The notes under the pieces are model-generated. The model was not told the origin of the DNA, did no database searches, and saw only the letters and a program-made list of their open reading frames with translations. Made by a program: the position numbers and the translations under genes. DNA of 64,000 bases from Catenuloplanes indicus (lineage in GTDB: Bacteria; Actinomycetota; Actinomycetes; Mycobacteriales; Micromonosporaceae). This document shows positions 1 through 64,000 of this stretch, in pieces. The stretch spans positions 1,612,001 through 1,676,000 of the forward strand of contig NZ_JAUSUZ010000001.1 in assembly GCF_030813715.1 (NCBI RefSeq), written 5' to 3'. Positions within the stretch are counted from its first letter, which is position 1. Every line of letters starts with the position of its first letter.

Positions 1-1537
1 TGCGTTCGTGCAGAACCGCGGCGAGCGCGCGCTCGGCGGTGCGGGCCGCGGTCGGGTCGAGCAGCGCGGTGGCCTCGTCCAGGATGACGGTGTGCGGGTC
101 GGCCAGCAGCACCCGGGCGAGCGCGAGCTGCTGGGCCTGCGCGCCGTCGAGCGGGGTCGCGCCGAGGTCACGGTCGAGGTCGTCGGCCCAGTCCGCGCCG
201 ACCGTGCGCAGCGCACGGTGCAGCTCCTCGTCCGGCGCCGCGGTCATCAGGTTGGCGCGCAACGTGTCCCGGAAGACGTGATGCTCCTGGGTGCAGAGTA
301 CGACCTGGCGGCGCAGCAGGTCCGGCGGCAGGTCGGCGATCGGCACGCCGCCGGCCAGCACGGACCCGGCGGTGGGCCGGTCGACGCCGGCGAGCAGACG
401 GCCGAGCGTGGACTTGCCGGCGCCGGAGAGGCCGACCACGGCGAGCCGCTCCCCCGGCCGTACCGTCAGATCGACGTCGTGCAGCACGTCCGGGCCGGTG
501 CCGTAGGCGTAACGGACGCCGATCACCTCGATCCGGTCGCCGTCCGGCACGCCGGCGGTCACCGCGGGCGGCGCCGGGATGGTGGCCACGCCTTCGATCC
601 GGGCGAACGCGGCGCCGCTGCTCTGCACCTGCTCCATGTAGATGAGGATGGTGTCCAGCGGGTTGACCAGCTGCCGCAGGTAGAGCACGGCCGCGGCGAC
701 CGTGCCGAGGCTGACCCGGCCGTCCGCGTAGAGCACGCCGCCGAGCAGCAGGACCAGCACCGCGGGTACGGCGTAGACGGTCTCCGCGACCGGGAAGAAC
801 ACGCTGCGCAGCGCCAGCGACCGCAGCCGGGTGCGGCGGGTCTCCGCGATCGCGGCCCGTCCGGCGTCGAGCCGGCGCCGGTGCAGGCCGAGCGCCTCGA
901 CGGTGCGCGCACCGGTCGTGGTCGCGGACAGCTCCTCGGCCAGCCGCGAGTTGGCCTGCCCCTCGGCGAGGTAGACCGCGCGGGCCCGGCGCAGGTAGTA
1001 GCGGGCGGTGAACCAGATGCCGGACAGGCCGAGGACGCCGCTGACACCGAGCAGCGGGTCGAGAACGATCACGGCGGCGACCAGGAAGATCATCTGCACG
1101 ACGCTCAGGAACATGCCGGGCAGCACGTCGCGCAGCGTGGTGGCGACCGTGTCGACGTCCGTGGTACCGCGTGCGACCAGGTCGCCGGTGGGCACGCGTT
1201 CGGCGACCGAGGCGGGCAGCGCGAGCACCCGGCGCAGGAACGTCTCCCGGATCCGGGCCGCCGTACGCTCGCCGAAGCGGTAGGCGGCGCCCAGCGCGTA
1301 CCGGTTGAGCAGGGTCTCTGCGACGGCGCAGCCGACCACCGCGAGCGCGAGCCGGTCGACGTCGGTGACGCCGCCACCGGCCCCGACCGTGTCGATCACC
1401 CGGCCGAGCAGGTAGGGCGCCCCCAGCCCGGCCAGCGCGGCCAGCGCGCTGAGCAGCATCATCATCGCGACGGTACGGCGTTCCGCGCCGATCAGCCGGG
1501 CGGCGGCCCGGGCCACGTGCCGCTGGTCCGCGATCAT
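1..1537 (-). CDS. ABC exporter half-transporter, catalytic-Walker subunit (C-terminus beyond window)
   Basis: This is an inner-membrane ABC exporter subunit: an N-terminal six-helix membrane domain (residues about 1-320) followed by a nucleotide-binding domain. The Walker A motif GLSGAGKST and the Walker B stretch VILDEATALLD are intact. The signature motif, normally LSGGQ, is degenerate here (LDGAQAQQ). The frame is open for 512 residues and leaves the window before the H-loop, so roughly the last 60 residues are missing. The ATG start at 1537 overlaps the TGA of the upstream half-transporter by 4 bp (ATGA), so the two are translationally coupled and probably form a heterodimer. The cargo cannot be deduced; multidrug or peptide export is typical of the family. 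Confidence 0.9.
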   Translation of the reverse strand, partial: MIADQRHVARAAARLIGAERRTVAMMMLLSALAALAGLGAPYLLGRVIDTVGAGGGVTDVDRLALAVVGCAVAETLLNRYALGAAYRFGERTAARIRETFLRRVLALPASVAERVPTGDLVARGTTDVDTVATTLRDVLPGMFLSVVQMIFLVAAVIVLDPLLGVSGVLGLSGIWFTARYYLRRARAVYLAEGQANSRLAEELSATTTGARTVEALGLHRRRLDAGRAAIAETRRTRLRSLALRSVFFPVAETVYAVPAVLVLLLGGVLYADGRVSLGTVAAAVLYLRQLVNPLDTILIYMEQVQSSGAAFARIEGVATIPAPPAVTAGVPDGDRIEVIGVRYAYGTGPDVLHDVDLTVRPGERLAVVGLSGAGKSTLGRLLAGVDRPTAGSVLAGGVPIADLPPDLLRRQVVLCTQEHHVFRDTLRANLMTAAPDEELHRALRTVGADWADDLDRDLGATPLDGAQAQQLALARVLLADPHTVILDEATALLDPTAARTAERALAAVLHER

Positions 1538-3183
1538 GAGTCCTCCCCGAACGCCCGGGTGACGAGCGCGCGGTAGCCGGCCGACCCGGCCAGCAGCGCG
1601 CGGTGCGTGCCGCTCGCCGCCACCCGGCCGTCAACCAGGTAGTACACGATGTCGGCGCGGTCCAGCAGCACCGGCGAGGTGGTCGCGACGACCGTGCCGC
1701 GGCCGGCCCGGGCCGCGCTGAGCCGTTCCGCGATCGCCGCTTCGGTGTGCGCGTCCACCGCGGAGGTCGGCTCGACGGCCAGCAGCATCTCCGGGTCGGC
1801 GTGCACCGCACGGGCCAGCCGGACCCGTTGCCGCTGACCGCCGGAGAGGTTCCGCCCGCCCCAGTCGACCGGCCGGTCCAGGTCGTCGCCGACGTCGTGC
1901 GCGACCGCGGTGTCCAGCGCCGGCCGCACGTCGCCGTCGTGCCGGCCGGCGACCACGTCGCGCAGCGGAGCGGCGAACAGCGCGGCGTCGTTGTCCGCGA
2001 CCAGGATTCGCCGCCGGATCTCGTCCCGGTCGATCGTGGACAGTGGCGTGCCGTCCCAGGTGGCCTCGGACGGCGTGTACCGCCCGAGCCGGTCGATGAT
2101 CTCGCGCGCGTCCGCGGGCCGGGAGCCGGCCAGCGCGGTCAGCCGGCCGGGTGCCGCGGTCACGCCGGACTCCGGGTCGTGCAGCGCGGCCGGGCGGTCC
2201 GGTCCGGGCACCCCGGCCGGTTCGTCCACCGGTACGCCGAGGAACGTGACCACCCGGCGGGCCGCCACCACGCCGTGCGCGAGGTCGCGGCCGCAGAGGA
2301 TCAGCACGTCGACCGGGATGACCAGCATCGCGGTGTAGCCGTAGACCGCGACCAGCTGGCCCGGCGTCAGGTCACCGGTGACGGCGAGCCGGGCGGCCAG
2401 CCAGATGACCACCGCGAGGAAGACGATCGGCAGGCCGCCGCCGAGCGCACCGATCCAGCTGGACGGGCCGCCGACCCGGTAGCCCTGGTCGCGCAGCAGC
2501 GCGGACTGGAGTTCGTACCGTCGCTGATGGGTGTCCTTGCCGCCGAGCCCGTTGAGGATCCGCAGGCCGCCGATGATGTCGGTGAGCAGGGTGTTCAGCG
2601 CGCCCTGCCGTTCGCGGTAGCGGTCGCCCGCGTCGCGGGTGCGGGCCAGCAGCGGCACGATCAGCAACGCCAGCACCGGCACGCCGACCAGCACCACCGC
2701 GGCGAGCAGCGGCGAGATGTCGCGGAGCAGCAGCGCGACCGCGAGGCAGGCCACGACGGAGGCGACGCCGACGCCGGCGACGTTCAGCGCGCGGCCGATC
2801 GTCCACACGTCGGAGATGCCGATCGTGACCACCTCGCCCGCGGTGATCCGGCGCGGGAGCGCGGCGCCGAGCCGGGTCGCGTGCCGCAGCACCAGCTCCG
2901 CGGTCTCCAGCGCCGCGGCCAGCCGCATCTTCGTCATGCTGCGGTGCCGCATGATGCCGAGCCCGGCGCTGAGCACGCCGACCGCCAGCAGCACCACGGA
3001 CCAGGTGATCAGCGCGGCCGGCCGGCGCGGTGCGAGGCCGCGGTCGATCGCCTGGGAGATCAGCCACGGCGTGGCGGCCATGCTCAGGAACCACGCCGAC
3101 CCGAAGAACGCGCCGAGTGCGACGCGCCGTTTCAGCCGCCGGGCCAGCCACCACAAATATCGCCAGGGTCCGCGGGTGTCCAC
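1534..3183 (-). CDS. ABC exporter half-transporter, degenerate-Walker subunit
   Basis: This 549-residue protein is the partner half of a heterodimeric ABC exporter. It has a membrane domain (about residues 1-320) and a nucleotide-binding domain with the opposite pattern to its neighbour. The signature NLSGGQRQR is perfect, the Walker A loop is unrecognisable (ALAGSRPADAREII), Walker B reads MLLAVEPTSAVD and lacks the usual Asp, and the H-loop His is replaced (TTSPVLL). Paired with the downstream subunit it would form one complete ATP site and one dead site. The GTG start at 3183 was chosen because GGAAGGA lies 7 bp upstream and the family N-terminus begins here; the frame stays open further upstream without homology. 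Confidence 0.88.
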   Translation of the reverse strand: MDTRGPWRYLWWLARRLKRRVALGAFFGSAWFLSMAATPWLISQAIDRGLAPRRPAALITWSVVLLAVGVLSAGLGIMRHRSMTKMRLAAALETAELVLRHATRLGAALPRRITAGEVVTIGISDVWTIGRALNVAGVGVASVVACLAVALLLRDISPLLAAVVLVGVPVLALLIVPLLARTRDAGDRYRERQGALNTLLTDIIGGLRILNGLGGKDTHQRRYELQSALLRDQGYRVGGPSSWIGALGGGLPIVFLAVVIWLAARLAVTGDLTPGQLVAVYGYTAMLVIPVDVLILCGRDLAHGVVAARRVVTFLGVPVDEPAGVPGPDRPAALHDPESGVTAAPGRLTALAGSRPADAREIIDRLGRYTPSEATWDGTPLSTIDRDEIRRRILVADNDAALFAAPLRDVVAGRHDGDVRPALDTAVAHDVGDDLDRPVDWGGRNLSGGQRQRVRLARAVHADPEMLLAVEPTSAVDAHTEAAIAERLSAARAGRGTVVATTSPVLLDRADIVYYLVDGRVAASGTHRALLAGSAGYRALVTRAFGEDS

Positions 3184-3224
3184 CCACGCATCCTTCCGTA
3201 CCCGTTCGGCACCGGTCCTCCGAT

Positions 3225-3503
3225 TTATCCGGCCTTCCGCACCCTGACCTGGGTGATCGCCCGGCCTTTGATCTGCGTCACCTCGGCGGTGTGCGCGCCC
3301 GGGCCGACCACCCCGCCGGGGGTGGTGGGGATGTGGCCGAGCCGGGACAGCACCAGGCCGGCGAGCACGGTGTCGGCCGCGTCCCGGCGCTGCGCGGCCA
3401 GGCCCTCCTCCGCGGTGGACGCGCCGCGGGCGACGTACCCATCGTCGGCCAGCGCCATGGTCAGCGACCGCCGGATCCGGTCGTCGTCCTCGATCGGCGA
3501 CAC
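3225..3503 (-). pseudogene. Chimeric remnant: receiver-domain N-terminus joined to CorC/HlyC-type C-terminus
   Basis: The first 50 or so residues read like the start of a response-regulator receiver domain (IEDDDRIRRSLTMAL, then ADDGYVARGASTAEEGL). The frame then passes, where the phospho-acceptor Asp strand should be, into DTVLAGLVLSRLGHIP and EVTQIKGRAITQVRVRK. That second part resembles the transporter-associated domain at the end of CorC/HlyC hemolysin-like proteins. The phospho-acceptor and the rest of both parent proteins are missing. The product would be about 92 residues and is most likely a non-functional fusion left by deletion. The assignment is by eye from family patterns. Confidence 0.5.
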
Positions 3504-3640
3504 GGTGCCCGTACCGGCATGATGCCCGGCCCCGGTTGCACGGCGCGGGTCCGGGTCGCACATGACAGATCGATGACATGCCGCCATCACTTCCGACACA
3601 TCCGTTTGCCGTGGCCCGGCGGCCGGGAAACCCGGCGGCC

Positions 3641-3904
3641 ATGGAGATCTCCGGCATCCTCACCGCGATAGTCATCGGCCTGGTCATCGGCGCGCTCGGG
3701 CGGCTCGTCGTACCGGGTAAGCAGAACATCCCGATCTGGCTCACCATCGTGATCGGCATCGTCGCCGCGATCATCGGCACGTTCATCGCGGCCGCGCTCG
3801 GCGTCGCGGAGACCCGCGGCATCGACTGGATCGAGATCGCGATCCAGGTGGCGCTGGCCGCAGCCGGCGTCAGTGTGGTCGCCGGTCTGCGCGGTCGTCG
3901 CTGA
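3641..3904 (+). CDS. GlsB/YeaQ/YmgE-family small membrane protein
   Basis: This 87-residue hydrophobic protein has three predicted membrane segments (about residues 4-20, 30-50 and 66-82) and the family pattern IGLVIGALGRLVVPG near the start, with GIVAAIIGTFIAAALG in the second helix. The family is associated with general stress responses at the cell membrane, but its biochemical role is not defined. The ATG at 3641 begins the conserved core; the frame stays open further upstream without similarity. No good Shine-Dalgarno sequence is visible. It stands alone and is followed by a hairpin at 3920-3951. Confidence 0.82.
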   Translation: MEISGILTAIVIGLVIGALGRLVVPGKQNIPIWLTIVIGIVAAIIGTFIAAALGVAETRGIDWIEIAIQVALAAAGVSVVAGLRGRR

Positions 3905-3919
3905 CGGTTCCCGCTCCCC

Positions 3920-3951
3920 GAGAGCCCGGGCGGTGACCCGTCCGGGCTCTC
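3920..3951 (+). terminator. Hairpin after the GlsB-like gene
   Basis: GAGAGCCCGG at 3920-3929 pairs perfectly with CCGGGCTCTC at 3942-3951. It lies 16 bp after the stop codon of the GlsB-like gene. There is no T-tract, as is usual for terminators in high-GC actinobacteria. Confidence 0.55.
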
Positions 3952-3953
3952 GA

Positions 3954-4397
3954 TGTGCGCACCTGCCCGAGATCGAACGGCTCCGCGGCGACCTCACGCT
4001 GGCGCGCATCCGGCGGAGCTGGACCGGCTGGCGCGGGCGCGTGATCGAGCCGGTGCTGCGCGAGTCCCTGGCCCGGCTGCTGCCCGACGACGTGCTGCCG
4101 GCCGCGCCGGTGGTCGGCGCGTACTGGACCCGCAGCAACTCGGTCGAGATCGACGTCGTCGGCGCGGACCGCGGCCCGGTCGCCGAGGAGCTGCTCTTCC
4201 TCGGCTCGATCAAGTGGCTGGAGAACTGCCCGTTCGACGCGCACGATCTCGCCGCGCTGCAACGGCACCGCGCCGCGATCACCGGCGACCCGGTGCCGCT
4301 GCTCGCGATCAGCCGCAGTGGCATCGACGCCGACGGCCTCCGGGCCGGCTACGCCCCGGCCGAGCTGCTGGACGCCTGGCGGCCGAGGAACCGGTAG
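3954..4397 (+). pseudogene. C-terminal remnant of a DUF234-type ATPase
   Basis: About 148 residues resemble the C-terminal DUF234 region of actinobacterial AAA ATPases: GDLTLARIRRSWTGWRGRVI, then RSNSVEIDVVGADRGPVAEE and KWLENCPFDAHDLAALQRHR. Full-length relatives have about 450 residues with an N-terminal P-loop ATPase domain, which is entirely absent. Upstream the frame runs into the terminator of the preceding gene without homology, and no credible start or ribosome-binding site is present. The piece is best read as a decayed 3-prime fragment. Confidence 0.65.
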
Positions 4398-4400
4398 CCG

Positions 4401-5195
4401 TCAGGCCGCCCAGCGCACCGTGCGGTAGTCGTAGGTGCGGGTGAAGCCGAGGCGTTCCAGGTTGCGCAGCGAGGTGTGGTGCTCGCCCGGTTCCGGCGCG
4501 CTGGTCTCCGAGACCACCCAGTCGCAGCCGGCGTGCCGGGCCGCGGCGATCCGGGCCGCGATCAGCGCGGACTGTGCGCCACGGCCACGGTGTGAGGCGC
4601 GGGTGACGCCGCTCTTCAGGACCCCGGCAGGGCCGTGGGTGAACAGCTGCGCGGCCGCGACCATCTCGCCGCCGTCCCAGGCCGCGAACCGGTGGCCGCG
4701 CGGGTCCCGGCCGGGGCCGGGCAGCAGGTCGGCGAGGTGCGGCACCGGGTCCAGCGCGGACATGACCAGGTCGGTCCAGGCCGCTTCCGCGTCCGCCGGC
4801 ACCGGGCCGACGCGCAGGCCGGTGCGGATCCGCGGCGGTCCGGCGGCCGACCGGGCGACCTTGACCGAGTCCGGCAGCGGTGCCAGGCCGCGTGCGGCGC
4901 ACAGCTCGGCCCAGTCGTCCGGCAGCAGCGGCGGCGGGAGCTTCAGCACCGCGCTCGGCGCGCCGGCCGCGCGGTAGACGTCCAGGATCCGGTCCAGCAG
5001 GCCGGCGGTGACCGGCGCGGTGAACCCGATCGCCCGGTTGAACATCGGGATGCCGGCGCGCACGGTCAGCACGGTGACGCCGTCCACCCGCGTCGCGCGC
5101 AGGCCGAGCGTCTCGCGCAGCGCGGCCGGCGCGTGCTCCGCGATCGCGCGGAGGAACGCGCCCTCCACCGCCTCACCGGCCACCGGCAGCTCCAT
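4401..5195 (-). CDS. GNAT-family N-acetyltransferase
   Basis: This 264-residue cytosolic protein ends in a GNAT domain. The acetyl-CoA pyrophosphate-binding loop is visible as HRGRGAQSALIAARIAAA (motif A, Q/RxxGxG/A type), followed by CDWVVSETSAPEPGEHHTSL and the C-terminal NLERLGFTRTYDYRTVRW. The N-terminal half is less conserved and resembles the first half of tandem-GNAT proteins. The substrate is unknown. I chose the ATG at 5195; an in-frame start at 5303 would add 36 residues without family similarity. The gene is divergent from the Fur-type regulator. Confidence 0.8.
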   Translation of the reverse strand: MELPVAGEAVEGAFLRAIAEHAPAALRETLGLRATRVDGVTVLTVRAGIPMFNRAIGFTAPVTAGLLDRILDVYRAAGAPSAVLKLPPPLLPDDWAELCAARGLAPLPDSVKVARSAAGPPRIRTGLRVGPVPADAEAAWTDLVMSALDPVPHLADLLPGPGRDPRGHRFAAWDGGEMVAAAQLFTHGPAGVLKSGVTRASHRGRGAQSALIAARIAAARHAGCDWVVSETSAPEPGEHHTSLRNLERLGFTRTYDYRTVRWAA

Positions 5196-5292
5196 GATCC
5201 GAGCGTGGCCGCCGGGACTGTTCACCGTCCAGCCCACTCGATGATCACCGTGCCGGAATGCCGCCGCCGGTGAACCAGCACCATTAGCGGCA

Positions 5293-5313
5293 ATGATAGT
5301 CATCTTCTATAGT
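5293..5313 (+). promoter_or_regulatory. Candidate Fur/Zur-type operator and -10 box
   Basis: ATGATAGTCAT at 5293-5303 is an inverted repeat (ATGA-TAG-TCAT) inside an A/T-rich patch. It is followed by a possible -10 hexamer TATAGT at 5308-5313. It sits 37 bp before the Fur-type regulator start and could mediate autoregulation; Zur boxes have a related ATGAT/ATCAT core. Binding is inferred. Confidence 0.4.
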
Positions 5314-5349
5314 CGGTTCCTGCTTCGGACCCCGCAGGAGGCACCCGAC

Positions 5350-5748
5350 ATGACCAACGGCGACCGGCCGCGCCGGCGCACTCGCCATCGCGCCGCGATA
5401 GACGCGCTGCTGCGGGAGTCGACCGAGTTCCTCAGCGCACAGCGGATCCACGCCGGCCTGCGCGGGCGCGGCATCCACATCGGGCTGACCACGGTCTACC
5501 GGGCGATGCAGGTGATGGCCGAGGAGGGCACCGTCGACGCGACCCGCACCGCCACGGGCGAGCTGGTCTACCGCCATTGCAGCCCGCGCCACCATCACCA
5601 CCTGATGTGCCGCTCCTGCGGCCGGGTGATCGAGGTCGAGGGTCCCGCCATCGAACGGTGGACGACCGCCGTCGCCGAACGCCACGGCTTCCGCGACCTC
5701 AACCACAACGTCGAGCTCTTCGGCACCTGCCCCTCCTGCGCCGCCTGA
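5350..5748 (+). CDS. Fur-family metal-dependent repressor (Zur-like)
   Basis: This 132-residue regulator has a Fur winged-helix domain (about residues 10-75, with IHIGLTTVYRAMQVMAEEG as the recognition region) and a metal-binding dimerisation domain. The His cluster RHHHHLMC, the CRSCG pair and the C-terminal CPSC pair form the structural zinc site and the sensing site. The HHHHLMCRSCG arrangement is typical of zinc-sensing Zur proteins in actinobacteria, but Fur or Nur specificity cannot be excluded. The ATG at 5350 has AGGAGG about 9 bp upstream. It would repress metal-uptake genes and possibly itself through the element at 5293-5303. Confidence 0.85.
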   Translation: MTNGDRPRRRTRHRAAIDALLRESTEFLSAQRIHAGLRGRGIHIGLTTVYRAMQVMAEEGTVDATRTATGELVYRHCSPRHHHHLMCRSCGRVIEVEGPAIERWTTAVAERHGFRDLNHNVELFGTCPSCAA

Positions 5749-5773
5749 CCGCCCGGAGCGCGCAGAAGGCCGG

Positions 5774-6616
5774 TCAGCGGGGGTGGCGGCGCGGGGAACG
5801 GCCGAGGATCACGGCGAGGACCAGGGCGGCCGGGATCGCGGGCCACACCGCCCAGATGCCGATGACGGTGGACAGCAGCAACACGAAGACGGCCGCCACG
5901 ACCGCGACGGCGACGGCGATCACGGCCGAGAGCACCACCACCGGCTCGGCCGGGCGGCGGGTCAGGCCGGCGGCGGCGATCAGCAGGCCGATACCGGCGA
6001 AGCAGAGCGCGGGCGTGGCGAGCAGGAAACCCTCGCTGCCGGGCAGGACCCAGCTCCAGAACGGAGTCTCGCCGAGGTCGTATCCCCGCCCCGGCGTACC
6101 CGGTGAATCGCACGGTGGTGAGCAGCGCGACCGGCGTGCGGAACAGCGAGGTCACCACCGTGCACAGCGTGAGCAGCGCGCCGGTGAGCGGGCGGGCCTC
6201 GGTGCGCCGGCTGATCGCACCGGCGAGGAACCAGCCGAGGATCAGCCCGGCCGGCGCACCGGCGATCGTGCCCGCGGCCACGCCGGGCGGGTCGGTCCCG
6301 CGCACCCGGAGGTAGGTGACGCCGCCCTCGGCGGAGCGATGGTCGTCCAGCGTGAGCAGCCGGCCGTCTCGGGTGCCGGCGACCGTCTGCCACGAGTCGC
6401 CCAGCTCGACGAGCGGGCTGCCGGGCCGGCCGAGCCGGCCCGGGGCGCGCGGCGCAGCACGTCGAGCGTCTCGCGCGCGGTCGGGTGGCGGCGCCCGCCG
6501 GCCGTGGCGGCCATCAGCATGGTGTCCATCAGTTCCGCGCGGCGGTCTCCCGGCGGGTACGCGTGCAGCAGCCGCAGCGTCCAGTGTGGCGTGCCGTTCA
6601 AGACATCAGACCCCAC
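5774..6616 (-). pseudogene. Multi-pass membrane protein with two compensating frameshifts
   Basis: The locus spans 281 codons from a GTG at 6616 to TGA at 5774, but the coding frame changes twice. Residues 1 to about 55 (HWTLRLLHAYPPGDRRAELM) are in the start frame. From about 6440 the sensible protein continues in the -1 frame (VELGDSWQTVAGTRDGRLL, then AGAPAGLILGWFLAGAI). From about 6080 it returns to the original frame (YDLGETPFWSWVLPGSEGF, then VLSAVIAVAVAVVAAVF) and reaches the stop. Both switches lie in GC runs, so real decay and sequencing error are both possible. An intact product would be a soluble head plus about six membrane helices. A 48-residue membrane peptide gene lies 17 bp upstream. 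Confidence 0.6.
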
Positions 6617-6622
6617 GCCCGC

Positions 6623-6628
6623 AATATA
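6623..6628 (-). promoter_or_regulatory. Leaderless -10 box TATATT
   Basis: TATATT is followed by exactly six bases and then the GTG at 6616. This is the spacing of leaderless actinobacterial genes and supports that start. The upstream small gene could also read through, so the box may be internal to an operon. Confidence 0.4.
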
Positions 6629-6632
6629 CAGA

Positions 6633-6779
6633 TCATCTAACTATGGGCCGAGCGGCCAGCGCGTGTGCGGCGCGCTGTACGGCGACGCCGACGGCGAGCG
6701 CGGTGGCGGCGGCTCCGGCGGCGGTGGCGACGACCGGGAACGCGATGACGGCTCCGAGGATGACGAGTTGGCGATGCAT
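6633..6779 (-). CDS. 48-residue hydrophobic small protein
   Basis: This short frame encodes 48 residues, beginning MHRQLVILGAVIAF and continuing as an Ala/Val-rich helix with a basic tail ending ARPIVR. It is probably a single long or hairpin membrane segment. A textbook AGGAGG lies 6 bp before the ATG at 6779, which makes translation credible despite the size. The stop is 17 bp before the GTG of the frameshifted membrane protein, so the two probably formed an operon. No family was recognised. It could be an accessory peptide of the neighbouring membrane protein. Confidence 0.55.
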   Translation of the reverse strand: MHRQLVILGAVIAFPVVATAAGAAATALAVGVAVQRAAHALAARPIVR

Positions 6780-6858
6780 GACGTGCCTCCTCTCCTGACC
6801 GACGGTAACGAGCGGGACGCTGCACGGGTCAGGGGCGAAGGTCCCGTACGCGTGGGAC

Positions 6859-6864
6859 TACCGT
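6859..6864 (+). promoter_or_regulatory. Leaderless -10 box TACCGT
   Basis: TACCGT lies six bases before the GTG at 6871, matching the TAnnnT-N6-GTG pattern of leaderless genes. It appears to be the original promoter of the broken response-regulator gene. Confidence 0.4.
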
Positions 6865-6870
6865 GGCGCC

Positions 6871-7208
6871 GTGCGAGTCAGATCCTGGTCCGCACCGGCC
6901 TCACCACGATCATCGACGCGCAGCCGGACCTGACCGTGGTCGGCGAGTGCGGCGACGGGCAGGCCGCGGTCGAGCTGGCCGCCCGGCTGCGCCCGGACGT
7001 GGTGGTGATGGACGTGCGCATGCCGGTGCTGGACGGCATCGAGGCGACCCGGCGGCTGGCCGGCGCCGGCGTACCCGATCCGGTCAAGGTCCTGGTGGTG
7101 ACCACGTTCAACCTGGACCGGTACGTCTACGACGCGCTCCGCGCCGGTGCGAGCGGCTTCCTGCTCAAGGACGCGCCGTACGCCTACCGCAACGGGCTGG
7201 TCACCTGA
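6871..7208 (+). pseudogene. NarL/FixJ response regulator missing its acidic pocket and DNA-binding domain
   Basis: The gene starts GTG CGA GTC, which fits a response regulator. The expected (V)xxADD segment is missing and the frame is shifted directly into QILVRTGLTTIIDAQ. The phospho-acceptor strand VVVMDVRMPVLDGIEATRRL and the switch Lys region ASGFLLKDAP are intact. After KDAPYAYRNGLVT a stop follows, so the linker and the LuxR-type helix-turn-helix domain are gone. The N-terminal loss looks like a deletion of roughly 15 bases that is not a multiple of three. Neither truncated form could both sense phosphate and bind DNA. Confidence 0.7.
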
Positions 7209-7274
7209 CGTTCTTCCGATACGCCCAGAGCTGAAGTGAGACCCAGATCAACGAATCCGGTGCACCGCGCGCAG

Positions 7275-7280
7275 TACGGT
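7275..7280 (+). promoter_or_regulatory. Leaderless -10 box TACGGT
   Basis: TACGGT is followed by six bases and a GTG at 7287. This TAnnnT-N6-GTG arrangement decides the start of the SEC-C protein in the absence of a Shine-Dalgarno sequence. Confidence 0.45.
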
Positions 7281-7286
7281 GGCGGT

Positions 7287-8291
7287 GTGCCGATGAAAGC
7301 TGACTTGACCAGCGACGACCTTCTCCAGATCCGGCAGTCCGCGCTGGGCGCCGCCGACCCGCTCGGCGTGGCCGCCGAGCTGGCCGACGCGGTGGACGCC
7401 GGGCGGCTCGCGGACGCGGGTGACGCGGGGCTCGCGCTGACGCTCGCCGCGGAGATCGCCGAGAGCCGGAACAAGATCGATGCCGCGTTGCGGTACGCGG
7501 AGCGGGGCCTCGACGCGTACGGGACGCGGGACGACGAGAAGGTCGCCGCCGCCCGCGCGCTGCGGGCGCGGATCCTGTTCCGCGCCGGGCGTGCCGACGA
7601 GGCGGAGGCCGCGATCGAGCCGCTGCGCCCGCTGCTGACCCGATACACCGACGCCCCGGCGTACGTGAGCGCCGCGCTGGCCGTGGGCGGCCGTGCCAAG
7701 ATCGCCGAGCAGTGGCTGACCGAGGCCGTGCAGTCCGCGCTCGCCGAGCGCGGCGGGTCCGCGGACCCGGCCAGCGCGGAGGAGGCGGGCCAGCTGTTCT
7801 TCCTGCTGCAGCAGCGGCACCGGCTCCGGCACGCGCTCGGGCTGCCGCACGACGGGCACGACAACCTGGCCGACCGGCTGGAGACCAAGCTGGCCAACGC
7901 GGGCGTCGCCGCGACCGCGAACGCGGCCGAGGCAGAGCTGCTGTTCTGGCCGCAGGCGGAGTTCGACCGGCTGGTGTCGCAGTGGCCGGCGCTCGGCGAG
8001 GCGTACGGCACCACCTGGGACGAGCACCGCGCCCGCCTGGAGAAGGAGCTGGTCCGGCTGGCCGCGGCCGGCGGCGTCGGCCTGACGCTGGGCGTCGGCT
8101 CGGTCGACGCGCTGGTCCGCACGGCCGGTGCGGACGGCGACCCGGCCGACCCGAAGACCCGCGCCGGGTACGCGCGCACGCAGGCCACGCGGTCGACCGC
8201 GATCTCCTGGCCGGTGGAGCGCAACGGGCCGTGCTGGTGCGGGTCCGGTCAGAAGTACAAGAAGTGCTGCCTGCCGCGCTCGCGCGGCTGA
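7287..8291 (+). CDS. Helical-repeat protein with C-terminal SEC-C zinc-binding motif
   Basis: This 334-residue, Ala-rich protein appears largely alpha-helical in a TPR-like way (for example AALRYAERGLDAYGTRDDEK). It ends in a SEC-C motif, PCWCGSGQKYKKCC. SEC-C motifs bind zinc through C-x-C and C-C or C-H ligands and occur at the end of SecA and of many proteins of unknown function, often mediating protein contacts. The GTG at 7287 is preferred because of the -10 box six bases upstream; an ATG two codons later is an alternative. It stands alone, convergent with the lectin gene and separated from it by a hairpin. Confidence 0.8.
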   Translation: MPMKADLTSDDLLQIRQSALGAADPLGVAAELADAVDAGRLADAGDAGLALTLAAEIAESRNKIDAALRYAERGLDAYGTRDDEKVAAARALRARILFRAGRADEAEAAIEPLRPLLTRYTDAPAYVSAALAVGGRAKIAEQWLTEAVQSALAERGGSADPASAEEAGQLFFLLQQRHRLRHALGLPHDGHDNLADRLETKLANAGVAATANAAEAELLFWPQAEFDRLVSQWPALGEAYGTTWDEHRARLEKELVRLAAAGGVGLTLGVGSVDALVRTAGADGDPADPKTRAGYARTQATRSTAISWPVERNGPCWCGSGQKYKKCCLPRSRG

Positions 8292-8298
8292 CCGGCCA

Positions 8299-8337
8299 CA
8301 CGGGGACGGCCGGGCGGATGCCCGGCCGTTTCCCGTG
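8299..8337. terminator. Bidirectional hairpin between convergent genes
   Basis: ACGGCCGGGC at 8306-8315 pairs with GCCCGGCCGT at 8320-8329 around a 4-base loop. An outer CACGGG/CCCGTG pair extends the stem. The hairpin lies between the SEC-C gene stop (8291) and the lectin gene stop (8346) and can serve both. Confidence 0.6.
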
Positions 8338-8345
8338 GTGCGATC

Positions 8346-8813
8346 TCAGTACCAGGCCTGGTTGGCGTTGCCGTGACAGGTCCAGGTGATCAGCCGGGCA
8401 CCGCGGGCGTAGCTGCCGCCCTCGATGTCCAGGCACAGGTTGTTGAGGCCGCTGCGGATCGTGTCGCCGTACCAGTACCAGCTCTGGTTCGCGTTGCCGT
8501 GGCACGGCCACATGATGATCCCGGCGCCGCGGGCGTAGTCGCCGCCCGCGATGTCCAGGCAGAGGTTGTTGAGCCGGCTGCGGATCGAGTCGCCGTCCCA
8601 GTACCACCGCTGGTTCGCGTAGCCGTGGCAGTCCCAGGTGATGACCCGGGCACCGGCGGCGTAACTACCGCCCTCGATGTCCACACACAGGTTGTTCAGC
8701 TCGCTGCGGATGGTTCCGGGCGGTGCCGCGCTCGCGGCCGCGGGCGCGGCCAGCAGTGCCGCGGCCGTGGCTACCACCAGGAAGAACAGGCGAGCCTTGA
8801 GAGAGCCGTTCAT
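8346..8813 (-). CDS. Secreted ricin-B-type beta-trefoil lectin (CBM13), stand-alone
   Basis: This 155-residue secreted protein has a Sec signal peptide (residues 1 to about 29, ending ASAAP) followed by three near-identical repeats of about 41 residues. Each repeat has the form IRSxLNNLCxDIxGG, then GAxxIxWxCHGxANQxWY. Together they make one complete beta-trefoil with no catalytic domain. Such folds bind galactose, xylan or related sugars. The repeats are unusually alike. AAGGA precedes the ATG at 8813. A perfect AAAGCGCTTT palindrome 110 bp upstream suggests control by a LacI-family sugar regulator. Confidence 0.85.
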   Translation of the reverse strand: MNGSLKARLFFLVVATAAALLAAPAAASAAPPGTIRSELNNLCVDIEGGSYAAGARVITWDCHGYANQRWYWDGDSIRSRLNNLCLDIAGGDYARGAGIIMWPCHGNANQSWYWYGDTIRSGLNNLCLDIEGGSYARGARLITWTCHGNANQAWY

Positions 8814-8922
8814 GACCAGTCCTTGCGTCGTTCGTGTTGGCGAATATGACGTGCCAGGCCCGGCAGACCCACCATAGGCGACCGCCGGACCGGCCGGAGC
8901 CGATCGGCGAAAGGCGAACCGG

Positions 8923-8932
8923 AAAGCGCTTT
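8923..8932. promoter_or_regulatory. LacI-family operator AAAGCGCTTT
   Basis: This perfect 10-bp palindrome has the central CG typical of LacI-family operators. It lies between the membrane-protein stop (8959) and the lectin start (8813) and is oriented to serve the lectin gene. A related AGCGCT-centred site precedes the GH62 gene at 42298-42309. Confidence 0.5.
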
Positions 8933-8958
8933 GCCCGACATTCGCCCGACTGCGGCGA

Positions 8959-9648
8959 TCACCCGATGCGGCCGGGCGCGGGCCGGCCGCCGGCGGGCGC
9001 CACCGTCCACGATCGACGGACGGCCAGGACGACGACGATCAGGGCGATCGACAGCAGCGGCATCGGATGGCCGAGCACGAGGGCGAGGGCGAGGTCGGCC
9101 AGCCCGCCCAGCACGGCCGCCACGAACACCCAGGCCGGGCCGGTGTTCCCACCCCGGCGGCGACGCCCGACCGGTCCCCACGGCTTCGCGACGGACAGCC
9201 AGGCCTGGAACGCGATCGCCGAGGCCATCAGCGCGGTGGCGACCACCTGCGCCGGCACCGGGCCGGTGACCGCGGACTGCTGCAACTGCGGTGACAGCAG
9301 GAAGATGCCGGCGTACAGCTGGACCAGCGTGATCACGAACTTGACCAGGACCCACCGGTGCCGGAAGAAACCCCACGGCGTGGCCGCGGACAGCATGATG
9401 CCGGTGAACGCGGACACGTCGGCCATCGGGGCGAGCAGCCGGGCGTCGGTGGCCAGCGACATGGTGGTGGACGCGGCGCGGACGGCCGGGTCGTCGGTGG
9501 CCAGCCCGGTGCTCAGCATGACGCACAGCGCCATCGCCTGCGCCATCCACCCGGCGGAGCTGAGAATGTGCAGCCAGACGGTCAGCCGGCGCCAGCGCTT
9601 GCGTGTGTCCACGTCGTTCATCGTGGTCCGGCGTGCCGCCGCCGCCAT
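8959..9648 (-). CDS. Integral membrane protein of unknown function (DUF2269-like)
   Basis: This 229-residue protein has about five to six predicted membrane helices (around residues 24-46, 75-90, 102-121, 133-155, 170-190 and 196-212), with conserved-looking WLHILSSAGWMAQAM and RHRWVLVKFVITLVQLYAG. The HILSSAGW pattern is seen in small actinobacterial membrane proteins of unknown role. ATG codons at 9648 and 9621 are both possible starts. The upstream GTAG-GGAGA-CTAC inverted repeat near the start might be an operator. No substrate or partner can be inferred. Confidence 0.7.
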   Translation of the reverse strand: MAAAARRTTMNDVDTRKRWRRLTVWLHILSSAGWMAQAMALCVMLSTGLATDDPAVRAASTTMSLATDARLLAPMADVSAFTGIMLSAATPWGFFRHRWVLVKFVITLVQLYAGIFLLSPQLQQSAVTGPVPAQVVATALMASAIAFQAWLSVAKPWGPVGRRRRGGNTGPAWVFVAAVLGGLADLALALVLGHPMPLLSIALIVVVLAVRRSWTVAPAGGRPAPGRIG

Positions 9649-9669
9649 CCGGAATGATATGTAGTCTCC

Positions 9670-9927
9670 CTACGGGTTGCCCCGGGTGGCACCCTGATCG
9701 CAGCGGGTGCGGAAGCGGTCCTCGACCGTGGCGGCCGCGGGGTGCCGCAGCTCGGTGAGGATTCGCCGGGCGTGCCCCCAGGCCGCCCGGGCCGCGTCCG
9801 GGTCGCCCTCGTCGCGGTGGCAGTCGCCGAGGTGGATCAGCGTGTCCGCCTCGTGGTAGCGGTCGCCGGCCTCCCGGTGGAGCGCGACCGCGCCGGCCGT
9901 AGCGGCCCGAACCACCAGCAACTGCAC
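9670..9927 (-). pseudogene. C-terminal TPR tail of a SARP/AfsR-type regulator (remnant)
   Basis: About 85 residues carry the tetratricopeptide signature common at the end of large SARP- or AfsR-type regulators: AGDRYHEADTLIHLGDCHRD, then PDAARAAWGHARRILTEL. The winged-helix and NB-ARC parts that belong upstream are absent, and the frame begins in unrelated sequence. The fragment is probably the surviving 3-prime end of a deleted regulator gene. Confidence 0.6.
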
Positions 9928-9969
9928 GTCCGGGTCAACGAACTCGAGGCGTACGCCAACTGAGTCCCG

Positions 9970-10003
9970 GCCGGTCCGCGGGGTCCCGGCCCCACGGACC
10001 GGC
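9970..10003. terminator. Hairpin after the two-component operon
   Basis: GCCGGTCCGCGGGG at 9970-9983 pairs with CCCCACGGACCGGC at 9990-10003 with one mismatch. It lies immediately after the stop codon (10006) of the leftward response-regulator gene. Confidence 0.6.
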
Positions 10004-10005
10004 GG

Positions 10006-10647
10006 TCACAGCAGCCCGCGATCCCGGGCGTAGAGCGCGGCCTGGGTCCGGTCGCGCAGGCCGAGCCGGGTCAGGATGTGCGAGACGTGGTTCTTCACCG
10101 TGCCCTCGCTGACGTACAGGCGCCGGCCGATCTCCCGGTTGGTGGCGCCCTGTGCGATCAGGCGGAGCACGTCGATCTCGCGTGCCGTGAGGTCCGGCGC
10201 CGGCGCTACCGGCGCACCGGGACGCCGGCCCACCGCCTCGGCCAGGCGGCGCAGCGCGGCCGCGTCGTGCTGGCCGATGCCGGCGTGGGCCAGCCGGACC
10301 GCCTGCGCCAGATCCCGCGCCGGCAGATCCTTGAGCAGGTAGCCGCTGGTGCCGGCGCGCAACGCGCCCAGCACGTACTCCTCGTCGTCGAACGTGGTCA
10401 GCATCAGCACCCGGCAGGACGGCAGCCGTTCGCGCAGCAGGTCCGCGGCGCGCAGCCCGTCCAGCACCGGCATCCGCACGTCCATCAGCACCACGTCCGG
10501 CAGGGTGCGCTCGGCCAGGTCCACCGCGGCCCGGCCGTCCGCGGCCACGCCGACCACGGTGATGCCGGGTTCGAGCCCGAGCAGCGACGCGATGCCCTCC
10601 CGGATCAGCGCCTGGTCGTCGGCGACGAGGACGCGCACGTCCGTCAT
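10006..10647 (-). CDS. NarL/FixJ-family response regulator
   Basis: This 213-residue transcription factor is intact. The receiver domain (residues 1-120) has the acidic pair ADD, phospho-acceptor D56 in VVLMDVRMP and the switch Lys in SGYLLKD. A LuxR-type helix-turn-helix follows (DLTAREIDVLRLIAQGATN, then IGRRLYVSEGTVKNHVSHIL). Its start overlaps the stop of the histidine kinase by 4 bp, so the pair is co-transcribed and functionally linked. Targets are unknown; the divergent membrane protein at 11886 is a candidate. Confidence 0.93.
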   Translation of the reverse strand: MTDVRVLVADDQALIREGIASLLGLEPGITVVGVAADGRAAVDLAERTLPDVVLMDVRMPVLDGLRAADLLRERLPSCRVLMLTTFDDEEYVLGALRAGTSGYLLKDLPARDLAQAVRLAHAGIGQHDAAALRRLAEAVGRRPGAPVAPAPDLTAREIDVLRLIAQGATNREIGRRLYVSEGTVKNHVSHILTRLGLRDRTQAALYARDRGLL

Positions 10648-11768
10648 GCCGGGCCGCCGGCCCGCGCGGTCACCCGGGTCCCCCGGCCGGGCGCGGACTC
10701 GATGCGCACCTCGCCGCCGAGCGCGGCCAGCCGCTCCCGCATGCCACGCAGCCCGCCGCCCTCGGCGGTGCCCACGGTGAACCCCCGGCCGTTGTCGGTC
10801 ACCTCGACGGTCACGGCGTCGTCGAAGCGCAGCGCGACCCGCACCTGGTCGGCACCGGCGTGCCGGCAGGCGTTGGTCAGCGCCTCCTGCGTCACCCGGT
10901 AGAGCGCCTCCAGCGTCGGGCGGGCGTGCCCGATCTCGCTGCCGTCGCGGGTGACCGCGACCCGCAGACCGGTGCCGGTCAGCCCACCGGCCAGCGTCTC
11001 GACCGCGGCTACCAGCGAGAACGTCCCGGTGCGCAGCGTACCGACGGACTCGCGTACCTCCTGCAGCGCCCGGGTCGTGGCGGCCCGGGCGTCCGCGACG
11101 GCCCGGTGCGCGACGACCGGGTCACGGGCGCGGAACGCCTCCGCCTTCGCCAGCTGCACGCTGATCGCGGTCAGATGGTGGCCGACGCTGTCGTGGATGT
11201 CCCGGGCCAGCCGGTGGCGCTCGGCCGCCGCGCTCAACTCCGCGACCTGCCGCTGCGCCGCGCGCAGCTCGCCGACCAGCGCCTCCGCGCGTTCCCGGCC
11301 GCGCCGCCGGTCGTCCGCGACCGCGGCGGTGACCAGTGTCAACGCCAGCCCGATCAAGAACATCAGCAGGTCGGAGACGGTCTCCGGGTCGGTGTGCCAG
11401 CCCGGCGTGAACGCGGCGGCCGAGACCGCACCGAGCAGGCACGCGGCGGCCAGCACCAGCGCGGCCCGGCGACCGAGCAGCTCGTACCCGAAGAACGGCA
11501 CCAGGATGAACAGCGCCCGGCCGAACCCACCCGGATCAGAAACCGCGACCACCGCGTAGAGCGCGATGCGCGCGGACAGCAGCACCACCGCACGACGCCG
11601 GCCGGTACCGCCGACCGCCTCGACGAGCAGCAACAGGACGATCGCCCCGGCGAACACCGCGACCGGGACCGGCACGCGCCGCACCGGCCCGGCCGCCGAC
11701 CAGTAGAGACCCGCTGCCAGCACGGCGAGGTAGAGACCGGAGGCCATCCAGCGCATGGTCGTCACCAT
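10644..11768 (-). CDS. NarL-type sensor histidine kinase
   Basis: This 374-residue membrane kinase has four to five N-terminal helices (residues about 8-165), then a HisKA_3 dimerisation/phospho-acceptor region with RHRLARDIHDSVGHHLTAI (the His after DI is phosphorylated). A HATPase_c domain follows, with N- and G-boxes (EALTNACRHAGADQ, VTDNGRGFTVG, GLRGMRERLAALGG). It phosphorylates the cognate regulator encoded directly downstream. The ATG at 11768 is used; an ATG four codons later is preceded by TATGGT at leaderless spacing and may be the true start. The stimulus is unknown. Confidence 0.92.
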   Translation of the reverse strand: MVTTMRWMASGLYLAVLAAGLYWSAAGPVRRVPVPVAVFAGAIVLLLLVEAVGGTGRRRAVVLLSARIALYAVVAVSDPGGFGRALFILVPFFGYELLGRRAALVLAAACLLGAVSAAAFTPGWHTDPETVSDLLMFLIGLALTLVTAAVADDRRRGRERAEALVGELRAAQRQVAELSAAAERHRLARDIHDSVGHHLTAISVQLAKAEAFRARDPVVAHRAVADARAATTRALQEVRESVGTLRTGTFSLVAAVETLAGGLTGTGLRVAVTRDGSEIGHARPTLEALYRVTQEALTNACRHAGADQVRVALRFDDAVTVEVTDNGRGFTVGTAEGGGLRGMRERLAALGGEVRIESAPGRGTRVTARAGGPA

Positions 11769-11885
11769 AGGACGGTGCCGGTCCGCACGCCTACCGCTTC
11801 GTCCGGAACCAGCCGTTCGTCATGTGCCGCGGACTGGCCGGCCGGCACTGCCCCGCCCGGTCACCGCGACGGCACGCTGACCGGC

Positions 11886-12458
11886 ATGACCGACACCCTG
11901 CTGTACCGCCTCGCCGCGATCGCCGGCCTCGCCGGCGGCACCCTGACCCTGCTCGCCGTCGCCCGCCGCGCCGGCCTGCTGCCGGCCAACGCGCTGACGC
12001 ACGCGCTCGCGCCACCCGCGGCCGCGCTGCTGCTGTTCACGCTGACCGCGCTCTACCTGGTGCAACGACACGCCGCCGGCCGGCTCGGCCTGGCCGGTTT
12101 CAGCCTCCACCACCTCGGGTTGAGCGGCCTGTTCGCGATCGAGTTCCTCACCCACGCGGTCCTGCGCTTCCACGATCCGGCCGTCCTGACCGCCCCCGGC
12201 CGCCCGTACTTCCTGGCCGTCGCGCTGACGTTCCTGACCGGCGTGCTGCTGTTCGGCGCGGCATCCTGGCGGGCCGCCGTGCTGCCGCGGGCCCCGCTGG
12301 CCCTGTACGTCACCGGCCTGAGCGCCGCCGCACTACGCGGATCCGTCCCGGAATGGGTCTACCTCGGCGGCCTGCTGCTCGGCTCGGCCGGCGTACTGTG
12401 GCTGTCGGTCACGCTCCCCCGCACCGCCGCCCGCCGCCCGGCCGTCGCGCTCAGGTGA
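11886..12458 (+). CDS. Six-helix membrane protein of unknown function
   Basis: This 190-residue protein is almost entirely hydrophobic, with about six predicted helices (residues 5-22, 35-55, 66-90, 100-122, 130-148 and 155-175). Charged residues are confined to loops and the Arg-rich C-terminus. No family was recognised. It is divergent from the histidine kinase (110 bp between starts), so the two-component system may control it. The ATG at 11886 starts a signal-anchor-like segment; no strong Shine-Dalgarno is visible. Confidence 0.65.
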   Translation: MTDTLLYRLAAIAGLAGGTLTLLAVARRAGLLPANALTHALAPPAAALLLFTLTALYLVQRHAAGRLGLAGFSLHHLGLSGLFAIEFLTHAVLRFHDPAVLTAPGRPYFLAVALTFLTGVLLFGAASWRAAVLPRAPLALYVTGLSAAALRGSVPEWVYLGGLLLGSAGVLWLSVTLPRTAARRPAVALR

Positions 12459-12770
12459 GATCGACGCGGCTCTCCCCCGGTCCGGTGAGGACCGGGAACG
12501 ACGTTCTGGATCTTCCCCACCTCCGGCGTGGCCGGGCTCCGCATGCTCCCGCGGGCAGACCTCGCCGCCCGTCAGGACTCCGGCCGAGACCGGCGCCGGG
12601 ACCACGAACCACAACGCCACGCGGGAGGCGCAACCCGGGCACGCGCGGGACCAGCGGCGTTCCTTACTGGAAACAAACTTTTAGATAATCGCGCGGAAGT
12701 TATGGACGAACGAGCAGAAGGGGTCTAGCGTCCGCAGACATCGATTTATGTCGAGGTCTGGGGTGGTTCG
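12459..12770 (+). other. Intergenic region with promoter of the large secreted gene
   Basis: No coding sequence was recognised here. The last 110 bp are conspicuously A/T-richer than the surroundings (for example GGAAACAAACTTTTAGATAA near 12669-12688) and probably hold the promoter of the 1114-residue secreted protein. No clear operator palindrome was found. Confidence 0.5.
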
Positions 12771-15700
12771 ATGAAGACACGGACAGTGCTGATCGCCGCC
12801 GCCGTGCTCGCGGGCTTGGTGCCCGCGGTGCCGGCCGTCGCGGCGCCGCCGCCGCAGGAGCCGGGGGTGACGTTGCGGACGTTCGATCTGCAGGCGTCAC
12901 GGGACTCGCTCTGCACGCTCAAGCCCGGCCAGACGCCGAACGTGGACAAGCTGATGCCGACGATCAACTGGTCGGCCGCGGCGGATTTCGGGGTGGACAA
13001 CTTCTTCCAGTCCGAGGTGATCGGCAACATCAACATCACCACCGCGGGTACCTACGCGTTCCGGCTGACCAGTGACGACGGCTCGCGGCTCAGCATCGAC
13101 GGCAGCACCCTGATCAACAACGACGGCGCGCACGGGCCGACACCGGTGGAGGGCACGGTGGCGCTGACCGCCGGCTACCACGCGCTGCACATCGACTACT
13201 TCGAGCGGGAGGGCGGCCAGCAGCTCACGCTGGACTGGCGGCCGCCGGGCGCGACCTCGTTCACATTGGTGCCGAACACGGTGCTGAGCACGGACGTGGG
13301 CGTGGTGCGGGTGACCGCGCCGGGGCGCAAGGAGTGCGAGACCGCGGGCGACTCCCCCGGCGACGGGCTGCCGCTGACCGGCGTGCACCCCGGCTACACG
13401 CTGGCGAACCTGCGCCCGGCCGGGTTCCAGCCGCAGGTGAGCGCGATGGACTGGTTCCCCGACGGGCGGCTGGCCATCGCGACCTGGGGCGGCAGCGAGA
13501 CCACGGCCGGTGAGGTCTACGTGCTCAGCGGCGTGACCGGCGCGAACCCTCAGGTCACCGCTCGGCGGATCGCGACCGGGCTGCGCGAGCCGATGGGGCT
13601 GAAGATCGTCGACGGCAAGATCTACGTCTCGCAGAAGCACGAACTGACCGAGCTGAACGACACCAACGGCGACGGCACGATCGACCAGTACCGGCGGGTG
13701 GCGACCTGGCCGTTCGACGGTAACTTCCACGAGTTCGCGTTCGGGCTGCTCTACCAGGACGGGTTCTTCTACCTGAACCTGTCCGTGTCGATCAACCTCG
13801 GTGGTGCGACCACGGACCCGCAGGGCTCGCCGAACCGGGGCACCACCGTGAAGATCAATCGGTCCACCGGCGCGGTCGAGTACATCGCGGGCGGCCTGCG
13901 TACCCCCAATGGCCTGAACTTCGGCCCGGAGGGCGACATCTTCGTGCTGGACAACCAGGGCGGCTGGCTGCCGTCGTCGAAGCTGGTGCAGGTCAAGCCG
14001 AACCGGTTCTTCGGCCACTACACCAATCCGGACGGGCCGTTCGACCTGCAGCCGGTCACCCAGCCGGTGCTGTGGCTGCCGCAGAACGAGATCGCGAACT
14101 CGCCGAGCACGCCGATCATGCTGAACTCCGGTCCGTACGCGGGGCAGATGCTCTTCGGTGACGTCACCTACGGCGGCATCCAGCGCGGGTTCCTGGAGAA
14201 GGTCGGCGGCCAGTACCAGGGCGCGGTCTTCCGGATGACGCAGGGCCTGGAGATGGGCGTGCTGCGGCTGAGCCAGGGCCCGGACGGCGCGCTCTACGTG
14301 GGCGGGCTCGGCGCCGGCGGCAACTGGGGACAGGAGGGCAAGCTCACCTACGGCCTGCAGAAGCTCGTCCCGAACAACACCGGCGTGTTCGACATCAAGT
14401 CGATGAAGGCGATCGCGGACGGGTTCGAGCTGGAGTACACCCAGCCGGTCTCGGACGCGACCGCGGCGCAGCTGGCCGCGCGCTACCGGGCGAAGCAGTG
14501 GCGGTACGTGCCGACGCCGGCCTACGGCGGGCCGAAGGTGGACGAGGAGACGCTGCCCGTCACGTCCGCCACGCTGTCGGCGGACCGGCTGAAGGTGACG
14601 CTGAAGCTGGCCGGACTCAAGCCGGGCCGGGTGGTGCACGTGCGCTCGCCGCGCCCGTTCACCTCCACGTCGAATCAGTCACTGTGGAGCACCGAGGCCT
14701 GGTACACGCTGAACAGCCTCGCCAACGGCACGATCCTGAAGTCGGGCCTGGTGGAGGCGGAGAACTCCGGGCTGACCGGCAGCACGTCGGTCGCCACCGA
14801 CCACCCGGGCTACACCGGCACCGGTTTCGCCGCCGGGCACGGCGCGGCCGGGTCCGCGACCACGTTCTCGGTCGACGCGCAGACGGCCGGCACGTACCCG
14901 GTCTCGCTGCGCTACAGCAACGGGCCGAACCCGTCCCAGATGACCAAGACCATGAGTCTGTACGTGAACGGGGCGCGGGTGAAACAGGTCAGCCTGCCCA
15001 GCACCGCGAACTGGGACACGTGGGCGACGCTGGCCGACTCGGTCACGCTGCGGGCCGGCGCGAACGCGGTGTCGTACCGGGTGGACACCGCGGACACCGG
15101 GCACGTCAACCTGGACAGCCTGACCGTCGGCAACGCCTCGGCCGCGGCCACCGGCACCGGCACGATCACCGGGATCGGCGGCAAGTGCCTGGACGTGGAC
15201 AACGCCGGCATCGCGGACGGCACCAAGGTGCAGATCTACACCTGCAACAACTCGACCGCGCAGAGCTGGACCCGGGAGGGCGACACGCTGCGCGCGCTCG
15301 GCAAGTGCCTGGACGTGTCCAACTCCGGCACCGCGGACGGCACCCGGGTGCAGCTGTGGACCTGCAACAACAGCGGCGCGCAGGTGTGGCAGGCGCGGCC
15401 GGACGGCGCGCTGGTCAACCCGCAGTCCGGCAAGGTGCTGGACGTGGCCGGTGGCGCGACCGCGGACGGCACCGCGGTGCAGCTGTGGACGTGGTCGAAC
15501 GTGGCACAGCAGCGCTGGACGCACAACGGTCCGAGCCGGGTCACGCTGTTCGACGGCGGGAGTCTCAACGCGTTCCGCAACGCGGACGGCAGCGCGGTGA
15601 CCTGGCCGGTCTCCGGCGGCTCGGCCGAGGTGCTGGGCGGCGACATCCGGACCAAGCAGGCGTACGGCGACTTCAAGCTGCACGTCGAGTTCTGGCTGCC

Positions 15701-16115
15701 GAACCTGCCGGGTGACGTGACCGGTCAGGCGCGCGCGAACAGCGGCATCTATCTGCAGGACCGGTACGAGCTGCAGGTGCTGGACTCGTACGGCAAGGCG
15801 GTGCCGGCCGCGGACGACGCCGGTGCGATCTACCTCAAGCGGGCGCCGTCGTCGAACGCCGCGACCGCGCCGGAGACGTGGCAGACGTACGACGTCACGT
15901 TCCGGGCGGCCCGCTGGAACGGGACCACGAAGACCGAGAACGCCCGGGTCACCGTCGTCTGGAACGGCGTCACCGTGCACAACGATGTCGCGATCGACGG
16001 ACCGACCGGGGCCGGTGCGGCGGAGGGCCCGGCCGCACTGCCGATCCGCCTCCAGGACCACGGCGATCCGGGCGCGAACGTGCGCTACCGCAACATCTGG
16101 ATCGAACCCGCGTGA
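12771..16115 (+). CDS. Secreted five-domain protein: PA14, sugar-dehydrogenase-like propeller, CBM6/35, CBM13, DUF1080
   Basis: The 1114-residue exoprotein starts with a Sec signal (residues 1-25). In order follow a PA14-like domain (about 40-170; YAFRLTSDDGSRLSIDG), a six-bladed glucose/sorbosone-dehydrogenase-like propeller (about 200-535; GLREPMGLKIVDGKIYVSQK), a linker domain (540-645), a CBM6/35-type carbohydrate module (about 653-795; GLVEAENSGLTGS), a ricin-B lectin trefoil (about 795-920; GKCLDVDNAGIADGTKVQ) and a C-terminal DUF1080/3-keto-glycoside-hydrolase-type domain (about 920-1114). It probably binds and oxidises or cleaves a polysaccharide or glycoside outside the cell. It is monocistronic, followed by a double hairpin. 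Family membership is clear; the reaction is inferred. Confidence 0.85.
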   Translation: MKTRTVLIAAAVLAGLVPAVPAVAAPPPQEPGVTLRTFDLQASRDSLCTLKPGQTPNVDKLMPTINWSAAADFGVDNFFQSEVIGNINITTAGTYAFRLTSDDGSRLSIDGSTLINNDGAHGPTPVEGTVALTAGYHALHIDYFEREGGQQLTLDWRPPGATSFTLVPNTVLSTDVGVVRVTAPGRKECETAGDSPGDGLPLTGVHPGYTLANLRPAGFQPQVSAMDWFPDGRLAIATWGGSETTAGEVYVLSGVTGANPQVTARRIATGLREPMGLKIVDGKIYVSQKHELTELNDTNGDGTIDQYRRVATWPFDGNFHEFAFGLLYQDGFFYLNLSVSINLGGATTDPQGSPNRGTTVKINRSTGAVEYIAGGLRTPNGLNFGPEGDIFVLDNQGGWLPSSKLVQVKPNRFFGHYTNPDGPFDLQPVTQPVLWLPQNEIANSPSTPIMLNSGPYAGQMLFGDVTYGGIQRGFLEKVGGQYQGAVFRMTQGLEMGVLRLSQGPDGALYVGGLGAGGNWGQEGKLTYGLQKLVPNNTGVFDIKSMKAIADGFELEYTQPVSDATAAQLAARYRAKQWRYVPTPAYGGPKVDEETLPVTSATLSADRLKVTLKLAGLKPGRVVHVRSPRPFTSTSNQSLWSTEAWYTLNSLANGTILKSGLVEAENSGLTGSTSVATDHPGYTGTGFAAGHGAAGSATTFSVDAQTAGTYPVSLRYSNGPNPSQMTKTMSLYVNGARVKQVSLPSTANWDTWATLADSVTLRAGANAVSYRVDTADTGHVNLDSLTVGNASAAATGTGTITGIGGKCLDVDNAGIADGTKVQIYTCNNSTAQSWTREGDTLRALGKCLDVSNSGTADGTRVQLWTCNNSGAQVWQARPDGALVNPQSGKVLDVAGGATADGTAVQLWTWSNVAQQRWTHNGPSRVTLFDGGSLNAFRNADGSAVTWPVSGGSAEVLGGDIRTKQAYGDFKLHVEFWLPNLPGDVTGQARANSGIYLQDRYELQVLDSYGKAVPAADDAGAIYLKRAPSSNAATAPETWQTYDVTFRAARWNGTTKTENARVTVVWNGVTVHNDVAIDGPTGAGAAEGPAALPIRLQDHGDPGANVRYRNIWIEPA

Positions 16116-16119
16116 CCTG

Positions 16120-16195
16120 CCCGCTCGTCCTCCCGGGCGGCCGGGAGGACGAGCGGGCGGAGCCGGCCGGACCGCGGGTCGCGGTCCGGCCGGCT
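16120..16195 (+). terminator. Tandem perfect hairpins
   Basis: CCCGCTCGTCCTCCCG (16120-16135) pairs perfectly with 16142-16157, giving a 16-bp stem with a 6-base loop. AGCCGGCCGGACCGC (16161-16175) pairs perfectly with 16181-16195, giving a 15-bp stem with a 5-base loop. They lie just after the stop codon of the large secreted protein and form a strong double terminator. Confidence 0.75.
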
Positions 16196-16210
16196 GGGTA
16201 AAGCGCGGAC

Positions 16211-16705
16211 ATGGATACTCAGGAACCGTTCGAGGGACTGCTGCGGCACGTCATGGACCTGCGGGACGGCACGCACGGGGACGCCGCGGACCGGGCCGCG
16301 AAGGAGGCGCTGTTCGGGACGGCGGTCGAGCTGCTCGATCCGTACGCGCGGCAGGTTCTGGCGGAGGCAGACCGGGCACTGCTGCGCGGCACCGGCGAGA
16401 TCACCGCGACCGGCGTGCGGCGCACCGAGGACGGGCCGCGGGCGGAGTGGTCGCTGTCCTGGCCGGAGCAGCGCGCCACCGGGCTGCCGCCGCTGGCCCT
16501 GGCCGCGCACTTCGGCAGCGGCTTCCACCACCCGCACCTGCGCGGCGTGACCGTGCACGACTGGGCGCTGAACGTGTTCAGCGACGCCGACGCGGCGGCG
16601 CAGGTGCCGACGCTACGCGCGATCGTGGCGGGCGACCTGCACAACATGGTCTTCCAGCGGGACTACCGGATCATCCCGGCCGTGCTTGTCACACCCGCTC
16701 CGTAG
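16211..16705 (+). CDS. Conserved-looking hypothetical protein, 164 residues
   Basis: I do not recognise a family. The protein is soluble and acidic, begins MDTQEPFEGLLRHVMDLRDG and has His-rich patches (HFGSGFHHPHLRGVTVHDW) and a C-terminal NMVFQRDYRIIPAVLV. No signal peptide or membrane segment is seen. It starts 15 bp after the tandem terminator, so its promoter must lie in or next to the hairpins; TAAAGC six bases before the ATG may be a leaderless -10. Codon usage is typical of the genome. Confidence 0.6.
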   Translation: MDTQEPFEGLLRHVMDLRDGTHGDAADRAAKEALFGTAVELLDPYARQVLAEADRALLRGTGEITATGVRRTEDGPRAEWSLSWPEQRATGLPPLALAAHFGSGFHHPHLRGVTVHDWALNVFSDADAAAQVPTLRAIVAGDLHNMVFQRDYRIIPAVLVTPAP

Positions 16706-16739
16706 ACTTCGCCTCCGTTCGATGCCAACGGAGGTATGG

Positions 16740-17437
16740 ATGCGATTCGACCACGGCTGGGACGGGCCGGAGAAGTGGCGGGGCCGGCAGCTGCCGCGGC
16801 GCGGCGGGCTGCCGTTCCCGGCGCCGGAGGCCGGCCCGGAGGCGCCGGCCCGGCTGGCGCAGCTGCTCGCCGCATCCGATCTGGACGCGGCGAGCCTCTC
16901 GGACTACCACCCGGGGTTGCTCGACGAGGCCCGCCGGTTCGCCGTGGATCTCGGCCGGCCCGGTGTGCCGTCCCCGCGTGGCGCGGCCGCGGCGGCGCTG
17001 GTCGTGGCCGCGGAGATCTCCGAGGGCGCATCGAGCTGGACGAGGAGCGGCGGGTCACGCTGTACCACCCGGCGCAGGCCGGCCCGGAGCTGGCGCTGTG
17101 GGCGGAGACGTTCGCCGACTACGAGATCCTCCCGCCGTTCCCGCAGCTCGGCCGCGAGGTGCACCGGATGACCGCGGAGCAGGCGGCCGCACGCGAGCTG
17201 CCGCTGGACACCGGGCGGGAGGGCGACCTGGACATGCTGCATCCGCTGGCGGCGCGCGGCTGGCGATTCAACCCGAACGGCGGCGTCGAGCGGGACTGGC
17301 CGGGCGGTCTCCCGACCCAGATCACGCCGCACGACATCAGCGTCACCGCACCGGCCGGAGCCACGTTCGGTGACCTCGGGCCGGTCGCGGCGTCGGAGAC
17401 ACTGCGCGACGCGTACCGGCTGACGAGCCACGCATAG
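16740..17437 (+). pseudogene. DUF4132-type protein remnant with internal deletion or frameshift
   Basis: The first part (MRFDHGWDGPEKWRG, then GVPSPRGAAAAALVVAAEIS) is in one frame from the ATG at 16740, which has GGAGG 5 bp upstream. Near 17010-17030 the coding frame shifts. The C-terminal part resembles the end of DUF4132 proteins (RVTLYHPAQAGPELALWAET, then FADYEILPPFPQLGREVHRM) and runs to 17437. Intact DUF4132 proteins are much longer, so the middle was also lost. The two pieces were probably one gene. Confidence 0.6.
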
Positions 17438-17480
17438 CATTTCCAGGCACCAGAATGAGGGTGAGGAAAGGACGACGGAC

Positions 17481-17669
17481 ATGGTGAGACAACCCAGCGA
17501 CTCTCTCGGGCGCCGGCCGGGCCGCGGTAAGGACTCGGCGACGCTGGCCGGGCGGGTGGCGAACCAGAGTGAGGCGGCGCAGCGGCGGCAGAGCCTCGCG
17601 GAGAAGATGCGTGCCCGCACCAAGGACGCCAACCAGGCGGACGAGACCGGCAGCGCACCAACGGACTGA
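17481..17669 (+). CDS. Small hydrophilic protein, 62 residues
   Basis: This short gene encodes a highly charged, probably disordered protein (MVRQPSDSLGRRPGRGK at the start, QRRQSLAEKMRARTKDANQA in the middle). It resembles small actinobacterial proteins of unknown function such as the DUF6243 group, but that match is weak. GAGGAAAGGA lies about 9 bp before the ATG, supporting translation. Its stop codon lies inside the first copy of a 27-bp tandem repeat. Confidence 0.55.
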   Translation: MVRQPSDSLGRRPGRGKDSATLAGRVANQSEAAQRRQSLAEKMRARTKDANQADETGSAPTD

Positions 17670-17770
17670 GCCCCACCGGTCCGCGCCGCGGACTGAGCCC
17701 CACCGGTCCGCGCCGCGGACTGAGCCCCACCGGTCCGCGCCGCGGACTGAGCCCCACCGGTCCGCGCCGC
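17663..17770 (+). repeat. 27-bp tandem repeat, four perfect copies
   Basis: The 27-bp unit starts GGACTGAGCCCCACCGG and ends TCCGCGCCGC. It is repeated exactly four times (17663, 17690, 17717, 17744). The first copy contains the TGA of the small gene. Each junction can form a short GTCCGC/GCGGAC hairpin. Identical copies point to recent slippage and a variable-number locus. Confidence 0.9.
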
Positions 17771-17853
17771 GGGCCGGGACCGCGGGCACGGACCGTGCGG
17801 TCAGGATCGCGACGGCCGGGCCCGTGCCGGTGGACGTGGCGCTCCGGCCGCGG

Positions 17854-18522
17854 TCACGCGCCGTCACCGGCCATCACCGGCCGGCGTAGGCTGCCCGCCC
17901 GGCCGGTGGTGGCCCGGCCGGCGCGGGCGCCCCGGTAGGCGTCCGCGCGCAGTGCCGCGATCGGGCCGGGCAGCACCAGGCCGGGCAGCGGGTGCAGCAC
18001 CGGGTCGAACGCGATCGGCTCGTCCGGGCCGGGCGCTCCCAGCACCAGCAGCCCGAACTCGCGCGCCGCCCGGCCCGGCCCGGCCGCGGACAGCAGGAAC
18101 AGCGGTCCGCCGCGGCGGACCGGGCGCGGCCGGGCGGTGATCGTCACCCGGCGGCGCCCGGCCCGGTACGGGAACACCGTGGTGTACCCGCCGCGGAACG
18201 GGTCCCGCCGCACGGCCAGCAGGTGCCGGGTCACCCGCCCGGTGCCGCCGGCGGACAGCAGCAGGTCGTGCCGGGCGCCGCCCGGCGTGCCGAAACCGAA
18301 CGCGAGCCCGAGCACGTCCGGCAGCGCCCCCGGCAGCCCGGCACCGCGAGAGAGGCGCACCACCCCCGCGTCCTCGCCCGGCTCGTCCAGCCACGGCACG
18401 CCCCACCGGCCTCCGCCGCGGCGGAGCAGGCGAGCCTCGTACACCCGGCCGGTGGTGTGTATGGGTTTGCCGCCGCGCAGTCGCGCGAGCCGGTTGAAGA
18501 CGCCGCCCACTCCCCAGGTCAT
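17854..18522 (-). CDS. Conserved actinobacterial protein, phosphodiesterase-annotated type
   Basis: This 222-residue protein has the patterns WGVPWLDEPGEDAGVVRLSR, LPGALPDVLGLAFGFG and HDLLLSAGGTGRVTRHLL. They are typical of an actinobacterial family usually labelled phosphodiesterase or catalase-fold-like, with no firm biochemistry. No signal peptide is present. It is rich in Arg and Gly and lies 24 bp downstream of the amidohydrolase gene in the same orientation, so the two may be co-transcribed. The ATG at 18522 is preceded only by a weak G-rich ribosome-binding site. Confidence 0.6.
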   Translation of the reverse strand: MTWGVGGVFNRLARLRGGKPIHTTGRVYEARLLRRGGGRWGVPWLDEPGEDAGVVRLSRGAGLPGALPDVLGLAFGFGTPGGARHDLLLSAGGTGRVTRHLLAVRRDPFRGGYTTVFPYRAGRRRVTITARPRPVRRGGPLFLLSAAGPGRAAREFGLLVLGAPGPDEPIAFDPVLHPLPGLVLPGPIAALRADAYRGARAGRATTGRAGSLRRPVMAGDGA

Positions 18523-18546
18523 GACGTCCGCATACCCCGGATCGGC

Positions 18547-19968
18547 TCAGGCGAACAGGTTCCGCTTGATCCCGGCGGCCTGGAACAGGTGGTCGCGGGA
18601 CGCCTCCAGCTCGCTGCCGAGCCGGCCGAGGTCCGCGTCGAGCAGCCGGCCCCGCCACTTGCGCACCGTGCCGCCGACGATCACGGTCTCCACGTTCGTC
18701 CGGTCCATCAGCGTCACCACCGCGCCGGGTGCGCTGTTCATCGGTGCGACGTTGAGCGCGGTCGCGTCCAGGATGACGATGTCCGCCTCCTTGCCCGGCG
18801 TCAGCGAGCCGGTCCGGTGGCCGAGCCCGAGGTGCTCGGCGCCGTTGATGGTCGCGAAGCGCAGCACGTCCCGGTCGAGCAGCAGCTCCGGCGTGCCCGG
18901 CGCCGGGGCGGGCCAGAAGTTCTCCGGTGTGCGGCCCGGCTGCGCGAAGACCCGCTCGTGGACCTGCATGCGCTGCAGCGTCAGCGTGGCGCGCATCAGC
19001 GTGAACGGGTCCGCGGCCATCGTGGTCTCGACGTCCGAGCTGAGCGACGGCTCCATGCCGAGCGCCTGCACGGTCAGCAGCGGCGGCGTGCCGTGCCGCA
19101 TCGTCATCTCGATCGGTACGGCGAGCGAGACCCGCACGCCGGCGTCGCGGACCGACTGCCACACCTCGTCGGAGACGTGCACCATGTGGATGAACAGCAC
19201 GTCCGGGCCGAGCCCGATGCCCTGGTCGCCGCGGGCCAGGCCCTGCATGATCGGGTTCATCATGAAGCCGAGCGCGTGCGCGGCGATCGGCACGTCCAGC
19301 TCGCGAGCGAGCGTCCAGACCGGGGCGTACGCGTCGATGCCGCCCATGATCTCGCCGCCCATCGCCATGGTCAGCAGCCCGTCGCCGGAGAAGTACCGGC
19401 TGCGCAGCCGCCGGGCGTCGTCGGGGAACCGGGAGCCGGGACGGCCGTCACCGGCCCAGTAGCCGGCCACCGACCGGGCGCCCGCGTCGGTCAGCGCCGC
19501 GACCGCGGCGTCGCTGTGCTCGGGCGTGTGGTGGATCTGCGAGGTGTCCAGCACGGTGGTGACGCCCGCGTCGAGCTGGGACAGCCGGCCGTACAGCATG
19601 TTGATGTAGACGTCCTGCGGCCGGTACGCCGGGGCGAACCGGCCGATGATGTGCTCCATGTAGGACGGGTCCGCGCTCGGCGAGCCGGACCCGTCGTTGA
19701 TCAGCAAGCCGTTCGGCAGGTACGAGCGCAGCGCGGTCTCGAACAGGTGATGGTGGGTGTCGACGAAGCCGGGCAGCACGACCCGGCCACGCGCGTCGAT
19801 CACGTCCGCGCCGTCCGGTGCGTCGACGACGGGCCCGACCGCGGCGATCCGCCCGCCGTCGACCAGCACGTCGGCGCGCTCGAAGTCGCCGACGGCCGGG
19901 TCCATGGACATGACGGTGCCGCCGCGGATCACGTACGGCCGGCCGGGTGTGGGAGCAGTGTCGTTCAT
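18547..19968 (-). CDS. Amidohydrolase-family metal-dependent hydrolase
   Basis: This 473-residue cytosolic enzyme is of the TRZ/ATZ/cytosine-deaminase type. The metal motif [11 protein letters not shown] is at about residue 68, a His-containing strand ([16 protein letters not shown]) is in the middle, the catalytic Asp region is [15 protein letters not shown], and the C-terminal beta-sandwich is [19 protein letters not shown]. It hydrolyses a C-N bond in a ring or deaminates a small molecule; the substrate is unknown. It may be co-transcribed with the 222-residue protein downstream. Confidence 0.85.
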
Positions 19969-20156
19969 GCGGCCAGCGTGGCGGGACGTGCTTGCAACTT
20001 TCTTACAAACGGCTTGACGACGAAATGGACCGGGCGGGTCGGCGGTGCGCGTGCCCTCTCGCGGTCCGGGTCGCCACTGTCCGCGCCGGTGATCTGCACC
20101 GGGCCCGCCGGGACGCCGTAGTAGCAGGCCCGTCCCCTCTCCTGGAGTTCCGTCCG

Positions 20157-22073
20157 GTGACCCACCCGATGCTCGACGTCGTCTGCCGCGACGGCATGTT
20201 CCTGCCGATCCCGGGCGGGGTGTACTTCCACCCCGGGCAGACGCGCGCGAGCGTCGACCTGATGGCGCTGGTCAAGGCCATGAACGCGCCGGCGTCCGCC
20301 GCGTACCCGCTGGCCGTGGGCATGGTGGTGACCGGCACGGACGCCGGCTGGGACCCGGCCCGGCTCACCCCGCCCACGGTCGACGAGATCTGGGACCGGT
20401 TCGGCGGCGGCCCCGCACCGGAGGACGTGCCCGCGGCGCTGCTGTCCGCGCCCGGCTCGGCCGCGCTGATCCGCACCTCCGGGCGTGCCGGTGCGCCGCT
20501 GACCTGGATTTTCGTCGACGGCGGGATGCTGTGGTCGGCCGGTACCGAACTCACCCCGGCACCGGCCCGGCTGCTGGACGCCGTGCGGGCGCCGGGCGCG
20601 GCCGTCGCGTTCCTGCCGCCACCGGCGGACCCGGCGATCACCACCGGGTCGGTGCTGGACGGCCCGCCGCAGATCATGATCTTCTCGGACGACCCGCCGA
20701 TGCCGGACGCGGTCGGCCCGCTGCGCGCCCGCATGCGCCGGGACGCGCCGGTGCACCCGGTGTTCGGGCCGGACTGGTTCGGCGTGCGCACTCAGGCCCC
20801 GGCGCCCGCGTTCGCCAGGCCGCCGGGCGACGTGGACCCGGCCGGGGCGGACGCGTTCTTCCGGCGGCTGGATCTGGCGGCACGCACCGGACCGGTGTCG
20901 TTGGACGACCTGCCGGCGACCGGTGCGGTGCTGCGGAACGCGGCCGGGCAGCAGATGCCGCTGCACGTACCGATGATCTGGACCGGTTCGCCGATCTCGC
21001 CGGACAACCCGGTCGCCGCGGCGTTCATGGCCGGTGCGGCCCAGCAGGCCCGCGCGGTGGCCGGTGCCGGGTACTTCACCACGCTGTGGGTGACCGAGCC
21101 ACCGACCGGCGCGGGCCTGGCCTGGGCGCGCGAGCACGGCATCCGGCTGATCTCGGTCTGGGACGTCTACCACGCGGCGAACCCGGTCGACGACGAGTTC
21201 CTGATCCGCCTCGCCGAACACACCGTGGACGGGTTCGCGGCCGCGGCCGACATCCTGCGCTGGCGGATCATCGCGGGACCCGGGCACGCCGGCCGGGCCG
21301 CGGGGCGGGGCCGCGGGCGGGCTGCCGGTCGCGCTGGTGGAGTGGCTGCGCACGCACGAGCCGGACCCGGCCGAGGCGTACCACCGGGCGAACCGGGAGC
21401 GGCTGCACGACCCGGCCGTGGCCGCCGCGCTGGACCGGCTGGCCGCGGCGCACCCGGACGACACCCGGCTCGCCGTGTTCCGGACCGCGCTCGAGGTGGC
21501 GTGCCGGGCCGGTGGCCCGCTCCCGGCGTCCGGCCCGCGACCGGCCGTCACGTCCGCGCTGGACGTGGAGCCGCCGTGGACGGTGGACCGCGGACCGGTG
21601 CCGGCCACGGTCGTCTACGACTACGTGCGGGCCGGTGGTGACCGGCGGGCCCGGTTACCGTGGGACGGCCTGCTGTTCAGCTGCTGCGCGCCGGTGAGCT
21701 GACGGCCGGGCAGGTGCTGTCGCTGGTCCGCGCCACGGCGGTGACCGCGCAGGACCGGGCGAACCTGACCATGATGGAGTCGCTCATCGAGATCCGTGAC
21801 CTGCCGGACGACGAGTCGCTGCTGGACGCGGACCCGATGACGCACCCGCGGCTGCGGCCGATCTTCACCCGGATCGGCAGGATCACCGAGGGCGTGAACG
21901 GGTCCTACAAGGACTGCCTGAGCGCGGACGACCGGGTCGCCTGGGTGGGCCGGCTGGACGCCTGGGCGACCGCGCTGACCGCGACCGGCGACCGGTTCCA
22001 GCGGATGCGCGCGGCGCTGATCGGCGTCGCCACGTACAAGGCCTCCAATTTGCTGACCTTAGGGAACATTTAG
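20157..22073 (+). pseudogene. Large protein of unknown family with two compensating frameshifts
   Basis: A GTG at 20157 (GGAG about 10 bp upstream) opens a sensible frame ([20 protein letters not shown], then DEFLIRLAEHTVDGFAAAAD) to about 21265. From there the sensible frame is +1 (PVALVEWLRTHEPDPAEAYH, then ALDVEPPWTVDRGPVPATVV) until about 21640. The original frame then resumes (VQLLRAGELTAGQVLSLVRA, then FTRIGRITEGVNGSYKDCLS) to the TAG at 22073. The repaired product would have about 638 residues. I recognise no domain. It might be two or three real short genes instead, but the exact return to frame suggests one damaged gene or two sequencing errors in G-runs. Confidence 0.5.
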
Positions 22074-22094
22074 GGCGGCGCACCCTGGACCCCC

Positions 22095-22149
22095 ACTGTT
22101 AACAGTCCTAATAATTGGCGAACCCCGATACCCCTGGAGCTGGTTCGCC
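22095..22149 (+). promoter_or_regulatory. Palindrome and start-codon-abutting hairpin upstream of the chitinase-like gene
   Basis: ACTGTTAACAGT (22095-22106) is a perfect 12-bp palindrome and a candidate operator. Further on, GGCGAACC (22117-22124) pairs with GGTTCGCC (22142-22149), which directly abuts the ATG at 22150. The TGGAG ribosome-binding site lies in the loop. If transcribed, this hairpin could modulate initiation. Confidence 0.5.
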
Positions 22150-23343
22150 ATGTCACTCCGCCGTTCGTTCGCCGCCGCGATCGCGACCGCCGTGGCCGGG
22201 ACCGCGATCGCGGCCTCGGTCGCGCTCGCCCCCGGCGCCTCCGCCGCGGCCGCCTGCGCCACCGCCTGGAGCGCGTCCGCCGTCTACGTCAAGGACAACA
22301 CCGTCTCGTACGCGTCCCGCAACTACACCGCGAGGTGGTGGACCCAGAACGAGCTCCCGACCGCCAGCGGCCAGTGGGGCGTCTGGGCCGACAACGGCGC
22401 GTGCGGCGGCACCACCACGCCGACCACGCCGCCGCCGACCGGACCGACCACGCCGCCGCCCGCCACCGGCACCAAGATGGCGTCCGCGCCGTACATCTAC
22501 CCCGGCTGGGGCAACCCGCCGGCGCCGGCCACCGTGATGAACGCGACCGGGATCAAGGCGTTCACCATCGCGTTCGTGCTGGCCAACGGCTGCAACCCGG
22601 TCTGGGACGGGGAGAGCGGGCTGACCGGCGGCGTGCACGCGAGCACGATCGCGGCGATCCAGGCGGCCGGTGGCAGCGTGGTCCCGTCGATCGGGGGCTG
22701 GAGCGGCAACAAGCTCGGCCCGAACTGCGCCACGCCCGAGGCGCTGGCCGGCGCGTACCAGAAGGTCATCAACGCGTTCGGCCTGAAGGCCATCGACATC
22801 GACATCGAGAACACCGACGAGTTCGAGAACTACGTGGTCCAGGACCGGATCCTCGGCGCCCTGAAGATCATCAAGCAGAACAACCCGTCGGTGACCACGA
22901 TCCTCACCTTCGGTACCACGCCGACCGGCCCGAACGCGCACGGTATCCGTCTGATCAACCAGGCGAAGGCGCTCGGCGCGAACATCGACGTCTTCACCCA
23001 GATGCCGTTCGACTTCAACGGCGGCGCGGACATGTACGCCAGCACCGTGGGCGCGTCCGAGGGCCTGAAGAAGCAGCTCAAGACCACGTTCGGCTGGACC
23101 GACGCGCAGGCGTACTCGCGGATGGGCATCTCCGGCATGAACGGCCTCTCCGACCAGCAGGAGCTGACCACGGTCGAGACCTGGACCCGGATCCGCGACT
23201 ACGCCCGCGGCAACAACCTCGCCCGCTTCACGTTCTGGGCCGTCAACCGCGACCGCGGCTGCGCCGGCGGCGGCGTCGTCTCCGACTGCAGCGGCATCGC
23301 GCAGGCCGACTGGGCCTTCACCAAGGTCAGCGCCGGCTTCTAG
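22150..23343 (+). CDS. Secreted GH18 chitinase-like enzyme with N-terminal chitin-binding module
   Basis: This 397-residue exoenzyme has a Sec signal (residues 1 to about 34), a CBM5/12-type chitin-binding domain (about 36-80; WSASAVYVKDNTVSY, then YTARWWTQNELP), a Pro/Thr linker (82-105) and a GH18 barrel. The catalytic strand reads KAIDIDIEN. D216, D218 and the acid E220 match the DxDxE core, while the usual leading DG is replaced by KA. It would cleave chitin or a related GlcNAc polymer outside the cell. It is monocistronic, with a strong hairpin 12 bp after the stop. Confidence 0.88.
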   Translation: MSLRRSFAAAIATAVAGTAIAASVALAPGASAAAACATAWSASAVYVKDNTVSYASRNYTARWWTQNELPTASGQWGVWADNGACGGTTTPTTPPPTGPTTPPPATGTKMASAPYIYPGWGNPPAPATVMNATGIKAFTIAFVLANGCNPVWDGESGLTGGVHASTIAAIQAAGGSVVPSIGGWSGNKLGPNCATPEALAGAYQKVINAFGLKAIDIDIENTDEFENYVVQDRILGALKIIKQNNPSVTTILTFGTTPTGPNAHGIRLINQAKALGANIDVFTQMPFDFNGGADMYASTVGASEGLKKQLKTTFGWTDAQAYSRMGISGMNGLSDQQELTTVETWTRIRDYARGNNLARFTFWAVNRDRGCAGGGVVSDCSGIAQADWAFTKVSAGF

Positions 23344-23355
23344 AACCCGTGCCGG

Positions 23356-23394
23356 AAGCGCTGCCGGGGGTACGTCGTACCCCCGGCAGCGCTT
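23356..23394. terminator. Perfect 18-bp hairpin between convergent genes
   Basis: AAGCGCTGCCGGGGGTAC at 23356-23373 pairs perfectly with 23377-23394 around a GTC loop. It lies between the stop of the chitinase-like gene (23343) and the stop of the leftward TetR gene (23400), so it can terminate both. Confidence 0.8.
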
Positions 23395-23399
23395 GTCTC

Positions 23400-23987
23400 T
23401 CAGGCCAGGGACGCGAGGATGAGCTGCGAGGTGGCGCGAGTGGTGGCCGCGACCGTGGCCGGGTCCCGGCCGGCGCGCTCCGCACCGGCCCGCATCACGC
23501 CGGACAGCAGCTCGACCGTCAGCGGCACGTCGCCGACGTCGCGGAACTCGCCGCGCGCGATCCCGTCCCGCAGCACGCGCTCCACCTCGGCCACGATCGC
23601 CGGGAACGGGCCGCCCGGCGCCTTCGGCGCGTCCGCGCCCACCGGCCGGAACATCAGCTGCAGCACCGGGTCGGTCAGCGCCGCCAGCACCACCTCGACG
23701 ATCTCCCGCAGCCGCACGGCCGCCGGATCCGCCACCCGCGCCCCGATCCCGGCCACCCGCGCCACCGTGGGCCGGGCGATCCGCTCGGTCAGCGCCGCGA
23801 TCAGCGCCCCTTTGTCGCGGGCGTAGTTGTACAGCGTGTTGCGGGCCAGCCCGGCCCGGGCCCCGATGTGCCCCATGGTGATCGAGTCGTAGTCGCGCTC
23901 GCGCAACAGCTCCCGCGTCGCCTGCTCCAGCCCGGCCCACACCATCTCATGGTGCTCCCCGATGCTGGCTCCCCTGATCCGCGGCAT
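23400..23987 (-). CDS. TetR-family transcriptional regulator
   Basis: This 195-residue regulator has an N-terminal helix-turn-helix (about residues 17-60; RDYDSITMGHIGARAGLARN, then TLYNYARDKGALIAALTER) and an all-helical ligand-binding domain. It is divergent from the cytochrome P450 gene and probably controls it in response to a small hydrophobic ligand. No palindrome was found in the intervening 340 bp. A paired CGACAnnnTGTCG element at 26305-26340, before the SnoaL-like gene, has the form of a TetR operator and is a possible target. Confidence 0.88.
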   Translation of the reverse strand: MPRIRGASIGEHHEMVWAGLEQATRELLRERDYDSITMGHIGARAGLARNTLYNYARDKGALIAALTERIARPTVARVAGIGARVADPAAVRLREIVEVVLAALTDPVLQLMFRPVGADAPKAPGGPFPAIVAEVERVLRDGIARGEFRDVGDVPLTVELLSGVMRAGAERAGRDPATVAATTRATSQLILASLA

Positions 23988-24329
23988 CCGGTCATCCTCC
24001 CCCACCGCGGCTGCCACCCCTGCGCGACCCGGCCGCCGTAGCCCCAACCCGCCGGCATCGAGGACCAGAACCGGGACATTTCTTTTCCCGCTTCCGGCGT
24101 GCTCGCGTTCCGAGTGCTCCCGCGGGCCCCGGTCGTCGCTGGCGCTCCTCCCTGCCGGTCGCGTGGTGGCCGAGCCGAACCCCCGCGCCCTACCCGGTCC
24201 CGGGTGCCGCCGCATTTCCGGGACTCGCTCGTTTCGCACCTCATGGAGGCCGAGCCTCGGACCACGAATCTCCCCTTCAGGAAGAAAGAATCGTTGGCGA
24301 ACCGGGCGGGTTCGCGGAACCTGAGGAGG
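23988..24329. other. Divergent region between TetR and P450 genes
   Basis: No separate gene is supported. The P450 frame stays open here, so its N-terminus may extend to an ATG at 24243 or a TTG at 24294. A purine-rich GGAAGAAAGAA lies at 24280-24290. No operator palindrome is evident. Confidence 0.4.
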
Positions 24330-25766
24330 GTGAACACCATCGACGACCTTCCTGGGCCGCCCCGGCGTCCGGTCGTGGGCAATCTCCTGGATCTGGTCCG
24401 CACCCGGACACCGCACCGGCTGCTGGAGGGATGGGCCGACGATCATGGGCTGACCTTTCGGTTCCGCCCCGGGGGACAGCGGGACGTCGTGGTCACCGCC
24501 GATCCGGTGCTGGTGGACCTGGCGCTGCGCCGCCGCCCGGACGACTTCGGCCGGGACACCGGGATGTCCGCCGTGATCAACGAGATCGTCCCGCACGGCG
24601 TCTTCACCGCCGAGGGCGACCGGTGGCGGCGCCTTCGCAAGGTCGCTACGCAGTCGTTGAACGCGGCCTACCTGCGGCAGTACTTCACCACGATCACCAA
24701 GGTCACCGAGCGCCTCCTGCGGCGGTGGGAGGCGGCTGCGGCCGCCGGCGAGCGCGTCGACGTCCTGGACAGCATGATGCGCTACACGCTCGACGTGACC
24801 TCGGGCCTGGCGATGGGCCACGACCTCAACTCACTGGAGAGCACCGGTGAAGGCCTGCACCGCCGGCTCCCGATGCTGTTTCCCGCGTTCGCCCGGCGGA
24901 TCAACGCGCCGTTTCCCTACTGGCGCCGGTTCAAGCTGCCCCAGGATCACCGGCTGGACGCCACCGTCCGTGAGATCGAGGCGCTGGTCAAGGAGCGCTT
25001 CGCGCACGCGAGGGCACGGGTGGCAGCGGGCGAGTCACCGGCCAACTTCCTCGAAGCGCTGGTGAAACCCTTGGAGAACGAGCCGGGGATCACCGACGAG
25101 GAAGTCTTCGGCAACGTCCTGACCATGCTGCTGGCGGGTGAGGACACCACCTCGTCGACCGCCGCGTGGGCGCTGCACTTCCTGGCCGAGCACCCGGACA
25201 TCGCCGCGAAAGTCCGGGCCGAGGCCGACGAGGTGCTCGGCGATCAGCGGGTGCCCGGCGACCCGGCGACGATCGGCCGGTTGAGGTACGCCGAGGCGGT
25301 CGTCCACGAGGTCCTGCGGCTCCAGCCGGTCGCACCCATGGCGGGTCTGCAGAACCTCCGGGACATGACCGTTGCCCGCAGCGACGGGCGCGAGTTGTTC
25401 CTGCCCGCGAACACGCCGATCGTCGTGCTCACCTCCTACGGTGCCCGCCGCGACACGGCCCGGTTCCCCGACGCCGGCGTGTTCCGTCCCGAACGCTGGC
25501 TGGACGGCAGGCTGCCCGCCGAGGCGCTCCCGTTCGCGCCGTTCGGCAGCGGACCCCGCTTCTGCCCCGGTCGTAACCTGGCCCTGATCGAGGCGGCCAT
25601 GGTCACCTCGGTCCTGGGCCGCCGGTTCGACCTCGCCGGAGACCGCACGGCCGGCATGGTCCACGAGCGAATGTCGTTCGCGGCCTACCCGGTCAACCTG
25701 CATCTGCACGTCACGGCCCGGCGCGACTCCCGGGACAGCGCGAACCCGGGCTCAGCGGTCCGGTAG
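24330..25766 (+). CDS. Cytochrome P450
   Basis: This heme monooxygenase of about 478 residues begins with the proline-rich hinge LPGPPRRPVVGNLLDL. The I-helix oxygen-activation motif is LLAGEDTTSS, the K-helix ExxR is HEVLRLQP, and the heme-binding loop is FAPFGSGPRFCPGRNLAL, whose Cys ligates iron. It hydroxylates an unknown hydrophobic substrate and needs external redox partners, none of which is nearby. The start is uncertain. GTG 24330 begins the family core, but the AGGAGG directly abuts it; TTG 24294 and ATG 24243 are alternatives. It is divergent from the TetR regulator. Confidence 0.85.
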   Translation: MNTIDDLPGPPRRPVVGNLLDLVRTRTPHRLLEGWADDHGLTFRFRPGGQRDVVVTADPVLVDLALRRRPDDFGRDTGMSAVINEIVPHGVFTAEGDRWRRLRKVATQSLNAAYLRQYFTTITKVTERLLRRWEAAAAAGERVDVLDSMMRYTLDVTSGLAMGHDLNSLESTGEGLHRRLPMLFPAFARRINAPFPYWRRFKLPQDHRLDATVREIEALVKERFAHARARVAAGESPANFLEALVKPLENEPGITDEEVFGNVLTMLLAGEDTTSSTAAWALHFLAEHPDIAAKVRAEADEVLGDQRVPGDPATIGRLRYAEAVVHEVLRLQPVAPMAGLQNLRDMTVARSDGRELFLPANTPIVVLTSYGARRDTARFPDAGVFRPERWLDGRLPAEALPFAPFGSGPRFCPGRNLALIEAAMVTSVLGRRFDLAGDRTAGMVHERMSFAAYPVNLHLHVTARRDSRDSANPGSAVR

Positions 25767-25831
25767 GTCAGGGACCGCCGGGCGGGCCGAGAACCGGGCT
25801 CCGCCCCCTGAGGAGTCGGCCGGCGGACGAG

Positions 25832-26287
25832 TCAGCCGGGCTGGACGGCGGTGCGGGCCAGGTGCGGGTTCTCCTGGTGGGTGGCGGTGAGGCGGACCCG
25901 GGTCAGGCGCCAGCCGCCGGGCGTGCGGATCGCCTCGTTGTCGTAGAAGCCGGCGACCAGCCACCGGTCCGGGCCGTCGCCGGCGGTCTCCGGCGGCAGC
26001 CAGTGCTCGGCGCGGACATGAGCGTGGATCGTCGCCCGGTCGCCGTCGACCTCGATCACGTGGCCGGTGATCGCGTGGTGGGTGGCGGTGAACGTGGCGA
26101 ACGAGGCGCGCAGGACGGCGGTGTAGTCGCCGAGCGGCACGGTCATCGGCGGGATGCCGGCGACCGAGGAGAAGTCGAGCGCGACCGGGTCGGCGAGCAC
26201 GCGGCCGGGCAGGTCGGTGAAGTCCTTCAGGTCGGCGATGTCGGCGTATCGGCCCATCAGCTCGACGAGTGCGGCACGGTCGTCCAT
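25832..26287 (-). CDS. SnoaL-like/NTF2-fold protein
   Basis: This 151-residue protein has a cone-shaped NTF2/SnoaL_4-type fold. The N-terminal helix is ALVELMGRYADIADLKD, the central part is ATHHAITGHVIEVDGDRATI and the C-terminal part is WRLTRVRLTATHQE. Family members are polyketide cyclases, dehydratases, isomerases or ligand binders, so the reaction cannot be assigned. AGGGGGA lies 6 bp before the ATG at 26287. The gene is preceded by a striking pair of CGACAnnnTGTCG sites, suggesting tight repression. Confidence 0.75.
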   Translation of the reverse strand: MDDRAALVELMGRYADIADLKDFTDLPGRVLADPVALDFSSVAGIPPMTVPLGDYTAVLRASFATFTATHHAITGHVIEVDGDRATIHAHVRAEHWLPPETAGDGPDRWLVAGFYDNEAIRTPGGWRLTRVRLTATHQENPHLARTAVQPG

Positions 26288-26304
26288 GCGAGTCCCCCTT
26301 TTAG

Positions 26305-26340
26305 CGACAACCTGTCGTGAAACATTACGACAGGATGTCG
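26305..26340. promoter_or_regulatory. Paired operator CGACAnnnTGTCG
   Basis: CGACAACCTGTCG (26305-26317) and CGACAGGATGTCG (26328-26340) are each perfect 5-bp inverted repeats with a 3-bp spacer. Their centres are 23 bp apart, and together they form a larger inverted repeat. They lie 17 bp upstream of the SnoaL-like gene. The form fits two TetR-type dimers binding side by side. Confidence 0.65.
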
Positions 26341-26352
26341 CGAAAAGGAAGC

Positions 26353-27171
26353 TCAACCTTTGCCGATGCCACTGGTCAGGCCACCGACCAGCTGGCGCTC
26401 CGCGAACGCGTAGCAGAGCAGCGCGGGGATCATGGCGAGCGTGACGTAGGCGAGGATGCGCGCGGTGTCGGCGGAGTACTGCGACTGGAACTGCTGGACG
26501 CCGAGGGGCAGCGTCCACCAGCGGGAGTCGTTGAAGACGATCAGCGGCAGCAGGTAGTTGTTCCAGCTGCCGACGACCGCGAGCACCGAGACCGTGCCGA
26601 GCGCGGGGCGGGACATCGGCAGCAGGATGCGCCAGAAGAACCGGACCGGGCCGGCGCCGTCCAGCACCGCGGACTCCTCCACCTCGGGCGGGATGCCGCG
26701 GAAGAAGCCGCGCAGCACCACGATGGTGACCGGCAGGCCGAACGCGATCTGCGGCAGCACCACGCCGAGCGGGTTGCCGAGCAGGCCCATCTCGCGCAGC
26801 AGCACGAACAGCGGCAGGATCGCGACCGCGAACGGGAACATCAGACCGATCGCGAACACGGTGAACAGCGTCTCCCGGCCCGGGAACGCGTAGCGGGCGA
26901 AGATGTACGCAGCCATCGCGCCGACCCCGACCACGCCCACGGTGGTGGCGATCGCGATACCGACGCTGTTGCCGGCCTGCCGCCAGAACGCGCCGGAGCC
27001 GAGGATGTCGGTGTAGTTGCCGGGGATCCACGGGTCCGGCAGCCCGAACGGGTTCGTGAACAGCTGGCCGTTGTCCTTGAACCCGCCGAGCACGCCGAAC
27101 AGGATCGGGACCACGATGGCCGCGCCGACCAGGATGCTCAGCAGGTGCAGCGCGGCGTGCCGGGCCTTCAT
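26353..27171 (-). CDS. Sugar ABC importer permease, MalG type
   Basis: This 272-residue inner-membrane permease has six helices and the EAA loop (EESAVLDGAGPVRFFWRILL) that docks the ATPase. It ends in the typical RQLVGGLTSGIGKG of CUT1-family second permeases. Its ATG at 27171 overlaps the stop of the first permease by 4 bp. It forms the channel together with the upstream permease and receives substrate from the lipoprotein encoded first in the operon. No ATPase gene is present, so a shared MsiK-type ATPase encoded elsewhere is expected. Confidence 0.92.
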   Translation of the reverse strand: MKARHAALHLLSILVGAAIVVPILFGVLGGFKDNGQLFTNPFGLPDPWIPGNYTDILGSGAFWRQAGNSVGIAIATTVGVVGVGAMAAYIFARYAFPGRETLFTVFAIGLMFPFAVAILPLFVLLREMGLLGNPLGVVLPQIAFGLPVTIVVLRGFFRGIPPEVEESAVLDGAGPVRFFWRILLPMSRPALGTVSVLAVVGSWNNYLLPLIVFNDSRWWTLPLGVQQFQSQYSADTARILAYVTLAMIPALLCYAFAERQLVGGLTSGIGKG

Positions 27172-28133
27172 CGCCGGTCTCCCATCGTGGTGACCGCGCC
27201 CTCGAGGTCGCGGCGCAGGACGAAACGCTGGTAGAGCAGGCCGAAGACGAGACTGATCAGGAAGATCGCCATGCTGAACGCGCTCGCGTAGCCCACGTGG
27301 AACCGCTTGAAGCCCTCCTGGAACATGCTCACCGCGAGCGTCTCCGAGGAACGGATCGGCCCGCCGCCGGTGAGCACCCAGACCATGTCGAACAGCTGCA
27401 CCGTGCCCAGCACGGACAGGAACACGCTGATCCGGATGGTCGGCCCGAGCAGCGGCAGCGTGATGTGCCGGAACGCGCGCCACGGGCCGGCGCCGTCGGT
27501 CGCGGCCGCGTCGTGCAGTTCCGGCGGGATGCTCTGCCGGGCGGCCAGGTAGAGCAGCGTATGGAAGCCGAAGTACTTCCACGAGATGACCAGGAACAGC
27601 GAGTACATCACGGTGTCCGGGTCGGCGAGCCAGGTCGCTCCGAGGTCGCCGAGGCCGATCAGCCGGGTGATGTGGTTGGCCAGGCCCTGGTTCGGCGAGA
27701 AGATCATGGTGAACAGCACCGCGGTGACCACTTCGGACAGCACGTACGGCGCGAAGAACACCAGCCGGTAGACGCGCCGGCCGCGCAACGGCTGGTTGAG
27801 CAGCATCGCCAGGCCGAGCGAGACCGGCAGCTGGATCAGGATCGACAGCGTCACCAGCAGCAGCGTGCGCCGCAGGTCACCGACGAAGATCTCGTCGACG
27901 AGCAGCCGCCGGAAGTTCTCCAGGCCGACGAACTCGGTGGGTACGCCGAAGCCGTTCCAGGTGAACAGGCTCGCGTAGCCGGCGACCACGATCGGGGCCA
28001 GCACCAGCAGCCCGAACAGCAGCAGCGCGGGCGCGAGGAACAGCACGATGGTCGGCCAGGGCCGGCGGCGCCGGGCCCGGGTGCGGACCGGCGGCCGGGC
28101 CGGTGCGGCCGGCCGCCGTTCGATGATGACCAC
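27168..28133 (-). CDS. Sugar ABC importer permease, MalF type
   Basis: This 321-residue permease has an Arg/Pro-rich cytosolic N-terminus (residues 1-27), six membrane helices and the EAA loop (LHDAAATDGAGPWRAFRHIT). The pattern VGLENFRRLL after the first periplasmic loop is typical of CUT1 MalF-like proteins. It lies between the binding-protein gene (6 bp upstream) and the second permease (4-bp overlap) in one operon. Confidence 0.92.
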   Translation of the reverse strand: MVIIERRPAAPARPPVRTRARRRRPWPTIVLFLAPALLLFGLLVLAPIVVAGYASLFTWNGFGVPTEFVGLENFRRLLVDEIFVGDLRRTLLLVTLSILIQLPVSLGLAMLLNQPLRGRRVYRLVFFAPYVLSEVVTAVLFTMIFSPNQGLANHITRLIGLGDLGATWLADPDTVMYSLFLVISWKYFGFHTLLYLAARQSIPPELHDAAATDGAGPWRAFRHITLPLLGPTIRISVFLSVLGTVQLFDMVWVLTGGGPIRSSETLAVSMFQEGFKRFHVGYASAFSMAIFLISLVFGLLYQRFVLRRDLEGAVTTMGDRR

Positions 28134-28139
28134 CGTCCG

Positions 28140-29429
28140 TCAGCCCTGCTTCGCCACGGTGGTGATGGCCGCGGCGACGTCCTGCGGGCTCGCCTGACCG
28201 GCCAGCAGCTCCGCCACGCTGTCGTTGACCTGCTGGCCGACCGCGGGCGCGAACGCCTGGTCCAGGTAGAGCTGGAAACCGGTCGAGGAGCCGAGGATGT
28301 CCGCCACGCTCTTCAGGTTCGGGTCGGTGACCGCGTCCTGGGCGGCCTTGACCACCGGCAGCACGCCCGCGGTCTTCGCCTCGATGCGCGCGTTGTCCGG
28401 CTGGGCGATGAAGCGGAGGAAGTCGATCGCCTTCGCCGGTGCGTTCCGGCCGATCGCGAACCCGCCGCCGCCGCCGAACGCGTCGGTGATCCGGCCCCTG
28501 CCGCCGTCGACCGCGGGGAACGGGAAGAAGCCGAGCTTGTCGCCGAGCCCGGCCTTGCCGGCCGAGGAGTCCTTCTGCACGGTGGGCGCCCATTGGCCCA
28601 TCAGTTCCATCGCGGCCTTGCCGTTGCCCATCGTGGCGGCCTGGCCGTCCGCCGTGGAGTACCCCGCGGCGAGGAAGCCGGTCTGGAACGGTTGCAGCGC
28701 CACGAGTTCGGACAGCCGCTCGCCGGCGGTGACGAAGTCCGGTGCGGCGAAGCTCTTGTCGGCCGCGGCCTGCCGCATCAGGTCCAGGCCGCCGATCCGC
28801 AGCGCCAGGTAGGCCCAGTAGTAGTGGCCGGGCCACTTCTCCTTGCCGGCCAGCGCGATCGGCGTGACGCCCGCGCTCTTGAGCCTGCCGACCGCGTCGA
28901 GCAGCCCGGCCCAGGTGTCCGGCGGTGTGGTCACGCCGGCCTTGGCGAACAGTTCCTTGTTGTACCAGAAGCCGACCATGCCGGTGTCCACCGCGGACGC
29001 GTAGACCTTGTCGTCGATGGTGTAGGCGTCCAGCGCGGCCGGGATCAGCTGGTCGCGCCAGCCGCCGACGTCGGCCGTGAGGTCCTTGATCATCCCGGCC
29101 TCGGCCTGCTGGGCGAGTACGCCGCCACCCCAGGTGTGGAAGATGTCCGGCGGGTCACCGGCCTGGATGTTCGTGGTCAGCTTGGTCTTGAACGCCTCGT
29201 TCTCCAGCGCGGTGATCTCGATGGTCACGCCGGGGTTCGCGGCCTCGAACCGGCGGGCCATGTCCGCCCACGCGGACAGCATCGGGTCGGTGTTCGCGAT
29301 GTGCCACCACCGGATCGTCCCGCCGGCGGCGCCGCCGCTCCCGCTCCCGCCGTCACCGCATGCACCGAGCGCCAGGCCGGCGGCTCCGGCACCGGCCAGG
29401 CCCAGCAACGACCTGCGACTGATTCGCAT
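28140..29429 (-). CDS. Sugar-binding lipoprotein of ABC importer (CUT1)
   Basis: This 429-residue extracytoplasmic solute-binding protein has a twin-arginine-like start (MRISRRSLLGLAGAG) and a lipobox LALGAC, so it should be lipid-anchored. The body fits family 1 sugar-binding proteins (TIRWWHIANTDPMLSAWADM, then NPGVTIEITALENEAFKTKL, then GFWYNKELFAKAGV). It captures an oligosaccharide for the two permeases downstream. The ATG at 29429 was chosen because it starts the signal peptide and has AAGGGG upstream. Operators of CGAAAnTTTCG form lie 55 and 253 bp upstream. Confidence 0.92.
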   Translation of the reverse strand: MRISRRSLLGLAGAGAAGLALGACGDGGSGSGGAAGGTIRWWHIANTDPMLSAWADMARRFEAANPGVTIEITALENEAFKTKLTTNIQAGDPPDIFHTWGGGVLAQQAEAGMIKDLTADVGGWRDQLIPAALDAYTIDDKVYASAVDTGMVGFWYNKELFAKAGVTTPPDTWAGLLDAVGRLKSAGVTPIALAGKEKWPGHYYWAYLALRIGGLDLMRQAAADKSFAAPDFVTAGERLSELVALQPFQTGFLAAGYSTADGQAATMGNGKAAMELMGQWAPTVQKDSSAGKAGLGDKLGFFPFPAVDGGRGRITDAFGGGGGFAIGRNAPAKAIDFLRFIAQPDNARIEAKTAGVLPVVKAAQDAVTDPNLKSVADILGSSTGFQLYLDQAFAPAVGQQVNDSVAELLAGQASPQDVAAAITTVAKQG

Positions 29430-29483
29430 CACCAGGGACCCCTTTCCGCAAGGGCGTATCGGAACGGCCGGCATCACGATTGC

Positions 29484-29494
29484 CGAAACTTTCG
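29484..29494. promoter_or_regulatory. LacI-type operator CGAAACTTTCG
   Basis: CGAAA-C-TTTCG is a perfect 5-bp inverted repeat around one base, located 55 bp upstream of the sugar-binding lipoprotein gene. LacI-family regulators of xylan or oligosaccharide uptake in streptomycetes use similar CGAAAnTTTCG sites. The regulator is not encoded next to it. Confidence 0.6.
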
Positions 29495-29681
29495 CCCACC
29501 GACCGGAATTTGCGAAGCTGCATGCGCACGTTACGAGACGGTGATCGATGGGTCAAGAGGATGAATCGCCCTGTCAGATGGCCTGCGACCTGCCGATCCG
29601 GCTGTTAGTAACCCTTTTTCGACGGTACGTCGTGCGGGCGCTGTGCACGGAGCGCGCAGCCGCGCAAATCGGTACGTAGTC

Positions 29682-29690
29682 TGAAAGTTT
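29682..29690. promoter_or_regulatory. Second GAAAGTTTC half-operator
   Basis: GAAA-G-TTTC is an inverted repeat with a mismatched outer base pair. It lies 187 bp from the perfect operator at 29484-29494 and just after the stop of the PaaX-type gene. It may allow looping repression of the importer operon. Confidence 0.4.
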
Positions 29691-29694
29691 CGGA

Positions 29695-30624
29695 CTAGCC
29701 GGTGAGTCCGGCGGCCATCTCGGCCACGGTGTGCGCGTGGATGCCGGGCCACGGCGCACCAGCGACCCGCTCCGCCACGTCGCGCACGTGCCGTTCGGCG
29801 GTGTGCGCGAGCCCGTCGTAGACGGCGGCGAACAGCTCGCGGGCGGGCTCGCGCGGCCAGTCCGCCGGGAGCAGCCGGGCCGGCAGCGCGGGGTCGAGAA
29901 CCGGCATCCGCCGGTAGTCGTCCATCACCTCGGTCCGGATCCGCACCGCCTCCGCACCGGACGCCGGCCGGGCCGGCGTCGCGTGCCAGCGCGCCACGAA
30001 CGCGGCGTACTCGCCCGCGATAGCCGCGACGTCCCACGCCTCGAGCGGCGCGCGGCCGTCCCCGGCGTGCCGGGCCCGGAACACGGTCAGCGCACCGGGC
30101 GCGAGCCGCTCCAGTTCCGCCTGCGCCGGCGCGTCGAGCGCGCGCGGCGAGACCCACAGCCCGTCGTACAGCGGGGCGTACCCCATCCACCGCAGCTGCG
30201 TGCGGAGCCCGCGCCGGCGCGTGGTCTCGGCCTGCGGCAGCGAGAACGCGACCAGCGTCCAGTGCTCGTCCCACGGCTCCACGCCGGCCGGCGAGACGAT
30301 CGCGCGCCCACCCACGGTCAGGAAGGCGGCCGCGGCCGCGGTGAGCCGGTAGGAGCTCTGCCGCCCGCGCCGGGCGCCCTCCAGCACGCCGCGGCGGGCG
30401 AGCCGGCTGATCGCGGTGCGCGCACCGGCCGGACTCACGCCGGCCTCGCCGAGCAGCGCGACGACCGCAGCCGACGGCAGCCAGGCCCGGGTGCGCAGCG
30501 TGTAGTCGGCCAGCAGCGTCACGGCCAGGCCCTGCGGCGAGTTGCCGTTCTGGCGCCGCGGCAGCCGCACCGCACCGGCCGCGTCCTCCGGAAAGATCTC
30601 CTCGATGTCGTACGGGCTGGTCAC
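29695..30624 (-). CDS. PaaX-family transcriptional regulator
   Basis: This 309-residue regulator begins with a winged helix (about residues 35-100; WLPSAAVVALLGEAGVSPAG, then ARTAISRLARRGVLEGARRG). A PaaX middle domain (LRWMGYAPLYDGLWVSPRAL) and a C-terminal domain rich in Ala and Arg follow. PaaX proteins repress aromatic-acid degradation and respond to CoA thioesters, but no such genes adjoin, so its target is unknown. The GTG at 30624 gives the conserved start. It is divergent from the esterase gene at 30828. Confidence 0.85.
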   Translation of the reverse strand: MTSPYDIEEIFPEDAAGAVRLPRRQNGNSPQGLAVTLLADYTLRTRAWLPSAAVVALLGEAGVSPAGARTAISRLARRGVLEGARRGRQSSYRLTAAAAAFLTVGGRAIVSPAGVEPWDEHWTLVAFSLPQAETTRRRGLRTQLRWMGYAPLYDGLWVSPRALDAPAQAELERLAPGALTVFRARHAGDGRAPLEAWDVAAIAGEYAAFVARWHATPARPASGAEAVRIRTEVMDDYRRMPVLDPALPARLLPADWPREPARELFAAVYDGLAHTAERHVRDVAERVAGAPWPGIHAHTVAEMAAGLTG

Positions 30625-30827
30625 GCGACGCTCCGGCGGGCTGCTGAGGACGGTCGATCTTCACTTTAGACCGCCGCGGCACAATTTAATTGATATGCGT
30701 CGATTGACAGTTCGGTGGCCGCGGAGCAAGCTAAGTGTCACGCGTCGGTCCACGCGAGCCGACACGTCCGGGCGATCGCCGGCTCCGTGCCGCCGCCTCC
30801 TCTCGCCTCCCTCGAGGAGATGCCACC
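30625..30827. other. Divergent promoter region
   Basis: No gene lies here. An A/T-rich core (CACAATTTAATTGATATG around 30680-30698) and a TTGACA at 30704-30709 are the likely promoter elements for the rightward esterase. TAAAGT on the minus strand near 30662-30667 may serve the PaaX-type gene. Confidence 0.4.
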
Positions 30828-32150
30828 ATGAGATTCAAGAAGACACTGCTGCTCGGTACGGCCGCACTGACCGTCCTCGCCGCACTCACGCTGCCGGCGG
30901 GCCGTCCCGCGTTCGCCGCCTCGCTGACCGAGGTGACCTCGTTCGGCGACAACCCGGGCGGCATGCGCATGCACGTCTACGTCCCGGACTCCCGACCGGC
31001 GAACCCGCCGATCGTGGTGGCCATGCACGGCTGCGGCGGCTCCGGGCCCGGCTTCTACAGCGGCAGCGAGTTCGCCGCGCTGGCCGACCGGCACGGGTTC
31101 ATCGTGATCTACCCGTCCGCGATGCAGGAGGCCGGGTTCGGCAAGTGCTTCGACACCTGGTCGGCCGCGGCGAAACGACGCGGCGGCGGCAGCGACCCGG
31201 TCTCGATCGCGTCGATGGTCGCCTACGCCGGCCGGCAGTACGGCGGCGACCAGAACCGGGTCTACGCCACCGGCAGCTCCTCCGGCGGCATGATGACCCA
31301 GCACCTGCTGGCCGTCTACCCCGACCTGTTCCGGGCCGGCGCGTCGTTCATGGGCGTGCCGTACGACTGCTTCGCGAACGCGGCCGACTACCCGCCCGGC
31401 GCCAGCCGGTGCACCGGCGGCGCGATGAACCGCACGCCGCAGCAGTGGGGCGACGCCGTCCGTCAGGCCTACCCGGGATACACCGGGCCGCGGCCTCGGG
31501 TGCAGCTGTGGCACGGCACCAACGACACGCTGGTGCCGTACTCGCTGCTCCAGGAGTCGGTGGAGCAGTGGACCGACGTGGCCGGGCTGTCCCAGACCCC
31601 GACGTCCACCGACACCCCGCAGGCCGGGTGGAACCGCCGCCGGTTCGCGGACGCCACCGGCGACGTACGGGTCGAGGCGTACGCCGTCCAGGGCGCCGGC
31701 CACACGCTGCCGAGCACCGGCATGGCCGCGGCGGCCGTCGCGTTCTTCGGCCTCACCACGCCGCCGTCCACCCCGCCGTCCACTCCGACGCCCACGCCGC
31801 CGAACACCCCCACACCCACGCCACCGGTGACCGGGGCGTGCCGGGTCACCGACGCGATCAACGCCTGGAACACCGGGCTGACCTCGGCGATCACGATCGC
31901 CAACACCGGCACCGCGCGCGTCGACGGCTGGTCGCTGTCGTTCACACTGCCCGCCGGGCAGACGATCACGTCGGGCTGGAACGCCACGTACACGCCGTCC
32001 TCCGGCCAGGTCACCGCGCGCAACGCCGGCCACAACGCGGCGATCGCGCCCGGAGCCTCGGTCTCCATCGGCTTCCAGGCCACGCACACCGGCAACACGG
32101 CCGCACCGTCGTCGTTCAGCCTGAACGGCGCCGCCTGCACCGTCGCCTGA
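30828..32150 (+). CDS. Secreted CE1/PHB-depolymerase-type esterase with C-terminal CBM2
   Basis: This 440-residue exoenzyme has a signal peptide (residues 1-30), an alpha/beta-hydrolase domain (nucleophile YATGSSSGGMMTQHL, acid WHGTNDTLVP, His GAGHTLPSTG), a Pro/Thr linker and a CBM2-type cellulose/xylan-binding domain (VTDAINAWNTGLTSAITIAN, then GWSLSFTLPAGQTITSGWN). Acetylxylan esterase or polyhydroxybutyrate depolymerase activity is expected; the CBM2 favours plant cell walls. GAGGAG precedes the ATG at 30828. It probably forms an operon with the next esterase gene, 67 bp downstream. Confidence 0.87.
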   Translation: MRFKKTLLLGTAALTVLAALTLPAGRPAFAASLTEVTSFGDNPGGMRMHVYVPDSRPANPPIVVAMHGCGGSGPGFYSGSEFAALADRHGFIVIYPSAMQEAGFGKCFDTWSAAAKRRGGGSDPVSIASMVAYAGRQYGGDQNRVYATGSSSGGMMTQHLLAVYPDLFRAGASFMGVPYDCFANAADYPPGASRCTGGAMNRTPQQWGDAVRQAYPGYTGPRPRVQLWHGTNDTLVPYSLLQESVEQWTDVAGLSQTPTSTDTPQAGWNRRRFADATGDVRVEAYAVQGAGHTLPSTGMAAAAVAFFGLTTPPSTPPSTPTPTPPNTPTPTPPVTGACRVTDAINAWNTGLTSAITIANTGTARVDGWSLSFTLPAGQTITSGWNATYTPSSGQVTARNAGHNAAIAPGASVSIGFQATHTGNTAAPSSFSLNGAACTVA

Positions 32151-32217
32151 ACCTCCGTTCCCCGCCACCGTCGCGCCCGGCCCCGGGCCGGGCGCCTCAC
32201 CGCAGGAGTGACCTCAG

Positions 32218-33495
32218 ATGACCGGACAACCGACACGGAGACACCGGATACTCGGCACCGCCGTAGCCGCCGTACTGCTGGCCGCCGCCGGAGCGATCGC
32301 GCTGACCGGCGGGACCGCCACGGCCGGGCAGACCGGCACGCTCGCCGCCACCGCCGGGTGCGGCAAGAACCCGACGCTGCGCGACGGGACGTACACCATC
32401 CAGAGCGGCGGGCGGGCGCGCACGTACCAGCTGCGGCTGCCCGGCAACTACGACAACAACCGGGCGTACCGGCTGGTGGTCGGGCTGCACTGGCTCAACG
32501 GCAGCGCGAGCGACGTGGTCGGCAACGGGTTCTACGGCCTCCAGGCGCAAGCCGCAAACAGCGCGATCTTCGTTGCGCCGCAGGGCCTGGACGCCGGCTG
32601 GGCGAACACCGGCGGCCGGGACGTCACGCTGGTCGACGACATCCTGCGCACGGTCGAGAACGACCTGTGCGTCGACACGTCCCAGCGGTTCGCGCTCGGC
32701 TTCAGCTACGGCGGCGCGATGAGCTTCGCGCTCGCCTGCGCCCGGCCGGCCGTGTTCCGGGCGGTGGCGCCGATCGCCGGTGCGAACCTCAGCGGCGGAT
32801 GCTCGTCGGCGTCGCAGCCGGTCGCGTACTTCGGCATCCACGGCACCCGGGACAGCGTCCTGAACATCTCCTCGGGCCGGTCGATCCGGGACGTGTTCGT
32901 CCGCGCGAACGGCTGCACCGCACAGAACCCGCCGGAGCCGGGCCAGAACAGCGGCACCCACATCACCACCGCGTACACGGGCTGCCGGTCCGGGTACCCG
33001 GTGCAGTGGGCGGCGCACGACGGTGACCACGTGCCGCTGCCGACCGACCGCAACGCCGGCACGTCCTGGGTCGGCCCCGAGGTGTGGCGCTTCTTCAGCC
33101 AGTTCGGCAGCGTGACCCAGCCGACCACGCCGCCGCCCACGACCCCGACCGGCACGCCGCCGACCACGACGCCACCCGCTGAGACCGCGTGCCGCGCGAC
33201 CGCGGCCGTGAACGCGTGGAACAACGGCTTGACCGCGAACATCACGGTGACGAACACCGGCGGCAGCGCGCTGAACGGCTGGACACTCGCGTTCACGCTG
33301 CCGGCCGGCCAGACAGTCACCAACGGCTGGAACGCCACGTACACGCCCACGTCCGGGCGGGTCACCGCGACCAACGTCGGCCACAACGCCCAGCTGGCAC
33401 CGGGCGCGTCGGTCACCTTCGGCTTCCAGGCCACGCACACCGGCGACAGCGGCGCACCGGCCGCGTACGCGCTGAACGGTTCGGCCTGCGGCTGA
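32218..33495 (+). CDS. Secreted CE1-type esterase (feruloyl/acetylxylan-like) with C-terminal CBM2
   Basis: This 425-residue exoenzyme parallels its neighbour. It has a signal peptide (to about residue 37), an alpha/beta-hydrolase domain with the nucleophile elbow ALGFSYGGAMSFAL and late His in AAHDGDHVP, a Pro/Thr linker, and a CBM2 whose sequence (GWTLAFTLPAGQTVTNGWNA) is nearly that of the upstream gene. The catalytic domain resembles fungal-type feruloyl esterases. CAGGAG lies 9 bp before the ATG. It removes ester side chains from plant polysaccharide together with the preceding esterase, and is followed by two strong hairpins. Confidence 0.87.
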   Translation: MTGQPTRRHRILGTAVAAVLLAAAGAIALTGGTATAGQTGTLAATAGCGKNPTLRDGTYTIQSGGRARTYQLRLPGNYDNNRAYRLVVGLHWLNGSASDVVGNGFYGLQAQAANSAIFVAPQGLDAGWANTGGRDVTLVDDILRTVENDLCVDTSQRFALGFSYGGAMSFALACARPAVFRAVAPIAGANLSGGCSSASQPVAYFGIHGTRDSVLNISSGRSIRDVFVRANGCTAQNPPEPGQNSGTHITTAYTGCRSGYPVQWAAHDGDHVPLPTDRNAGTSWVGPEVWRFFSQFGSVTQPTTPPPTTPTGTPPTTTPPAETACRATAAVNAWNNGLTANITVTNTGGSALNGWTLAFTLPAGQTVTNGWNATYTPTSGRVTATNVGHNAQLAPGASVTFGFQATHTGDSGAPAAYALNGSACG

Positions 33496-33501
33496 CGTCG
33501 G

Positions 33502-33539
33502 CGCCGGGGGCGGCACCCGGGCGAGTGCCGCCCCCGGCG
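33502..33539 (+). terminator. 15-bp hairpin after the esterase operon
   Basis: CGCCGGGGGCGGCAC (33502-33516) pairs perfectly with GTGCCGCCCCCGGCG (33525-33539). It is 6 bp after the stop codon. Confidence 0.7.
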
Positions 33540-33577
33540 TCAGAGCGCGAACCGGCTCGGCCGTCTCGCGATCCGGG

Positions 33578-33620
33578 CCGGAGCGGTCGTCACCGAAACC
33601 GTCGGTGACGACCGCTCCGG
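33578..33620. terminator. Perfect 19-bp hairpin
   Basis: CCGGAGCGGTCGTCACCGA (33578-33596) pairs perfectly with 33602-33620 around a five-base loop. It lies just before the stop of the leftward remnant and may act in both directions. Confidence 0.7.
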
Positions 33621-33624
33621 TTCA

Positions 33625-33919
33625 TCACTGGGCGGCCTCGTTCCGGGTGGAGAGCAGTTCCCGGGTGTACCGGTGCAGGCGGGTGGCGTCGGTGGGCGAG
33701 GACACCGCGGGGTCGAGCGGAACGGCCCGGCCCTCACCGACAGCGGTGATCCGGCCGTGGTCGGACGACTCCAGGAACGGCGCGATCTCGGTCAGGTCCG
33801 CCGCAGCATGGCGATCTGCCCGGTCACCACCGGATCGTGGTGGTAGTCCCCGGCGAAGCTGGTCGCGACGGTGCCGGGGAAATTGAGCACGTAACGGGTG
33901 CGCGACCACTCGTCCGATG
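33625..33919 (-). pseudogene. Frameshifted 3-prime fragment of an unidentified gene
   Basis: The upstream part reads sensibly in one frame (EWSRTRYVLNFPGTVATSFA, then GDYHHDPVVTGQIAMLRRT), then hits TGA near 33792. One base over, the sense continues as LTEIAPFLESSDHGRITAVG and ATRLHRYTRELLSTRNEAAQ to the stop at 33625. No start codon or domain is evident. It looks like the tail of a longer protein, possibly a regulator, that was truncated and frameshifted. Confidence 0.4.
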
Positions 33920-33937
33920 ACTCTTCCGCATCCGCTG

Positions 33938-33981
33938 ATACGCGTTTCGTATTACCGGCGGGCGACGGCGCGATCTAGGTT
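33938..33981 (+). promoter_or_regulatory. LysR box (T-N11-A) and leaderless -10 TAGGTT
   Basis: ATACGCGTTTCGTAT (33938-33952) is an inverted repeat with the T-N11-A signature of LysR operators. TAGGTT (33976-33981) follows, exactly six bases before the GTG of the LysR-type gene. Together they suggest an autoregulated, leaderless gene. Confidence 0.6.
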
Positions 33982-33987
33982 CATCAT

Positions 33988-34926
33988 GTGTCCTCACCCT
34001 TCCCGGCGCTTGTCGACCTGGATCTGCGGCTGGTGCAGTGCTTCACGGTCGTCGCCGAACATGGGCACTTCGGCCGCGCCGCCGAGGCGCTGCGCACCAC
34101 CCAGCCTTCACTGAGCAGGCAGATCCAGCGCCTCGAACAGCAGCTCGGCGTCCGCCTGCTCGACCGCACCACGCACGGCACCCGGCTCACCGACGCCGGC
34201 GAGGTCTTCCTGCCCTTGGCCGCCGGACTGCTACGCGCAGCGACGGAGGCGATGGCGCGCACCCGCGCCGCGGCCCGGCCCGCGGCCATCACCATCGGCT
34301 ACACCAAGGGCCTCATCATCACCGACGGCGTACGGGCGATGCGCCGCCACCACCCCGACGCCGAGGTTCACACCAGGCTCCTGGCCTGGAGCGAGTCCCG
34401 CGGCGCGCTGGTGGAGCACCTGGTCGACGCGGTGGTGACCCGCCTGCCGTTCCGCACCGACCGGCTGCGCGTCACCGTCCTCCACGACGAGCCCCGCGTG
34501 CTGGTCGTCTCCCGTGACCACCCCCTCGCCGGCCGGCAATCGGTCACCCTCGACGACATCGCCGAGGAACCCATCCCGTACGTACGTCAAGGCGACGCCC
34601 AGCTCAACGCCTACTGGCGCCTCGACCCCCGCCCCGACGGCCGGCCCGCGCCCGCGGGCCCGCTGGTCGAGGCCCTGGAGGACAAGCAAGAACTCATCGC
34701 GGCCGGCCAGGCCGTGGCCATCGGCCCACCCCTCGACCCGGCAACCGGCCTGCACCCGGGCCTGACCACCGTCCCGCTGCACGGCGTCGAGCCCAGCCAG
34801 ATCGTCCTGGCCACCCGCGCCGGCGACCGCAACCGGCTCGTCACCAGCTTCCGCAGAATCGCCGAGGCCACCCTCACCGCTGTCGCCCGGCCACCCGGCC
34901 AGCCGGCTGCATCGCTGCGGACGTGA
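33988..34926 (+). CDS. LysR-family transcriptional regulator
   Basis: This 312-residue regulator has the classic N-terminal helix-turn-helix (LDLRLVQCFTVVAEHGHFGR, then AAEALRTTQPSLSRQIQRLE) and a two-lobed periplasmic-binding-type effector domain (for example RVTVLHDEPRVLVVSRDHPL). The GTG at 33988 is supported by the -10 box six bases before it. No metabolic partner gene is adjacent on the divergent side, where only a remnant lies; its original target may have been lost. Confidence 0.9.
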   Translation: MSSPFPALVDLDLRLVQCFTVVAEHGHFGRAAEALRTTQPSLSRQIQRLEQQLGVRLLDRTTHGTRLTDAGEVFLPLAAGLLRAATEAMARTRAAARPAAITIGYTKGLIITDGVRAMRRHHPDAEVHTRLLAWSESRGALVEHLVDAVVTRLPFRTDRLRVTVLHDEPRVLVVSRDHPLAGRQSVTLDDIAEEPIPYVRQGDAQLNAYWRLDPRPDGRPAPAGPLVEALEDKQELIAAGQAVAIGPPLDPATGLHPGLTTVPLHGVEPSQIVLATRAGDRNRLVTSFRRIAEATLTAVARPPGQPAASLRT

Positions 34927-35066
34927 CTCCTCTCGGCGACCGCGTCACCAGCGACTGAGGTGTCATGCGGGTCCGCGGCCGGCGTCATGGGCGGCACACC
35001 AGCGGGATTTCGACGTGGGAGTCCGGCTCCGCGGGCCACGCCCCCGGCCCGGCCCGTCGCGCGGCG

Positions 35067-35072
35067 TAAACT
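35067..35072 (+). promoter_or_regulatory. -10 box TAAACT, near-leaderless
   Basis: TAAACT lies eight bases before the GTG at 35081, close to leaderless spacing. No Shine-Dalgarno sequence precedes that GTG. Confidence 0.4.
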
Positions 35073-35080
35073 TCCGGCCC

Positions 35081-35656
35081 GTGGAGATCCGTGGAGCAAT
35101 CAGCGCAGACCGTCCGCTTCTGGTCATGGCGATCGACCTGGAGGCCGAGCACCTCGACACCGGCCTGCCGATCCTCTTCACCGGGATGGGCAAGGTCAAC
35201 GCGGCCGTCGCGGTCGCCGCGGCACTGTCCGCCGCCTCCCGCCCCCGCGAGATCATCAACCTGGGGACCGCGGGCGCGCTGCGTGCCGGGCTGTCCGGCA
35301 CGCACGAGATCGGCACCGTCGTCCAGCACGACTTCGACGAGGACACGCTGTTCCGCCTCACCGGCGTGCTCAGCAGCCCGCCGCTGACCGTCGGCCCGGA
35401 CACCGCGCTCACGCTCGCCACCGGCGACTCCTTCATCGCCGACGACGCGGTCCGCGCCCGCCTCGCCGAACACGCCGCCCTGGTCGACATGGAGGGCTAC
35501 GCGATCGCCGCCGCCGCCCACGCCGCCGCCGTCCCGGTCCGCCTGATCAAACACGTCAGCGACGAGGCCGGCGCGGGCGCGGACCGCACCTGGCGCGAAT
35601 CGGTCGCCGACTGCTCCCGCGCCCTCGGCGCCTGGCTCGCCCGCCAGGCCGCCTGA
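35081..35656 (+). CDS. MTA/SAH-nucleosidase-like phosphorylase-fold protein
   Basis: This 191-residue protein has the purine nucleoside phosphorylase/MTAN fold signature: LFTGMGKVNAAVAVAAAL, IINLGTAGALRAGL, LVDMEGYAIAAAAHAAAVPV and VRLIKHVSDEAG. The Met-Glu in VDMEGYA is the ribose-binding pair and the Asp in HVSDEA is the catalytic acid position. It probably removes adenine or a related base from a nucleoside such as S-adenosylhomocysteine or futalosine. It is shorter than typical MTAN (about 230). The GTG at 35081 with the upstream TAAACT is preferred; an ATG at 35126 is the alternative. Confidence 0.8.
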   Translation: MEIRGAISADRPLLVMAIDLEAEHLDTGLPILFTGMGKVNAAVAVAAALSAASRPREIINLGTAGALRAGLSGTHEIGTVVQHDFDEDTLFRLTGVLSSPPLTVGPDTALTLATGDSFIADDAVRARLAEHAALVDMEGYAIAAAAHAAAVPVRLIKHVSDEAGAGADRTWRESVADCSRALGAWLARQAA

Positions 35657-35937
35657 CCCCGGCATCCGGAAAAGCGGACCGGCCCATCCCAGCCGACCCC
35701 ATCCCAGCCGGCCCCGTCCCGGCCGGTCGTCCACTCCCGAGCCCCGGCCGGAAAGGCCCGGTGGGCGATTCGCCCCCCCGTCGCTGGTCTCGCCGCGGGC
35801 AGGGAGCGAGTCGTCCGGTGCGTGGCTCGCGGTCGCGCGCCGGGCAACGGTCAGCGCTGCCAGCTTGGCGGCGCCGGTCGCCCGGCGCGTCCCGGTGGGC
35901 AGACTGGTACTTTTCGGGCCACGCTGGATCGCCGAAG
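35657..35937. other. Intergenic region with short Pro-type repeats
   Basis: No gene is supported. Near 35685-35730 a 15-bp unit (CCCATCCCAGCCGAC and variants) recurs three times imperfectly. The remainder is GC-rich with no obvious promoter motif for the MmyB-like gene. Confidence 0.35.
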
Positions 35938-36786
35938 ATGAGTAATCATTCCTGGGTGCCCTCAGGTAACGATCTTGGAGTCGCGCTCCGGCGCTGGCGG
36001 GAGCGCGCGACCCCGCCGAGCGGGTTGCGTTCGGCGGCACGCCGGCGTACGCCCGGGATGCGCCGGGACGAGCTGGCCGCCGTGGCCGGTGTGTCCGCCG
36101 AGTACGTGAAGCGCCTCGAACAGGGGAACGGGCGGCCGTCCGCCCAGGTGCTGTACTCACTCGCCCGGGCCCTGCGCCTGTCCAGCAGCGAGTACGAGTA
36201 TCTCTGCTCGCTCGCCGGGCACGTGCCGTCACTCGCGGGCCGGGTGCCGCACGAGGTGGGTTCCGGCGCGCGGCACCTGCTCGACCGTCTCGGTGACGTA
36301 CCCATCTGCGTCCTGGACGCCGCCTGGACACTGCTCGCCTGGAACGCGGCCTGCGAGGCGATGTGCTACTTCTCGATGCTGGTCGACGGCCGGGATCGCA
36401 ACCTGGCCTGGCGTGCCTTCACCGGCATGGAGGGATGGACCGAGGCGGGGTCCGAGGCCGAAGCACGTTTCCAGCAGGCGATCGTGGCCGACCTGCGGGC
36501 CACCGCCCGGCGGTATCCGGACGACGACTGGGTCGCGGACCTGGTCGCCGATCTGCGGGCGGAGAGCGACATATTCGCCGCCATGTGGGAGTCACCCGCG
36601 GATCACCAGGACCGGCACCATCGGCTCATCAAGCGCCATCCGGTCGTGGGGGACTTCACGCTCGACTGCGACATCATCACGATCCACCAGGGTGACCTCC
36701 GTGCGGTCGTGTACACGGCGGAGCCCGGCTCGGTCGACGCCGCGCGCCTGGCCGCCACCCGCGCTCAGCGTGCCCATCAGGGCTGA
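35938..36786 (+). CDS. Helix-turn-helix regulator with MmyB-like ligand-binding domain
   Basis: This 282-residue regulator has an XRE-type helix-turn-helix (about residues 35-85; RRDELAAVAGVSAEYVKRLE, then QGNGRPSAQVLYSLARAL) and a C-terminal MmyB-like domain (LDAAWTLLAWNAACEAMC, then FTLDCDIITIHQGDLRAVVY). MmyB domains bind fatty-acid-like ligands and often regulate adjacent flavin- or NAD-dependent oxidoreductases. The flavoenzyme gene starts 69 bp downstream in the same direction and is the likely target. The ATG at 35938 has no strong ribosome-binding site. Confidence 0.87.
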   Translation: MSNHSWVPSGNDLGVALRRWRERATPPSGLRSAARRRTPGMRRDELAAVAGVSAEYVKRLEQGNGRPSAQVLYSLARALRLSSSEYEYLCSLAGHVPSLAGRVPHEVGSGARHLLDRLGDVPICVLDAAWTLLAWNAACEAMCYFSMLVDGRDRNLAWRAFTGMEGWTEAGSEAEARFQQAIVADLRATARRYPDDDWVADLVADLRAESDIFAAMWESPADHQDRHHRLIKRHPVVGDFTLDCDIITIHQGDLRAVVYTAEPGSVDAARLAATRAQRAHQG

Positions 36787-36855
36787 CGCCCCCTCACCCC
36801 AGCGCGCCCGTCCGGGCTGACGCTGTTGCTCACCAGAAGGACGAGATTCACTGCT

Positions 36856-37986
36856 ATGAACGAATCGTTGCTGGATGCTGCCCGCAAGACGGTGCCGACA
36901 CTGCTGGCGAACGCGGAGCGCACCGAGCGCGACCTGACACCGGCGCCGGACAGCGTGGCGGCGGTGCGGGCCGCCGGACTGTTCGCGCTCACGGTGCCGC
37001 GCGCGGCGGGCGGGTCGGAGGCTGACCTGGTCACACAGGTGGAGGTGCTCACCGAGCTCGGACGCGGCTGCGCCTCCACCGCGTGGGTCGTCGGCCTGAA
37101 CGCCGCGAACAAGGCCGTGGCCCGGCTGGCGCTGCCGGACCCGGCCCAGGAGGCCGTCCTGGCCGACCCGGACTCGGTGTTCTGCGCCACCCAGGTGGTG
37201 TCGCCGGGCAGCAGCGGCGTGCGCGTGCCCGGCGGTCTGCGGGTCTCCGGGCGGTGGTCGATGGCATCCGGTGCGGAACTGGCGTCCCTGGCCATGATCG
37301 CGGTGCCGCTGCCGGACGCCGGGACCCCGATGCCGGCCATGGCTCTGGTGCCGCTGTCCGACCTGTCGGTGGACCGCACCTGGCGTGCGGCCGGTCTCGG
37401 CGGCACGAGCAGCCACACGCTGGTGGCCGAGGACGTTCTCGTACCGGACGGTTTCGTCACCTTCCCCGAGGCCGCCCGGCCGATCCCGCCGGAGGCGATG
37501 TTCGCGGGCGGCCTGACGGTGCTCGCGCCGATGATCGGGGCGACCCACGCGGCGCTGGACCTGGTCGCGGACGCGATCACCGGCGGCCGGGCCCCGTACA
37601 TGACCACCTACGCCCGGGTGGCGGACTCTCCGCTCGGGCGCTACTGGTTCACCGAGGCGCGGCGGCGCACCGATACGGCGATGCGGCGTACGCTCCGGGT
37701 GGCCGAGGTCGTCGACGGGCTGCCGGCGGGCAGTGAGCTGCCGGTGACCGACCGGGTCGAGCTGCGTGTCGAGTTGTCGACGGCGGCCCGGGAGTGCCGC
37801 GAGGCGATGGACCTGCTGCTCGACCTGCACGGGGCGAGCGGGTTCGTGGACGGCAACCCGCTGCAGCGATACTGGCGGGACGTCGCCGTCGGCACCCGGC
37901 ACCCGTTCTTCACGCCGTACATCCTGGCGGAGGACTACGGCCGGCTCGAGTTCGACGTGCTGCCGACCGCGTCGTTCGCGCTCTGA
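36856..37986 (+). CDS. Acyl-CoA-dehydrogenase-fold flavoprotein (HsaA/monooxygenase-like)
   Basis: This 376-residue protein has the acyl-CoA dehydrogenase fold: an N-terminal helical domain (VAAVRAAGLFALTVPRAAGG), a beta-domain (VSGRWSMASGAELASLAMIA) and a C-terminal helical domain (AMDLLLDLHGASGFVDGNPL, then RYWRDVAVGTRHPFF). The C-terminal HGASGF...RYWRDV pattern resembles flavin-dependent monooxygenases such as HsaA more than true dehydrogenases, so it may hydroxylate an aromatic with FMNH2 from a partner reductase. It is probably co-regulated by the upstream MmyB-like protein. AAGGACGAG lies upstream of the ATG at 36856. Confidence 0.8.
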   Translation: MNESLLDAARKTVPTLLANAERTERDLTPAPDSVAAVRAAGLFALTVPRAAGGSEADLVTQVEVLTELGRGCASTAWVVGLNAANKAVARLALPDPAQEAVLADPDSVFCATQVVSPGSSGVRVPGGLRVSGRWSMASGAELASLAMIAVPLPDAGTPMPAMALVPLSDLSVDRTWRAAGLGGTSSHTLVAEDVLVPDGFVTFPEAARPIPPEAMFAGGLTVLAPMIGATHAALDLVADAITGGRAPYMTTYARVADSPLGRYWFTEARRRTDTAMRRTLRVAEVVDGLPAGSELPVTDRVELRVELSTAARECREAMDLLLDLHGASGFVDGNPLQRYWRDVAVGTRHPFFTPYILAEDYGRLEFDVLPTASFAL

Positions 37987-37994
37987 GCGGCCCG

Positions 37995-38035
37995 CCTCCG
38001 GCCGGGGAGAGGCCGTACGCCACCCCGGCCGGAGG
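37995..38035 (+). terminator. 13-bp hairpin after the flavoprotein gene
   Basis: CCTCCGGCCGGGG (37995-38007) pairs perfectly with CCCCGGCCGGAGG (38023-38035), 8 bp after the stop codon. Confidence 0.65.
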
Positions 38036-38059
38036 CACACCCACCTCGGGCCGGGGTGA

Positions 38060-38245
38060 GAAGCGCTCAGGAACCGGCCGGACGGCGACCACGCGACCCG
38101 GTTGACCGGGTGTTCCCGGCGCTCCTCGGCCAGCACGTCACCGGTGCGCGTGCCGGTCACGCCGATCCGGCCGGAGAACGTGCCGTACGCGATCCGGTCG
38201 CCGGCCGGGCTGACGCCGATCGTGTTGATCAGGCTGCCGTCGCCG
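38060..38245 (-). pseudogene. WD40-repeat fragment
   Basis: On the minus strand the sequence reads SLINTIGVSPAGDRIAYGTF, then GRIGVTGTRTGDVLAEERRE and HPVNRVAWSPSGRFLSAS. This is a WD40-type pattern (the VAWSPSGRFLSAS strand is diagnostic). There is no start codon, and the fragment is joined directly to the LacI remnant at about 38247. It is a 60-residue relic of a WD40 protein, possibly a kinase/WD40 fusion common in actinomycetes. Confidence 0.5.
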
Positions 38246-38249
38246 GACC

Positions 38250-38675
38250 GAGGTCATCGGCGGGGTGGTGCAGACCGCGATCACACTGTCGTCGAAGCCC
38301 ACGATCGCCACGTCCCGCGGCACCCGCCGGCCCGCGGCACCCGCCGGCCCGCGTCGGCCAGCGCCTGCATCGCACCGGCCGCCACCGCGTCGCTGGCGGC
38401 GAAGATCGCGTCGAGGGCCGGCTCGCGGTGCAGCAGCCGGCCGGCCAGGTCGTACCCGGAGTCGCGGTGGAACACACCGGTCTCCGCGAGGTCCGGCAGC
38501 CCCAGCTCGTGCACCGCGCGCCGGTATCCGTCGCGCCGGCCGTCGGCGTCGGTGTGGCCCCGCGGCCCGTGCAGCGCGGCGATCCGCCGGCGGCCGGTGT
38601 CGAACAGGTGCCGGACCGCCGCGTACGCGCCACCGGCGTTGTCCACGCCGACGAACGGCACCGCCGGGGCGCGCG
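38250..38675 (-). pseudogene. LacI-family regulator remnant broken by a 17-bp duplication
   Basis: The effector-binding half of a LacI-family repressor is recognisable: VPFVGVDNAGGAYAAVRHLF, then RIAALHGPRGHTDADGRRDG and LDAIFAASDAVAAGAMQAL. A 17-bp tandem duplication at 38316-38349 throws it out of frame. Removing one copy restores RRVPRDVAIVGFDDSVIAVC and TTPPMTSVR. The helix-turn-helix half is missing upstream (junction near 38675), and the sequence stops short of the conserved VRQP region, where the WD40 piece begins. Confidence 0.75.
38316..38349. repeat. 17-bp tandem duplication
   Basis: CGCGGCACCCGCCGGCC occurs twice in direct succession (38316-38332 and 38333-38349). Because 17 is not a multiple of three, it frameshifts the LacI remnant. 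Both copies are identical, which implies a recent event. Confidence 0.85.
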
Positions 38676-39883
38676 TGCCCATCCTCGGCCCCCGCTACCT
38701 GGAGGTCGGTCCCGGCTGCTGGGGCGCGAACGCGGCCGCGCACGAACTCGGGCACCTGTTCGGCGCGGTGCGTGACTCCGCGCCGCACGCGGACGGGGCC
38801 GGGCACTGCGTCGAGGAGTGGGACCTGATGTGCTACGGGTCCGCGGTCAGCGCGTACACCTGCGGGGAGAAGGACGACGACCGGCTGCTCGACTGCGGCA
38901 ACGACGACTACTTCCACACCGGTCCGCCGGCCGGCAGCTACCTGGCCACGCACTGGAACCCGGCGAACAGCGAGTTCCTGATCAAGGGCAGCACGCCGGA
39001 CAACGACGACGGCCACCTGCGCGGGGGCAGGTCGTACGTGATCACCAACGCCGCGACCGGGCACGCGCTGGAGCCACTGAACGGCAGCACCGCGCCGTTG
39101 ACCGAGATCAGCCAGCGGCCGGTCTCCGGCGCACAGACACAGCGCTGGCTGCTCAACTACGCCAGCGGGTGGCGGCTGGTCAACGTGGCCAGCCAGCTGT
39201 GCCTGGACGATTACTACAGCCAGACCGCGCAGGGTACGACGTCGCTGCAGTACTACTGCGAGCAGTCCAACGGTATGGCGTGGGCGCTGCAGCCGGTCGG
39301 CAACGGCCGCTACGCGATGATCAACTATCTGACCGGGTATGCGCTGACGAGCCAGGGCGTGCACCCGGCGAAGCTGGCCCAGTACCCGTACACCGGCGAC
39401 GTCACGCAGCAGTTCACGCTCACGCCGGTGACCGAGACCCCGCCGGCGGCGAACAGCACGTACACGTTCACCAGCCGGCACGGCACCAACATGTCGGTGC
39501 CGAACAGCACGTCCGGCACGTTCGTCACGCACGCCGCGATCAGCACCGCGACCATCCAGCGGTGGACGCTGCAGGCCGGCAACGCGGCCGGCCGCTTCCG
39601 GATCGTCAACGCCGCCACCGGCCTGTGCCTGCGGCCGGAGACCACCGCGACGACCGCCGGGCTGCGGCTGCAGCAGGTCACCTGCGGCACCGGCAACGAG
39701 CAGAACTGGACCGTGCGCCGGTACGCCGACACCCGCTACGGGTTCACCAACGTGGCCACCGGGCAGGCCGCGTCGCTGCTCACCGGCGCCGCCGGAGCCA
39801 ACGTCACGCAGCAGCCCTACCAGGGCGGTGACTCCTCCGGCGGCCTCGCCGACCGGGTCTGGGACCTGATCAAGGTCTCCTGA
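38676..39883 (+). pseudogene. 5-prime-truncated secreted zinc metalloprotease with two ricin-B domains
   Basis: From about 38676 the plus strand reads GPRYLEVGPGCWGANAAAHE, then LGHLFGAVRDSAPHADGAGH. This is a HExxH zinc site (HELGH) with the SAPH/HC pattern seen in snapalysin-like actinobacterial proteases. VEEWDLMCYGSAVSAYTC follows, then two CBM13 trefoils (GRSYVITNAATGHALEPLNG; STYTFTSRHGTNMSVPN). The signal peptide and N-terminal half of the catalytic domain are absent. The frame runs back into the reversed LacI remnant without a credible start. About 400 residues remain; it is probably not expressed. Confidence 0.65.
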
Positions 39884-39891
39884 CCCACCCC

Positions 39892-39929
39892 GCCGGTCCT
39901 CGCGGCACGCCCCCGTCGCGAGGACCGGC
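39892..39929. terminator. 13-bp hairpin after the metalloprotease remnant
   Basis: GCCGGTCCTCGCG (39892-39904) pairs perfectly with CGCGAGGACCGGC (39917-39929), 9 bp after the stop. Confidence 0.65.
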
Positions 39930-39996
39930 CCGGCGTGGCGCGCAGCCGGTCAAGGGCCCGCCGCCCGAACGCTCCCCGGCCCGCCTGCGCGGCGTT

Positions 39997-40269
39997 TCAC
40001 CACGCCTTGAGCAGTCTGCGCGCGCTATGGCACACGGACCGCCCGACGGCTTTCGACTCGGCGGTCTCCCGCAGCCCTTGCCGCAGACTCTCCGGCTGCG
40101 TCTCCATCTGCTGAATTCGGTCCAGCGCCAGCCGGACCCGGTAGGTTCGCGCTCTACGCGGCGCGGAGGCCACGACGGCCTCGATGAGCTGGTCCGGTGA
40201 TTGCGTGGTGCGGCTGGAGAACTCGGTCCAGACGTCGCTCAGCTCGTCCCGGATCCGTAGGCGGCCGGA
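39997..40269 (-). pseudogene. Helical protein fragment without a start codon
   Basis: The minus strand is open between TAG at 40270 and TGA at 39997. It reads like a real helical protein: LRIRDELSDVWTEFSSRTTQ, then SPDQLIEAVVASAPRRART and YRVRLALDRIQQMETQ. There is no ATG or GTG near the beginning, so about 90 residues of a 3-prime gene end survive. The family is not recognised. Confidence 0.4.
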
Positions 40270-40502
40270 CTATCGGCCCGCGCCGGCGCCGGGTTCGTGG
40301 TGAGCGGCGTCGGGACCGCGGCCCGCGGGAGCAAGCGGGCAGCACCACACCGGGAGCGGGAAGACGGATCTCCCGGGTTTTGCATGTCCTACCGGGATGG
40401 ACGGCGGGCGTCGCCGGCCGGGGTACGGCCATAGCGGCGCCTTGAGGTGCGGCGAGGTGGCTGGCGCGGCGGCCTCCGTGGTGCTCGCGCCGAGGTCGGT
40501 GG

Positions 40503-40620
40503 CGAGGCGTGGCACGCCGGAGACCGCCTTCGCGAGCGCGGCCTCGTCGGCGGCGTCGCCCTGGACGTAGGTGACGCTGGCCGCACGCTGCCGGAGCCGC
40601 TGCGCGCGCTGTGGCGGTGG
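40503..40620 (-). pseudogene. Possible NAD(P)-binding SDR/NmrA fragment
   Basis: A short minus-strand stretch reads RLRQRAASVTYVQGDAADEA, then ALAKAVSGVPRL. This resembles the second beta-strand and the DAxD region of NmrA-like SDR proteins. Flanking sequence in all frames is incoherent. It is a tentative relic only. The rest of 40270-40718 shows nothing I can name. Confidence 0.25.
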
Positions 40621-40679
40621 TCGATCGAGCACGTCGGTGACGTGACGGCGGCGCAGCGGGCCTACGACCACGCACGGTG

Positions 40680-40707
40680 ACAGGCCCGGCCGGGTGGCCG
40701 GGCCTGT
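40680..40707 (-). terminator. 12-bp hairpin after the GH62 gene
   Basis: ACAGGCCCGGCC (40680-40691) pairs perfectly with GGCCGGGCCTGT (40696-40707) around a four-base loop. It is 12 bp beyond the stop of the leftward GH62 gene. Confidence 0.65.
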
Positions 40708-40718
40708 CCTCGCGTCGG

Positions 40719-42200
40719 TCAGCGCTGCAGGGTGAGCAGCCCCGGCCGGTACGGCAGCAGCCCGTAGTCGCCGCCGGAACTGGGCGAGCGGCCCTGGTAG
40801 AGCAGCTGGAGGTTGCACGGGTCGACCGTCATGGTCTGGTCCGCGCTGACCCGCAGCAGCTCACCGTGGCTGATGTCGTTCGTCCACGTCGCGCCGCTGT
40901 TGGCCTTACCCGCGAACGGGTTGCCCTCGGTCGCCGCCTGCGGGGTCCAGGAGCCGCCCAGGCTGGAGGAGGTGAACGACCGGAAGTACCGGCCGTTGGC
41001 ACCGATCGCCTCGACGATCATCAGGTACTGGTTCTGCCCCTGCACCTTGTACACCTGCACCGCCTCGAACAGGTTGTTCGTGGTGTCGCTCATCACCACG
41101 GTGGAGGTGGAGCCGAAGCTGCCCGGGAAGTTCCCGATCGGCATGCCGGCCCGGTAGATCTTGCCGTTGTCCCCGGCGAAGAACAGGTACATGTTCGTCC
41201 CGTCACCGATCACCGCCTGGTCGATCGGCCCGGTCCCGGACCCGGTGATCGTGCCGGAGAACAACGTCTGCGGCGCCGACCACCCGTTCGGGTTCGTCGG
41301 ATCACTCGACGTCCGGTACGAGAACGCCGGACCACCCCACTGATACGCGAGCACCCAGATGTTGCGCGGCGCGAAGTAGAACAACGACGGCGCCACCGTC
41401 GCCGACGACATCGCGTTCTGGCTCGCCGAGCCCATCTCCGAGTAGTTCGTGAACAGACTGAAATTCATCGAACCCCAGCTGGTGCCGAAGTCGTGCGTGG
41501 TCGCATAGACCAGCTGCCGGCCGTTGTACGGCGCCACGGTGAAGTCCTTCAGCGACACCCAACCGGACCGCGGCTGCGCCAGCGGACCCGACGAACTCCA
41601 CCGGTACGACGACGGCAGCGTGCACGAGCCGCCGGGCGGTGGCGTGGTGGGCGTGCCGGCGCCGACCCGGACCATCTGCCACTGCTGGTTGGTGCCGTTC
41701 CAGTCGGCGTACTGCACGACGTTGCCGCCGTCCGCGGTGGACGCGCCCTGTACCTCCAGCGCCTTGCCGCTGTTGCGGTTGATCAGCTGGATGTAGCCGT
41801 CGACGTCCTGCACGCTGAACTGCTGGTTGGCCGCGTTGAGGTCGGTCCACTGCACGATCGCGCCGCCGTCCGCGGTCGACCAGTTGTAGACGTCGAGCAC
41901 CTTGCCGGACAGCCGCGACTTGAGCCGGTAGTTGCCGCCGCCGGAGTCGACGAACTGCCACTGCTGCTGGGTGCCGTCGTTGCGGGCCCACTGGGCGATC
42001 CGGGCGCCGTCGGTGGTGGCCAGGTTGTAGACGTCCAGCGCCTTGCCGCTGTTGCGGTTGACCAGCACGTACCAGGCACTGGTGTCGATGGTCGCGGCCG
42101 AGGCGGCGGGCGCGGTCACCACGGCGGTGACGCCGCCGGCGAGCGTGGCGGCCAGCGCGACCGCCAATGCCAGCCGCGGTCTCAGGTTGAGCCGTTTCAT
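40719..42200 (-). CDS. Secreted GH62 alpha-L-arabinofuranosidase with N-terminal CBM13
   Basis: This 493-residue exoenzyme has a signal peptide (residues 1-36), a ricin-B/CBM13 trefoil (about 40-175; three repeats such as [18 protein letters not shown]), a short Pro linker and a GH62 domain (about 190-493). GH62 hallmarks are [55 protein letters not shown] and [14 protein letters not shown]. It removes arabinose side chains from arabinoxylan. A GAGAGCGCTAAC element about 100 bp upstream fits LacI-type control. It stands alone and is not part of the neighbouring biosynthetic cluster. Confidence 0.92.
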
Positions 42201-42297
42201 GCCAATCGTTTCCTTTCGGGTACGGGTCGCGGGTGGAGCGGCCGCGACGGAGAGTCATGCCGACGTCCGGTGCGGCGGGTGGCCGCCGACCGCCATG

Positions 42298-42309
42298 AGA
42301 GCGCTAACA
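42298..42309. promoter_or_regulatory. LacI-type operator GAGAGCGCTAAC
   Basis: The site is centred on AGCGCT (42300-42305) and lies about 100 bp upstream of the GH62 start. It shares its core with the lectin operator at 8923-8932 and resembles CebR-like operators of streptomycetes. Confidence 0.45.
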
Positions 42310-42627
42310 TCTCCGGCCGTCAATGTTGCCAGTTCATTTCGGCACAATCAAGACGAGGAATGCGCGTAAACTCCGTACGAGCAGCTGGGCGGCCACTCGG
42401 AACTGTCGTTCACCGAGTCCGCGACTCGGCGGCAAGCGCACTCATAACGGTTTTCCGCAAGAAATTTCTCGCGTCATTCCGGGAAAGCTCCCAGCCACGG
42501 AGGCCAGCTACGCAGGGTGATCGCCGCGCTCGCCGTGAACCTCCGGTCACCGTCACCGCCCGCACCGCCGAGGCTGTCGGCCCGGCTTGCCGCCCGTCAC
42601 CGTCGTCGACAACACCGGCCGTGCCGG
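42310..42627. other. Intergenic stretch between GH62 promoter and SARP gene end
   Basis: No gene is supported. The first 60 bp are A/T-richer and may hold the GH62 promoter. A short ACCGGC/GCCGGT hairpin (about 42616-42630) overlaps the SARP stop codon and might terminate that gene. Confidence 0.35.
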
Positions 42628-44457
42628 TCAGGCGGATCCGGCGGTCGAGGAGCGATGCGTCGAGGCCGGCACGGACCGCCGGGCCAGATCCCGGGCCAGG
42701 TCGTGGAAGAGCCGGGACATCCGGTAGGTCGGATCGGCACTGTGCGGCCGGCCGTGCAGGATGCTCTCGTCGGCCAGCCGCTCCAGCAGACGTCGGATCC
42801 GATGCACCGGCAACGGCAGGTGCGGCTGGACCTCGGCCGCCGTGACGCGGCGCGGGTCGATCCGGCCTAGGGCCAGGAAACACCGCCGCTCCTGCTCACC
42901 GAGGTTCCGGTACGCCGACTCCACCACGGCCCGCGCGGACAGGTCCGCGGTCTGCAGTTCCTCCAGTGCCGCGTGGCTCAGCCGGCGGGCCAGCACGCCG
43001 AGGTCCTGCTCCGGGTGGGCCGCCAGGCGGGCGCCGATGATGCTGATCGCCAGCGGCAGGTGGTCGCACATGTCGAGGATGCGCGCCACCGCCTCCGGAT
43101 TCTGCCGCACCCGGTCAGGCCCGACGATGTGGGTGAGCATGTCGGTGGCCGCGTCGGCGTCCAGCGGCTCCAGCGTGAGCCGGTCGTCCGCCTGGATCCC
43201 GGCCAGCGAGCGCCGGCTGGTGACCAGCACCATGCCGGCGCCGAGGCCGGGCAGCAGCGGACGCACCTGGTCGTCGTCGGCCGCGTCGTCGATCAGGATC
43301 AGCGCCCGGCGGTGGGCGAGCACGGACCGATACAGGTTCTGCCGCTGGTCCAGACCGTCGGGTACGGCGGCCGGGTCCACGCCGAAGCTGACCAGCGCGT
43401 CGGACAGCAGGGCGCCGGAGTCGCGCCGGCCCGGTGTGCTGCCCCGCGCGTCGAGGAAGATCTGCCCGTCGGGGAACGCCTCGCGGAGCGTGACGGCCGC
43501 GGCGACCGCGGTCCGGGTCTTGCCGATGCCGGGCATGCCGGTCAGCACGGCGACACCGACCCGGTCGGCACGCCACCCCCGGGATCTGGTCACCAGGTCG
43601 GCGATGCGGCGCAGTTCCTGGCCGCGACCGGAGAAATTCGGGCTGGTCGGCGGCAGCTGCCGGGGCACGGACACGGTGACCGAGAGCTGACCGGCCGATC
43701 CGGGCGCCTCCGGCAGTGAATTGCCCTGCAAGATGGCCGCGTGCGTCTGCTGAAGCAGCGGGCCGGGTTCCACGCCGAGCTCGGCCACCAGCATCCGGCG
43801 GGCGGCGGCGAACGTGGACAGTGCCTCAGCACGACGGCCGGCGCCGTGCAACGCGACGATCAGCGACTGCCACAGTGACTCGTCCAGCGGCCGCTCGTCG
43901 AGCAGGGTGCGCAGTTTCGGAAGCAGATCCGTGTGTTCGCCCAGCCGCATGCGCGCGCCGATCCACGCATGTTGCGCGGACCGGCGCTGCTCCTCGAGAG
44001 CGTTGGTGCGGATCTGGAAGGACGGGCCGAGCTCCAGCCCGGCCAGCGGGCTGCCCCGCCAGAGCCGCAACGCACGGTCCAGCAGGTCGGCGCCGCCGCG
44101 GTCGTCGCCGCGCCGGATCGCTCGCCGCCCGGAGCCGGTCAGCTCGTCGAAGCGCAGGAGGTCCAGCTCCTCGCTCCGGGCGTGCAGACGGTATCCGCCC
44201 GGCGCGCTCTCCAGCCGGTTCCACTGCTGGAGCGACTCCAGCTGGGTGCGCAGCTGGTGGACGTAGGTGCGCACGTTCTGCACGGCGGACGGCGGCGGGG
44301 CGGCCCAGATGCCGTCGACGATGCTCTCCAGCGGCACGACGAATCCAGGATTGAGCAGAAGGATGCCGAGCAGCGTTCGGGCGCGCTTGGATCGTATCTG
44401 CACCGGATGGCCGTACGGGTCGATCAACTCCAATGGTCCCAGCACGCCGAACTTCAC
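42628..44457 (-). CDS. SARP/AfsR-type pathway regulator with NB-ARC domain
   Basis: This 609-residue transcriptional activator has an OmpR-like winged helix (residues 1-95; SKRARTLLGILLLNPGFVVP), a bacterial transcriptional activation domain (about 100-245; RALRLWRGSPLAGLELGPSF), and an NB-ARC ATPase module with Walker A TGMPGIGKTRT (about 306-316) and Walker B-like ALILIDDAADDD. A C-terminal winged helix/helical part follows. SARPs bind direct heptamer repeats about 11 bp apart next to -10 boxes in antibiotic clusters; such a repeat occurs at 58361-58391. It is probably the cluster-situated activator of the genes to its right. Confidence 0.92.
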   Translation of the reverse strand: MKFGVLGPLELIDPYGHPVQIRSKRARTLLGILLLNPGFVVPLESIVDGIWAAPPPSAVQNVRTYVHQLRTQLESLQQWNRLESAPGGYRLHARSEELDLLRFDELTGSGRRAIRRGDDRGGADLLDRALRLWRGSPLAGLELGPSFQIRTNALEEQRRSAQHAWIGARMRLGEHTDLLPKLRTLLDERPLDESLWQSLIVALHGAGRRAEALSTFAAARRMLVAELGVEPGPLLQQTHAAILQGNSLPEAPGSAGQLSVTVSVPRQLPPTSPNFSGRGQELRRIADLVTRSRGWRADRVGVAVLTGMPGIGKTRTAVAAAVTLREAFPDGQIFLDARGSTPGRRDSGALLSDALVSFGVDPAAVPDGLDQRQNLYRSVLAHRRALILIDDAADDDQVRPLLPGLGAGMVLVTSRRSLAGIQADDRLTLEPLDADAATDMLTHIVGPDRVRQNPEAVARILDMCDHLPLAISIIGARLAAHPEQDLGVLARRLSHAALEELQTADLSARAVVESAYRNLGEQERRCFLALGRIDPRRVTAAEVQPHLPLPVHRIRRLLERLADESILHGRPHSADPTYRMSRLFHDLARDLARRSVPASTHRSSTAGSA

Positions 44458-44614
44458 TGACCGCTCCCCGTGTAACTCATGATCAGTTGCGAGGTGGAGC
44501 AGGCGCCGTTTCGGAGATCATTTCGACTCGGTGATCACATTGACGTCCGCTACTCGCGATGTTAATTGCTCAAACGCTAGTTTCCTTCCTTCGGAGGAAT
44601 ATTCCACGACCGGC

Positions 44615-45907
44615 TCAGGAAGTGGCGAGGGCGCCCACCAGATCCACACTGTCCGGTGCGGTCGCCGCGAGTTCCTCGTCGCTCGGCACCCGGCCGGCCA
44701 GCCGGCCGGAGAGGTAGGCCTGGTACGCGTCCGCGTCGTAATAGCCGTGGTCGGAGACGCAGGCGACGATCGGACGGTCCCGGTTGCCCGGATCGCGGGC
44801 CTGCTCGCACGCGTCGTGCACGGCGTACGCCGCCTCGGCCGACACCAGGATGCCCTCGGTACGCAGCAGCAGCCGGGCACTGTCGAAGACCGGCTCCTCC
44901 GGATACGCGACCGGCTGCACCAGCCCTCGCTCACGCAGCGCACTGAACAGCGTCGGCGCGGCGCGGTAGCGGATACCCTCCGCCTGGATCGCAGAGCCGG
45001 TGAATCCCCGGCCGAGCGTGTACATGGCCGCGCGCGGCGTCAGACCGGTGTCGTCGGTGTCGTCGTAGGCGAACGTGCCCCGGGTCAGCACGGGGAACGC
45101 CGCCGACTCGACACTGCGGATCACCGGCGTGCCTCCCCCGGCCAGGAACGGCAGCCCCAGCCCGCCGACGTTCTTGCCGCCGCCGAGATAGCCGATCAGC
45201 ACCGGCGGCCCCACCTCGCCCACCGCTCGCAGCTGCTCCTTCGCCTCCTGGCCGATGACCGTGCTGTGCAGGATCGCGAACGACTCGCTGCCGCCGAGGA
45301 TCCAGCGTGCATCGGACATCTCCGCGGCTCTGGATACCGCCTGGTTCATCGCCTCGCGCAGCGCGCCCGGGTCGGCCCGGATCACCTCGGCGCCGAGCAT
45401 CTCCATCACCAGCCGCCGTCCCGGCTTCCGGTCGTAGCTGCCCGGCACCATGTAGATCACGCAGCCGAGACCGAACCGGCGGGCCGCCGCGGAGATCGCG
45501 GTCCCCCACTGGCCGGCTGCGGTGCTGGTGATCAGCGTCCGGACCCCGGCCGCGCGGTAGTAGTACGCCTGGGCGAGCGCGGTCAGATACTTGTGGGAGC
45601 CGGCCACGTTGCCGGTCTCGTCCTTGAGGTAGATCCGCGCGGTGGTGCCGAGCGCGGCCTCCAGCCGGGTGGCCCGGCGCAGCGGGGTCGGCCGCCACTC
45701 CCGGTACGCCTCGCGCAGCTCCTCCGGGATCGGCACCTCGGCCTGCAGTGGCATCGCCTGACGGACCAGGGCCTTGGGAATGTTCGGCCGGATCGCACGC
45801 GGTGCACCGCCGGTGGCCCGTCGCGGCGGCCGGGGCGGCGGCAGATGCACGTCGCGGTCGGCCAGGACGTTGTACCACGCGGTGACGGGTGGAACGGCGG
45901 CGGTCAC
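44615..45907 (-). CDS. TrpB-like PLP-dependent enzyme (TrpB2 type)
   Basis: This 430-residue enzyme belongs to fold-type II PLP proteins. The N-terminus WYNVLADRDVHLPPPRP is typical of TrpB2. The catalytic Lys lies in DETGNVAGSHKYLTALAQA, and the phosphate loop is IGYLGGGKNVGGLGLPFL (an expanded glycine loop). The C-terminal half carries SEAAYAVHDACEQA. True TrpB joins indole and serine. Inside this cluster, coupled by a 4-bp overlap to an ACP gene, it more likely makes or beta-substitutes a non-proteinogenic amino acid. It is the last gene of the leftward operon. Substrate is inferred, family is clear. Confidence 0.85.
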   Translation of the reverse strand: MTAAVPPVTAWYNVLADRDVHLPPPRPPRRATGGAPRAIRPNIPKALVRQAMPLQAEVPIPEELREAYREWRPTPLRRATRLEAALGTTARIYLKDETGNVAGSHKYLTALAQAYYYRAAGVRTLITSTAAGQWGTAISAAARRFGLGCVIYMVPGSYDRKPGRRLVMEMLGAEVIRADPGALREAMNQAVSRAAEMSDARWILGGSESFAILHSTVIGQEAKEQLRAVGEVGPPVLIGYLGGGKNVGGLGLPFLAGGGTPVIRSVESAAFPVLTRGTFAYDDTDDTGLTPRAAMYTLGRGFTGSAIQAEGIRYRAAPTLFSALRERGLVQPVAYPEEPVFDSARLLLRTEGILVSAEAAYAVHDACEQARDPGNRDRPIVACVSDHGYYDADAYQAYLSGRLAGRVPSDEELAATAPDSVDLVGALATS

Positions 45908-46161
45908 GAGCGCACCCCCGCCGTGCAGCCCTCGACCGCGGCGACCAGGTCGTCGACCGTGCGCAGCTCCGCGGCCAGCACGACCGCGTCGTCGAGCTCC
46001 CGCCCGGTCTCGTCCTCCAGCCGGACGAAGACCCGGGTGAGCCCGAGCGAGGTGAGTCCCAGGTCGTCCTCCAGCCGGGTGGTGCCGATGATCGGCACAT
46101 CCGCCGACGTCTCCTGGGCGAGCACCCGTCGTACCGTGCTCGCGATGTCGCTGCCGGACAT
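45904..46161 (-). CDS. Acyl/peptidyl carrier protein 1
   Basis: This 85-residue carrier protein contains a phosphopantetheine-type site, LEDDLGLTSLGLTRVFVRLE, in which the usual DSL is TSL; the Ser is present. It would be primed by the phosphopantetheinyl transferase of the same operon and loaded by one of the free-standing adenylation enzymes. A strong GGAGGAG lies just before the ATG at 46161, and its stop overlaps the TrpB-like start. Proximity suggests that the amino acid handled by the TrpB-like enzyme may be carrier-bound. Confidence 0.83.
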   Translation of the reverse strand: MSGSDIASTVRRVLAQETSADVPIIGTTRLEDDLGLTSLGLTRVFVRLEDETGRELDDAVVLAAELRTVDDLVAAVEGCTAGVRS

Positions 46162-46186
46162 GTTCTCCTCCGAGGGTGCGATGGGA

Positions 46187-47338
46187 TCAGGCACCGCGAA
46201 CCGGTTCGCGGTTGACCGAGCGGATGACGGTGTCGAGCGCGGCGAGCGGTAGGTCGATCGGCACGGGGACCAGCGGGTAGCCGCCGTCGCCGGTGAGGAC
46301 ATGGCCCGGGGCGTCGAGCAGCACCATCGCGATCTGCCCGGCCACGTGCGGCAGGTAGCCGCGCTTGTTGTCCTTGGCCAGGATGCCGCGCACCGCGTCC
46401 GGGTCCATCCCGCCGAGCCGCGTCGCGGCATCGGGCAGCCGTAGGCAACGGATCAGCTGGTAGTGCCGTTCGACGTCACGGCTGTCGAGGTGCCCCAGCA
46501 TCCGGCTGACCTCGGCGGCGACCAGCATTCCCCAGGCGACGGCCTCGCCGTGGCTCATGGCGCCCCGGGCCACGAACTCCAGCGCGTGCCCGGTGGTGTG
46601 CCCGTACTCGAAGATCAACGCCTCTCGGCGCTCGCGCGGGTCGACGCGCAGGAACGGCGCCTTCGCCTCCCGCCCGATCTCCAGCAGGTCCAGCAGCGCC
46701 GATTCCCGATCCACGGACAGCCGGTGCAGTGCGTCGATGAGTACGTCCTGCCGGGCCGGAAGCACGGCCAGCACGTTCTTCACCATCTCGGCGAGGCCGG
46801 TGAGCATCTCGGCGTCCGGCACGCCGGCCAGCCACCGCAGGTCACAGGCGATCAGCGAGGGCGCGTAGTACGTACCGCACAGGTTCTTGCCGCCGCTGAG
46901 GTTGACCGCCTGCTTCACCGACAGCACCGAGTCGAACGCCGCGACCGGGGTGGTCGGCAGGTGCACCAACCGGGTGCCCCGGTACATCAGCGCCGCCACC
47001 AGCCCGGCCACGTTGCCGACCATGCCGCCGCCCATGCCGATCACCACCGAGCCGCGGGTCGCGCCCCGGGCGATCGCGTGCTCGAGGATCTCCTCGACCA
47101 GGGGCAGCCGCTTCTGCCGGTCGCCGGCCTCGACGTCGTACCGGGTCACCGGCAGGACCGCACGCAGGCGAGCGGCGATCACGTCGGCGTGCCCGGCCAC
47201 CCTCCGGTCGGCCACCAGCACGGCCGAGTCCGCCCGGTCCATCATGGTCGTGATCGCGTCGGCTATCTCGCCCGCACAGTCCATGCCGTACAGGTACGGC
47301 ACGTCCTTGCCGTCCAACGGCACCAGTCGCTCATGCAA
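46187..47338 (-). CDS. 2-Deoxy-scyllo-inosose synthase-like sugar phosphate cyclase
   Basis: This 383-residue enzyme of the dehydroquinate-synthase superfamily has the deoxyinosose-synthase hallmarks GGGMVGNVAG (residues 103-112; dehydroquinate synthase has GDLAG), SVLSVKQAVN with Lys142, SGGKNLCGTYYAP, and FEYGHTTGHALE (Glu244) with His in SHGEA. It would convert glucose 6-phosphate to the carbocycle 2-deoxy-scyllo-inosose, using NAD+ and a divalent metal. The matching DOI aminotransferase is encoded at 58440. It lies between the adenylation and ACP genes in the operon. Other sugar phosphate cyclases (for example aminoDHQ or valiolone type) fit these motifs less well. Confidence 0.82.
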   Translation of the reverse strand: MHERLVPLDGKDVPYLYGMDCAGEIADAITTMMDRADSAVLVADRRVAGHADVIAARLRAVLPVTRYDVEAGDRQKRLPLVEEILEHAIARGATRGSVVIGMGGGMVGNVAGLVAALMYRGTRLVHLPTTPVAAFDSVLSVKQAVNLSGGKNLCGTYYAPSLIACDLRWLAGVPDAEMLTGLAEMVKNVLAVLPARQDVLIDALHRLSVDRESALLDLLEIGREAKAPFLRVDPRERREALIFEYGHTTGHALEFVARGAMSHGEAVAWGMLVAAEVSRMLGHLDSRDVERHYQLIRCLRLPDAATRLGGMDPDAVRGILAKDNKRGYLPHVAGQIAMVLLDAPGHVLTGDGGYPLVPVPIDLPLAALDTVIRSVNREPVRGA

Positions 47339-47342
47339 CGGA

Positions 47343-48956
47343 CTACACCTTCCTCTGGGATGGGATCGTCGGCCCGGCCTCGGTCGCCCATGCTGACAGC
47401 GCGACCCGGTCGAGCTTTCCGTTCTCGGTCACCGGCAGGCCGTCGACGACCCAGATGCGGCCGGGAACCATGTACGCGGGCAGGGCGGTGCGGCAGAACG
47501 CCGCCGCCTCGGTGGGGTCGAACGGGCCCGCGTCCGGCGCCTGCACGATCATCGCGGCCAGTTCGACGTCACCGTCGGCCTGCGGGATGACGACGGCCGC
47601 CGCTGCCGCGACCCCGGGCAGGTCGAGCAGGCGGCGCTCGACCTCGGCCAGCTCGACACGGTTGCCCCGGATCTGCACCTGCCCGTCGGCGCGTCCCGAG
47701 AAGTACAGCTCGCCGTCCGGACCGAGGCAGCCGAGGTCGCCGGTGCGCAGCACGACCTGGTTGCTGCGCGGGTCGGTCGGATCGGGCACCAGCGCCGACC
47801 GGGTCGCCTCGGGATCGTCCCAGTACCCGGTGAACAGGGCCGGACTGCGCAGGTACATCTCACCGTTGGCGCCCGGGCCGGTCACCGGCGCACCGTCCGG
47901 CCCGATCAGCAGCAGTTCCGCGCCCGGGTGGGCACGGCCGATGGGCGGCTGGTCCAGGTCATCCGGCAGCGGCCGGGGCACGTCCGCGAACGCGCAAGCC
48001 ATCGATTCGGTCGCGCCGTAGCAGTTGACGATCCGGGCCTGCGGCAGGGCGGCCTGCAACCGGCGCAGCTCGGGCATCGGGAACCGCTCGCCGCAGAACA
48101 GCACGCCACGCAGTCCGTGCAAGGCGGCCAGGCCGTTCCACGAGTGCCGCAGAACCTGACGCCAGATCGACGGCACGCCGTTGACCTGTGTCGTGCCGGT
48201 CTCCCGGAGCACCGTGAGGAAGCGTGACGGCCAGCGCAGCAGGTCTCGGGGCACCGGCACCACCGAGGCGCCGCTGCCCAGCGCGAGGCCGATGTCGAGC
48301 AGGGAGAAGTCGAACTGGAACGGCGAGGTGCTGGCGACCCGGTCGGCCGGGCCGACGAGACCCTGAGTGAGCATGCCGTGGTAGAAGGCGACGACGGCCC
48401 GGTGGCTCATCACCACGCCCTTCGGCCGGCCGGTGGTGCCGGACGTGAAGATCATGTAGGCGGTGTCGGCCGCCACCACCTCGCGCCGGTGCCGGACCCG
48501 GCGCGCGGGCCGGCGCCGCAGCCGCAGCCCTTCGGGAGCCAGCGTGCCGACGCCACCGGCGCCGGCCAGGAACTGCCGCGGCTCACCGGCGCTGAGGTAG
48601 AGCGCAGGCTCGGTCGACGCGGCGATCGTGGCCAGCCGCACGTCCGGCGTCTGCGGGCTGACCGGGACGAAGGCCACCCCGAGCCGGCCGCACGCCAGGA
48701 ACGTACCGATCGCCGCAGCCGAGGTGTCGGTCTCCAGCAGCACCCGGTCGCCGGGGCCGAGGCCCGCGTCCGCCAGGGCCGCGGTGGTGTCCCGTACGCG
48801 GGCGGCCAGTTCACCGTACGACGTGGTACGCAGCTCGCCGTTCCCAGCGAACTCGATCACCGCCGGTCGCGCCGGTGTGGTCCCGGCAGCGGCCAGCAGG
48901 AAGTCGGGCATGGTCTCACCGGGCGCGTGCACCGGCGGTGGAACGGTGGTGGTCAT
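47343..48956 (-). CDS. Free-standing amino-acid adenylation enzyme 1
   Basis: This 537-residue AMP-forming ligase has the ordered core motifs IFTSGTTGRPKGVVMSH, the specificity-pocket strand FQFDFSLLDI with the Asp expected for alpha-amino-acid substrates, NCYGATESM, VLRTGDLG and the catalytic Lys in ENGKLDRVAL. No carrier domain is fused, so it loads one of the discrete ACPs. The pocket starts D-F-L; I cannot assign the amino acid. Its start overlaps the upstream gene by 4 bp, and the cyclase gene begins 4 bp after its stop, so expression is tightly coupled. Confidence 0.92.
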   Translation of the reverse strand: MTTTVPPPVHAPGETMPDFLLAAAGTTPARPAVIEFAGNGELRTTSYGELAARVRDTTAALADAGLGPGDRVLLETDTSAAAIGTFLACGRLGVAFVPVSPQTPDVRLATIAASTEPALYLSAGEPRQFLAGAGGVGTLAPEGLRLRRRPARRVRHRREVVAADTAYMIFTSGTTGRPKGVVMSHRAVVAFYHGMLTQGLVGPADRVASTSPFQFDFSLLDIGLALGSGASVVPVPRDLLRWPSRFLTVLRETGTTQVNGVPSIWRQVLRHSWNGLAALHGLRGVLFCGERFPMPELRRLQAALPQARIVNCYGATESMACAFADVPRPLPDDLDQPPIGRAHPGAELLLIGPDGAPVTGPGANGEMYLRSPALFTGYWDDPEATRSALVPDPTDPRSNQVVLRTGDLGCLGPDGELYFSGRADGQVQIRGNRVELAEVERRLLDLPGVAAAAAVVIPQADGDVELAAMIVQAPDAGPFDPTEAAAFCRTALPAYMVPGRIWVVDGLPVTENGKLDRVALSAWATEAGPTIPSQRKV

Positions 48957-49855
48957 CGGACCTCCCGGATCGCGGTGGTCATCGTGGCGGTCAGCTCGCC
49001 GAAGGCCCGGGCCACCAGACCCGGCCGGGGATTGCCCCGGGCGGCGGAGTCCGCGGCGAACCGAAGGGTGCGCGGCAGCGCCGCCCAGCCGCGCGCCGCA
49101 GCCTCGGCCGGTGCCGGCGGCACTGCGCCGTCCTCGGTCAGCCGGAGTAGCCGATGACGCTGGTGGCGGGCGACCGCCCACAGGTCGTCGACGTGACGGG
49201 CGAGCGCTGCGGGGTCGGCGGAGAACCGGTCGGCGAGGTAGCACAGAGCCTCGGCCGGGTCGTCCAGCCACCGCCCGGGACGCGGTGCCGGCGGCCGGGC
49301 CTGCTGCCGGGCCAGCCAGCGGTACCGGGCGGCGGACGGTGTCGGCACGGGGTGGCCCAGCGCATACGTGTCCCTGGCGCTCACCTCCGGTGGCAGGGTG
49401 CCCGGCGGGCTGAGCGCACGGCGCAGCTCGTCATCGCTCATCCGGCCGCGGTACGGCAGTTGCTCGCCACGCGGCAGCAGCGCCTGGAAGTCGTCGCGGA
49501 CCTCCCACCGGCCGTCGTGCAAACCGTGCAGCAGCAGCCAGTGCGGCACGTCGGCCACACCGTGGTTCGGCGACCAGGGCAGATACCGGGTGTTGCCGAC
49601 GGCCAGCACAGCCGCGGCCTCGCGCAGCTCGCCACGCAGTCCTTCCCGGGCGGCCGCCCAGCTGTCCGCCGCGCGGTAGCCCAGCTCCTGTCCACCGGGG
49701 AGAGTGTCGAACCGGTCGTGGTGACAGAACCCGGGAACGCCGTCGGCCCGCACCCGCAGCCGGACCGCGTGCGCCAGGCGCCCCCGTACGTCCGGCACCT
49801 CCGATTCCAGCAGGGCGACCAGGTTCGCCGTGTAGCAGCTCAGTTCCGCGGTCAT
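48953..49855 (-). CDS. BtrH-like putative cysteine acyltransferase A
   Basis: I do not recognise a certain family. The 300-residue protein has an N-terminal Cys in LSCYTANLVALL, a His in VADVPHWLLLHGLHDG and an Asp in WEVRDDFQALLPRG. This C-H-D layout recalls papain-like BtrH/peptidase-C39 proteins that move acyl groups from carrier proteins to amines in butirosin-type pathways. The protein encoded at 51838 shares the CxxANLxxL box and the same general order. The C-terminal half is helical and Arg-rich. It is coupled to its neighbours on both sides by 4-bp overlaps. Function is a hypothesis. Confidence 0.5.
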   Translation of the reverse strand: MTAELSCYTANLVALLESEVPDVRGRLAHAVRLRVRADGVPGFCHHDRFDTLPGGQELGYRAADSWAAAREGLRGELREAAAVLAVGNTRYLPWSPNHGVADVPHWLLLHGLHDGRWEVRDDFQALLPRGEQLPYRGRMSDDELRRALSPPGTLPPEVSARDTYALGHPVPTPSAARYRWLARQQARPPAPRPGRWLDDPAEALCYLADRFSADPAALARHVDDLWAVARHQRHRLLRLTEDGAVPPAPAEAAARGWAALPRTLRFAADSAARGNPRPGLVARAFGELTATMTTAIREVR

Positions 49856-50469
49856 CGTTCCTCCGTCCAGGCGCAGCTCAGTGGCGTGTCGGACAGGTCG
49901 GGCAGGCGGTGCCAGCGCAGGTGCCGCCACCGGCCGCCGTGGGCGTCCAGCGGCACCTCGACGGCCCACGGCCGTCCGGCCAGGCCCGCCCCGGTCGCTT
50001 TCACACACGCCTCCTGCACCGTCCAGATCCAGGCGAGCGCGCTGGCCCGAGCGGCTGGTTCCAGTGCGCGCAGCCGAGCGGCGTGCGTGGGTGCACAACG
50101 GCGGACCAGCCCGTCGCCGGCCTCGGCCGGCGGGGACTGGACGTCAACGCCGACGGCCCGGCCGAGACCGACGCAGGCGGCGACCGTGCCGTCGTCGTGC
50201 GAGATGTTCACGCCGATGCCGGGGTGCCCGGCGAGCGCGGGTTTGCCGTTCGCGGCGGCCACCAGTGCGACGCCGGCCACGGCTGGTTCCACCACGGCCA
50301 GTAGCCGTCTCAGCAGGGCCCGCCCGGCCAGTCTTTCCAGGGCGCGCCACGCGGGCAGTCCGGCCACGTCGGGGTGGTCGACCGAATGCGCCGGCGCGGT
50401 GTCCACGATCGCGGCGTAGCCGTGCGCCGTGGCGACGAACACGCCGGGCGTCACCTCGACCGTCCTCAT
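49852..50469 (-). CDS. Sfp-type 4-prime-phosphopantetheinyl transferase
   Basis: This 205-residue enzyme transfers the pantetheine arm of CoA to carrier proteins. Visible motifs are NISHDDGTVAACVGLGRA, the metal-binding GVDVQ and WTVQEACVKATGAGL (family WxxKExxxK, with Gln in place of the first Lys). It would activate the three ACPs of this cluster. It is embedded in the operon with 4-bp overlaps at both ends. Its presence inside the cluster suggests dedicated carrier-protein priming. Confidence 0.88.
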   Translation of the reverse strand: MRTVEVTPGVFVATAHGYAAIVDTAPAHSVDHPDVAGLPAWRALERLAGRALLRRLLAVVEPAVAGVALVAAANGKPALAGHPGIGVNISHDDGTVAACVGLGRAVGVDVQSPPAEAGDGLVRRCAPTHAARLRALEPAARASALAWIWTVQEACVKATGAGLAGRPWAVEVPLDAHGGRWRHLRWHRLPDLSDTPLSCAWTEER

Positions 50470-51575
50470 CGGACGCCCATCTCGGCCAGCACGCGGTCGG
50501 CGGACTCCGCGACGATGGAGAGCACCACCTCGTCAGCGCCGCCACCGATGCCGAACAGCGCCGCCTGCGCCCGCAGCGTCTGCAGCCCGCCCCGGGTGAA
50601 GCCGTCCGCACCGTGGAACTGCGCGCACTCGCGCAGCACGTGTTCCACGGTGGTCGCGGCGGCGCTCTTGACCAGGGCCGCCGACACGGTGTCCCGGCGG
50701 GCGACGATGTCGTCGCCGGCTGCCCGGGTCAGTGCATCCAGCTGACGGGCCCGGACCAGGCAGGCGGCGAACCGCTGCCGGACCGTGTCGGACTGCCAGA
50801 GGGTGTCGCCGCCGGGCCGTGCCGCGGTGAGCCGCGCCCGGGTCCGGCGCAGCACCCGCCGGCACAGGGCCACCGCCCACAGACCGCCGGCCAGCCGTTC
50901 CACCGCGATGTGCGCGGCGAACCCGGACATACCGCGGCCCGGGCGGCCCGCCAGGTAGGAACGGTGCAGGTGGACGTCGTCGAGCCGGACGTGCCCGGTG
51001 CCCGAGCCGTCGAAGAGGTCGGTGTCGGCCGCGGTGACGGTCACACCGGGTGCGCCGACCGGTACCAGAACCCAGGTGAAGCTGGTGAAGTGCCGCCCGG
51101 GGCGGTGCCGGGCGAGGACGAGCACGTGATCGGCGTGAGTGGCATTGGCGATCCATCGTTTGATGCCGGTGACCCGGATCGAGTCGCCGTCGATGGACAC
51201 CTCCGTGGCGAGCGCGGCCAGGTCGGTGCCGGCGGTCTCGTCGGTCGCGGCGAGCGCGATCGGGCCGGCGCCGGCCAGCGTGCGGGCCAGCACCTCGGCT
51301 GGGTGGCCGCCGTCGGCACCGGCGAGCAGCGGCACCGCGCTCGCCACGCTGACGCAGACGCCCAGCGTGGCGCCGAGGGAGAACCGTTCGTCGACGACGG
51401 TGAGCACCGTGCGCAGTCCGTCGGGGCGCACCCCGGCGCCCGGGTCGCCGTCGCGGTAGGCCTCCCGCAGCAGTCCGTCGGCGGCCAGCGCGGACCAGAT
51501 CTGCCGGCTGTCCGCGTCGGCGGGCAGCACGGCCAGCCGGCCGGTGTGCGCGGGCGATGGCAGGACGGCGGTCAT
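50466..51575 (-). CDS. Acyl-CoA/ACP dehydrogenase-like flavoprotein 1
   Basis: This 369-residue protein has the acyl-CoA dehydrogenase fold: the middle domain contains IALAATDETAGTDLAALATE and GIKRWIANATHADHVLVLAR, and the C-terminal domain has CAQFHGADGFTRGGLQTLRA and GIGGGADEVV. Located directly after an ACP gene (4-bp overlap), it most likely desaturates a carrier-bound acyl or aminoacyl chain, as do the prolyl-PCP oxidases of pyrrole pathways. The ATG at 51575 overlaps the ACP stop; the frame stays open upstream without family similarity. Confidence 0.85.
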   Translation of the reverse strand: MTAVLPSPAHTGRLAVLPADADSRQIWSALAADGLLREAYRDGDPGAGVRPDGLRTVLTVVDERFSLGATLGVCVSVASAVPLLAGADGGHPAEVLARTLAGAGPIALAATDETAGTDLAALATEVSIDGDSIRVTGIKRWIANATHADHVLVLARHRPGRHFTSFTWVLVPVGAPGVTVTAADTDLFDGSGTGHVRLDDVHLHRSYLAGRPGRGMSGFAAHIAVERLAGGLWAVALCRRVLRRTRARLTAARPGGDTLWQSDTVRQRFAACLVRARQLDALTRAAGDDIVARRDTVSAALVKSAAATTVEHVLRECAQFHGADGFTRGGLQTLRAQAALFGIGGGADEVVLSIVAESADRVLAEMGVR

Positions 51576-51826
51576 GAGCGGCCCGGCGCGACCGCGTCCC
51601 GGCTGACCCGCACGGCCTCCCACAGGCTGCCCGCGGTAGCGAAGGTCTCGTCGTTGAGGTAGTCGTCGGGCAGTGTCACCTGCAGTGCGTCCTCGATGGC
51701 GAAGAGCAGATCGATCGAGTGCATCGAGTCGAGTCCGAGATCACGCAGGCGGCTGTCCGGAGTCAGCGGCCGTCCGTCGAGGTAAGGCAGGTATCCGGTG
51801 AGCAGCTCGGTGAAGCGGGGGTCCAT
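51572..51826 (-). CDS. Acyl/peptidyl carrier protein 2
   Basis: This 84-residue carrier protein has a canonical pantetheine site, LRDLGLDSMHSIDLLFAIED (DSM in place of DSL). It lies between the BtrH-like gene B (12 bp upstream) and the acyl-ACP dehydrogenase (4-bp overlap), which suggests the dehydrogenase acts on its cargo. The ATG at 51826 has GAGTC as a weak ribosome-binding site. Confidence 0.9.
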   Translation of the reverse strand: MDPRFTELLTGYLPYLDGRPLTPDSRLRDLGLDSMHSIDLLFAIEDALQVTLPDDYLNDETFATAGSLWEAVRVSRDAVAPGRS

Positions 51827-51837
51827 CGTCGACTCCT

Positions 51838-52704
51838 TCACGGTGCCGGGTCGGTCCGCGGGCGTGCCGCGCCGGCCTCGTCGGTCAGCAGGTGCTCCAG
51901 TTCGGTGAACAGCCCGGAGGGTTCCGGGTGGCCGCGGGCGACCCGGCGCAGCGCCACGAACGCCCGGCCGGCGAGCGCGTCCCAGCGCTCCAGTTGCGCG
52001 GTCAGCCCGGCGTGCGGCGTACCGGTCCGTTCGCGGAACGCGTGGTGCAGCTTGCGGGACCGGGCCAGCAGCCACGTCTCCACCGCGAAGCGTTCCGTCG
52101 CGGCGGTCCGGTCCGGGTGTTCGGCGTACGCCCGCGGGTAGTCGCCGGGCGGTGCGAGGTCCGCCGCGGGCGCGGCGCTGGGCGGGCCGGCCGGATCGGC
52201 GGCCAGGACCCGTACGGTCGCGTCGGGTGGCAACTCGTCCCAGGCGAGGTGCCAGCGGCCGGGTGCGGCCGTGCCCCAGGGCGTCTGGTTGTGGTAGGCG
52301 TCGGTGACCATCGCCGCCGGCCCGGACGGCTCGACCAGGTAGCTGTGCTCCATGTGCCGGCGCCGGTAGTACGGCAGCCACGGCATCGCCGCCGAGTCCG
52401 CCACCACGTAGAGCCGGCCGTGTTCGGCGGCCAGCGCCCGGATGCCGTCCGGCGCCACGTTCGCGTACTCGGCGACCGTGTACAGCCCCAGCCGCCGGCC
52501 GGCTTCGGCGAGTTGCGGTGCCAGCGGCGGCTCCACGGTGGGTAGCCCGCCGTCACCGGGAAGCGGCCGGAACCTCAGCACGGCGCCCATCGCCAGGTGC
52601 GTGCCGGGCCCGTGACGGTGGTCGGCGAGCACCGCGAGATTGGCCTGTATGCAATCGAGTAATTCCGCTCGCACGGTGGCCGGATCGCTAATGACGGGGT
52701 TCAT
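51838..52704 (-). CDS. BtrH-like putative cysteine acyltransferase B
   Basis: This 288-residue protein is a distant paralogue of the one encoded at 48953. It has Cys in ELLDCIQANLAVLADHRHG, His in YRRRHMEHSYLVEPSG, and an Asp/Asn-rich stretch MVTDAYHNQTPWGTAAP. The order of candidate Cys, His and Asp residues fits a papain-like transferase of the BtrH type that would release an acyl group from an ACP to an amine. It is the first gene of the leftward operon; a GAGGAGGGAAAA ribosome-binding site precedes its ATG at 52704. The family assignment is tentative. Confidence 0.5.
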   Translation of the reverse strand: MNPVISDPATVRAELLDCIQANLAVLADHRHGPGTHLAMGAVLRFRPLPGDGGLPTVEPPLAPQLAEAGRRLGLYTVAEYANVAPDGIRALAAEHGRLYVVADSAAMPWLPYYRRRHMEHSYLVEPSGPAAMVTDAYHNQTPWGTAAPGRWHLAWDELPPDATVRVLAADPAGPPSAAPAADLAPPGDYPRAYAEHPDRTAATERFAVETWLLARSRKLHHAFRERTGTPHAGLTAQLERWDALAGRAFVALRRVARGHPEPSGLFTELEHLLTDEAGAARPRTDPAP

Positions 52705-53002
52705 TTTCCCTCCTCGTCGACGACACGGAACAAGTGAACGAGCAACAGCGTATCCGCCTTTTCAGCTATTCGCGCACGTCATGAGCCGAATACCGATAGA
52801 GGATCTCTATGGGAGGATCAGCCAACACTTCCGGCCGTGGTTTAAAAATGAGAACGTCCACAGATCAGGCATTCTTCGCGATGCCTATCGGGTCATTTCG
52901 CGAGCTTATCGGAGATGCTTGCGCCAACCGGGCCCGCATCGGGGAAGCGACGATACGGTGAGCCAGGCCGCCGCTCCTCACTCGACACCGGAGGAAAGTC
53001 GT
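52705..53002. other. Divergent promoter region of the two central operons
   Basis: No gene is supported. The region is markedly A/T-richer than its surroundings (for example GGTTTAAAAATGAGAACG near 52839-52856), which fits promoters for both the leftward nine-gene operon and the rightward radical SAM operon. A pair of TATCGG motifs near 52890-52915 lies about 21 bp apart. The GAGGAAAG before 53003 is the ribosome-binding site of the radical SAM gene. Confidence 0.5.
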
Positions 53003-54340
53003 ATGACCCAGTTGGTCGCCAGCTCCCCGGAAACCGGTCGCTTTCGCGCATTCGGGCCGCGGCACATCAACGAGATCGCCGCACGATACCGGCTGCCCGA
53101 GCAGGCGCGGGAAACCGTGCGGCTGCTATCGAGAGTATTGCCGTTCCGGGTGAACGAGTACGTACTGTCCGAACTTGTCGACTGGGATCGCGTACCGGAT
53201 GATCCGATATTCCGGATGGTCTTTCCGCAGCCGGGGATGCTGTCCGATGACGACGTGCGGATGCTGGCGGCGGTGGACGAGCGCGACCGGGCCCGGATGG
53301 CGGAGGTGGTGCGCGACATCCGCGGGCGGCTCAACCCCCACCCGTCCGGGCAACGCGAGCACAACGTGCCCAGCCTGGACGGTGAGCGGCTGGCCGGCCT
53401 GCAGCACAAGTACCGCGAGACGGTGCTCTATTTCCCGGGCCAGGGACAGACGTGTCACGCGTACTGCACCTACTGCTTCCGGTGGGCACAGTTCATCGGC
53501 GATGCGGACCTGCGGTTCGCCGCTCCCGGACCGGAGCGGCTGGTCGCCTATCTGCGCCGCCATCCCGAGGTCACCGACGTACTGGTCACCGGCGGCGATC
53601 CGATGGTGATGTCGACCGAGCGGCTGCGCGAGCACCTGGAGCCGATCCTGGCCGTCGACACGGTGCGCACGATCCGGATCGGCACGAAGTCCATCTCGTA
53701 CTGGCCGCACCGATTCGTCGGCGACCGCGACGCCGACGACGCCCTTCGGCTGTTCGACCAGGTGGTCGCCAGCGGCCGGCAGATGGCCGTGATGGCGCAC
53801 TTCAGCCATGTGCGTGAGGTGGAGACCGACACCGCTCGCGAGGCCGTGTCCCGCATCCGGTCCACCGGAGCGTCGGTGTACTGCCAGGCACCGATGGTGG
53901 CGAACGTCAACGACCAGGCCGGCGTCTGGACCGATCTGTGGACGGCGGAGCTCGGCCTCGGCGCGGTGCCGTACTACATGTTCGTCGAGCGGGACACCGG
54001 GCCGTACGAGTACTTCAAGGTGCCGCTGGCCCGGGCGGTCGAGATCTTCCACGCCGCCTACCGCCGCCTGCCCGGCCTGGCCCGCACGGTCCGCGGGCCG
54101 GTGATGTCCGCCACCCCGGGCAAGGTGCTCGTCGACAGCGTCGAGCAGACCCCGCAGGGCCGCTGGTTCCGGCTTCGGCTGGTGCAGGCCCGCGACCCCG
54201 CCCTGGTCGGCCGGCCGTTCCGGGCCCGGTTCTCCACCAGTGCCGCCTGGCTCAGCGACCTGGAGCTCGATCCGGCGACCCCGGCCGACATCGCGGCGGC
54301 GGTCGGCCCGCACACCCGAGCAACCGGAGGTTCCCGATGA
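53003..54340 (+). CDS. KamA-family radical SAM aminomutase-like enzyme
   Basis: This 445-residue enzyme has the radical SAM cluster motif CHAYCTYC (C151, C155, C158), continuing FRWAQFIGDADLRF, followed by VTDVLVTGGDPMVMSTERL (the GGDP SAM-binding motif) and YFKVPLARAVEIFHAAYRR. The layout is that of lysine 2,3-aminomutase relatives, which use PLP and SAM to move an alpha-amino group to the beta carbon; a Lys in SATPGKVLVDS may bind PLP. Its own cysteine motif is not the classical KamA one, so the substrate may differ. It starts the rightward four-gene operon and overlaps the aminotransferase gene by 4 bp. Confidence 0.85.
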   Translation: MTQLVASSPETGRFRAFGPRHINEIAARYRLPEQARETVRLLSRVLPFRVNEYVLSELVDWDRVPDDPIFRMVFPQPGMLSDDDVRMLAAVDERDRARMAEVVRDIRGRLNPHPSGQREHNVPSLDGERLAGLQHKYRETVLYFPGQGQTCHAYCTYCFRWAQFIGDADLRFAAPGPERLVAYLRRHPEVTDVLVTGGDPMVMSTERLREHLEPILAVDTVRTIRIGTKSISYWPHRFVGDRDADDALRLFDQVVASGRQMAVMAHFSHVREVETDTAREAVSRIRSTGASVYCQAPMVANVNDQAGVWTDLWTAELGLGAVPYYMFVERDTGPYEYFKVPLARAVEIFHAAYRRLPGLARTVRGPVMSATPGKVLVDSVEQTPQGRWFRLRLVQARDPALVGRPFRARFSTSAAWLSDLELDPATPADIAAAVGPHTRATGGSR

Positions 54341-55629
54341 CCGCTCTCGCCGCACCGCCCCGCCGCTGGCGTACCTCACCCAATCTGGCGATCAACGAGA
54401 TGGTGGCCCGGAGGCGTGCCGCCGGTGAGCAGATCGTGCACCTCGGGTTCGGCGAGGCTCGGCTGCCGGCCTCGGAACCGTTGCTGCGGCGGCTCGTCGA
54501 CGGGGCCGGCCGCAACACGTACGGCCCGGTCGCCGGCACGCCGGAGCTACGCGCGGCCGTCGCGGGGTACTTCGGCCGCCGCCGGCTGGCGACCGATCCG
54601 GAGCAGGTGGTGGCCGGGCCCGGCAGCAAACCGCTGCTGATGGCGCTGAACCTGGTACTGCCGGGCGACGTGCTGCTGCCCCGGCCGTGCTGGAACTCGT
54701 ACGCGCCGCAGGCCGCGCTGGCCGGCAAGCGCGCGTTCGGGGTGCCGATCCCGGCTGAGTGCGGCGGGGTACCGGATCCGGACGGCCTGCGCCGGGCGAT
54801 CCAGGCGGCCCGCGCCGGTGGCGGCGACCCGCGCACGCTCGTGCTGACCGTCCCGGACAACCCGACCGGCACGGTCGCTCCGCCCGCCCTGATCCGCCGC
54901 CTGTGCGCGATCGCCGAGGAGGAGGACCTGCTGCTGATCTCCGACGAGATCTACCGCGATCTCGTGCACGACCCGCACACCACGCCGGTGCTCAGCCCCG
55001 CCGAGGTGCTGCCGGAGCGGACCGTGATCGCCACCGGGCTGTCCAAGAGTCTCGCCCTGGGCGGTTGGCGGATCGGCGTGATCCGGGTGCCGGCCGGCCC
55101 GCGCGGTGAACAGCTGCGCGACGGGGTGGTCTCGGTGGCCAGCGAGGTGTGGTCCAGCCTGGCCGGGCCGATGCAGGAGGTCGCGGCGTACGCCTACGGG
55201 GAACCACCGGAGATCCGCGACCGGCTGCACACGTGTGCCCGGTTGCACGGCGCACTGGCCCGGGCCGTGCACGGCCTGCTGGTGCGCGCGGGCGCCGAGT
55301 GCCGGCCGCCGACCGCGGGTTTCTACGTCTATCCGGACTTCGCACCGATGCGGGCGACGCTGGCCCGGCGCGGGGTGACCGACTCGGCTTCGCTGCAGCG
55401 GTTCCTGCTCGATGAGGCGGGCATCGCGGTCCTCGGCGGTGCCCAGCTCGGCGACGACCCGGCGGCACTGCGGTTCAAGGCCGCCACCAGCACGTTGTAC
55501 GGCGAGACCCGCAACGAGCAGGAGGCGGCACTGGCCGCGGCCGACCCGGCCGCACTGCCGCACATCGCCACGGTCCTGAACCGGATCGAGGCGGGCCTGG
55601 ACCGGCTCTGCGCGGGCGGGATCCGATGA
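54337..55629 (+). CDS. Class I/II PLP-dependent aminotransferase
   Basis: This 430-residue fold-type I enzyme shows the aspartate-aminotransferase-family motifs LVLTVPDNPTGTVAPP, LLISDEIYRDLVHD (Asp that pairs with the PLP ring) and the PLP-binding Lys in ATGLSKSLALGGWRIG. The C-terminal domain has GAECRPPTAGFYVYPDFAP. It would interconvert an amino acid and a keto acid, possibly downstream or upstream of the aminomutase. It is translationally coupled to the radical SAM gene (ATGA) and to the ACP gene that follows. Confidence 0.9.
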   Translation: MTALAAPPRRWRTSPNLAINEMVARRRAAGEQIVHLGFGEARLPASEPLLRRLVDGAGRNTYGPVAGTPELRAAVAGYFGRRRLATDPEQVVAGPGSKPLLMALNLVLPGDVLLPRPCWNSYAPQAALAGKRAFGVPIPAECGGVPDPDGLRRAIQAARAGGGDPRTLVLTVPDNPTGTVAPPALIRRLCAIAEEEDLLLISDEIYRDLVHDPHTTPVLSPAEVLPERTVIATGLSKSLALGGWRIGVIRVPAGPRGEQLRDGVVSVASEVWSSLAGPMQEVAAYAYGEPPEIRDRLHTCARLHGALARAVHGLLVRAGAECRPPTAGFYVYPDFAPMRATLARRGVTDSASLQRFLLDEAGIAVLGGAQLGDDPAALRFKAATSTLYGETRNEQEAALAAADPAALPHIATVLNRIEAGLDRLCAGGIR

Positions 55630-55895
55630 GCGCCCCGGCCGCCGAGGTACGGGACGCCGTGATCCGCACCGTGAGCGCGGTCCTGGCGGTCGACGAGCGA
55701 ACCGTGGCCGGCACCGCGAGCCTGACCGACATCGACCGGTTCAACTCGTTCCGCATGGTGGAGATCGTCGAGCGGCTGGAGTCCGAACTCGGCGTGGAGA
55801 TCGACGCGGACGACCTGATCCCCGAGAACCTGCGGCACGTGGACCGGCTGAGCCGGCTGTTCGCGGCCGCCCGGCAACGAACGGAGCGATCATGA
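55626..55895 (+). CDS. Acyl/peptidyl carrier protein 3
   Basis: This 89-residue carrier protein has the modification site TDIDRFNSFRMVEIVERLES, with NSF at the position of DSL. The surrounding helix pattern and the distal VEIDADDLIPENLRHVDRLS fit ACPs. It is coupled by 4-bp overlaps to the aminotransferase and to the acyl-ACP dehydrogenase, so its cargo is probably desaturated by the latter. Confidence 0.85.
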   Translation: MSAPAAEVRDAVIRTVSAVLAVDERTVAGTASLTDIDRFNSFRMVEIVERLESELGVEIDADDLIPENLRHVDRLSRLFAAARQRTERS

Positions 55896-57067
55896 CCGTC
55901 GCACCGGCCCGTACCTCGGCCGCCGACATCCTGTCGCGTCTTCCCGGCGTACGGGAGGTGGTCCGCGAGCACGCCGCCCGGTGCGATCGGGACGCGGTCT
56001 TCCCCGAGGCGGCTCTGACCGCGTTGCGCCGCAGTGGGCTGCTCGGCCTGACCGTGCCGGCCGGCGACGGCGGGCCCGGTGGCACGCTGGCGCAGATGCT
56101 GCACGCCTCGGCCGAGCTGTCCCGGGACTGCACGTCGGTCGGAATGATCTTCACGATGCACTGTCAGCAGGTGGACGCGCTGGTCCGGTACGGTTCGCCG
56201 CGGCTGCGGGCCGAACTGCTGCCCCGGATCGTGCGCGGAGAGCTCTACCTCGGCTCGGTGACCACCGAGCCGAAGGGCGGTGGTCACCTGCTCACCTCCT
56301 CGGCCCGGCTGCACGGCGACGCCGCGGCACTGACCGTCGACCGGATCGCGCCCGTGCTGACCGGCGGCGGATACGCGGACGGTTTCCTCATCACCATGCA
56401 GGCCCCCGGTGCACGCTCGCCCGGCGAGGTGTCGCTGGTCTACGCCGCCCGGGACCAGCTGGCGGTCACCCCGGCGGGCGGCTGGGATCCGCTCGGTATG
56501 CGCGCCACCGCCAGCGGTGCCATGCGGCTGTGCGGCGAGATACCCGGTGATCAGGTCATCGGGGAGCACGGCCGGTTCCGTGACATCGCGGTGGCGGTGT
56601 TCGGCCCACTGGCACACCTGGGCTGGGCCGCATGCTGGCTGGGCGCCGCGGACGGCGCGCTGGCCCGCACGGTTCGGCTGCTGCGCAGCCCGGCGGAGCG
56701 TGGGAGGACCGGATCGGAGACCGCCCGGCGCCGGCTGTCCCGGGTACGTCAGCGGCTGGACACCGTGCACGCGCTGATCCAGCACGCCTGCGGGGTACTG
56801 ACCGCCGGCGTCGAGAACGTCACCGCTCCCCCCGCCCAGCTGCTGCTCAACGCGGTCAAGCTGACCGCGTCGGAGCAGTGCCTGGCCGCCGTCGACGACC
56901 TGGTGGAGCTGGCCGGGCTGCGGCACGGCTATCAGCGCGGGTCGGAGCTGGGCCTGGAGCGGACACTGCGGGACCTGCGGTCGGCATCGCTGAATTACAG
57001 CAACGACCGGCTGCACGACGCGGACGGAGTGCTGGTGATGCTGGACCGGGAGGTCCGCCATGTCTGA
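55892..57067 (+). CDS. Acyl-CoA/ACP dehydrogenase-like flavoprotein 2
   Basis: This 391-residue protein has the acyl-CoA dehydrogenase fold: the N-terminal FPEAALTALRRSGLLGLTVP, a middle domain with LYLGSVTTEPKGGGHL and ADGFLITMQAPGARSPGEVS, and the C-terminal LERTLRDLRSASLNYSND. As with its counterpart at 50466, it directly follows an ACP gene, pointing to oxidation of a carrier-bound chain. It ends the rightward operon and is convergent with the MFS gene only 4 bp away. Confidence 0.87.
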   Translation: MTVAPARTSAADILSRLPGVREVVREHAARCDRDAVFPEAALTALRRSGLLGLTVPAGDGGPGGTLAQMLHASAELSRDCTSVGMIFTMHCQQVDALVRYGSPRLRAELLPRIVRGELYLGSVTTEPKGGGHLLTSSARLHGDAAALTVDRIAPVLTGGGYADGFLITMQAPGARSPGEVSLVYAARDQLAVTPAGGWDPLGMRATASGAMRLCGEIPGDQVIGEHGRFRDIAVAVFGPLAHLGWAACWLGAADGALARTVRLLRSPAERGRTGSETARRRLSRVRQRLDTVHALIQHACGVLTAGVENVTAPPAQLLLNAVKLTASEQCLAAVDDLVELAGLRHGYQRGSELGLERTLRDLRSASLNYSNDRLHDADGVLVMLDREVRHV

Positions 57068-57071
57068 ACGG

Positions 57072-58250
57072 TCAGCGCGCGGCGGGCTCGGTCACGTGGT
57101 GCCGGATACCGCCGCCGGCCAGCGCCAGCAACGCGGACGCGACGACCAGGGTCCACAGCGCCCAGCGGAGGCCGAACTCCCCGGCCAGCAGACCGATCAA
57201 CGGCGGACCGATGAAGTACGCGGGCCATTGGCCGAGCACCGCGACGGAGACGCCCTCCTCGGAGGTCAGGCCGGGTTGCCGACCGGCATAGCTCATCACG
57301 GTCGGAGTGACGCAGCCGAGCCCCAGCCCGAGCACCGCGAATCCGGCGAACACCGCAGGCGCGTGCGGCACGGCCAGCGCCAGGGCCAGCCCGGCTCCCG
57401 CGACGGCCACCGAGAGCCGGAGGAAACGCAGGCGTCCGATCCGGTCCGCGATCCGGTCACCGAAGAAGCGCGCCGCCGTGATGGCCAGCGAGTAGCAGGT
57501 GAACGTCACCGCACCGGCCGCGGCCGCCGCACCGACCGAGTCGACGGTGTAGATGGCGCTCCACTGCCCGGCGGCGCTCTCGGTCATCGAGGCGAGGAAC
57601 GCCATCCCGGCGAGCAGCCCGAGCTGGGGCGTGAGCCGGTCCCGCAGCCGGCGCCGGCGACGGTCGTCCGCGGGGCCCGGCGCGGGGTCGTCCGGCAGCC
57701 GGCGCCCGGTCGCGACGAGCAGCACGCCGAGCACGACGGTGTTGAGCGTGAACTGCACCTGCGGTGTGATCCCGTTGGCGGCTGCCACGCTGCCGAGCAG
57801 GCCGCCGGCCAGCGTGCCACCGCTGAAACAGGCATGGAACGTGGACATCAGGGCCCGGCCGTACCGCCGCTCCACCTCCACGGCCTGCGCGTTGACCGGA
57901 GTGGCCAGCAGGTTCGCCGCGAAGCCCCAGACGAACAGCGTGCACACCAGCGCGGCGGGCGCGGTCGAGCCGGCCATCAGCGGGCCGTTGACGAGCAGCA
58001 GCGACGCACCGGCGAGGGTGAGCCGGCTCTTGCGTACGCGCCCGACCAGGACCGTCACCAGCACGAGGGAGAGCAGCTGCCCGGCGGTGGTCGCGGTGGT
58101 CACGAGTCCCCAGCCGGTGTCGCCCAGCCCGACGGCACGCCGCACGTCGGGAATGCGGGAACTCCAGTTACCGATGATCGAGCCCATGATGCAGAAGCAG
58201 ACGGCCACCGCGAGCCGTGCCCGTCGATCCACGGCCTGCTGAACGTCCAT
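57072..58250 (-). CDS. MFS-family exporter
   Basis: This 392-residue integral membrane protein has about 12 predicted helices and the MFS loop motifs SRIPDVRRAVGLGDTGWGLV and FGDRIADRIGRLRFLRLS. It resembles bacterial drug-export or FsrA-type permeases. In this location it is the likely exporter of, and self-resistance factor for, the cluster product. It is transcribed divergently from the DOI aminotransferase gene from the 189-bp region at 58251-58439 and ends tail-to-tail with the dehydrogenase gene. Confidence 0.88.
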   Translation of the reverse strand: MDVQQAVDRRARLAVAVCFCIMGSIIGNWSSRIPDVRRAVGLGDTGWGLVTTATTAGQLLSLVLVTVLVGRVRKSRLTLAGASLLLVNGPLMAGSTAPAALVCTLFVWGFAANLLATPVNAQAVEVERRYGRALMSTFHACFSGGTLAGGLLGSVAAANGITPQVQFTLNTVVLGVLLVATGRRLPDDPAPGPADDRRRRRLRDRLTPQLGLLAGMAFLASMTESAAGQWSAIYTVDSVGAAAAAGAVTFTCYSLAITAARFFGDRIADRIGRLRFLRLSVAVAGAGLALALAVPHAPAVFAGFAVLGLGLGCVTPTVMSYAGRQPGLTSEEGVSVAVLGQWPAYFIGPPLIGLLAGEFGLRWALWTLVVASALLALAGGGIRHHVTEPAAR

Positions 58251-58360
58251 GTCGGTCTCCCGGGCGTAGCGGGCGGTATGCCGGGCCGACGGTACCGGCG
58301 ATCGACGCGGCGCGCAGAGATCAACCCACTATGGCGGCACCGAAGGCTGTATCTAGCAGC

Positions 58361-58391
58361 CGATGTATGTCCGATGTATGCCCCATATATC
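58361..58391 (+). promoter_or_regulatory. SARP-type direct repeats with 11-bp period
   Basis: CGATGTATG occurs at 58361-58369 and again at 58372-58380, exactly 11 bp apart. A degenerate third copy CCATATATC at 58383-58391 overlaps a likely -10 (ATATAT, 58385-58390). SARP regulators bind direct repeats at 11-bp period just upstream of the -10 box. The site is 49 bp before the DOI aminotransferase gene. Confidence 0.6.
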
Positions 58392-58439
58392 GGCACAAAG
58401 CAATGTCCGAGTCGTTGATACCCGATGGGAGACGCCCCC

Positions 58440-59711
58440 ATGGTTCAGACCACCAGCGTTGCGACACTCGCCGTGGACGGCGGCGATCCGGTGCGCGATC
58501 CGGCACGGCGATGGCCGGAGTGGCCGGTACCGGCGCCGGGCCTGCTCGAGTCTCTGGGCACAGTGGTGCGCAGCGGCCGCTGGGCGATCAGCAGCCCCGG
58601 CCACGGCAACCTCTTCGAGCGCCGATTCGCCCGGCTGTGGTCGGCGTACGTCGGCACCCGGCACTGCGTGCCCACCGACCACGGGTCCAGCGCCCTGGTG
58701 ATCGCGCTGGAGTCACTCGGCCTCGATCCCGGCGACCGGGTGCTGGTGCCCGCGCTGACCTGGACCGCGTCGGCGACCGCGGTGCTCCGCGCCGGCCTGC
58801 TCCCGGTACTGACCGATGTCGACCCGGCCACCGGCACCATCGGCCCGGAGCACCTCGACCCGGCCGTCGGCGCACGCGCGGCGATCGTGGTCCACTGGGC
58901 GTGCGCGATGGCCGACGTACCGGCGATCACCGCGGTCGCGGACGGCCTCGGCATCACGGTGATCGAGGATGCCGCCCAGGCGCACGGCGCACGGTGGCTC
59001 GGCCGGCCCGCGGGTTCTCTGGGCCGGCTCGGCTGCTTCAGCATGCAGCACGCCAAGGTCCTGACCTGCGGGGAGGGTGGCGCGGTGGTCACCGACAGCG
59101 ATGAACTGGATCGCCGGCTACAGGAGCTGCGGGCCGACTCGCGCCGTTACCGCGCGCCGCACGAGACAGGTGCGCTGGAGCTGGCCGAGACGGCCGGGGT
59201 GATGGGCGCGAATTTCTGCCTCAGCGAATTCGGTGCGGCGGTCCTGTGCAGTCAGCTCGGTCTGCTCGACGATCAGCACGAGACCCGCAACCGCAACTAC
59301 CGCCTGCTCGACGATCTGCTGTCCGGGATAGACGGCGTCCGCCTGCTGGCGCACCGTCCCGAGCAGGACCGGCTGTCGCTCTACGAGGTGCCGATCGTCT
59401 TCGAGGACCTCCCGCCCGGACGGGACAACCGGTGGGTCGCCGCGGCACTCGCCGCCGAACTGGGTACCCGGGTCTATCCGCCGCGGGTGCCGCTGCACCG
59501 CAGCCCGCTGCTGCGGCCGTCGACCAAGCCCGCCCTGGCTCCGCTGGCCGCCGAGTTCGGCCGGCTGCACGCCGGACGCCGGTTCCCCGGCGCGGAGCAC
59601 CTGGCCGGGCACGCCGTGCTGCTGCACCACAGCGCTTTCCTCGGTCCGGCGGAGGACATGGTCGACGTGGCGGCGGCGGTCGGCAAGGTCGCCGCCGGCC
59701 GGCCGCTCTGA
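58440..59711 (+). CDS. 2-Deoxy-scyllo-inosose aminotransferase (DegT/DnrJ/EryC1 family, BtrS/StsC type)
   Basis: This 423-residue PLP enzyme matches the aminocyclitol aminotransferases: PEWPVPAPGLLESLGTVVRS at the start, SGRWAISSPGHGNLFERRFA, LVPALTWTASATAVLRAGLL, the catalytic Lys in FSMQHAKVLTCGEGGAVV, LQELRADSRRYR and GANFCLSEFGAAVLCSQLG. BtrS/StsC-type enzymes transfer the amino group of glutamine to 2-deoxy-scyllo-inosose or scyllo-inosose. With the DOI synthase-like protein in this cluster, DOI is the expected substrate, giving 2-deoxy-scyllo-inosamine. The ATG at 58440 has GGGAG 8 bp upstream; an ATG at 58425 lacks one. Confidence 0.87.
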   Translation: MVQTTSVATLAVDGGDPVRDPARRWPEWPVPAPGLLESLGTVVRSGRWAISSPGHGNLFERRFARLWSAYVGTRHCVPTDHGSSALVIALESLGLDPGDRVLVPALTWTASATAVLRAGLLPVLTDVDPATGTIGPEHLDPAVGARAAIVVHWACAMADVPAITAVADGLGITVIEDAAQAHGARWLGRPAGSLGRLGCFSMQHAKVLTCGEGGAVVTDSDELDRRLQELRADSRRYRAPHETGALELAETAGVMGANFCLSEFGAAVLCSQLGLLDDQHETRNRNYRLLDDLLSGIDGVRLLAHRPEQDRLSLYEVPIVFEDLPPGRDNRWVAAALAAELGTRVYPPRVPLHRSPLLRPSTKPALAPLAAEFGRLHAGRRFPGAEHLAGHAVLLHHSAFLGPAEDMVDVAAAVGKVAAGRPL

Positions 59712-59720
59712 GGAGGGACG

Positions 59721-60815
59721 GTGAACCCGATGGTGGAGCACGGGGTGTCCGTGGTCGTCCCGGTCCGCGGCCGGGTGCCACAGCTGCGCCGGTTGCTGGA
59801 CAGTCTGACAGTGGCCGTACGCCGTTGCCCGGAGCCGGTCGAGGTGATCGTGGTGGACGATTCGGCGGCGGCCGATGCCCGGCGGCATCGGGAGTCCTGC
59901 GATCGGGCGGATGCTCGGTACCTGCGCGGGCCACGGCACGTCGGCGCCAAGCGCAACCTCGGCGTCCGCAACGCCCGGTACGACCTCGTACTGTTCATCG
60001 ACTCGGACTGCCGGGCCAGCCCGGACCTGATCCGCCGGCATGCCGCGACGCTGCGAGCGGCGCCGCCCGGCATCGGCGGCGTGACCGGCCCGTCCGCACC
60101 GGTTCCCGGCCGCGGATATCTCGACCGGGTGATGGCAGGCTCGGAGGTGCTCAACGGCGACCTGTCGCGGCCGGCGCGGTACGCCCAGCTGACCTGGGCG
60201 ACGACCTGCAATCTGGCGGTACGCCGGGCCGCCTTCGACGCCGCCGGCGGTTTCCCGGAGCGGTCGCTGACCGTGGTCGCCGGCGAGGACGTCGAGCTTG
60301 GCGTGCGGCTGTCCGGCGCCGGCTACGCGATCCGGTGCGACCCGGCGGCCGGCGTCGAGCACGACCCGCCCACCAGCGGCGGCGTACGCGGCCTGGTCCG
60401 GCGGCTGTACACCTACGGCCGTTCGGAGCAGTGGCTGTGCGCGATTCACCCGGAGCGGCGCCGTTTCGTGTGGAACCCGGCGACGGTGCTCGGCGTGGCC
60501 GCGCTCACCGCCGCCACGGTACCGGCCCGGGTGCGCGGGCCGGTCCTGCTCGGTGTGCCGCTGCTGGCCGGTGCCGTGCTCACCGTGCGGCTGCGCCGGG
60601 AGCTGGCCCGGGATCGGACCGGGCCGGTCACCGAGGCGCTCACCCGGGTGGTGCTGGAGCTGTCGTTCGACGTGGGCGCCGCGGTCGCGGCCGTGCAACT
60701 GGGCCGGCCCGCGCTGTTGCTCGGCGGGCTGCATCCGGTCGACGAGCGGGACGTCCTGCGGACCGCACCCCCGGGCGTGACGGAGGAGTTCGCCCTCGTG
60801 GAAGGACAGGCCTGA
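59721..60815 (+). CDS. Family 2 glycosyltransferase with C-terminal membrane segment
   Basis: This 364-residue GT-A enzyme begins VSVVVPVRGRVPQLRRLLDS. It has the nucleotide-sugar DxD motif in VLFIDSDCRASPDLIRR, a conserved WATTCNLAVRRAAFDAAGGF and the acceptor-side VVAGEDVELGVRLSGAGYAI. A hydrophobic C-terminal part (about residues 255-285) may anchor it to the membrane. It probably transfers an activated sugar to the aminocyclitol or its conjugate. The GTG at 59721 follows an AGGAGG; its stop overlaps the next start by one base (TGATG). Confidence 0.87.
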   Translation: MNPMVEHGVSVVVPVRGRVPQLRRLLDSLTVAVRRCPEPVEVIVVDDSAAADARRHRESCDRADARYLRGPRHVGAKRNLGVRNARYDLVLFIDSDCRASPDLIRRHAATLRAAPPGIGGVTGPSAPVPGRGYLDRVMAGSEVLNGDLSRPARYAQLTWATTCNLAVRRAAFDAAGGFPERSLTVVAGEDVELGVRLSGAGYAIRCDPAAGVEHDPPTSGGVRGLVRRLYTYGRSEQWLCAIHPERRRFVWNPATVLGVAALTAATVPARVRGPVLLGVPLLAGAVLTVRLRRELARDRTGPVTEALTRVVLELSFDVGAAVAAVQLGRPALLLGGLHPVDERDVLRTAPPGVTEEFALVEGQA

Positions 60816-62227
60816 TGGCTCCGGTCACCGAGACCGCCGTACGGCGGCTGGCCCCCGGCCAGGAGACGCTCTGGCACTTCATGCGCGCACTGTCGCCGCA
60901 CGACCCCGGCGACTCCCGGGTGACCGTGCTGGACGTGCGCGAGCTGACCGGCGACCTCGACGCGGGCCGGCTGCGGGACGCGGCGGCCGTGCTGACCCAG
61001 CGGCATCAATCGCTGCGGCTCGCGTTCGACGGTTTCGGTCCCGACCCGGAGCTGCGGCTCACCGGAGCGACCGCGGTGCCGCTGACCCGGATCGACCTGA
61101 CCGGCGCCGCCGGCCGGCCGGACGAGCTGCGCCGGCTGGTCAGGCTCGAACGCGTCCGCTCGTTCGACCTGTGCAGCGGCCCGCTGTGGCATCTGGGCCT
61201 GATCCGCACCGCACCGGACCGGCACACGCTGACGCTCAGCCTCAGCCACGTCATCGCCGACCAGTGGGCGGCCGACCTGTTCGTCGAGGACCTGTTACGG
61301 GTCTATTCCGCCACGCCCGCGGAGGCGGCACGGCTGGCCGAGCCGGCCGTCACGCTCGACGAGATCACCGCGCTGCACCGGGCGGTACTCCCCGGCGGCG
61401 AGAATCGGCTGCGGTACTGGCGGGAGAACCTGACCCCGCTGCCGGACCGGTCGATCCTGCCGGCACTCGACGCGTCACCGGAGGTGGACCTCGGTGACGA
61501 AGGGTCGCGGTCGTTCACGTTCGGCGTGGCCGTGGCCGGTGACCTGCCGCGGCTCGCCTGGCGGGCGCGCACCACACCGTTCGTCGCGCTGCTCGCCGCG
61601 TACCAGCTGACGCTGGCGCTGCGCACCGGCCTGGACCGGATCGTGCTGGGCACCACCACCCTGGGCCGGGACGCGCCGGCCGCCCGGGAGGCACTGAGCC
61701 AGTTCACCAACAACGTCTACCTGAACCTGCCGCTCGACCCGGCCATGCGCCTGGTCGACGTGGTGGCCGCGGCCGGCCGGGCGATGTCCGACGCGGTCGG
61801 CAACGTCGCCTCGTTCGGCCAGATCCGCCGCGCGGTCGGGCCGGGCACCCCGTCGTCGTTCCTGGAGCTCTACCACGGCTGGTTCCAGTCCTGGGGAGTG
61901 CCGCGCCCCGACCCCTCCGTGCCGGGGCTGCTGGTGCGGCGGTCCGGGAACGAGGCGGACGGTCCGGCGGCACGCGCGCCGAAGACCGAGGCCACCCACC
62001 CGGGTACGCGCGCCGCACACCTCAAGGCCGGCACACCGCACGTGATGGTGGCTCCGGACCGCGGCGGCGGCCGGTGCATCTATCACCCCGGCTTCTTCGC
62101 CACCGAGACCGTCGACCAGCTGATCGAGGACTACGTGCACGTGGTCGCGGCCGTCGTGCACGCGCCCGAACTGCGCGCCGGAGAGCTCCGGTTGCCCTCC
62201 CGACCGACCGCGAAGGAGACCCGATGA
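60815..62227 (+). CDS. Stand-alone condensation-domain enzyme
   Basis: This 470-residue protein has the NRPS condensation fold without carrier or adenylation partners. The active-site loop reads LSLSHVIADQWAADLF. The catalytic second His (residue 145) and Asp of HHxxxDG are present, but the first His is Ser and the Gly is Gln. The later latch-region motif FTNNVYLNLPLDPAMRLVDV is intact. It would form an amide between a carrier-bound acyl group and an amine such as an aminocyclitol or a second carrier-bound amino acid. It is translationally coupled to the glycosyltransferase and the adenylation gene. Confidence 0.87.
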   Translation: MAPVTETAVRRLAPGQETLWHFMRALSPHDPGDSRVTVLDVRELTGDLDAGRLRDAAAVLTQRHQSLRLAFDGFGPDPELRLTGATAVPLTRIDLTGAAGRPDELRRLVRLERVRSFDLCSGPLWHLGLIRTAPDRHTLTLSLSHVIADQWAADLFVEDLLRVYSATPAEAARLAEPAVTLDEITALHRAVLPGGENRLRYWRENLTPLPDRSILPALDASPEVDLGDEGSRSFTFGVAVAGDLPRLAWRARTTPFVALLAAYQLTLALRTGLDRIVLGTTTLGRDAPAAREALSQFTNNVYLNLPLDPAMRLVDVVAAAGRAMSDAVGNVASFGQIRRAVGPGTPSSFLELYHGWFQSWGVPRPDPSVPGLLVRRSGNEADGPAARAPKTEATHPGTRAAHLKAGTPHVMVAPDRGGGRCIYHPGFFATETVDQLIEDYVHVVAAVVHAPELRAGELRLPSRPTAKETR

Positions 62228-63756
62228 GCGGCAGCACCCTGTTCGGCCTGGTCGCGGAGAGCGCTCGGCGGTGGCCCGGCCGGGTGGCCCTGGAGGTCGG
62301 CGGTGAGTCGGTCACGTATGCGGAACTGGCCGGGACCGCGGCCCTGCTCGCCGCCCGGCTGGGCGAGCCGGCACCGGCCGCGGTCGGACTGCTCGCCTCA
62401 CGCAGCGTGGCCGCGTACGCCGGATATCTCGCGACGCTGCTGACCGGCGCCACGGTCGTGCCCCTCAACCCCCGCGCGCCGGTGGCCCGCAACCGCCTGA
62501 TCTGCCGCCGGGCCGGGGTCACCCGCGTGGTCGCGGACACCGCGAGCGCGGCGCAGGCTTCCGAGCTGCTGCCGGACGGCGATCCGGTCCGCCTGCCGGA
62601 GGGCTGGCGCACCTCGCTGCCCGGCCCGCCCGGTGCCGGGCCGGCCGGCCCGGACGACGTCGCCTACCTGCTGTTCACGTCCGGATCGACCGGGGAGCCG
62701 AAGGCCGTGCCGATCCGGCACCGGCACGTGACCGGCTACGTCGGCCACTGTGCGCGGCGGTACGCGGTCGGGCCCGGGAGCCGCCTGTCGCAGACCTTCG
62801 ACCTGACGTTCGACCCGTCGGTGTTCGACATGTTCGTCGCCTGGAGCGCGGGCGCGACGCTGGTGGTGCCCGAGCCCGACGAGATCCTCACCCCGGTGCG
62901 GTTCGTCAACCGGGCCGCGATCACCCACTGGTTCTCGGTGCCGTCGGTGATCTCGGTGGCGGCCCGGTTCCGGGCGCTGCGCCCGGACAGCATGCCGACG
63001 CTGCGCTGGAGTTTGTTCGCCGGCGAGCAGCTCACGCTGGACGCGGCACGGGCGTGGGCGCGGGCTGCGCCGCGGAGCACGGTGGAGAACCTGTACGGGC
63101 CGACCGAGCTGACCGTGACCTGCACCGGGTACCGTCTGCCGGCCGATCCGGACGCGTGGCCGCGCACCTCCAACGGCACGGTACCGATCGGGGTGCCGAA
63201 CCCGGGTCTGGCCGCCGTGCTGGTCGGCCCGGACGGCACCGTCACCGACGACGGCGAGCTGTGCATGCGCGGCCCGCAGCGGTTCGACGGCTACCGCGAC
63301 CCGGCCGACGACCGCGGGCGGTTCCTGCGCCGCCGCGCCGAGCGGTATCTGCCGGTCGAGCACCCGGAAACCGACGCCGACTGGTACCGCACCGGCGACC
63401 GGGCCCGGATGGAGGACGGGGTGCTGGTCCACTGCGGGCGCCTCGACGACCAGATCAAGATCCGTGGGTACCGGGTGGAGCTGGCCGAGATCGAGTCGGT
63501 GCTGCGCCGGCATCCGGGCGTGCTGGAGGCGGTGGTCCTGGCCGGCACCGGCGCTGACGGTGAGGTGCGGCTGCGGGCCGTGCACACCGGCGTACCGGTG
63601 CCCGCCGGGGAACTGGCCGGCCTGGCCGGGGAGAGCCTGCCCTGGTACATGGTGCCCGAGTCGTTCGCCCATCGCGACGCGCTGCCGGTGAACGCCAACG
63701 GCAAGATCGACCGGCGACGGCTCGCCGCCCTCGACCTGGAAGGAGCACGCGCATGA
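62224..63756 (+). CDS. Free-standing amino-acid adenylation enzyme 2
   Basis: This 510-residue AMP-forming ligase has LLFTSGSTGEPKAVPIRHRH, the pocket strand FDLTFDPSVFDMF with the substrate-amine-binding Asp, LYGPTELTVTCTGYRL, WYRTGDRARM, KIRGYRVELAEIESVL and the catalytic Lys in VNANGKIDRRRL. No carrier domain is fused. Its pocket (D-P-F start) differs from that of the adenylation enzyme at 47343, so two different amino acids are probably activated. It overlaps the condensation gene and the flavin reductase gene by 4 bp each. Confidence 0.92.
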   Translation: MSGSTLFGLVAESARRWPGRVALEVGGESVTYAELAGTAALLAARLGEPAPAAVGLLASRSVAAYAGYLATLLTGATVVPLNPRAPVARNRLICRRAGVTRVVADTASAAQASELLPDGDPVRLPEGWRTSLPGPPGAGPAGPDDVAYLLFTSGSTGEPKAVPIRHRHVTGYVGHCARRYAVGPGSRLSQTFDLTFDPSVFDMFVAWSAGATLVVPEPDEILTPVRFVNRAAITHWFSVPSVISVAARFRALRPDSMPTLRWSLFAGEQLTLDAARAWARAAPRSTVENLYGPTELTVTCTGYRLPADPDAWPRTSNGTVPIGVPNPGLAAVLVGPDGTVTDDGELCMRGPQRFDGYRDPADDRGRFLRRRAERYLPVEHPETDADWYRTGDRARMEDGVLVHCGRLDDQIKIRGYRVELAEIESVLRRHPGVLEAVVLAGTGADGEVRLRAVHTGVPVPAGELAGLAGESLPWYMVPESFAHRDALPVNANGKIDRRRLAALDLEGARA

Positions 63757-64000
63757 CGACGACCGTCGACTTCCGTACCGTGGCGTCCCGCTTCGCCACC
63801 GGCGTCGCGGTGGCGACCAGTACCGCGGGCGGGGTGCCGTTCGCCACCACGGTGAACGCGTTCACCACCGTGTCGCTGGATCCGACGCTGCTGCTGGTCT
63901 GTCTGCGGACCGGGTCTCGGCTGCTCGGCGCGATCGAGCGGTCCGGGGTGTTCGCGGTGACCGTGCTGTCCGGCACCCAGCGCGACTACGCACAGCGGTT
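63753..64000 (+). CDS. Flavin reductase-like protein (partial, runs off the window)
   Basis: The first 82 residues (FRTVASRFATGVAVATSTAG, then GVPFATTVNAFTTVSLDPTL) match the FMN-binding split-barrel flavin reductases of two-component monooxygenases. It would supply FMNH2 to a monooxygenase, which may be encoded beyond the window. The ATG overlaps the stop of the adenylation gene by 4 bp, so the operon and the cluster continue to the right. Confidence 0.85.
   Translation, partial: MTTTVDFRTVASRFATGVAVATSTAGGVPFATTVNAFTTVSLDPTLLLVCLRTGSRLLGAIERSGVFAVTVLSGTQRDYAQR

Follow-up and report, generated by a model that had tools for sequence, protein, structure and literature searches.

Gene content and conservation of the locus

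The stretch of DNA analysed here (the window) comprises 64,000 nucleotides from Catenuloplanes indicus, and the locus was annotated by gene calling and Pfam from window position 40719 to approximately window-equivalent coordinate 81249. The cluster extends about 11 kb beyond the window end, to approximately window-equivalent coordinate 75066, and its genes are arranged in few operons, mostly with 4-base overlaps such as that between the genes for the TrpB-like enzyme and ACP1 (Table 1). All of the enzyme classes listed in the original prediction were recovered, each where it had been placed or within one start codon. A further class I PLP enzyme gene, AT1 (54337-55629), was missing from the earlier gene list.

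Table 1. Features of the cluster within the window.
Feature	Coordinates	Strand	Basis
SARP-type regulator	42628..44457	-	Pfam BTAD 129 bits, NB-ARC 40 bits
TrpB-like (TrpB2) PLP enzyme	44615..45907	-	NCBIfam TrpB-like PRK12391, 386 bits over cut-off
ACP1	45904..46161	-	Pfam PP-binding; Ser motif GLTSL
Predicted 2-deoxy-scyllo-inosose (DOI) synthase	46187..47323	-	PDB scores, tree
A1, predicted beta-amino acid:ACP ligase, IdnL1/HitB/CmiS6 type	47343..48956	-	PDB 5jjq, pocket motifs
H1, putative CcbD/CtaG-type carrier-dependent amide synthase	48953..49855	-	Cysteine-protease fold, triad
4'-Phosphopantetheinyl transferase (PPTase)	49852..50454	-	Pfam ACPS
ACAD1, acyl-ACP dehydrogenase-like flavoenzyme	50466..51575	-	PDB best MbtN acyl-ACP dehydrogenase
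ACP2, probable beta-aminoacyl carrier	51572..51841	-	Pfam PP-binding
H2, H1 paralogue	51838..52704	-	Alignment with H1
KamA-type radical SAM aminomutase	53003..54340	+	KamA subfamily, CHAYCTYC motif
AT1, class I PLP enzyme (IdnL3 position)	54337..55629	+	Pfam Aminotran_1_2
ACP3	55626..55895	+	Pfam PP-binding
ACAD2, flavoenzyme, probably acts on ACP3	55892..57067	+	Pfam ACAD domains
MFS exporter	57072..58250	-	Pfam MFS_1
Predicted L-glutamine:DOI aminotransferase (DegT)	58440..59711	+	PDB scores
GT2 glycosyltransferase, DOI-synthase-linked	59721..60815	+	Pfam GT2
C1, free-standing condensation enzyme	60815..62227	+	Pfam Condensation; motif SHVIADQ
A2, predicted amide-forming aminoacyl ligase, IdnL7/VinM type	62224..63756	+	PDB scores
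Flavin reductase	63753..64000, past window end	+	Pfam Flavin_Reduct; full gene L004:3753-4259

The right-hand module encodes LLM, GTx, APH, ATP-grasp, ACP4, a twitch radical SAM enzyme, C2 and an ABC exporter. No family match was found for GTx, which is termed a putative glycosyltransferase because visual inspection of its C-terminal part suggested a GT-B-like motif; its single-sequence structure prediction gave a pLDDT of 40. In the left-hand module the best NCBIfam match of ACAD1 is MbtN, followed by prolyl-PCP dehydrogenase, ACAD2 is related to FadE16 and DszC-type monooxygenases, and the best NCBIfam match of GT2, MftF, lies below cut-off. The GT2 gene adjoins genes for a DOI synthase and a DegT enzyme in five loci (L021, L023, L024, L026 and L027) and for a DOI synthase in another (L028).

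Approximately 18 of the cluster genes are found together again in Streptomyces carminius, at ∼40-70% identity, so their grouping is not a matter of chance. The MFS exporter orthologue is 56% identical, the genes for ACP3 and ACAD2 are fused, and a SARP orthologue (40%) lies at the end of the cluster. The TrpB-like enzyme is absent from the S. carminius cluster; an adjacent ACP and TrpB pair recurs in locus L136. No described matching cluster was found in the literature searched. The gene set is conserved and apparently undescribed.

Enzymes of the predicted aminocyclitol core

An amino ring derived from sugar is the core used in kanamycin-like antibiotics. The cyclase had been proposed to be a DOI synthase, and it was not placed among the dehydroquinate (DHQ) synthases: in a tree it grouped with BtrC among the DOI synthases, with support of 100/100, and its best PDB match was BtrC (2d2x) at 213 bits, versus 126 bits for the best DHQ synthase. 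The motif EYGHT carries Glu where DHQ synthases have Asn. Assignment as a DHQ synthase was rejected on the tree and scores, and so was assignment as an EEVS, since the EEVS-type cyclase 4p53 scores 67 bits only and the tree is also against it. These comparisons predict that the cyclase makes DOI from glucose 6-phosphate.

The DegT aminotransferase, originally assigned to the BtrS/StsC type, has its nearest characterised relatives among the L-Gln:DOI aminotransferases (BtrS/NeoB type). Its best PDB match, 5w70 (313 bits), is followed by 5w71 (275 bits) and BtrS (2c7t, 271 bits), and the DOI aminotransferases score about 2-fold higher than the next class, AHBA synthase, at 157 bits. With a single DOI aminotransferase identified and no clear candidate for a DOIA dehydrogenase, 2-deoxy-scyllo-inosamine is a safer core to predict than 2-deoxystreptamine.

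Predicted beta-amino-acid chemistry and candidate amide synthases

In macrolactam producers the beta-amino-acid unit goes through VinK to the polyketide synthase (PKS). By homology and gene neighbourhood, KamA, AT1, A1 and A2 probably form an incednine-type beta-amino-acid cassette, with predicted roles as aminomutase, beta-glutamate decarboxylase, 3-aminobutyrate:ACP ligase and amide-forming ligase, respectively; the incednine pathway has a starter-unit cassette of IdnL1, L3, L4 and L7 (PMC11284099). The earlier proposal of beta-amino acyl units on trans-acting carriers is supported and made more specific by this cassette, whereas its dehydro-amino acyl part, based on the ACAD homologues, is tentative. 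The best PDB match of A1 is IdnL1 (5jjq, 621 bits) and its pocket motifs, FDFSLLD and NGVPS, match those of macrolactam-type A1; a Pro-to-pyrrole cassette (A, PCP, ACAD) was rejected because this places A1 with the beta-amino acid ligases of IdnL1 type. A2 is closest to IdnL7 (6akd, 335 bits) and 8k4r (322 bits). Its pocket has DPS where others have DCA, Pro replacing the Cys of characterised VinM-type enzymes that contacts L-Ala (Cys217; PMC11253843), and the substrate of A2 may therefore differ from that of the VinM type. KamA has Arg330 at the position of the lysine-binding Asp293 of LAM, as do all seven homologues compared, and is probably an IdnL4-like glutamate 2,3-aminomutase.

IdnL3 has been assigned as a beta-glutamate beta-decarboxylase (PMC9230918). 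Loci L131 and L134 carry orthologues of AT1 (64-65%) next to KamA and A1, and AT1 is putatively IdnL3-like on the basis of gene neighbourhood and the 'beta-decarboxylase' name. The same neighbourhood speaks against an ordinary aminotransferase, a reading that the AT1 sequence would allow. The macrolactam-type locus L131 groups KamA, AT1, a VinK-type acyltransferase, A2, A1 and an ACP; VinK is present in its genome, and ACP2 is the best match of the carrier beside its A1/A2. Locus L136 encodes a 66% orthologue of ACP2. No VinK_C match was found anywhere in the C. indicus genome, nor VinK in that of S. carminius, and no PKS domains occur among the genes annotated. The combination of VinK-type acyltransferase and type I PKS by which beta-amino acid macrolactam clusters are recognised is thus lacking at this locus.

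Neither H1 nor H2 matched BtrH_N (PF14399) even at E 10, H2 had no Pfam match, and no BtrH_N protein was found genome-wide at E 0.001. The two share the same Cys-His-Asp triad, seen by alignment as invariant C7/H105/D121 in H1. Fold comparison, which covered H1 and not H2, gave AziU3, CtaG and CcbD as top Foldseek matches, with VIA-align Z of 10.2-11.6 over residues 5-300 of a low-confidence model (pLDDT 58.7). The CcbD reaction links an amino sugar to an amino acid delivered on a carrier (PMC12945683), and H1 may be a carrier-dependent amide synthase of this CcbD/CtaG type with a cysteine-protease fold. The description 'BtrH-like' was therefore right in kind but fails as to Pfam family membership, and the proposed joining of an ACP-made acyl group gains support from the fold and triad of H1. 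Orthologues of H1, H2, ACAD1 and ACAD2 also occur in loci L136 and L137, where the 40 kb read contains neither a DOI synthase nor KamA, so that H1 and H2 need not act on an aminocyclitol.

Proposed pathway, alternatives and relation to known systems

On balance, the cluster probably directs biosynthesis of an acylated, and probably glycosylated, aminocyclitol, as the cyclase clade, aminotransferase scores, cassette and H1 fold together support; the reactions, their order and the product are what we infer from these. On the best reading, the product would be a DOI-derived aminocyclitol amidated by an aminoacyl-3-aminobutyryl-type unit. DOI formed from glucose 6-phosphate would be converted by the DegT enzyme, with glutamine, to 2-deoxy-scyllo-inosamine. 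KamA would convert L-glutamate to beta-glutamate, which AT1 would decarboxylate to 3-aminobutyrate or a close analogue for loading onto ACP2 by A1, and A2 would attach a small amino acid to the beta-amino group through an amide bond. The carrier-bound unit may be oxidised by ACAD1 and ACAD2. H1/H2 and/or the free-standing C enzymes would then couple it to an amino group on the aminocyclitol or on an attached aminosugar, a step that would replace the macrolactam route via VinK to a PKS. GT2 and the further putative glycosyltransferase would glycosylate the product. A second amino acid, also carrier-bound, is probably contributed by the ATP-grasp, ACP, twitch radical SAM enzyme and kinase of the right-hand module.

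Two neighbouring pathways, in which the left module (SARP to LysR) would make the beta-aminoacyl aminocyclitol and the right module a separate product or optional extension, are unlikely: the modules are 53 bases apart in the window genome, and the right module also occurs in Streptomyces sp. NRRL F-6676, next to a further DOI synthase together with DegT, a C enzyme, LLM and GT2. Such a division would nevertheless fit S. carminius, where the 61 kb read shows the left module only and a genome-wide search at E 0.001 gave no match for the right-module radical SAM enzyme, and Nonomuraea fuscirosea, where the 20 kb read holds radical SAM, ACP4, GTx and APH genes but no DOI synthase. That the radical SAM enzyme plays the role of BtrN in a butirosin-like 2-deoxystreptamine aminoglycoside pathway, with DegT acting twice and an ACP-made amino acyl side chain, appears quite unlikely. 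A DOI synthase and DOI aminotransferase are present as it would require, the ATP-grasp, ACP, LLM and flavin reductase are reminiscent of BtrJ, BtrI, BtrO and BtrV, and C-terminal cysteines 319, 337, 378 and 381 fall where BtrN aligns; however, only that C-terminal segment aligns (22 bits), the gene is paired with an ACP rather than a DOI synthase in 3/3 genomes, no BtrK-type decarboxylase is among the cluster Pfam matches, and BtrH_N is absent genome-wide. Among known relatives, the butirosin cluster (Bacillus circulans) shares with this one, as predicted here, a DOI synthase, a DOI aminotransferase and an ACP-made amino acyl group to which a second amino acid is ligated, whereas here the acyl chemistry is of VinM/IdnL1 type, the glycosyltransferase classes are others, and BtrH_N and BtrK-type proteins are lacking.

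The missing VinK and PKS partners would also be explained by a decayed macrolactam starter cassette that contributes nothing to an adjacent aminocyclitol cluster. This is very improbable, since all genes are intact, several are interleaved in shared operons, the same mixture is retained in S. carminius at the identities given above, and the DPS change of A2 is common to three clusters with no VinK on their read stretches. No close DOI synthase was found in four other Catenuloplanes genomes, which also counts against decay.

Returning to the acylated aminocyclitol, we tentatively propose a new product class, (aminoacyl)-3-aminobutyryl-type N-acylated aminocyclitols, in which the starter cassette would be rerouted from a PKS to lincosamide-type amide synthases and a second amino acid would enter through the ATP-grasp/ACP/radical SAM module. 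The nabscessins A-C of Nocardia abscessus, with a putative six-ORF cluster containing a DOI synthase, are likewise acylated on 2-deoxy-scyllo-inosamine, the core predicted here, but their acyl groups are aromatic (3-hydroxybenzoate, 6-methylsalicylate) and no beta-amino acid cassette is described among the six ORFs (PMC11364655). With incednine the locus shares, on the predictions above, an aminomutase, ligases of IdnL1 and IdnL7 type, a gene in the position of the beta-glutamate decarboxylase and a stand-alone ACP (PMC11284099), but it has no VinK-type acyltransferase or PKS, and the predicted acceptor is an aminocyclitol or aminosugar. H1 resembles CcbD/LmbD and CtaG in fold and Cys-His-acid triad, CcbD forming its amide bond to an amino sugar in a carrier-dependent manner; here, in contrast, there are two paralogues, the invariant acid is Asp rather than the Glu reported for CcbD (PMC12945683), and the predicted acyl donor is a beta-aminoacyl unit.

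If correct, these predictions would extend DOI-based aminocyclitol chemistry beyond the classical aminoglycosides and nabscessins, to a modular family that pairs a single core with acyl logic of the NRPS, PKS or macrolactam type. Whether carrier-dependent cysteine-fold amide synthases serve generally to couple amino acids with aminosugars can now be tested, and C. indicus, S. carminius and Streptomyces sp. NRRL F-6676 offer concrete loci for compounds with aminoglycoside-like cores.

Gene content and predicted aminocyclitol enzymes

Gene calling and Pfam searches on the window joined to the DNA at its right (L004) identified a single gene block, running from a SARP regulator to an ABC exporter, with unrelated glycoside hydrolases on both flanks of the block and 4-base overlaps between most adjacent genes. 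The genome is 9.25 Mb in size, the window being its positions 1,612,001-1,676,000.

Features of the block, its flanks and related loci (window-equivalent numbering continues past the window's right end)
Feature	Position	Basis
GH62 enzyme with ricin-type lectin domain (flank)	window 40719-42200
SARP regulator	from 42628	gene calling, Pfam
TrpB-like PLP enzyme/ACP pair	window 44615-46161; L136:10772-12426
GT2	window 59721-60815
Flavin reductase	past window end	Pfam
LysR regulator	past window end	Pfam
LLM, luciferase-like monooxygenase	past window end	Pfam
GTx, putative GT-B glycosyltransferase	past window end
APH-type kinase	past window end	Pfam
ATP-grasp-like protein	past window end
ACP4, fourth carrier of the cluster	past window end	Pfam
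Radical SAM/SPASM protein	past window end	Pfam
C2, second free-standing C enzyme	past window end	Pfam
ABC-2 type exporter	past window end, ends window-equivalent 75066	Pfam
Radical SAM module	L004:5235-10964; L110:4493-9394; L111:8728-12225
Large GH2 beta-galactosidase-like protein (flank)	L004:15718-20000

The original prediction of a cyclase resembling 2-deoxy-scyllo-inosose (DOI) synthase was borne out by a maximum-likelihood tree, in which it grouped with BtrC in a clade split (100/100) from dehydroquinate (DHQ) synthases, including an AroB-family protein of the same genome. Inside the DOI synthase clade, the cyclase and 12 others (50-62% identity) formed a 99/98 subclade apart from BtrC. 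The solved structure nearest to the cyclase was BtrC (2d2x, 213 bits); the top-scoring DHQ synthase reached 126 bits and an EEVS-type cyclase 67. The residue before the YGHT motif was E in the DOI synthases of the set, including BtrC, and N in the DHQ synthases, in a comparison without L025, L030 and one DHQ synthase row, which the search pattern did not match. The DegT enzyme was likewise closest to the expected type, with 313 bits to an L-Gln:DOI aminotransferase and only 157 bits to the enzyme class that came second. The best NCBIfam match of GT2 was the mycofactocin glycosyltransferase MftF, below cut-off.

Predicted carrier-bound amino acids and their coupling

The best structural matches of the free-standing adenylation enzyme A1 were IdnL1 (621 bits) and HitB (597 bits), as the PDB entries were identified (PMC11253843); these ligases load beta-amino acids onto ACPs in the incednine and hitachimycin pathways, respectively. 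Pocket motifs of A1 were identical to those of A1 proteins adjoining other KamA genes. KamA is distant from lysine aminomutase, and its Arg330, kept in seven proteins, aligns with Asp293 of that enzyme, the contact to the lysine side chain; the arginine is consistent with an acidic substrate. The second adenylation enzyme, A2, was nearest to IdnL7 (6akd, 335 bits), one of the VinM-type ligases that attach a small L-amino acid to the beta-amino group (PMC11284099). Since its pocket has DPS in the window, S. carminius and L136 orthologues, replacing DCA in the enzyme of the macrolactam-type locus L131, the specificity of A2 may differ.

In the L131 genome KamA, AT1 (a class I PLP enzyme), a VinK-type acyltransferase, A2, A1 and an ACP are clustered beside an unannotated 2,398-codon open frame, which we take to be a putative polyketide synthase. 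By this grouping AT1 is the positional counterpart of the beta-glutamate beta-decarboxylase IdnL3. VinK_C domains were present in the L131 genome and found nowhere in the window or S. carminius genomes. Orthologues of A1, AT1 and KamA are also adjacent at L134, whose genome lacks VinK_C domains altogether; there too the cassette may serve a purpose other than macrolactam synthesis. In two clusters the genes for a TrpB-like enzyme and an ACP share a 4-base overlap, a hint that an amino acid held on the carrier undergoes TrpB-type chemistry.

The paralogous H1 and H2, originally called BtrH-like, had no match to BtrH_N and fall outside that family by the Pfam test, yet may be BtrH-like in action. 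Cys7, His105 and Asp121 are invariant in both and their relatives. A low-confidence model of H1 (pLDDT 58.7) gave AziU3, CtaG and CcbD as top fold matches (E 6e-4; next matches 0.12), aligned over residues 5-300 with Z 10.2-11.6. PDB titles of CtaG variants list C11, H128 and D144, with the His-Asp spacing of H1/H2; CcbD follows a ping-pong mechanism in coupling proline from its carrier with an amino sugar (PMC12945683). HxxxD motifs are retained in the condensation enzymes C1 and C2.

A twitch/SPASM radical SAM enzyme, ACP, APH-type kinase and GT-like protein form a conserved module in three genomes, two of which add an ATP-grasp-like protein. A possible substrate of the radical SAM enzyme is an amino acid bound to the carrier; its gene adjoins the ACP gene in all three, which favours aminoacyl-ACP modification over aminocyclitol dehydrogenation.

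Related loci and predicted product

A block in Streptomyces carminius TRM SA0054 comprises an SDR, an ACAD2-ACP3 fusion, AT1, KamA, H2, ACP2, ACAD1, H1, A1 and DOI synthase, and an ACP, LysR, DegT, GT2, C, PPTase, A2, MFS and SARP; TrpB and the right module (LLM to ABC exporter) are absent at that cluster. In Streptomyces sp. NRRL F-6676, genes for DOI synthase, DegT, C, SDR and LLM are followed by those for a C enzyme, the radical SAM enzyme (75%), ACP4, ATP-grasp, APH, GTx and GT2. Micromonospora, Glycomyces and S. fumigatiscleroticus have smaller GT2/DegT/GT2/DOI synthase/MFS cassettes, and the Streptomyces loci L136/L137 hold orthologues of H1, H2, ACAD1, ACAD2, ACP2, A2 and TrpB with a VinO/BtrK-type decarboxylase, with no DOI synthase or KamA within the 40 kb read. 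The cluster thus resembles a mosaic made up of three blocks, each conserved. Cyclase matches at E 1e-45 were found in only 5 of 399 same-order genomes, exceeding 46% identity only in the window's own, so that the distribution is sporadic.

The compact order GT2'-DegT-GT2-DOI synthase-MFS was seen at L023, L024, L026 and L027 (Micromonospora, S. fumigatiscleroticus and two Glycomyces), which points to an aminocyclitol with simple glycosylation. Actinoplanes italicus (L025) and Nonomuraea fuscirosea (L030) share another DOI hybrid cluster, with DOI synthase, a free-standing C enzyme, aldehyde dehydrogenase, KASIII-like protein, BtrK-type decarboxylase, ACP and KS-ACP. In Dactylosporangium vinaceum (L028) DOI synthase and GT2 lie within an apparent multimodular NRPS cluster.

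With all reactions predicted from homology, the most likely product is a 2-deoxy-scyllo-inosamine that carries an amide of the (aminoacyl)-3-aminobutyryl type and is probably also glycosylated; the acyl-CoA-dehydrogenase-like ACAD1 and ACAD2 would perhaps oxidise the acyl unit, and the right module would probably supply a further amino acid. The nabscessins are known acylated 2-deoxy-scyllo-inosamines (PMC11364655), and each cluster part falls in a known enzyme family or fold. No described cluster with the same gene combination was found in the literature searched, in keeping with the original remark that it was not recognised. Against that literature, acylated 2-deoxy-scyllo-inosamines and the enzyme families and folds are not new; the gene combination appears to be.

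Follow-up and report, generated by a model that had tools for sequence, protein, structure and literature searches.

A four-gene operon in a 64,000-nucleotide stretch of the Catenuloplanes indicus genome, hereafter the window, probably provides the beta-amino acid for a pathway that runs on carrier proteins. What is new here is a macrolactam-type gene set, putatively for 3-aminobutyrate supply, that lies in a cluster free of polyketide synthases (PKS) and is joined to a conserved carrier and flavoenzyme module; a literature search of open-licence papers found none that describes the supply of 3-aminobutyrate within a cluster lacking PKS genes. The supply route would here be separated from macrolactam synthases and tied to a carrier-bound oxidation module, and because supply genes predict the incoming beta-amino acid, labelled feeding can be used to seek unknown products.

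Gene content and proposed pathway

Direct reading of the open reading frames bears out the initial annotation of four plus-strand genes (kam, at, acp3 and acad2) linked by three ATGA overlaps. A self-contained four-gene system was ruled out, since the ligase, acad1 and the carrier that is probably loaded first are encoded in a minus-strand operon (44615-52704); this operon and the plus-strand genes to the window end and beyond belong to the same cluster. The genes are:

42628-44457, minus: AfsR-like regulator, named by eye; relatives flank several of the related clusters
44615-45907, minus: TrpB-like PLP enzyme (NF009057, above its cut-off)
45904-46161, minus: acp1, carrier protein
46187-47338, minus: dehydroquinate-synthase-like cyclase
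47343-48956, minus: adl1, beta-amino acid adenylation enzyme, IdnL1-like; best solved relative 5jjq
48953-49855, minus: btrHa, orphan family, paralogue of btrHb; conserved C9, H107, D123
49852-50469, minus: 4'-phosphopantetheinyl transferase
50466-51578, minus: acad1, acyl-CoA-dehydrogenase fold; conserved Glu at the isovaleryl-CoA dehydrogenase position
51572-51826, minus: acp2, carrier protein; of the carriers, most like stand-alone ACPs of macrolactam loci
51838-52704, minus: btrHb, orphan family; conserved C18, H120, D135
53003-54340, plus: kam, KamA-fold radical SAM aminomutase, IdnL4-like (putative glutamate 2,3-aminomutase)
54337-55629, plus: at, fold-type I PLP enzyme, IdnL3-like (putative beta-glutamate beta-decarboxylase); PLP lysine K237
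55626-55895, plus: acp3, carrier protein (PP-binding, PF00550); Ser41 within DRFNSF
55892-57067, plus: acad2, acyl-CoA-dehydrogenase-fold flavoenzyme (acyl-CoA dehydrogenase domains) without the catalytic Glu
57072-58250, minus: MFS transporter, present too in the related clusters L012 and L192
58425-59711, plus: DegT-family aminotransferase, common to L012, L192 and L196
59721-60815, plus: GT2 glycosyltransferase (MftF-like)
60815-62227, plus: stand-alone condensation domain
62224-63756, plus: adl2, stand-alone adenylation enzyme; best solved relative 6akd, presumably IdnL7
63753-64000, plus: flavin reductase, start only; runs past the window (L083:254-763)

In the proposed pathway, Kam would act on free L-glutamate and shift its amino group from the alpha to the beta carbon, forming beta-glutamate, from which at would remove one carboxyl group to yield (S)-3-aminobutyrate. 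The ligase adl1 would load this acid onto a stand-alone carrier, most likely acp2, and adl2 may cap the amine with an amino acid, a step that IdnL7 and VinM also carry out. The bound unit would then pass to the module of acad1, acad2 and acp3 and be oxidised there, most simply by C2-C3 desaturation by acad1, and stand-alone condensation domains would build the oxidised unit into a small peptide-like product without a polyketide synthase. Comparison establishes the family, the gene order, the invariant residues, the ligase pocket and the exchange of supply genes, whereas each chemical step is an inference. The earlier proposal, in which formation of a beta-amino acid is followed by its loading on the ACP and desaturation there, is supported as to formation, loading and probable oxidation on an ACP; the operon's own ACP, however, is probably not the first carrier, and its dehydrogenase is the weaker of two candidates.

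Family and active site of the aminomutase

Kam matches the KamA-like radical SAM model TIGR00238 at 117 bits, under the cut-off of 199, and its fold is close to that of clostridial KamA (2a5h; Z 33.6 over 340 residues). The motif noticed earlier, CHAYCTYC followed by FRW, is present as CHAYCTYCFRW with the PLP lysine intact, and C151, C155, C158 and this lysine are invariant in a 34-row alignment. Loss of the PLP-binding lysine, or grouping with EpmB-type enzymes, had been named as grounds for abandoning the assignment; K374 is present, and Kam stands apart from the EpmB-like rows in the tree. Fold, cluster cysteines and PLP lysine are shared with KamA, whereas the pocket has Arg for Asp293 and Val for Asp330. 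The arginine (R330 in Kam) occupies the Asp293 site in 21/21 rows of Kam's clade and in 59/59 rows of a sister clade, here the 55% clade, while the Asp330 site holds V, A or S in relatives (V367 in Kam). With both lysine-binding aspartates gone, the KamA/beta-lysine analogy first drawn falls away.

A role for Kam as lysine or arginine 2,3-aminomutase, with at as a true transaminase and a modified basic amino acid as the outcome, is improbable. The KamA fold, database records that annotate relatives as lysine 2,3-aminomutase and the aminotransferase residues of at would agree with this, but one of the two lost aspartates is replaced by arginine, the partner ligase adl1 is of the 3-aminobutyrate type, and Kam scores 104.7 bits against a cut-off of 525.4 with the KamA model (TIGR03820) and 75.7 against 600 with the arginine 2,3-aminomutase model (TIGR04468). 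Scores are also below cut-off with the EpmB model (TIGR03821; 93.3 against 369.3 bits) and far below it with the clostridial-type glutamate 2,3-aminomutase model (NCBIfam TIGR04368; 79.8 against 650), the last of which counts against the glutamate assignment. Judged from its sequence, Kam does not belong with the lysine, arginine or EpmB-type enzymes. KamA/beta-lysine, EpmB and BlsG-type identities were each rejected on scores, residues and tree.

Phylogenetic analysis placed Kam in one clade with copies from macrolactam PKS loci, with 22 rows on one side of the branch (support 90/85; L006, L011, L014, L015, L016, L020 and L072 among them), and the Kam/macrolactam label grouping required a single label change in 100% of 200 bootstrap trees. 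The tree takes every third locus of the 55% clade, omits seven reference rows and the duplicate L002, and includes two rows with very long branches; L215 was joined to the Kam group by 71% identity. Four proteobacterial reference rows, taken as EpmB-like without classification by scan, form their own group at 100/99. R330 by itself does not name the product, because the 55% clade, which also carries it, stands alone in halophiles and elsewhere. Neighbours of that clade revealed no common partner of clear meaning and, by eye, include PlsX-/ArgS-like genes in many actinobacteria and pyruvate-dehydrogenase-like genes in Marinobacter. Grouping with the macrolactam copies, the CxxxCxxC motif and the PLP lysine, by which IdnL4-type enzymes were recognised, are all found in Kam.

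Proposed supply of 3-aminobutyrate in a PKS-free cluster

An at homologue lies directly 3′ of the kam homologue in 19/19 related loci examined, so the adjacency is not due to chance. In the pretilactam cluster the two genes are likewise neighbours, with the annotations aminotransferase and glutamate 2,3-aminomutase (PMC6631532). For incednine, a review describes beta-glutamate decarboxylation by IdnL3 and a deletion linking idnL4 to 3-aminobutyrate; IdnL4 activity was not seen in vitro, and the glutamate assignment is thus unproved even there (PMC11284099). Kam and at are connected to IdnL4 and IdnL3 via gene order and the macrolactam loci.

Called an aminotransferase in the initial annotation, at is most likely a beta-glutamate decarboxylase of the IdnL3 type, to judge from the features used to recognise this type: a fold-type I PLP enzyme (PF00155, aminotransferase class I/II, 162 bits) adjoining the aminomutase, with K237 conserved. 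Retention of the full aminotransferase residue set counts against the decarboxylase reading. The gene occurs in 25 of 28 kam clusters, of which 8 contain a PKS and 6 a VinK-type transferase.

The aminomutase is very unlikely to act on an ACP-bound alpha-amino acid, as had been suggested. An ACP gene within the operon would suit such a substrate, but no such ACP shares an operon with the kam copies of PKS loci or with those that stand alone, and according to the review on incednine free beta-amino acids bypass the idnL4 deletion, feeding a strain that lacks the homologue (PMC11284099). Nor is acp3, the carrier first proposed, probably the one loaded first, as the stand-alone ACPs of macrolactam loci match acp2 best.

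We favour a route on free acids: the likeliest task of Kam, at and adl1 is the synthesis of (S)-3-aminobutyrate and its attachment to an ACP. The specificity segment of adl1, PFQFDFSLLDIGLALGSG, is identical to that of 5jjq (621 bits), which we take to be IdnL1. Its FDF[SA]LL pattern recurs in 22/22 adl1 homologues that accompany at, and the two homologues beside a kam without at both differ (DLSLF). Like the incednine, pretilactam and mirilactam sets (IdnL4, IdnL3, IdnL1, IdnL7), the cluster combines an adjacent aminomutase and PLP enzyme with an IdnL1-like ligase, a second stand-alone ligase and a stand-alone ACP. Unlike them, it lacks a polyketide synthase and a VinK-type dipeptidyl transferase and has in addition acad1, acad2, acp3 and the orphan Cys-His-Asp pair.

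No ketosynthase was found in the window or the following 39 kb, and no VinK-type transferase was matched in the window's cluster; the type I PKS and VinK-type transferase by which beta-amino acid macrolactam clusters were recognised are therefore both missing here. The closest ketosynthase match, in a 3131-residue open frame, is found ~72 kb upstream of the window. Together with the macrolactam types of kam, at, adl1 and adl2, this frame might suggest that the genes serve a macrolactam assembled elsewhere in the genome, a reading that the missing ketosynthase and VinK-type genes make very improbable, as do the L012 and L192 clusters, which share the gene set and show no PKS in the stretches seen.

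The probable oxidation module and its distribution

The conserved module comprises a pair of carriers, a pair of enzymes with the acyl-CoA-dehydrogenase fold, the orphan Cys-His-Asp proteins btrHa and btrHb, and a second ligase. A Pfam scan of btrHa and btrHb at E-values up to 1 gave no match, and this pair and the base-less acad2 make two families without an assigned function here. Comparison covered 42 clusters, made up of the window, three loci on plasmids, 20 regions, one of which was combined with L008, and 19 of 80 loci, a choice that omitted the 55% clade as well as L021 and L022, which lie on short contigs. The ground for choosing 14 of the 20 regions was an acad2 in a genome without an at match, and two of these (L190 and L191) proved kam-positive. 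In this set, selected partly by the very genes counted, and with gene presence set by our own bit-score cut-offs on stretches of which several end inside the cluster, 31 clusters contain acad2: 17 with kam, 12 with a VinO-type decarboxylase (beta-alanine supply), none with both and two with neither. The shared currency of acad2 clusters is probably a beta-aminoacyl-ACP. In one even draw of 343 genomes of the genus Streptomyces, with five candidates scored per genome in an initial pass, 40/343 (about one in nine) carry acad2, and at of at least 65% identity co-occurs with it in 16/19 genomes.

The two flavin enzymes probably oxidise the beta-aminoacyl unit further. The dehydrogenase originally proposed, acad2, has no conserved Glu at either known base position (38 rows, aligned by eye), and the second homologue, acad1, conserves E242 (ORF numbering) in at least 95% of 36 rows, presumably at the position of the isovaleryl-CoA dehydrogenase catalytic Glu. 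This residue pattern makes acad1 the better dehydrogenase candidate.

A tentative alternative for the later steps alone is that acad2, supplied by the flavin reductase, works as a DszC-type two-component flavin monooxygenase, which would hydroxylate the amine (or a carbon) of the beta-aminoacyl-ACP before dehydrogenation by acad1. In place of the base, acad2 keeps a distinct motif, RDLRSAxLNYSNDRLH, and it scores with SfnB and DszC models; its predicted structure (mean pLDDT 79.0; last 26 residues below 50) matches DszC at Z 38.1. That value is on par with the dehydrogenases, since all 50 rows listed fall between Z 39.0 and 35.6, and among solved structures acad2 is closest in sequence to a butyryl-CoA dehydrogenase. 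A flavin reductase occurs in 16/31 acad2 clusters, including that of the window, and the smallest cluster, carried by a Streptomyces californicus plasmid, combines acad2 with a flavin reductase and lacks acad1; however, none was seen in the stretch examined for the other 15, several of which end early. The window's cluster also encodes a luciferase-like monooxygenase that could use the reductase.

Desaturation by acad1 remains the simplest reading, and related chemistry is found in other systems. ColB1 (7xp7), a flavoprotein acting on carrier-bound cysteine, shares the acyl-CoA dehydrogenase fold (acad2 model Z 38.1) and an aminoacyl carrier substrate and differs in the aminoacyl group, the likeness being one of fold comparison only. 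The bolagladin (BolO/BolN/BolC/BolQ) and AFC-BC11 (AfcQ/AfcP/AfcK/AfcE) systems assemble dehydro-beta-alanine (PMC7756342, PMC12186527). As described there, they too place a beta-aminoacyl unit on a stand-alone ACP outside a PKS, where an acyl-CoA-dehydrogenase homologue desaturates it, but their starting point is Asp, which is decarboxylated while on the carrier, whereas the likely route here runs from Glu by free-acid decarboxylation to 3-aminobutyrate. Plasmid searches returned no Burkholderia among the matches listed. Azaserine-type hydrazone chemistry (PMC10445470) was also considered; no hydrazine-forming set was noticed on general reading of the ORF and family lists.

A broader and rather unlikely proposal is a widespread, so far undescribed actinobacterial module in which a beta-aminoacyl-ACP from interchangeable suppliers would be N-oxygenated and dehydrogenated on the carrier to an N-O function or a heterocycle such as an isoxazolinone. 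The suppliers would be kam/at/adl1 (3-aminobutyrate), an Asp ligase with a VinO-type decarboxylase (beta-alanine) and perhaps, where kam occurs without at, a beta-glutamate route; the TrpB-like enzyme, where present, may couple the unit to serine. The isoxazolinone idea derives from natural-product chemistry, and the literature search gave it no support. The kam copies without a decarboxylase gene (L190, L191 and L216) offer a test of whether IdnL4-type enzymes make beta-glutamate.

Gene organization of the locus

Four genes on the plus strand at 53003-57067 (window GC 72.8%; 9.2 Mb Catenuloplanes indicus genome) are linked by three ATGA overlaps, confirming the position and overlaps reported in the initial annotation. 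A second operon, divergent from kam, runs from 52704 down to 44615 and is tightly packed: adjacent genes are at most 4 bases apart and overlap by up to 52 bases (longest frames). The names btrHa and btrHb, given to two paralogous orphan proteins, are working labels only.

Genes of the locus, in order within each group
53003-57067, plus strand, first gene: kam, KamA-like radical SAM protein, 445 aa
second gene: at, fold-type I PLP enzyme, 430 aa
third gene: acp3, carrier protein, 89 aa
fourth gene: acad2, acyl-CoA-dehydrogenase-like protein, 391 aa
52704 down to 44615, divergent: btrHb (51838-52704), acp2, acad1, phosphopantetheinyl transferase, btrHa (48953-49855), adl1 (adenylation enzyme), dehydroquinate-synthase-like cyclase (46187-47338), acp1, TrpB-like enzyme (with its neighbouring carrier, 44615-46161)
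Right of acad2: MFS protein, DegT aminotransferase (58425-59711), GT2, stand-alone condensation domain, adl2 (second adenylation enzyme), flavin reductase spanning the window end
Farther right, past the window: LysR-like regulator, luciferase-like monooxygenase, ATP-grasp protein, ACP, SPASM radical SAM protein, another condensation domain

The cyclase and DegT aminotransferase are shared with two related loci (L012 and L192), a hint that a second building block may be amino-cyclitol or aminobenzoate-like. The TrpB-like enzyme adjoins a carrier protein in 12 of the 42 clusters compared (e.g. L018, L178, L181-L183, L193, L194, L197); the glutamate-semialdehyde-dehydrogenase-like gene that usually accompanies this pair in other clusters was not found in the window. 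Just beyond the window, the SPASM radical SAM protein (L083:6296-7501), with its ACP and ATP-grasp neighbour, exceeds the cut-off in none of the best 25 NCBIfam matches listed.

The putative aminomutase and probable supply of 3-aminobutyrate

The predicted fold of kam (mean pLDDT 85.0, 34-row alignment) aligns with lysine 2,3-aminomutase 2a5h across 340 residues (Z 33.6, 21% identity), the next entry reaching Z 14.7. No NCBIfam aminomutase model scores kam above its curated cut-off, and the same holds for two copies from macrolactam loci (L020, L215) and three further ones. All aligned rows retain the PLP lysine K374. Pairwise alignment places R330 opposite Asp293 of 2a5h, the residue that binds the lysine side chain. 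Every row of the close relatives (63-74% clade, 21/21) and of a sister group at 55% identity (59/59) has this Arg, while the Asp330 position holds V or A in the former and S or V in the latter. The 27 reference rows carry Asp (19), Arg (7) or Val (1) at the Asp293 position, the seven Arg rows being six re-collected members of the 55% clade and L086. With a base in place of an acid, the pocket would suit a substrate whose side chain is acidic, for instance glutamate; in the clostridial glutamate enzyme the two positions are reportedly Lys and Asn.

In a 61-row tree, kam falls with the 63-74% clade on one side of a branch (90/85), and the proteobacterial reference rows that we regard as EpmB cluster apart from it with support of 100/99; the grouping with EpmB-type housekeeping enzymes that the initial annotation had named as contrary evidence is therefore not seen. 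Two reference rows lie on very long branches, and the tree does not fix the place of kam within its own clade. The 55% clade (L023-L082 except L072) consists of stand-alone KamA-like genes with the same R330, widespread in Marinobacter, Nocardiopsis, Nonomuraea and others, and no fixed partner was found among their neighbours. Many of the host organisms come from salty places, and our guess is that these enzymes might make beta-glutamate as an osmolyte.

An at homologue lies immediately 3′ of kam in 19/19 loci (L003-L020, L072) and occurs in 25 of 28 kam clusters of the wider set. Two copies (G648:C79:7805-9061 and G357:C22:272825-274090) each contain one in-frame stop codon, from decay or sequencing error. 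The best match of adl1 is 5jjq, presumably IdnL1 (621 bits, specificity segment identical), and that of adl2 is 6akd, presumably IdnL7. IdnL3 decarboxylates beta-glutamate to (S)-3-aminobutyrate (PMC11284099; see also PMC9230918, PMC10662134), and idnL4 is tied to this route by deletion, in vitro activity of IdnL4 not having been seen (PMC11284099). The pretilactam cluster has seven 3-aminobutyrate genes, and in it plmJ (aminotransferase) adjoins plmK (assigned glutamate 2,3-aminomutase), the same neighbour pair as at and kam (PMC6631532). The supply route is of a known kind, in a new setting.

Two kam clusters, L190 and L191, provide a built-in control: at is absent from the cluster, and none was found in either genome at E 1e-90. 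Among 24 adl1 rows (window duplicate left out), theirs alone have DLSLF where others have FDF[SA]LL, and NSFGHTEC where others have NC[YF]G[ASP][TS]E. The ligase pocket therefore varies with presence of the decarboxylase, as would be expected if at sets which acid is loaded, and its difference in L190 and L191 suggests that beta-glutamate itself may be used there. In a further locus, L216, kam adjoins NRPS genes, and at was not found in the cluster.

Distribution and suppliers of the acad2 module

By our own cut-off, type I PKS genes occur in 8 of 28 kam clusters and a VinK-type transferase in 6. In Streptomyces sp. NBC_00334, for example, PKS genes flank kam, an "aminotransferase", an AMP-binding protein and a proline-iminopeptidase-type hydrolase. 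At the present locus, no ketosynthase active-site motif was found in the window or the following 39 kb, and the genome's nearest ketosynthase match stops ~72 kb upstream of it. acad2 is present in 0/8 kam clusters with PKS versus 17/20 without, and none was found in the six VinK-bearing kam genomes (whole genome, E 1e-50).

Within a Streptomyces-genus sample of 343 genomes, acad2 relatives occur in 40 (E 1e-90) and at relatives in 47, 19 of these at ≥65% identity; acad2 accompanies 16 of these 19 (Fisher p 4e-14) versus 1 of the 28 with only more distant at. Around acad2 recur btrHb (29 of 31 clusters), acp2 and acp3 (28 each), acad1 (26) and adl2 (24). The supplier is kam in 17/31 and a fold-type III decarboxylase of the diaminopimelate type in 12/31, with an accompanying ligase in 11 that, we infer, takes Asp; the two never co-occur, and L186 and L189 have neither. 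In bolagladin and AFC-BC11, comparable pairs of a ligase and a decarboxylase convert Asp to beta-alanyl-ACP, and a homologue of acyl-CoA dehydrogenases (BolQ in the former; AfcE, as a proposal, in the latter) yields dehydro-beta-alanine (PMC7756342, PMC12186527). This residue also occurs in enamidonin-type lipopeptides of Streptomyces. These pairs and the alternative suppliers make it very probable that the module's common substrate is a beta-aminoacyl-ACP. As far as we searched the literature, the oxidation module is undescribed as a unit. Its smallest version, which lacks acad1, lies on a Streptomyces californicus plasmid (L213, NZ_CP070262.1 157431-168457) and comprises carriers, ligase, PLP decarboxylase, acad2, PPTase, an orphan protein, an adenylation enzyme and a flavin reductase.

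Carriers, orphan proteins and flavoenzymes

Stand-alone ACPs beside macrolactam kam copies best match acp2 among the window's three carriers tested, making acp2, rather than acp3, the likely first carrier. btrHa and btrHb are mutually homologous (hhalign probability 97.5%), and no Pfam match was found for either. Both conserve Cys, His and Asp (C9/H107/D123 and C18/H120/D135), the set of a papain-type triad. By analogy with BtrH of butirosin, we suspect that they may perform acyl transfer or deacylation on carriers. Among the 42 clusters, btrHb never occurs without acad2.

acad1 keeps a conserved Glu, at what we take to be the catalytic base position of isovaleryl-CoA dehydrogenase, and its best solved relative is MbtN, an acyl-ACP dehydrogenase. 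Across 38 rows, acad2 conserves Glu at neither of the known positions and carries a C-terminal motif of its own; its nearest relatives are butyryl-CoA dehydrogenase and then TdsC by sequence, and dehydrogenase and oxygenase kinds tie by fold. Of the two flavoenzymes, the "dehydrogenase" of the initial annotation, acad2, is thus less securely a dehydrogenase than acad1. A flavin reductase accompanies acad2 in 16/31 clusters, a count compatible with either an oxygenase or a non-oxygenase.
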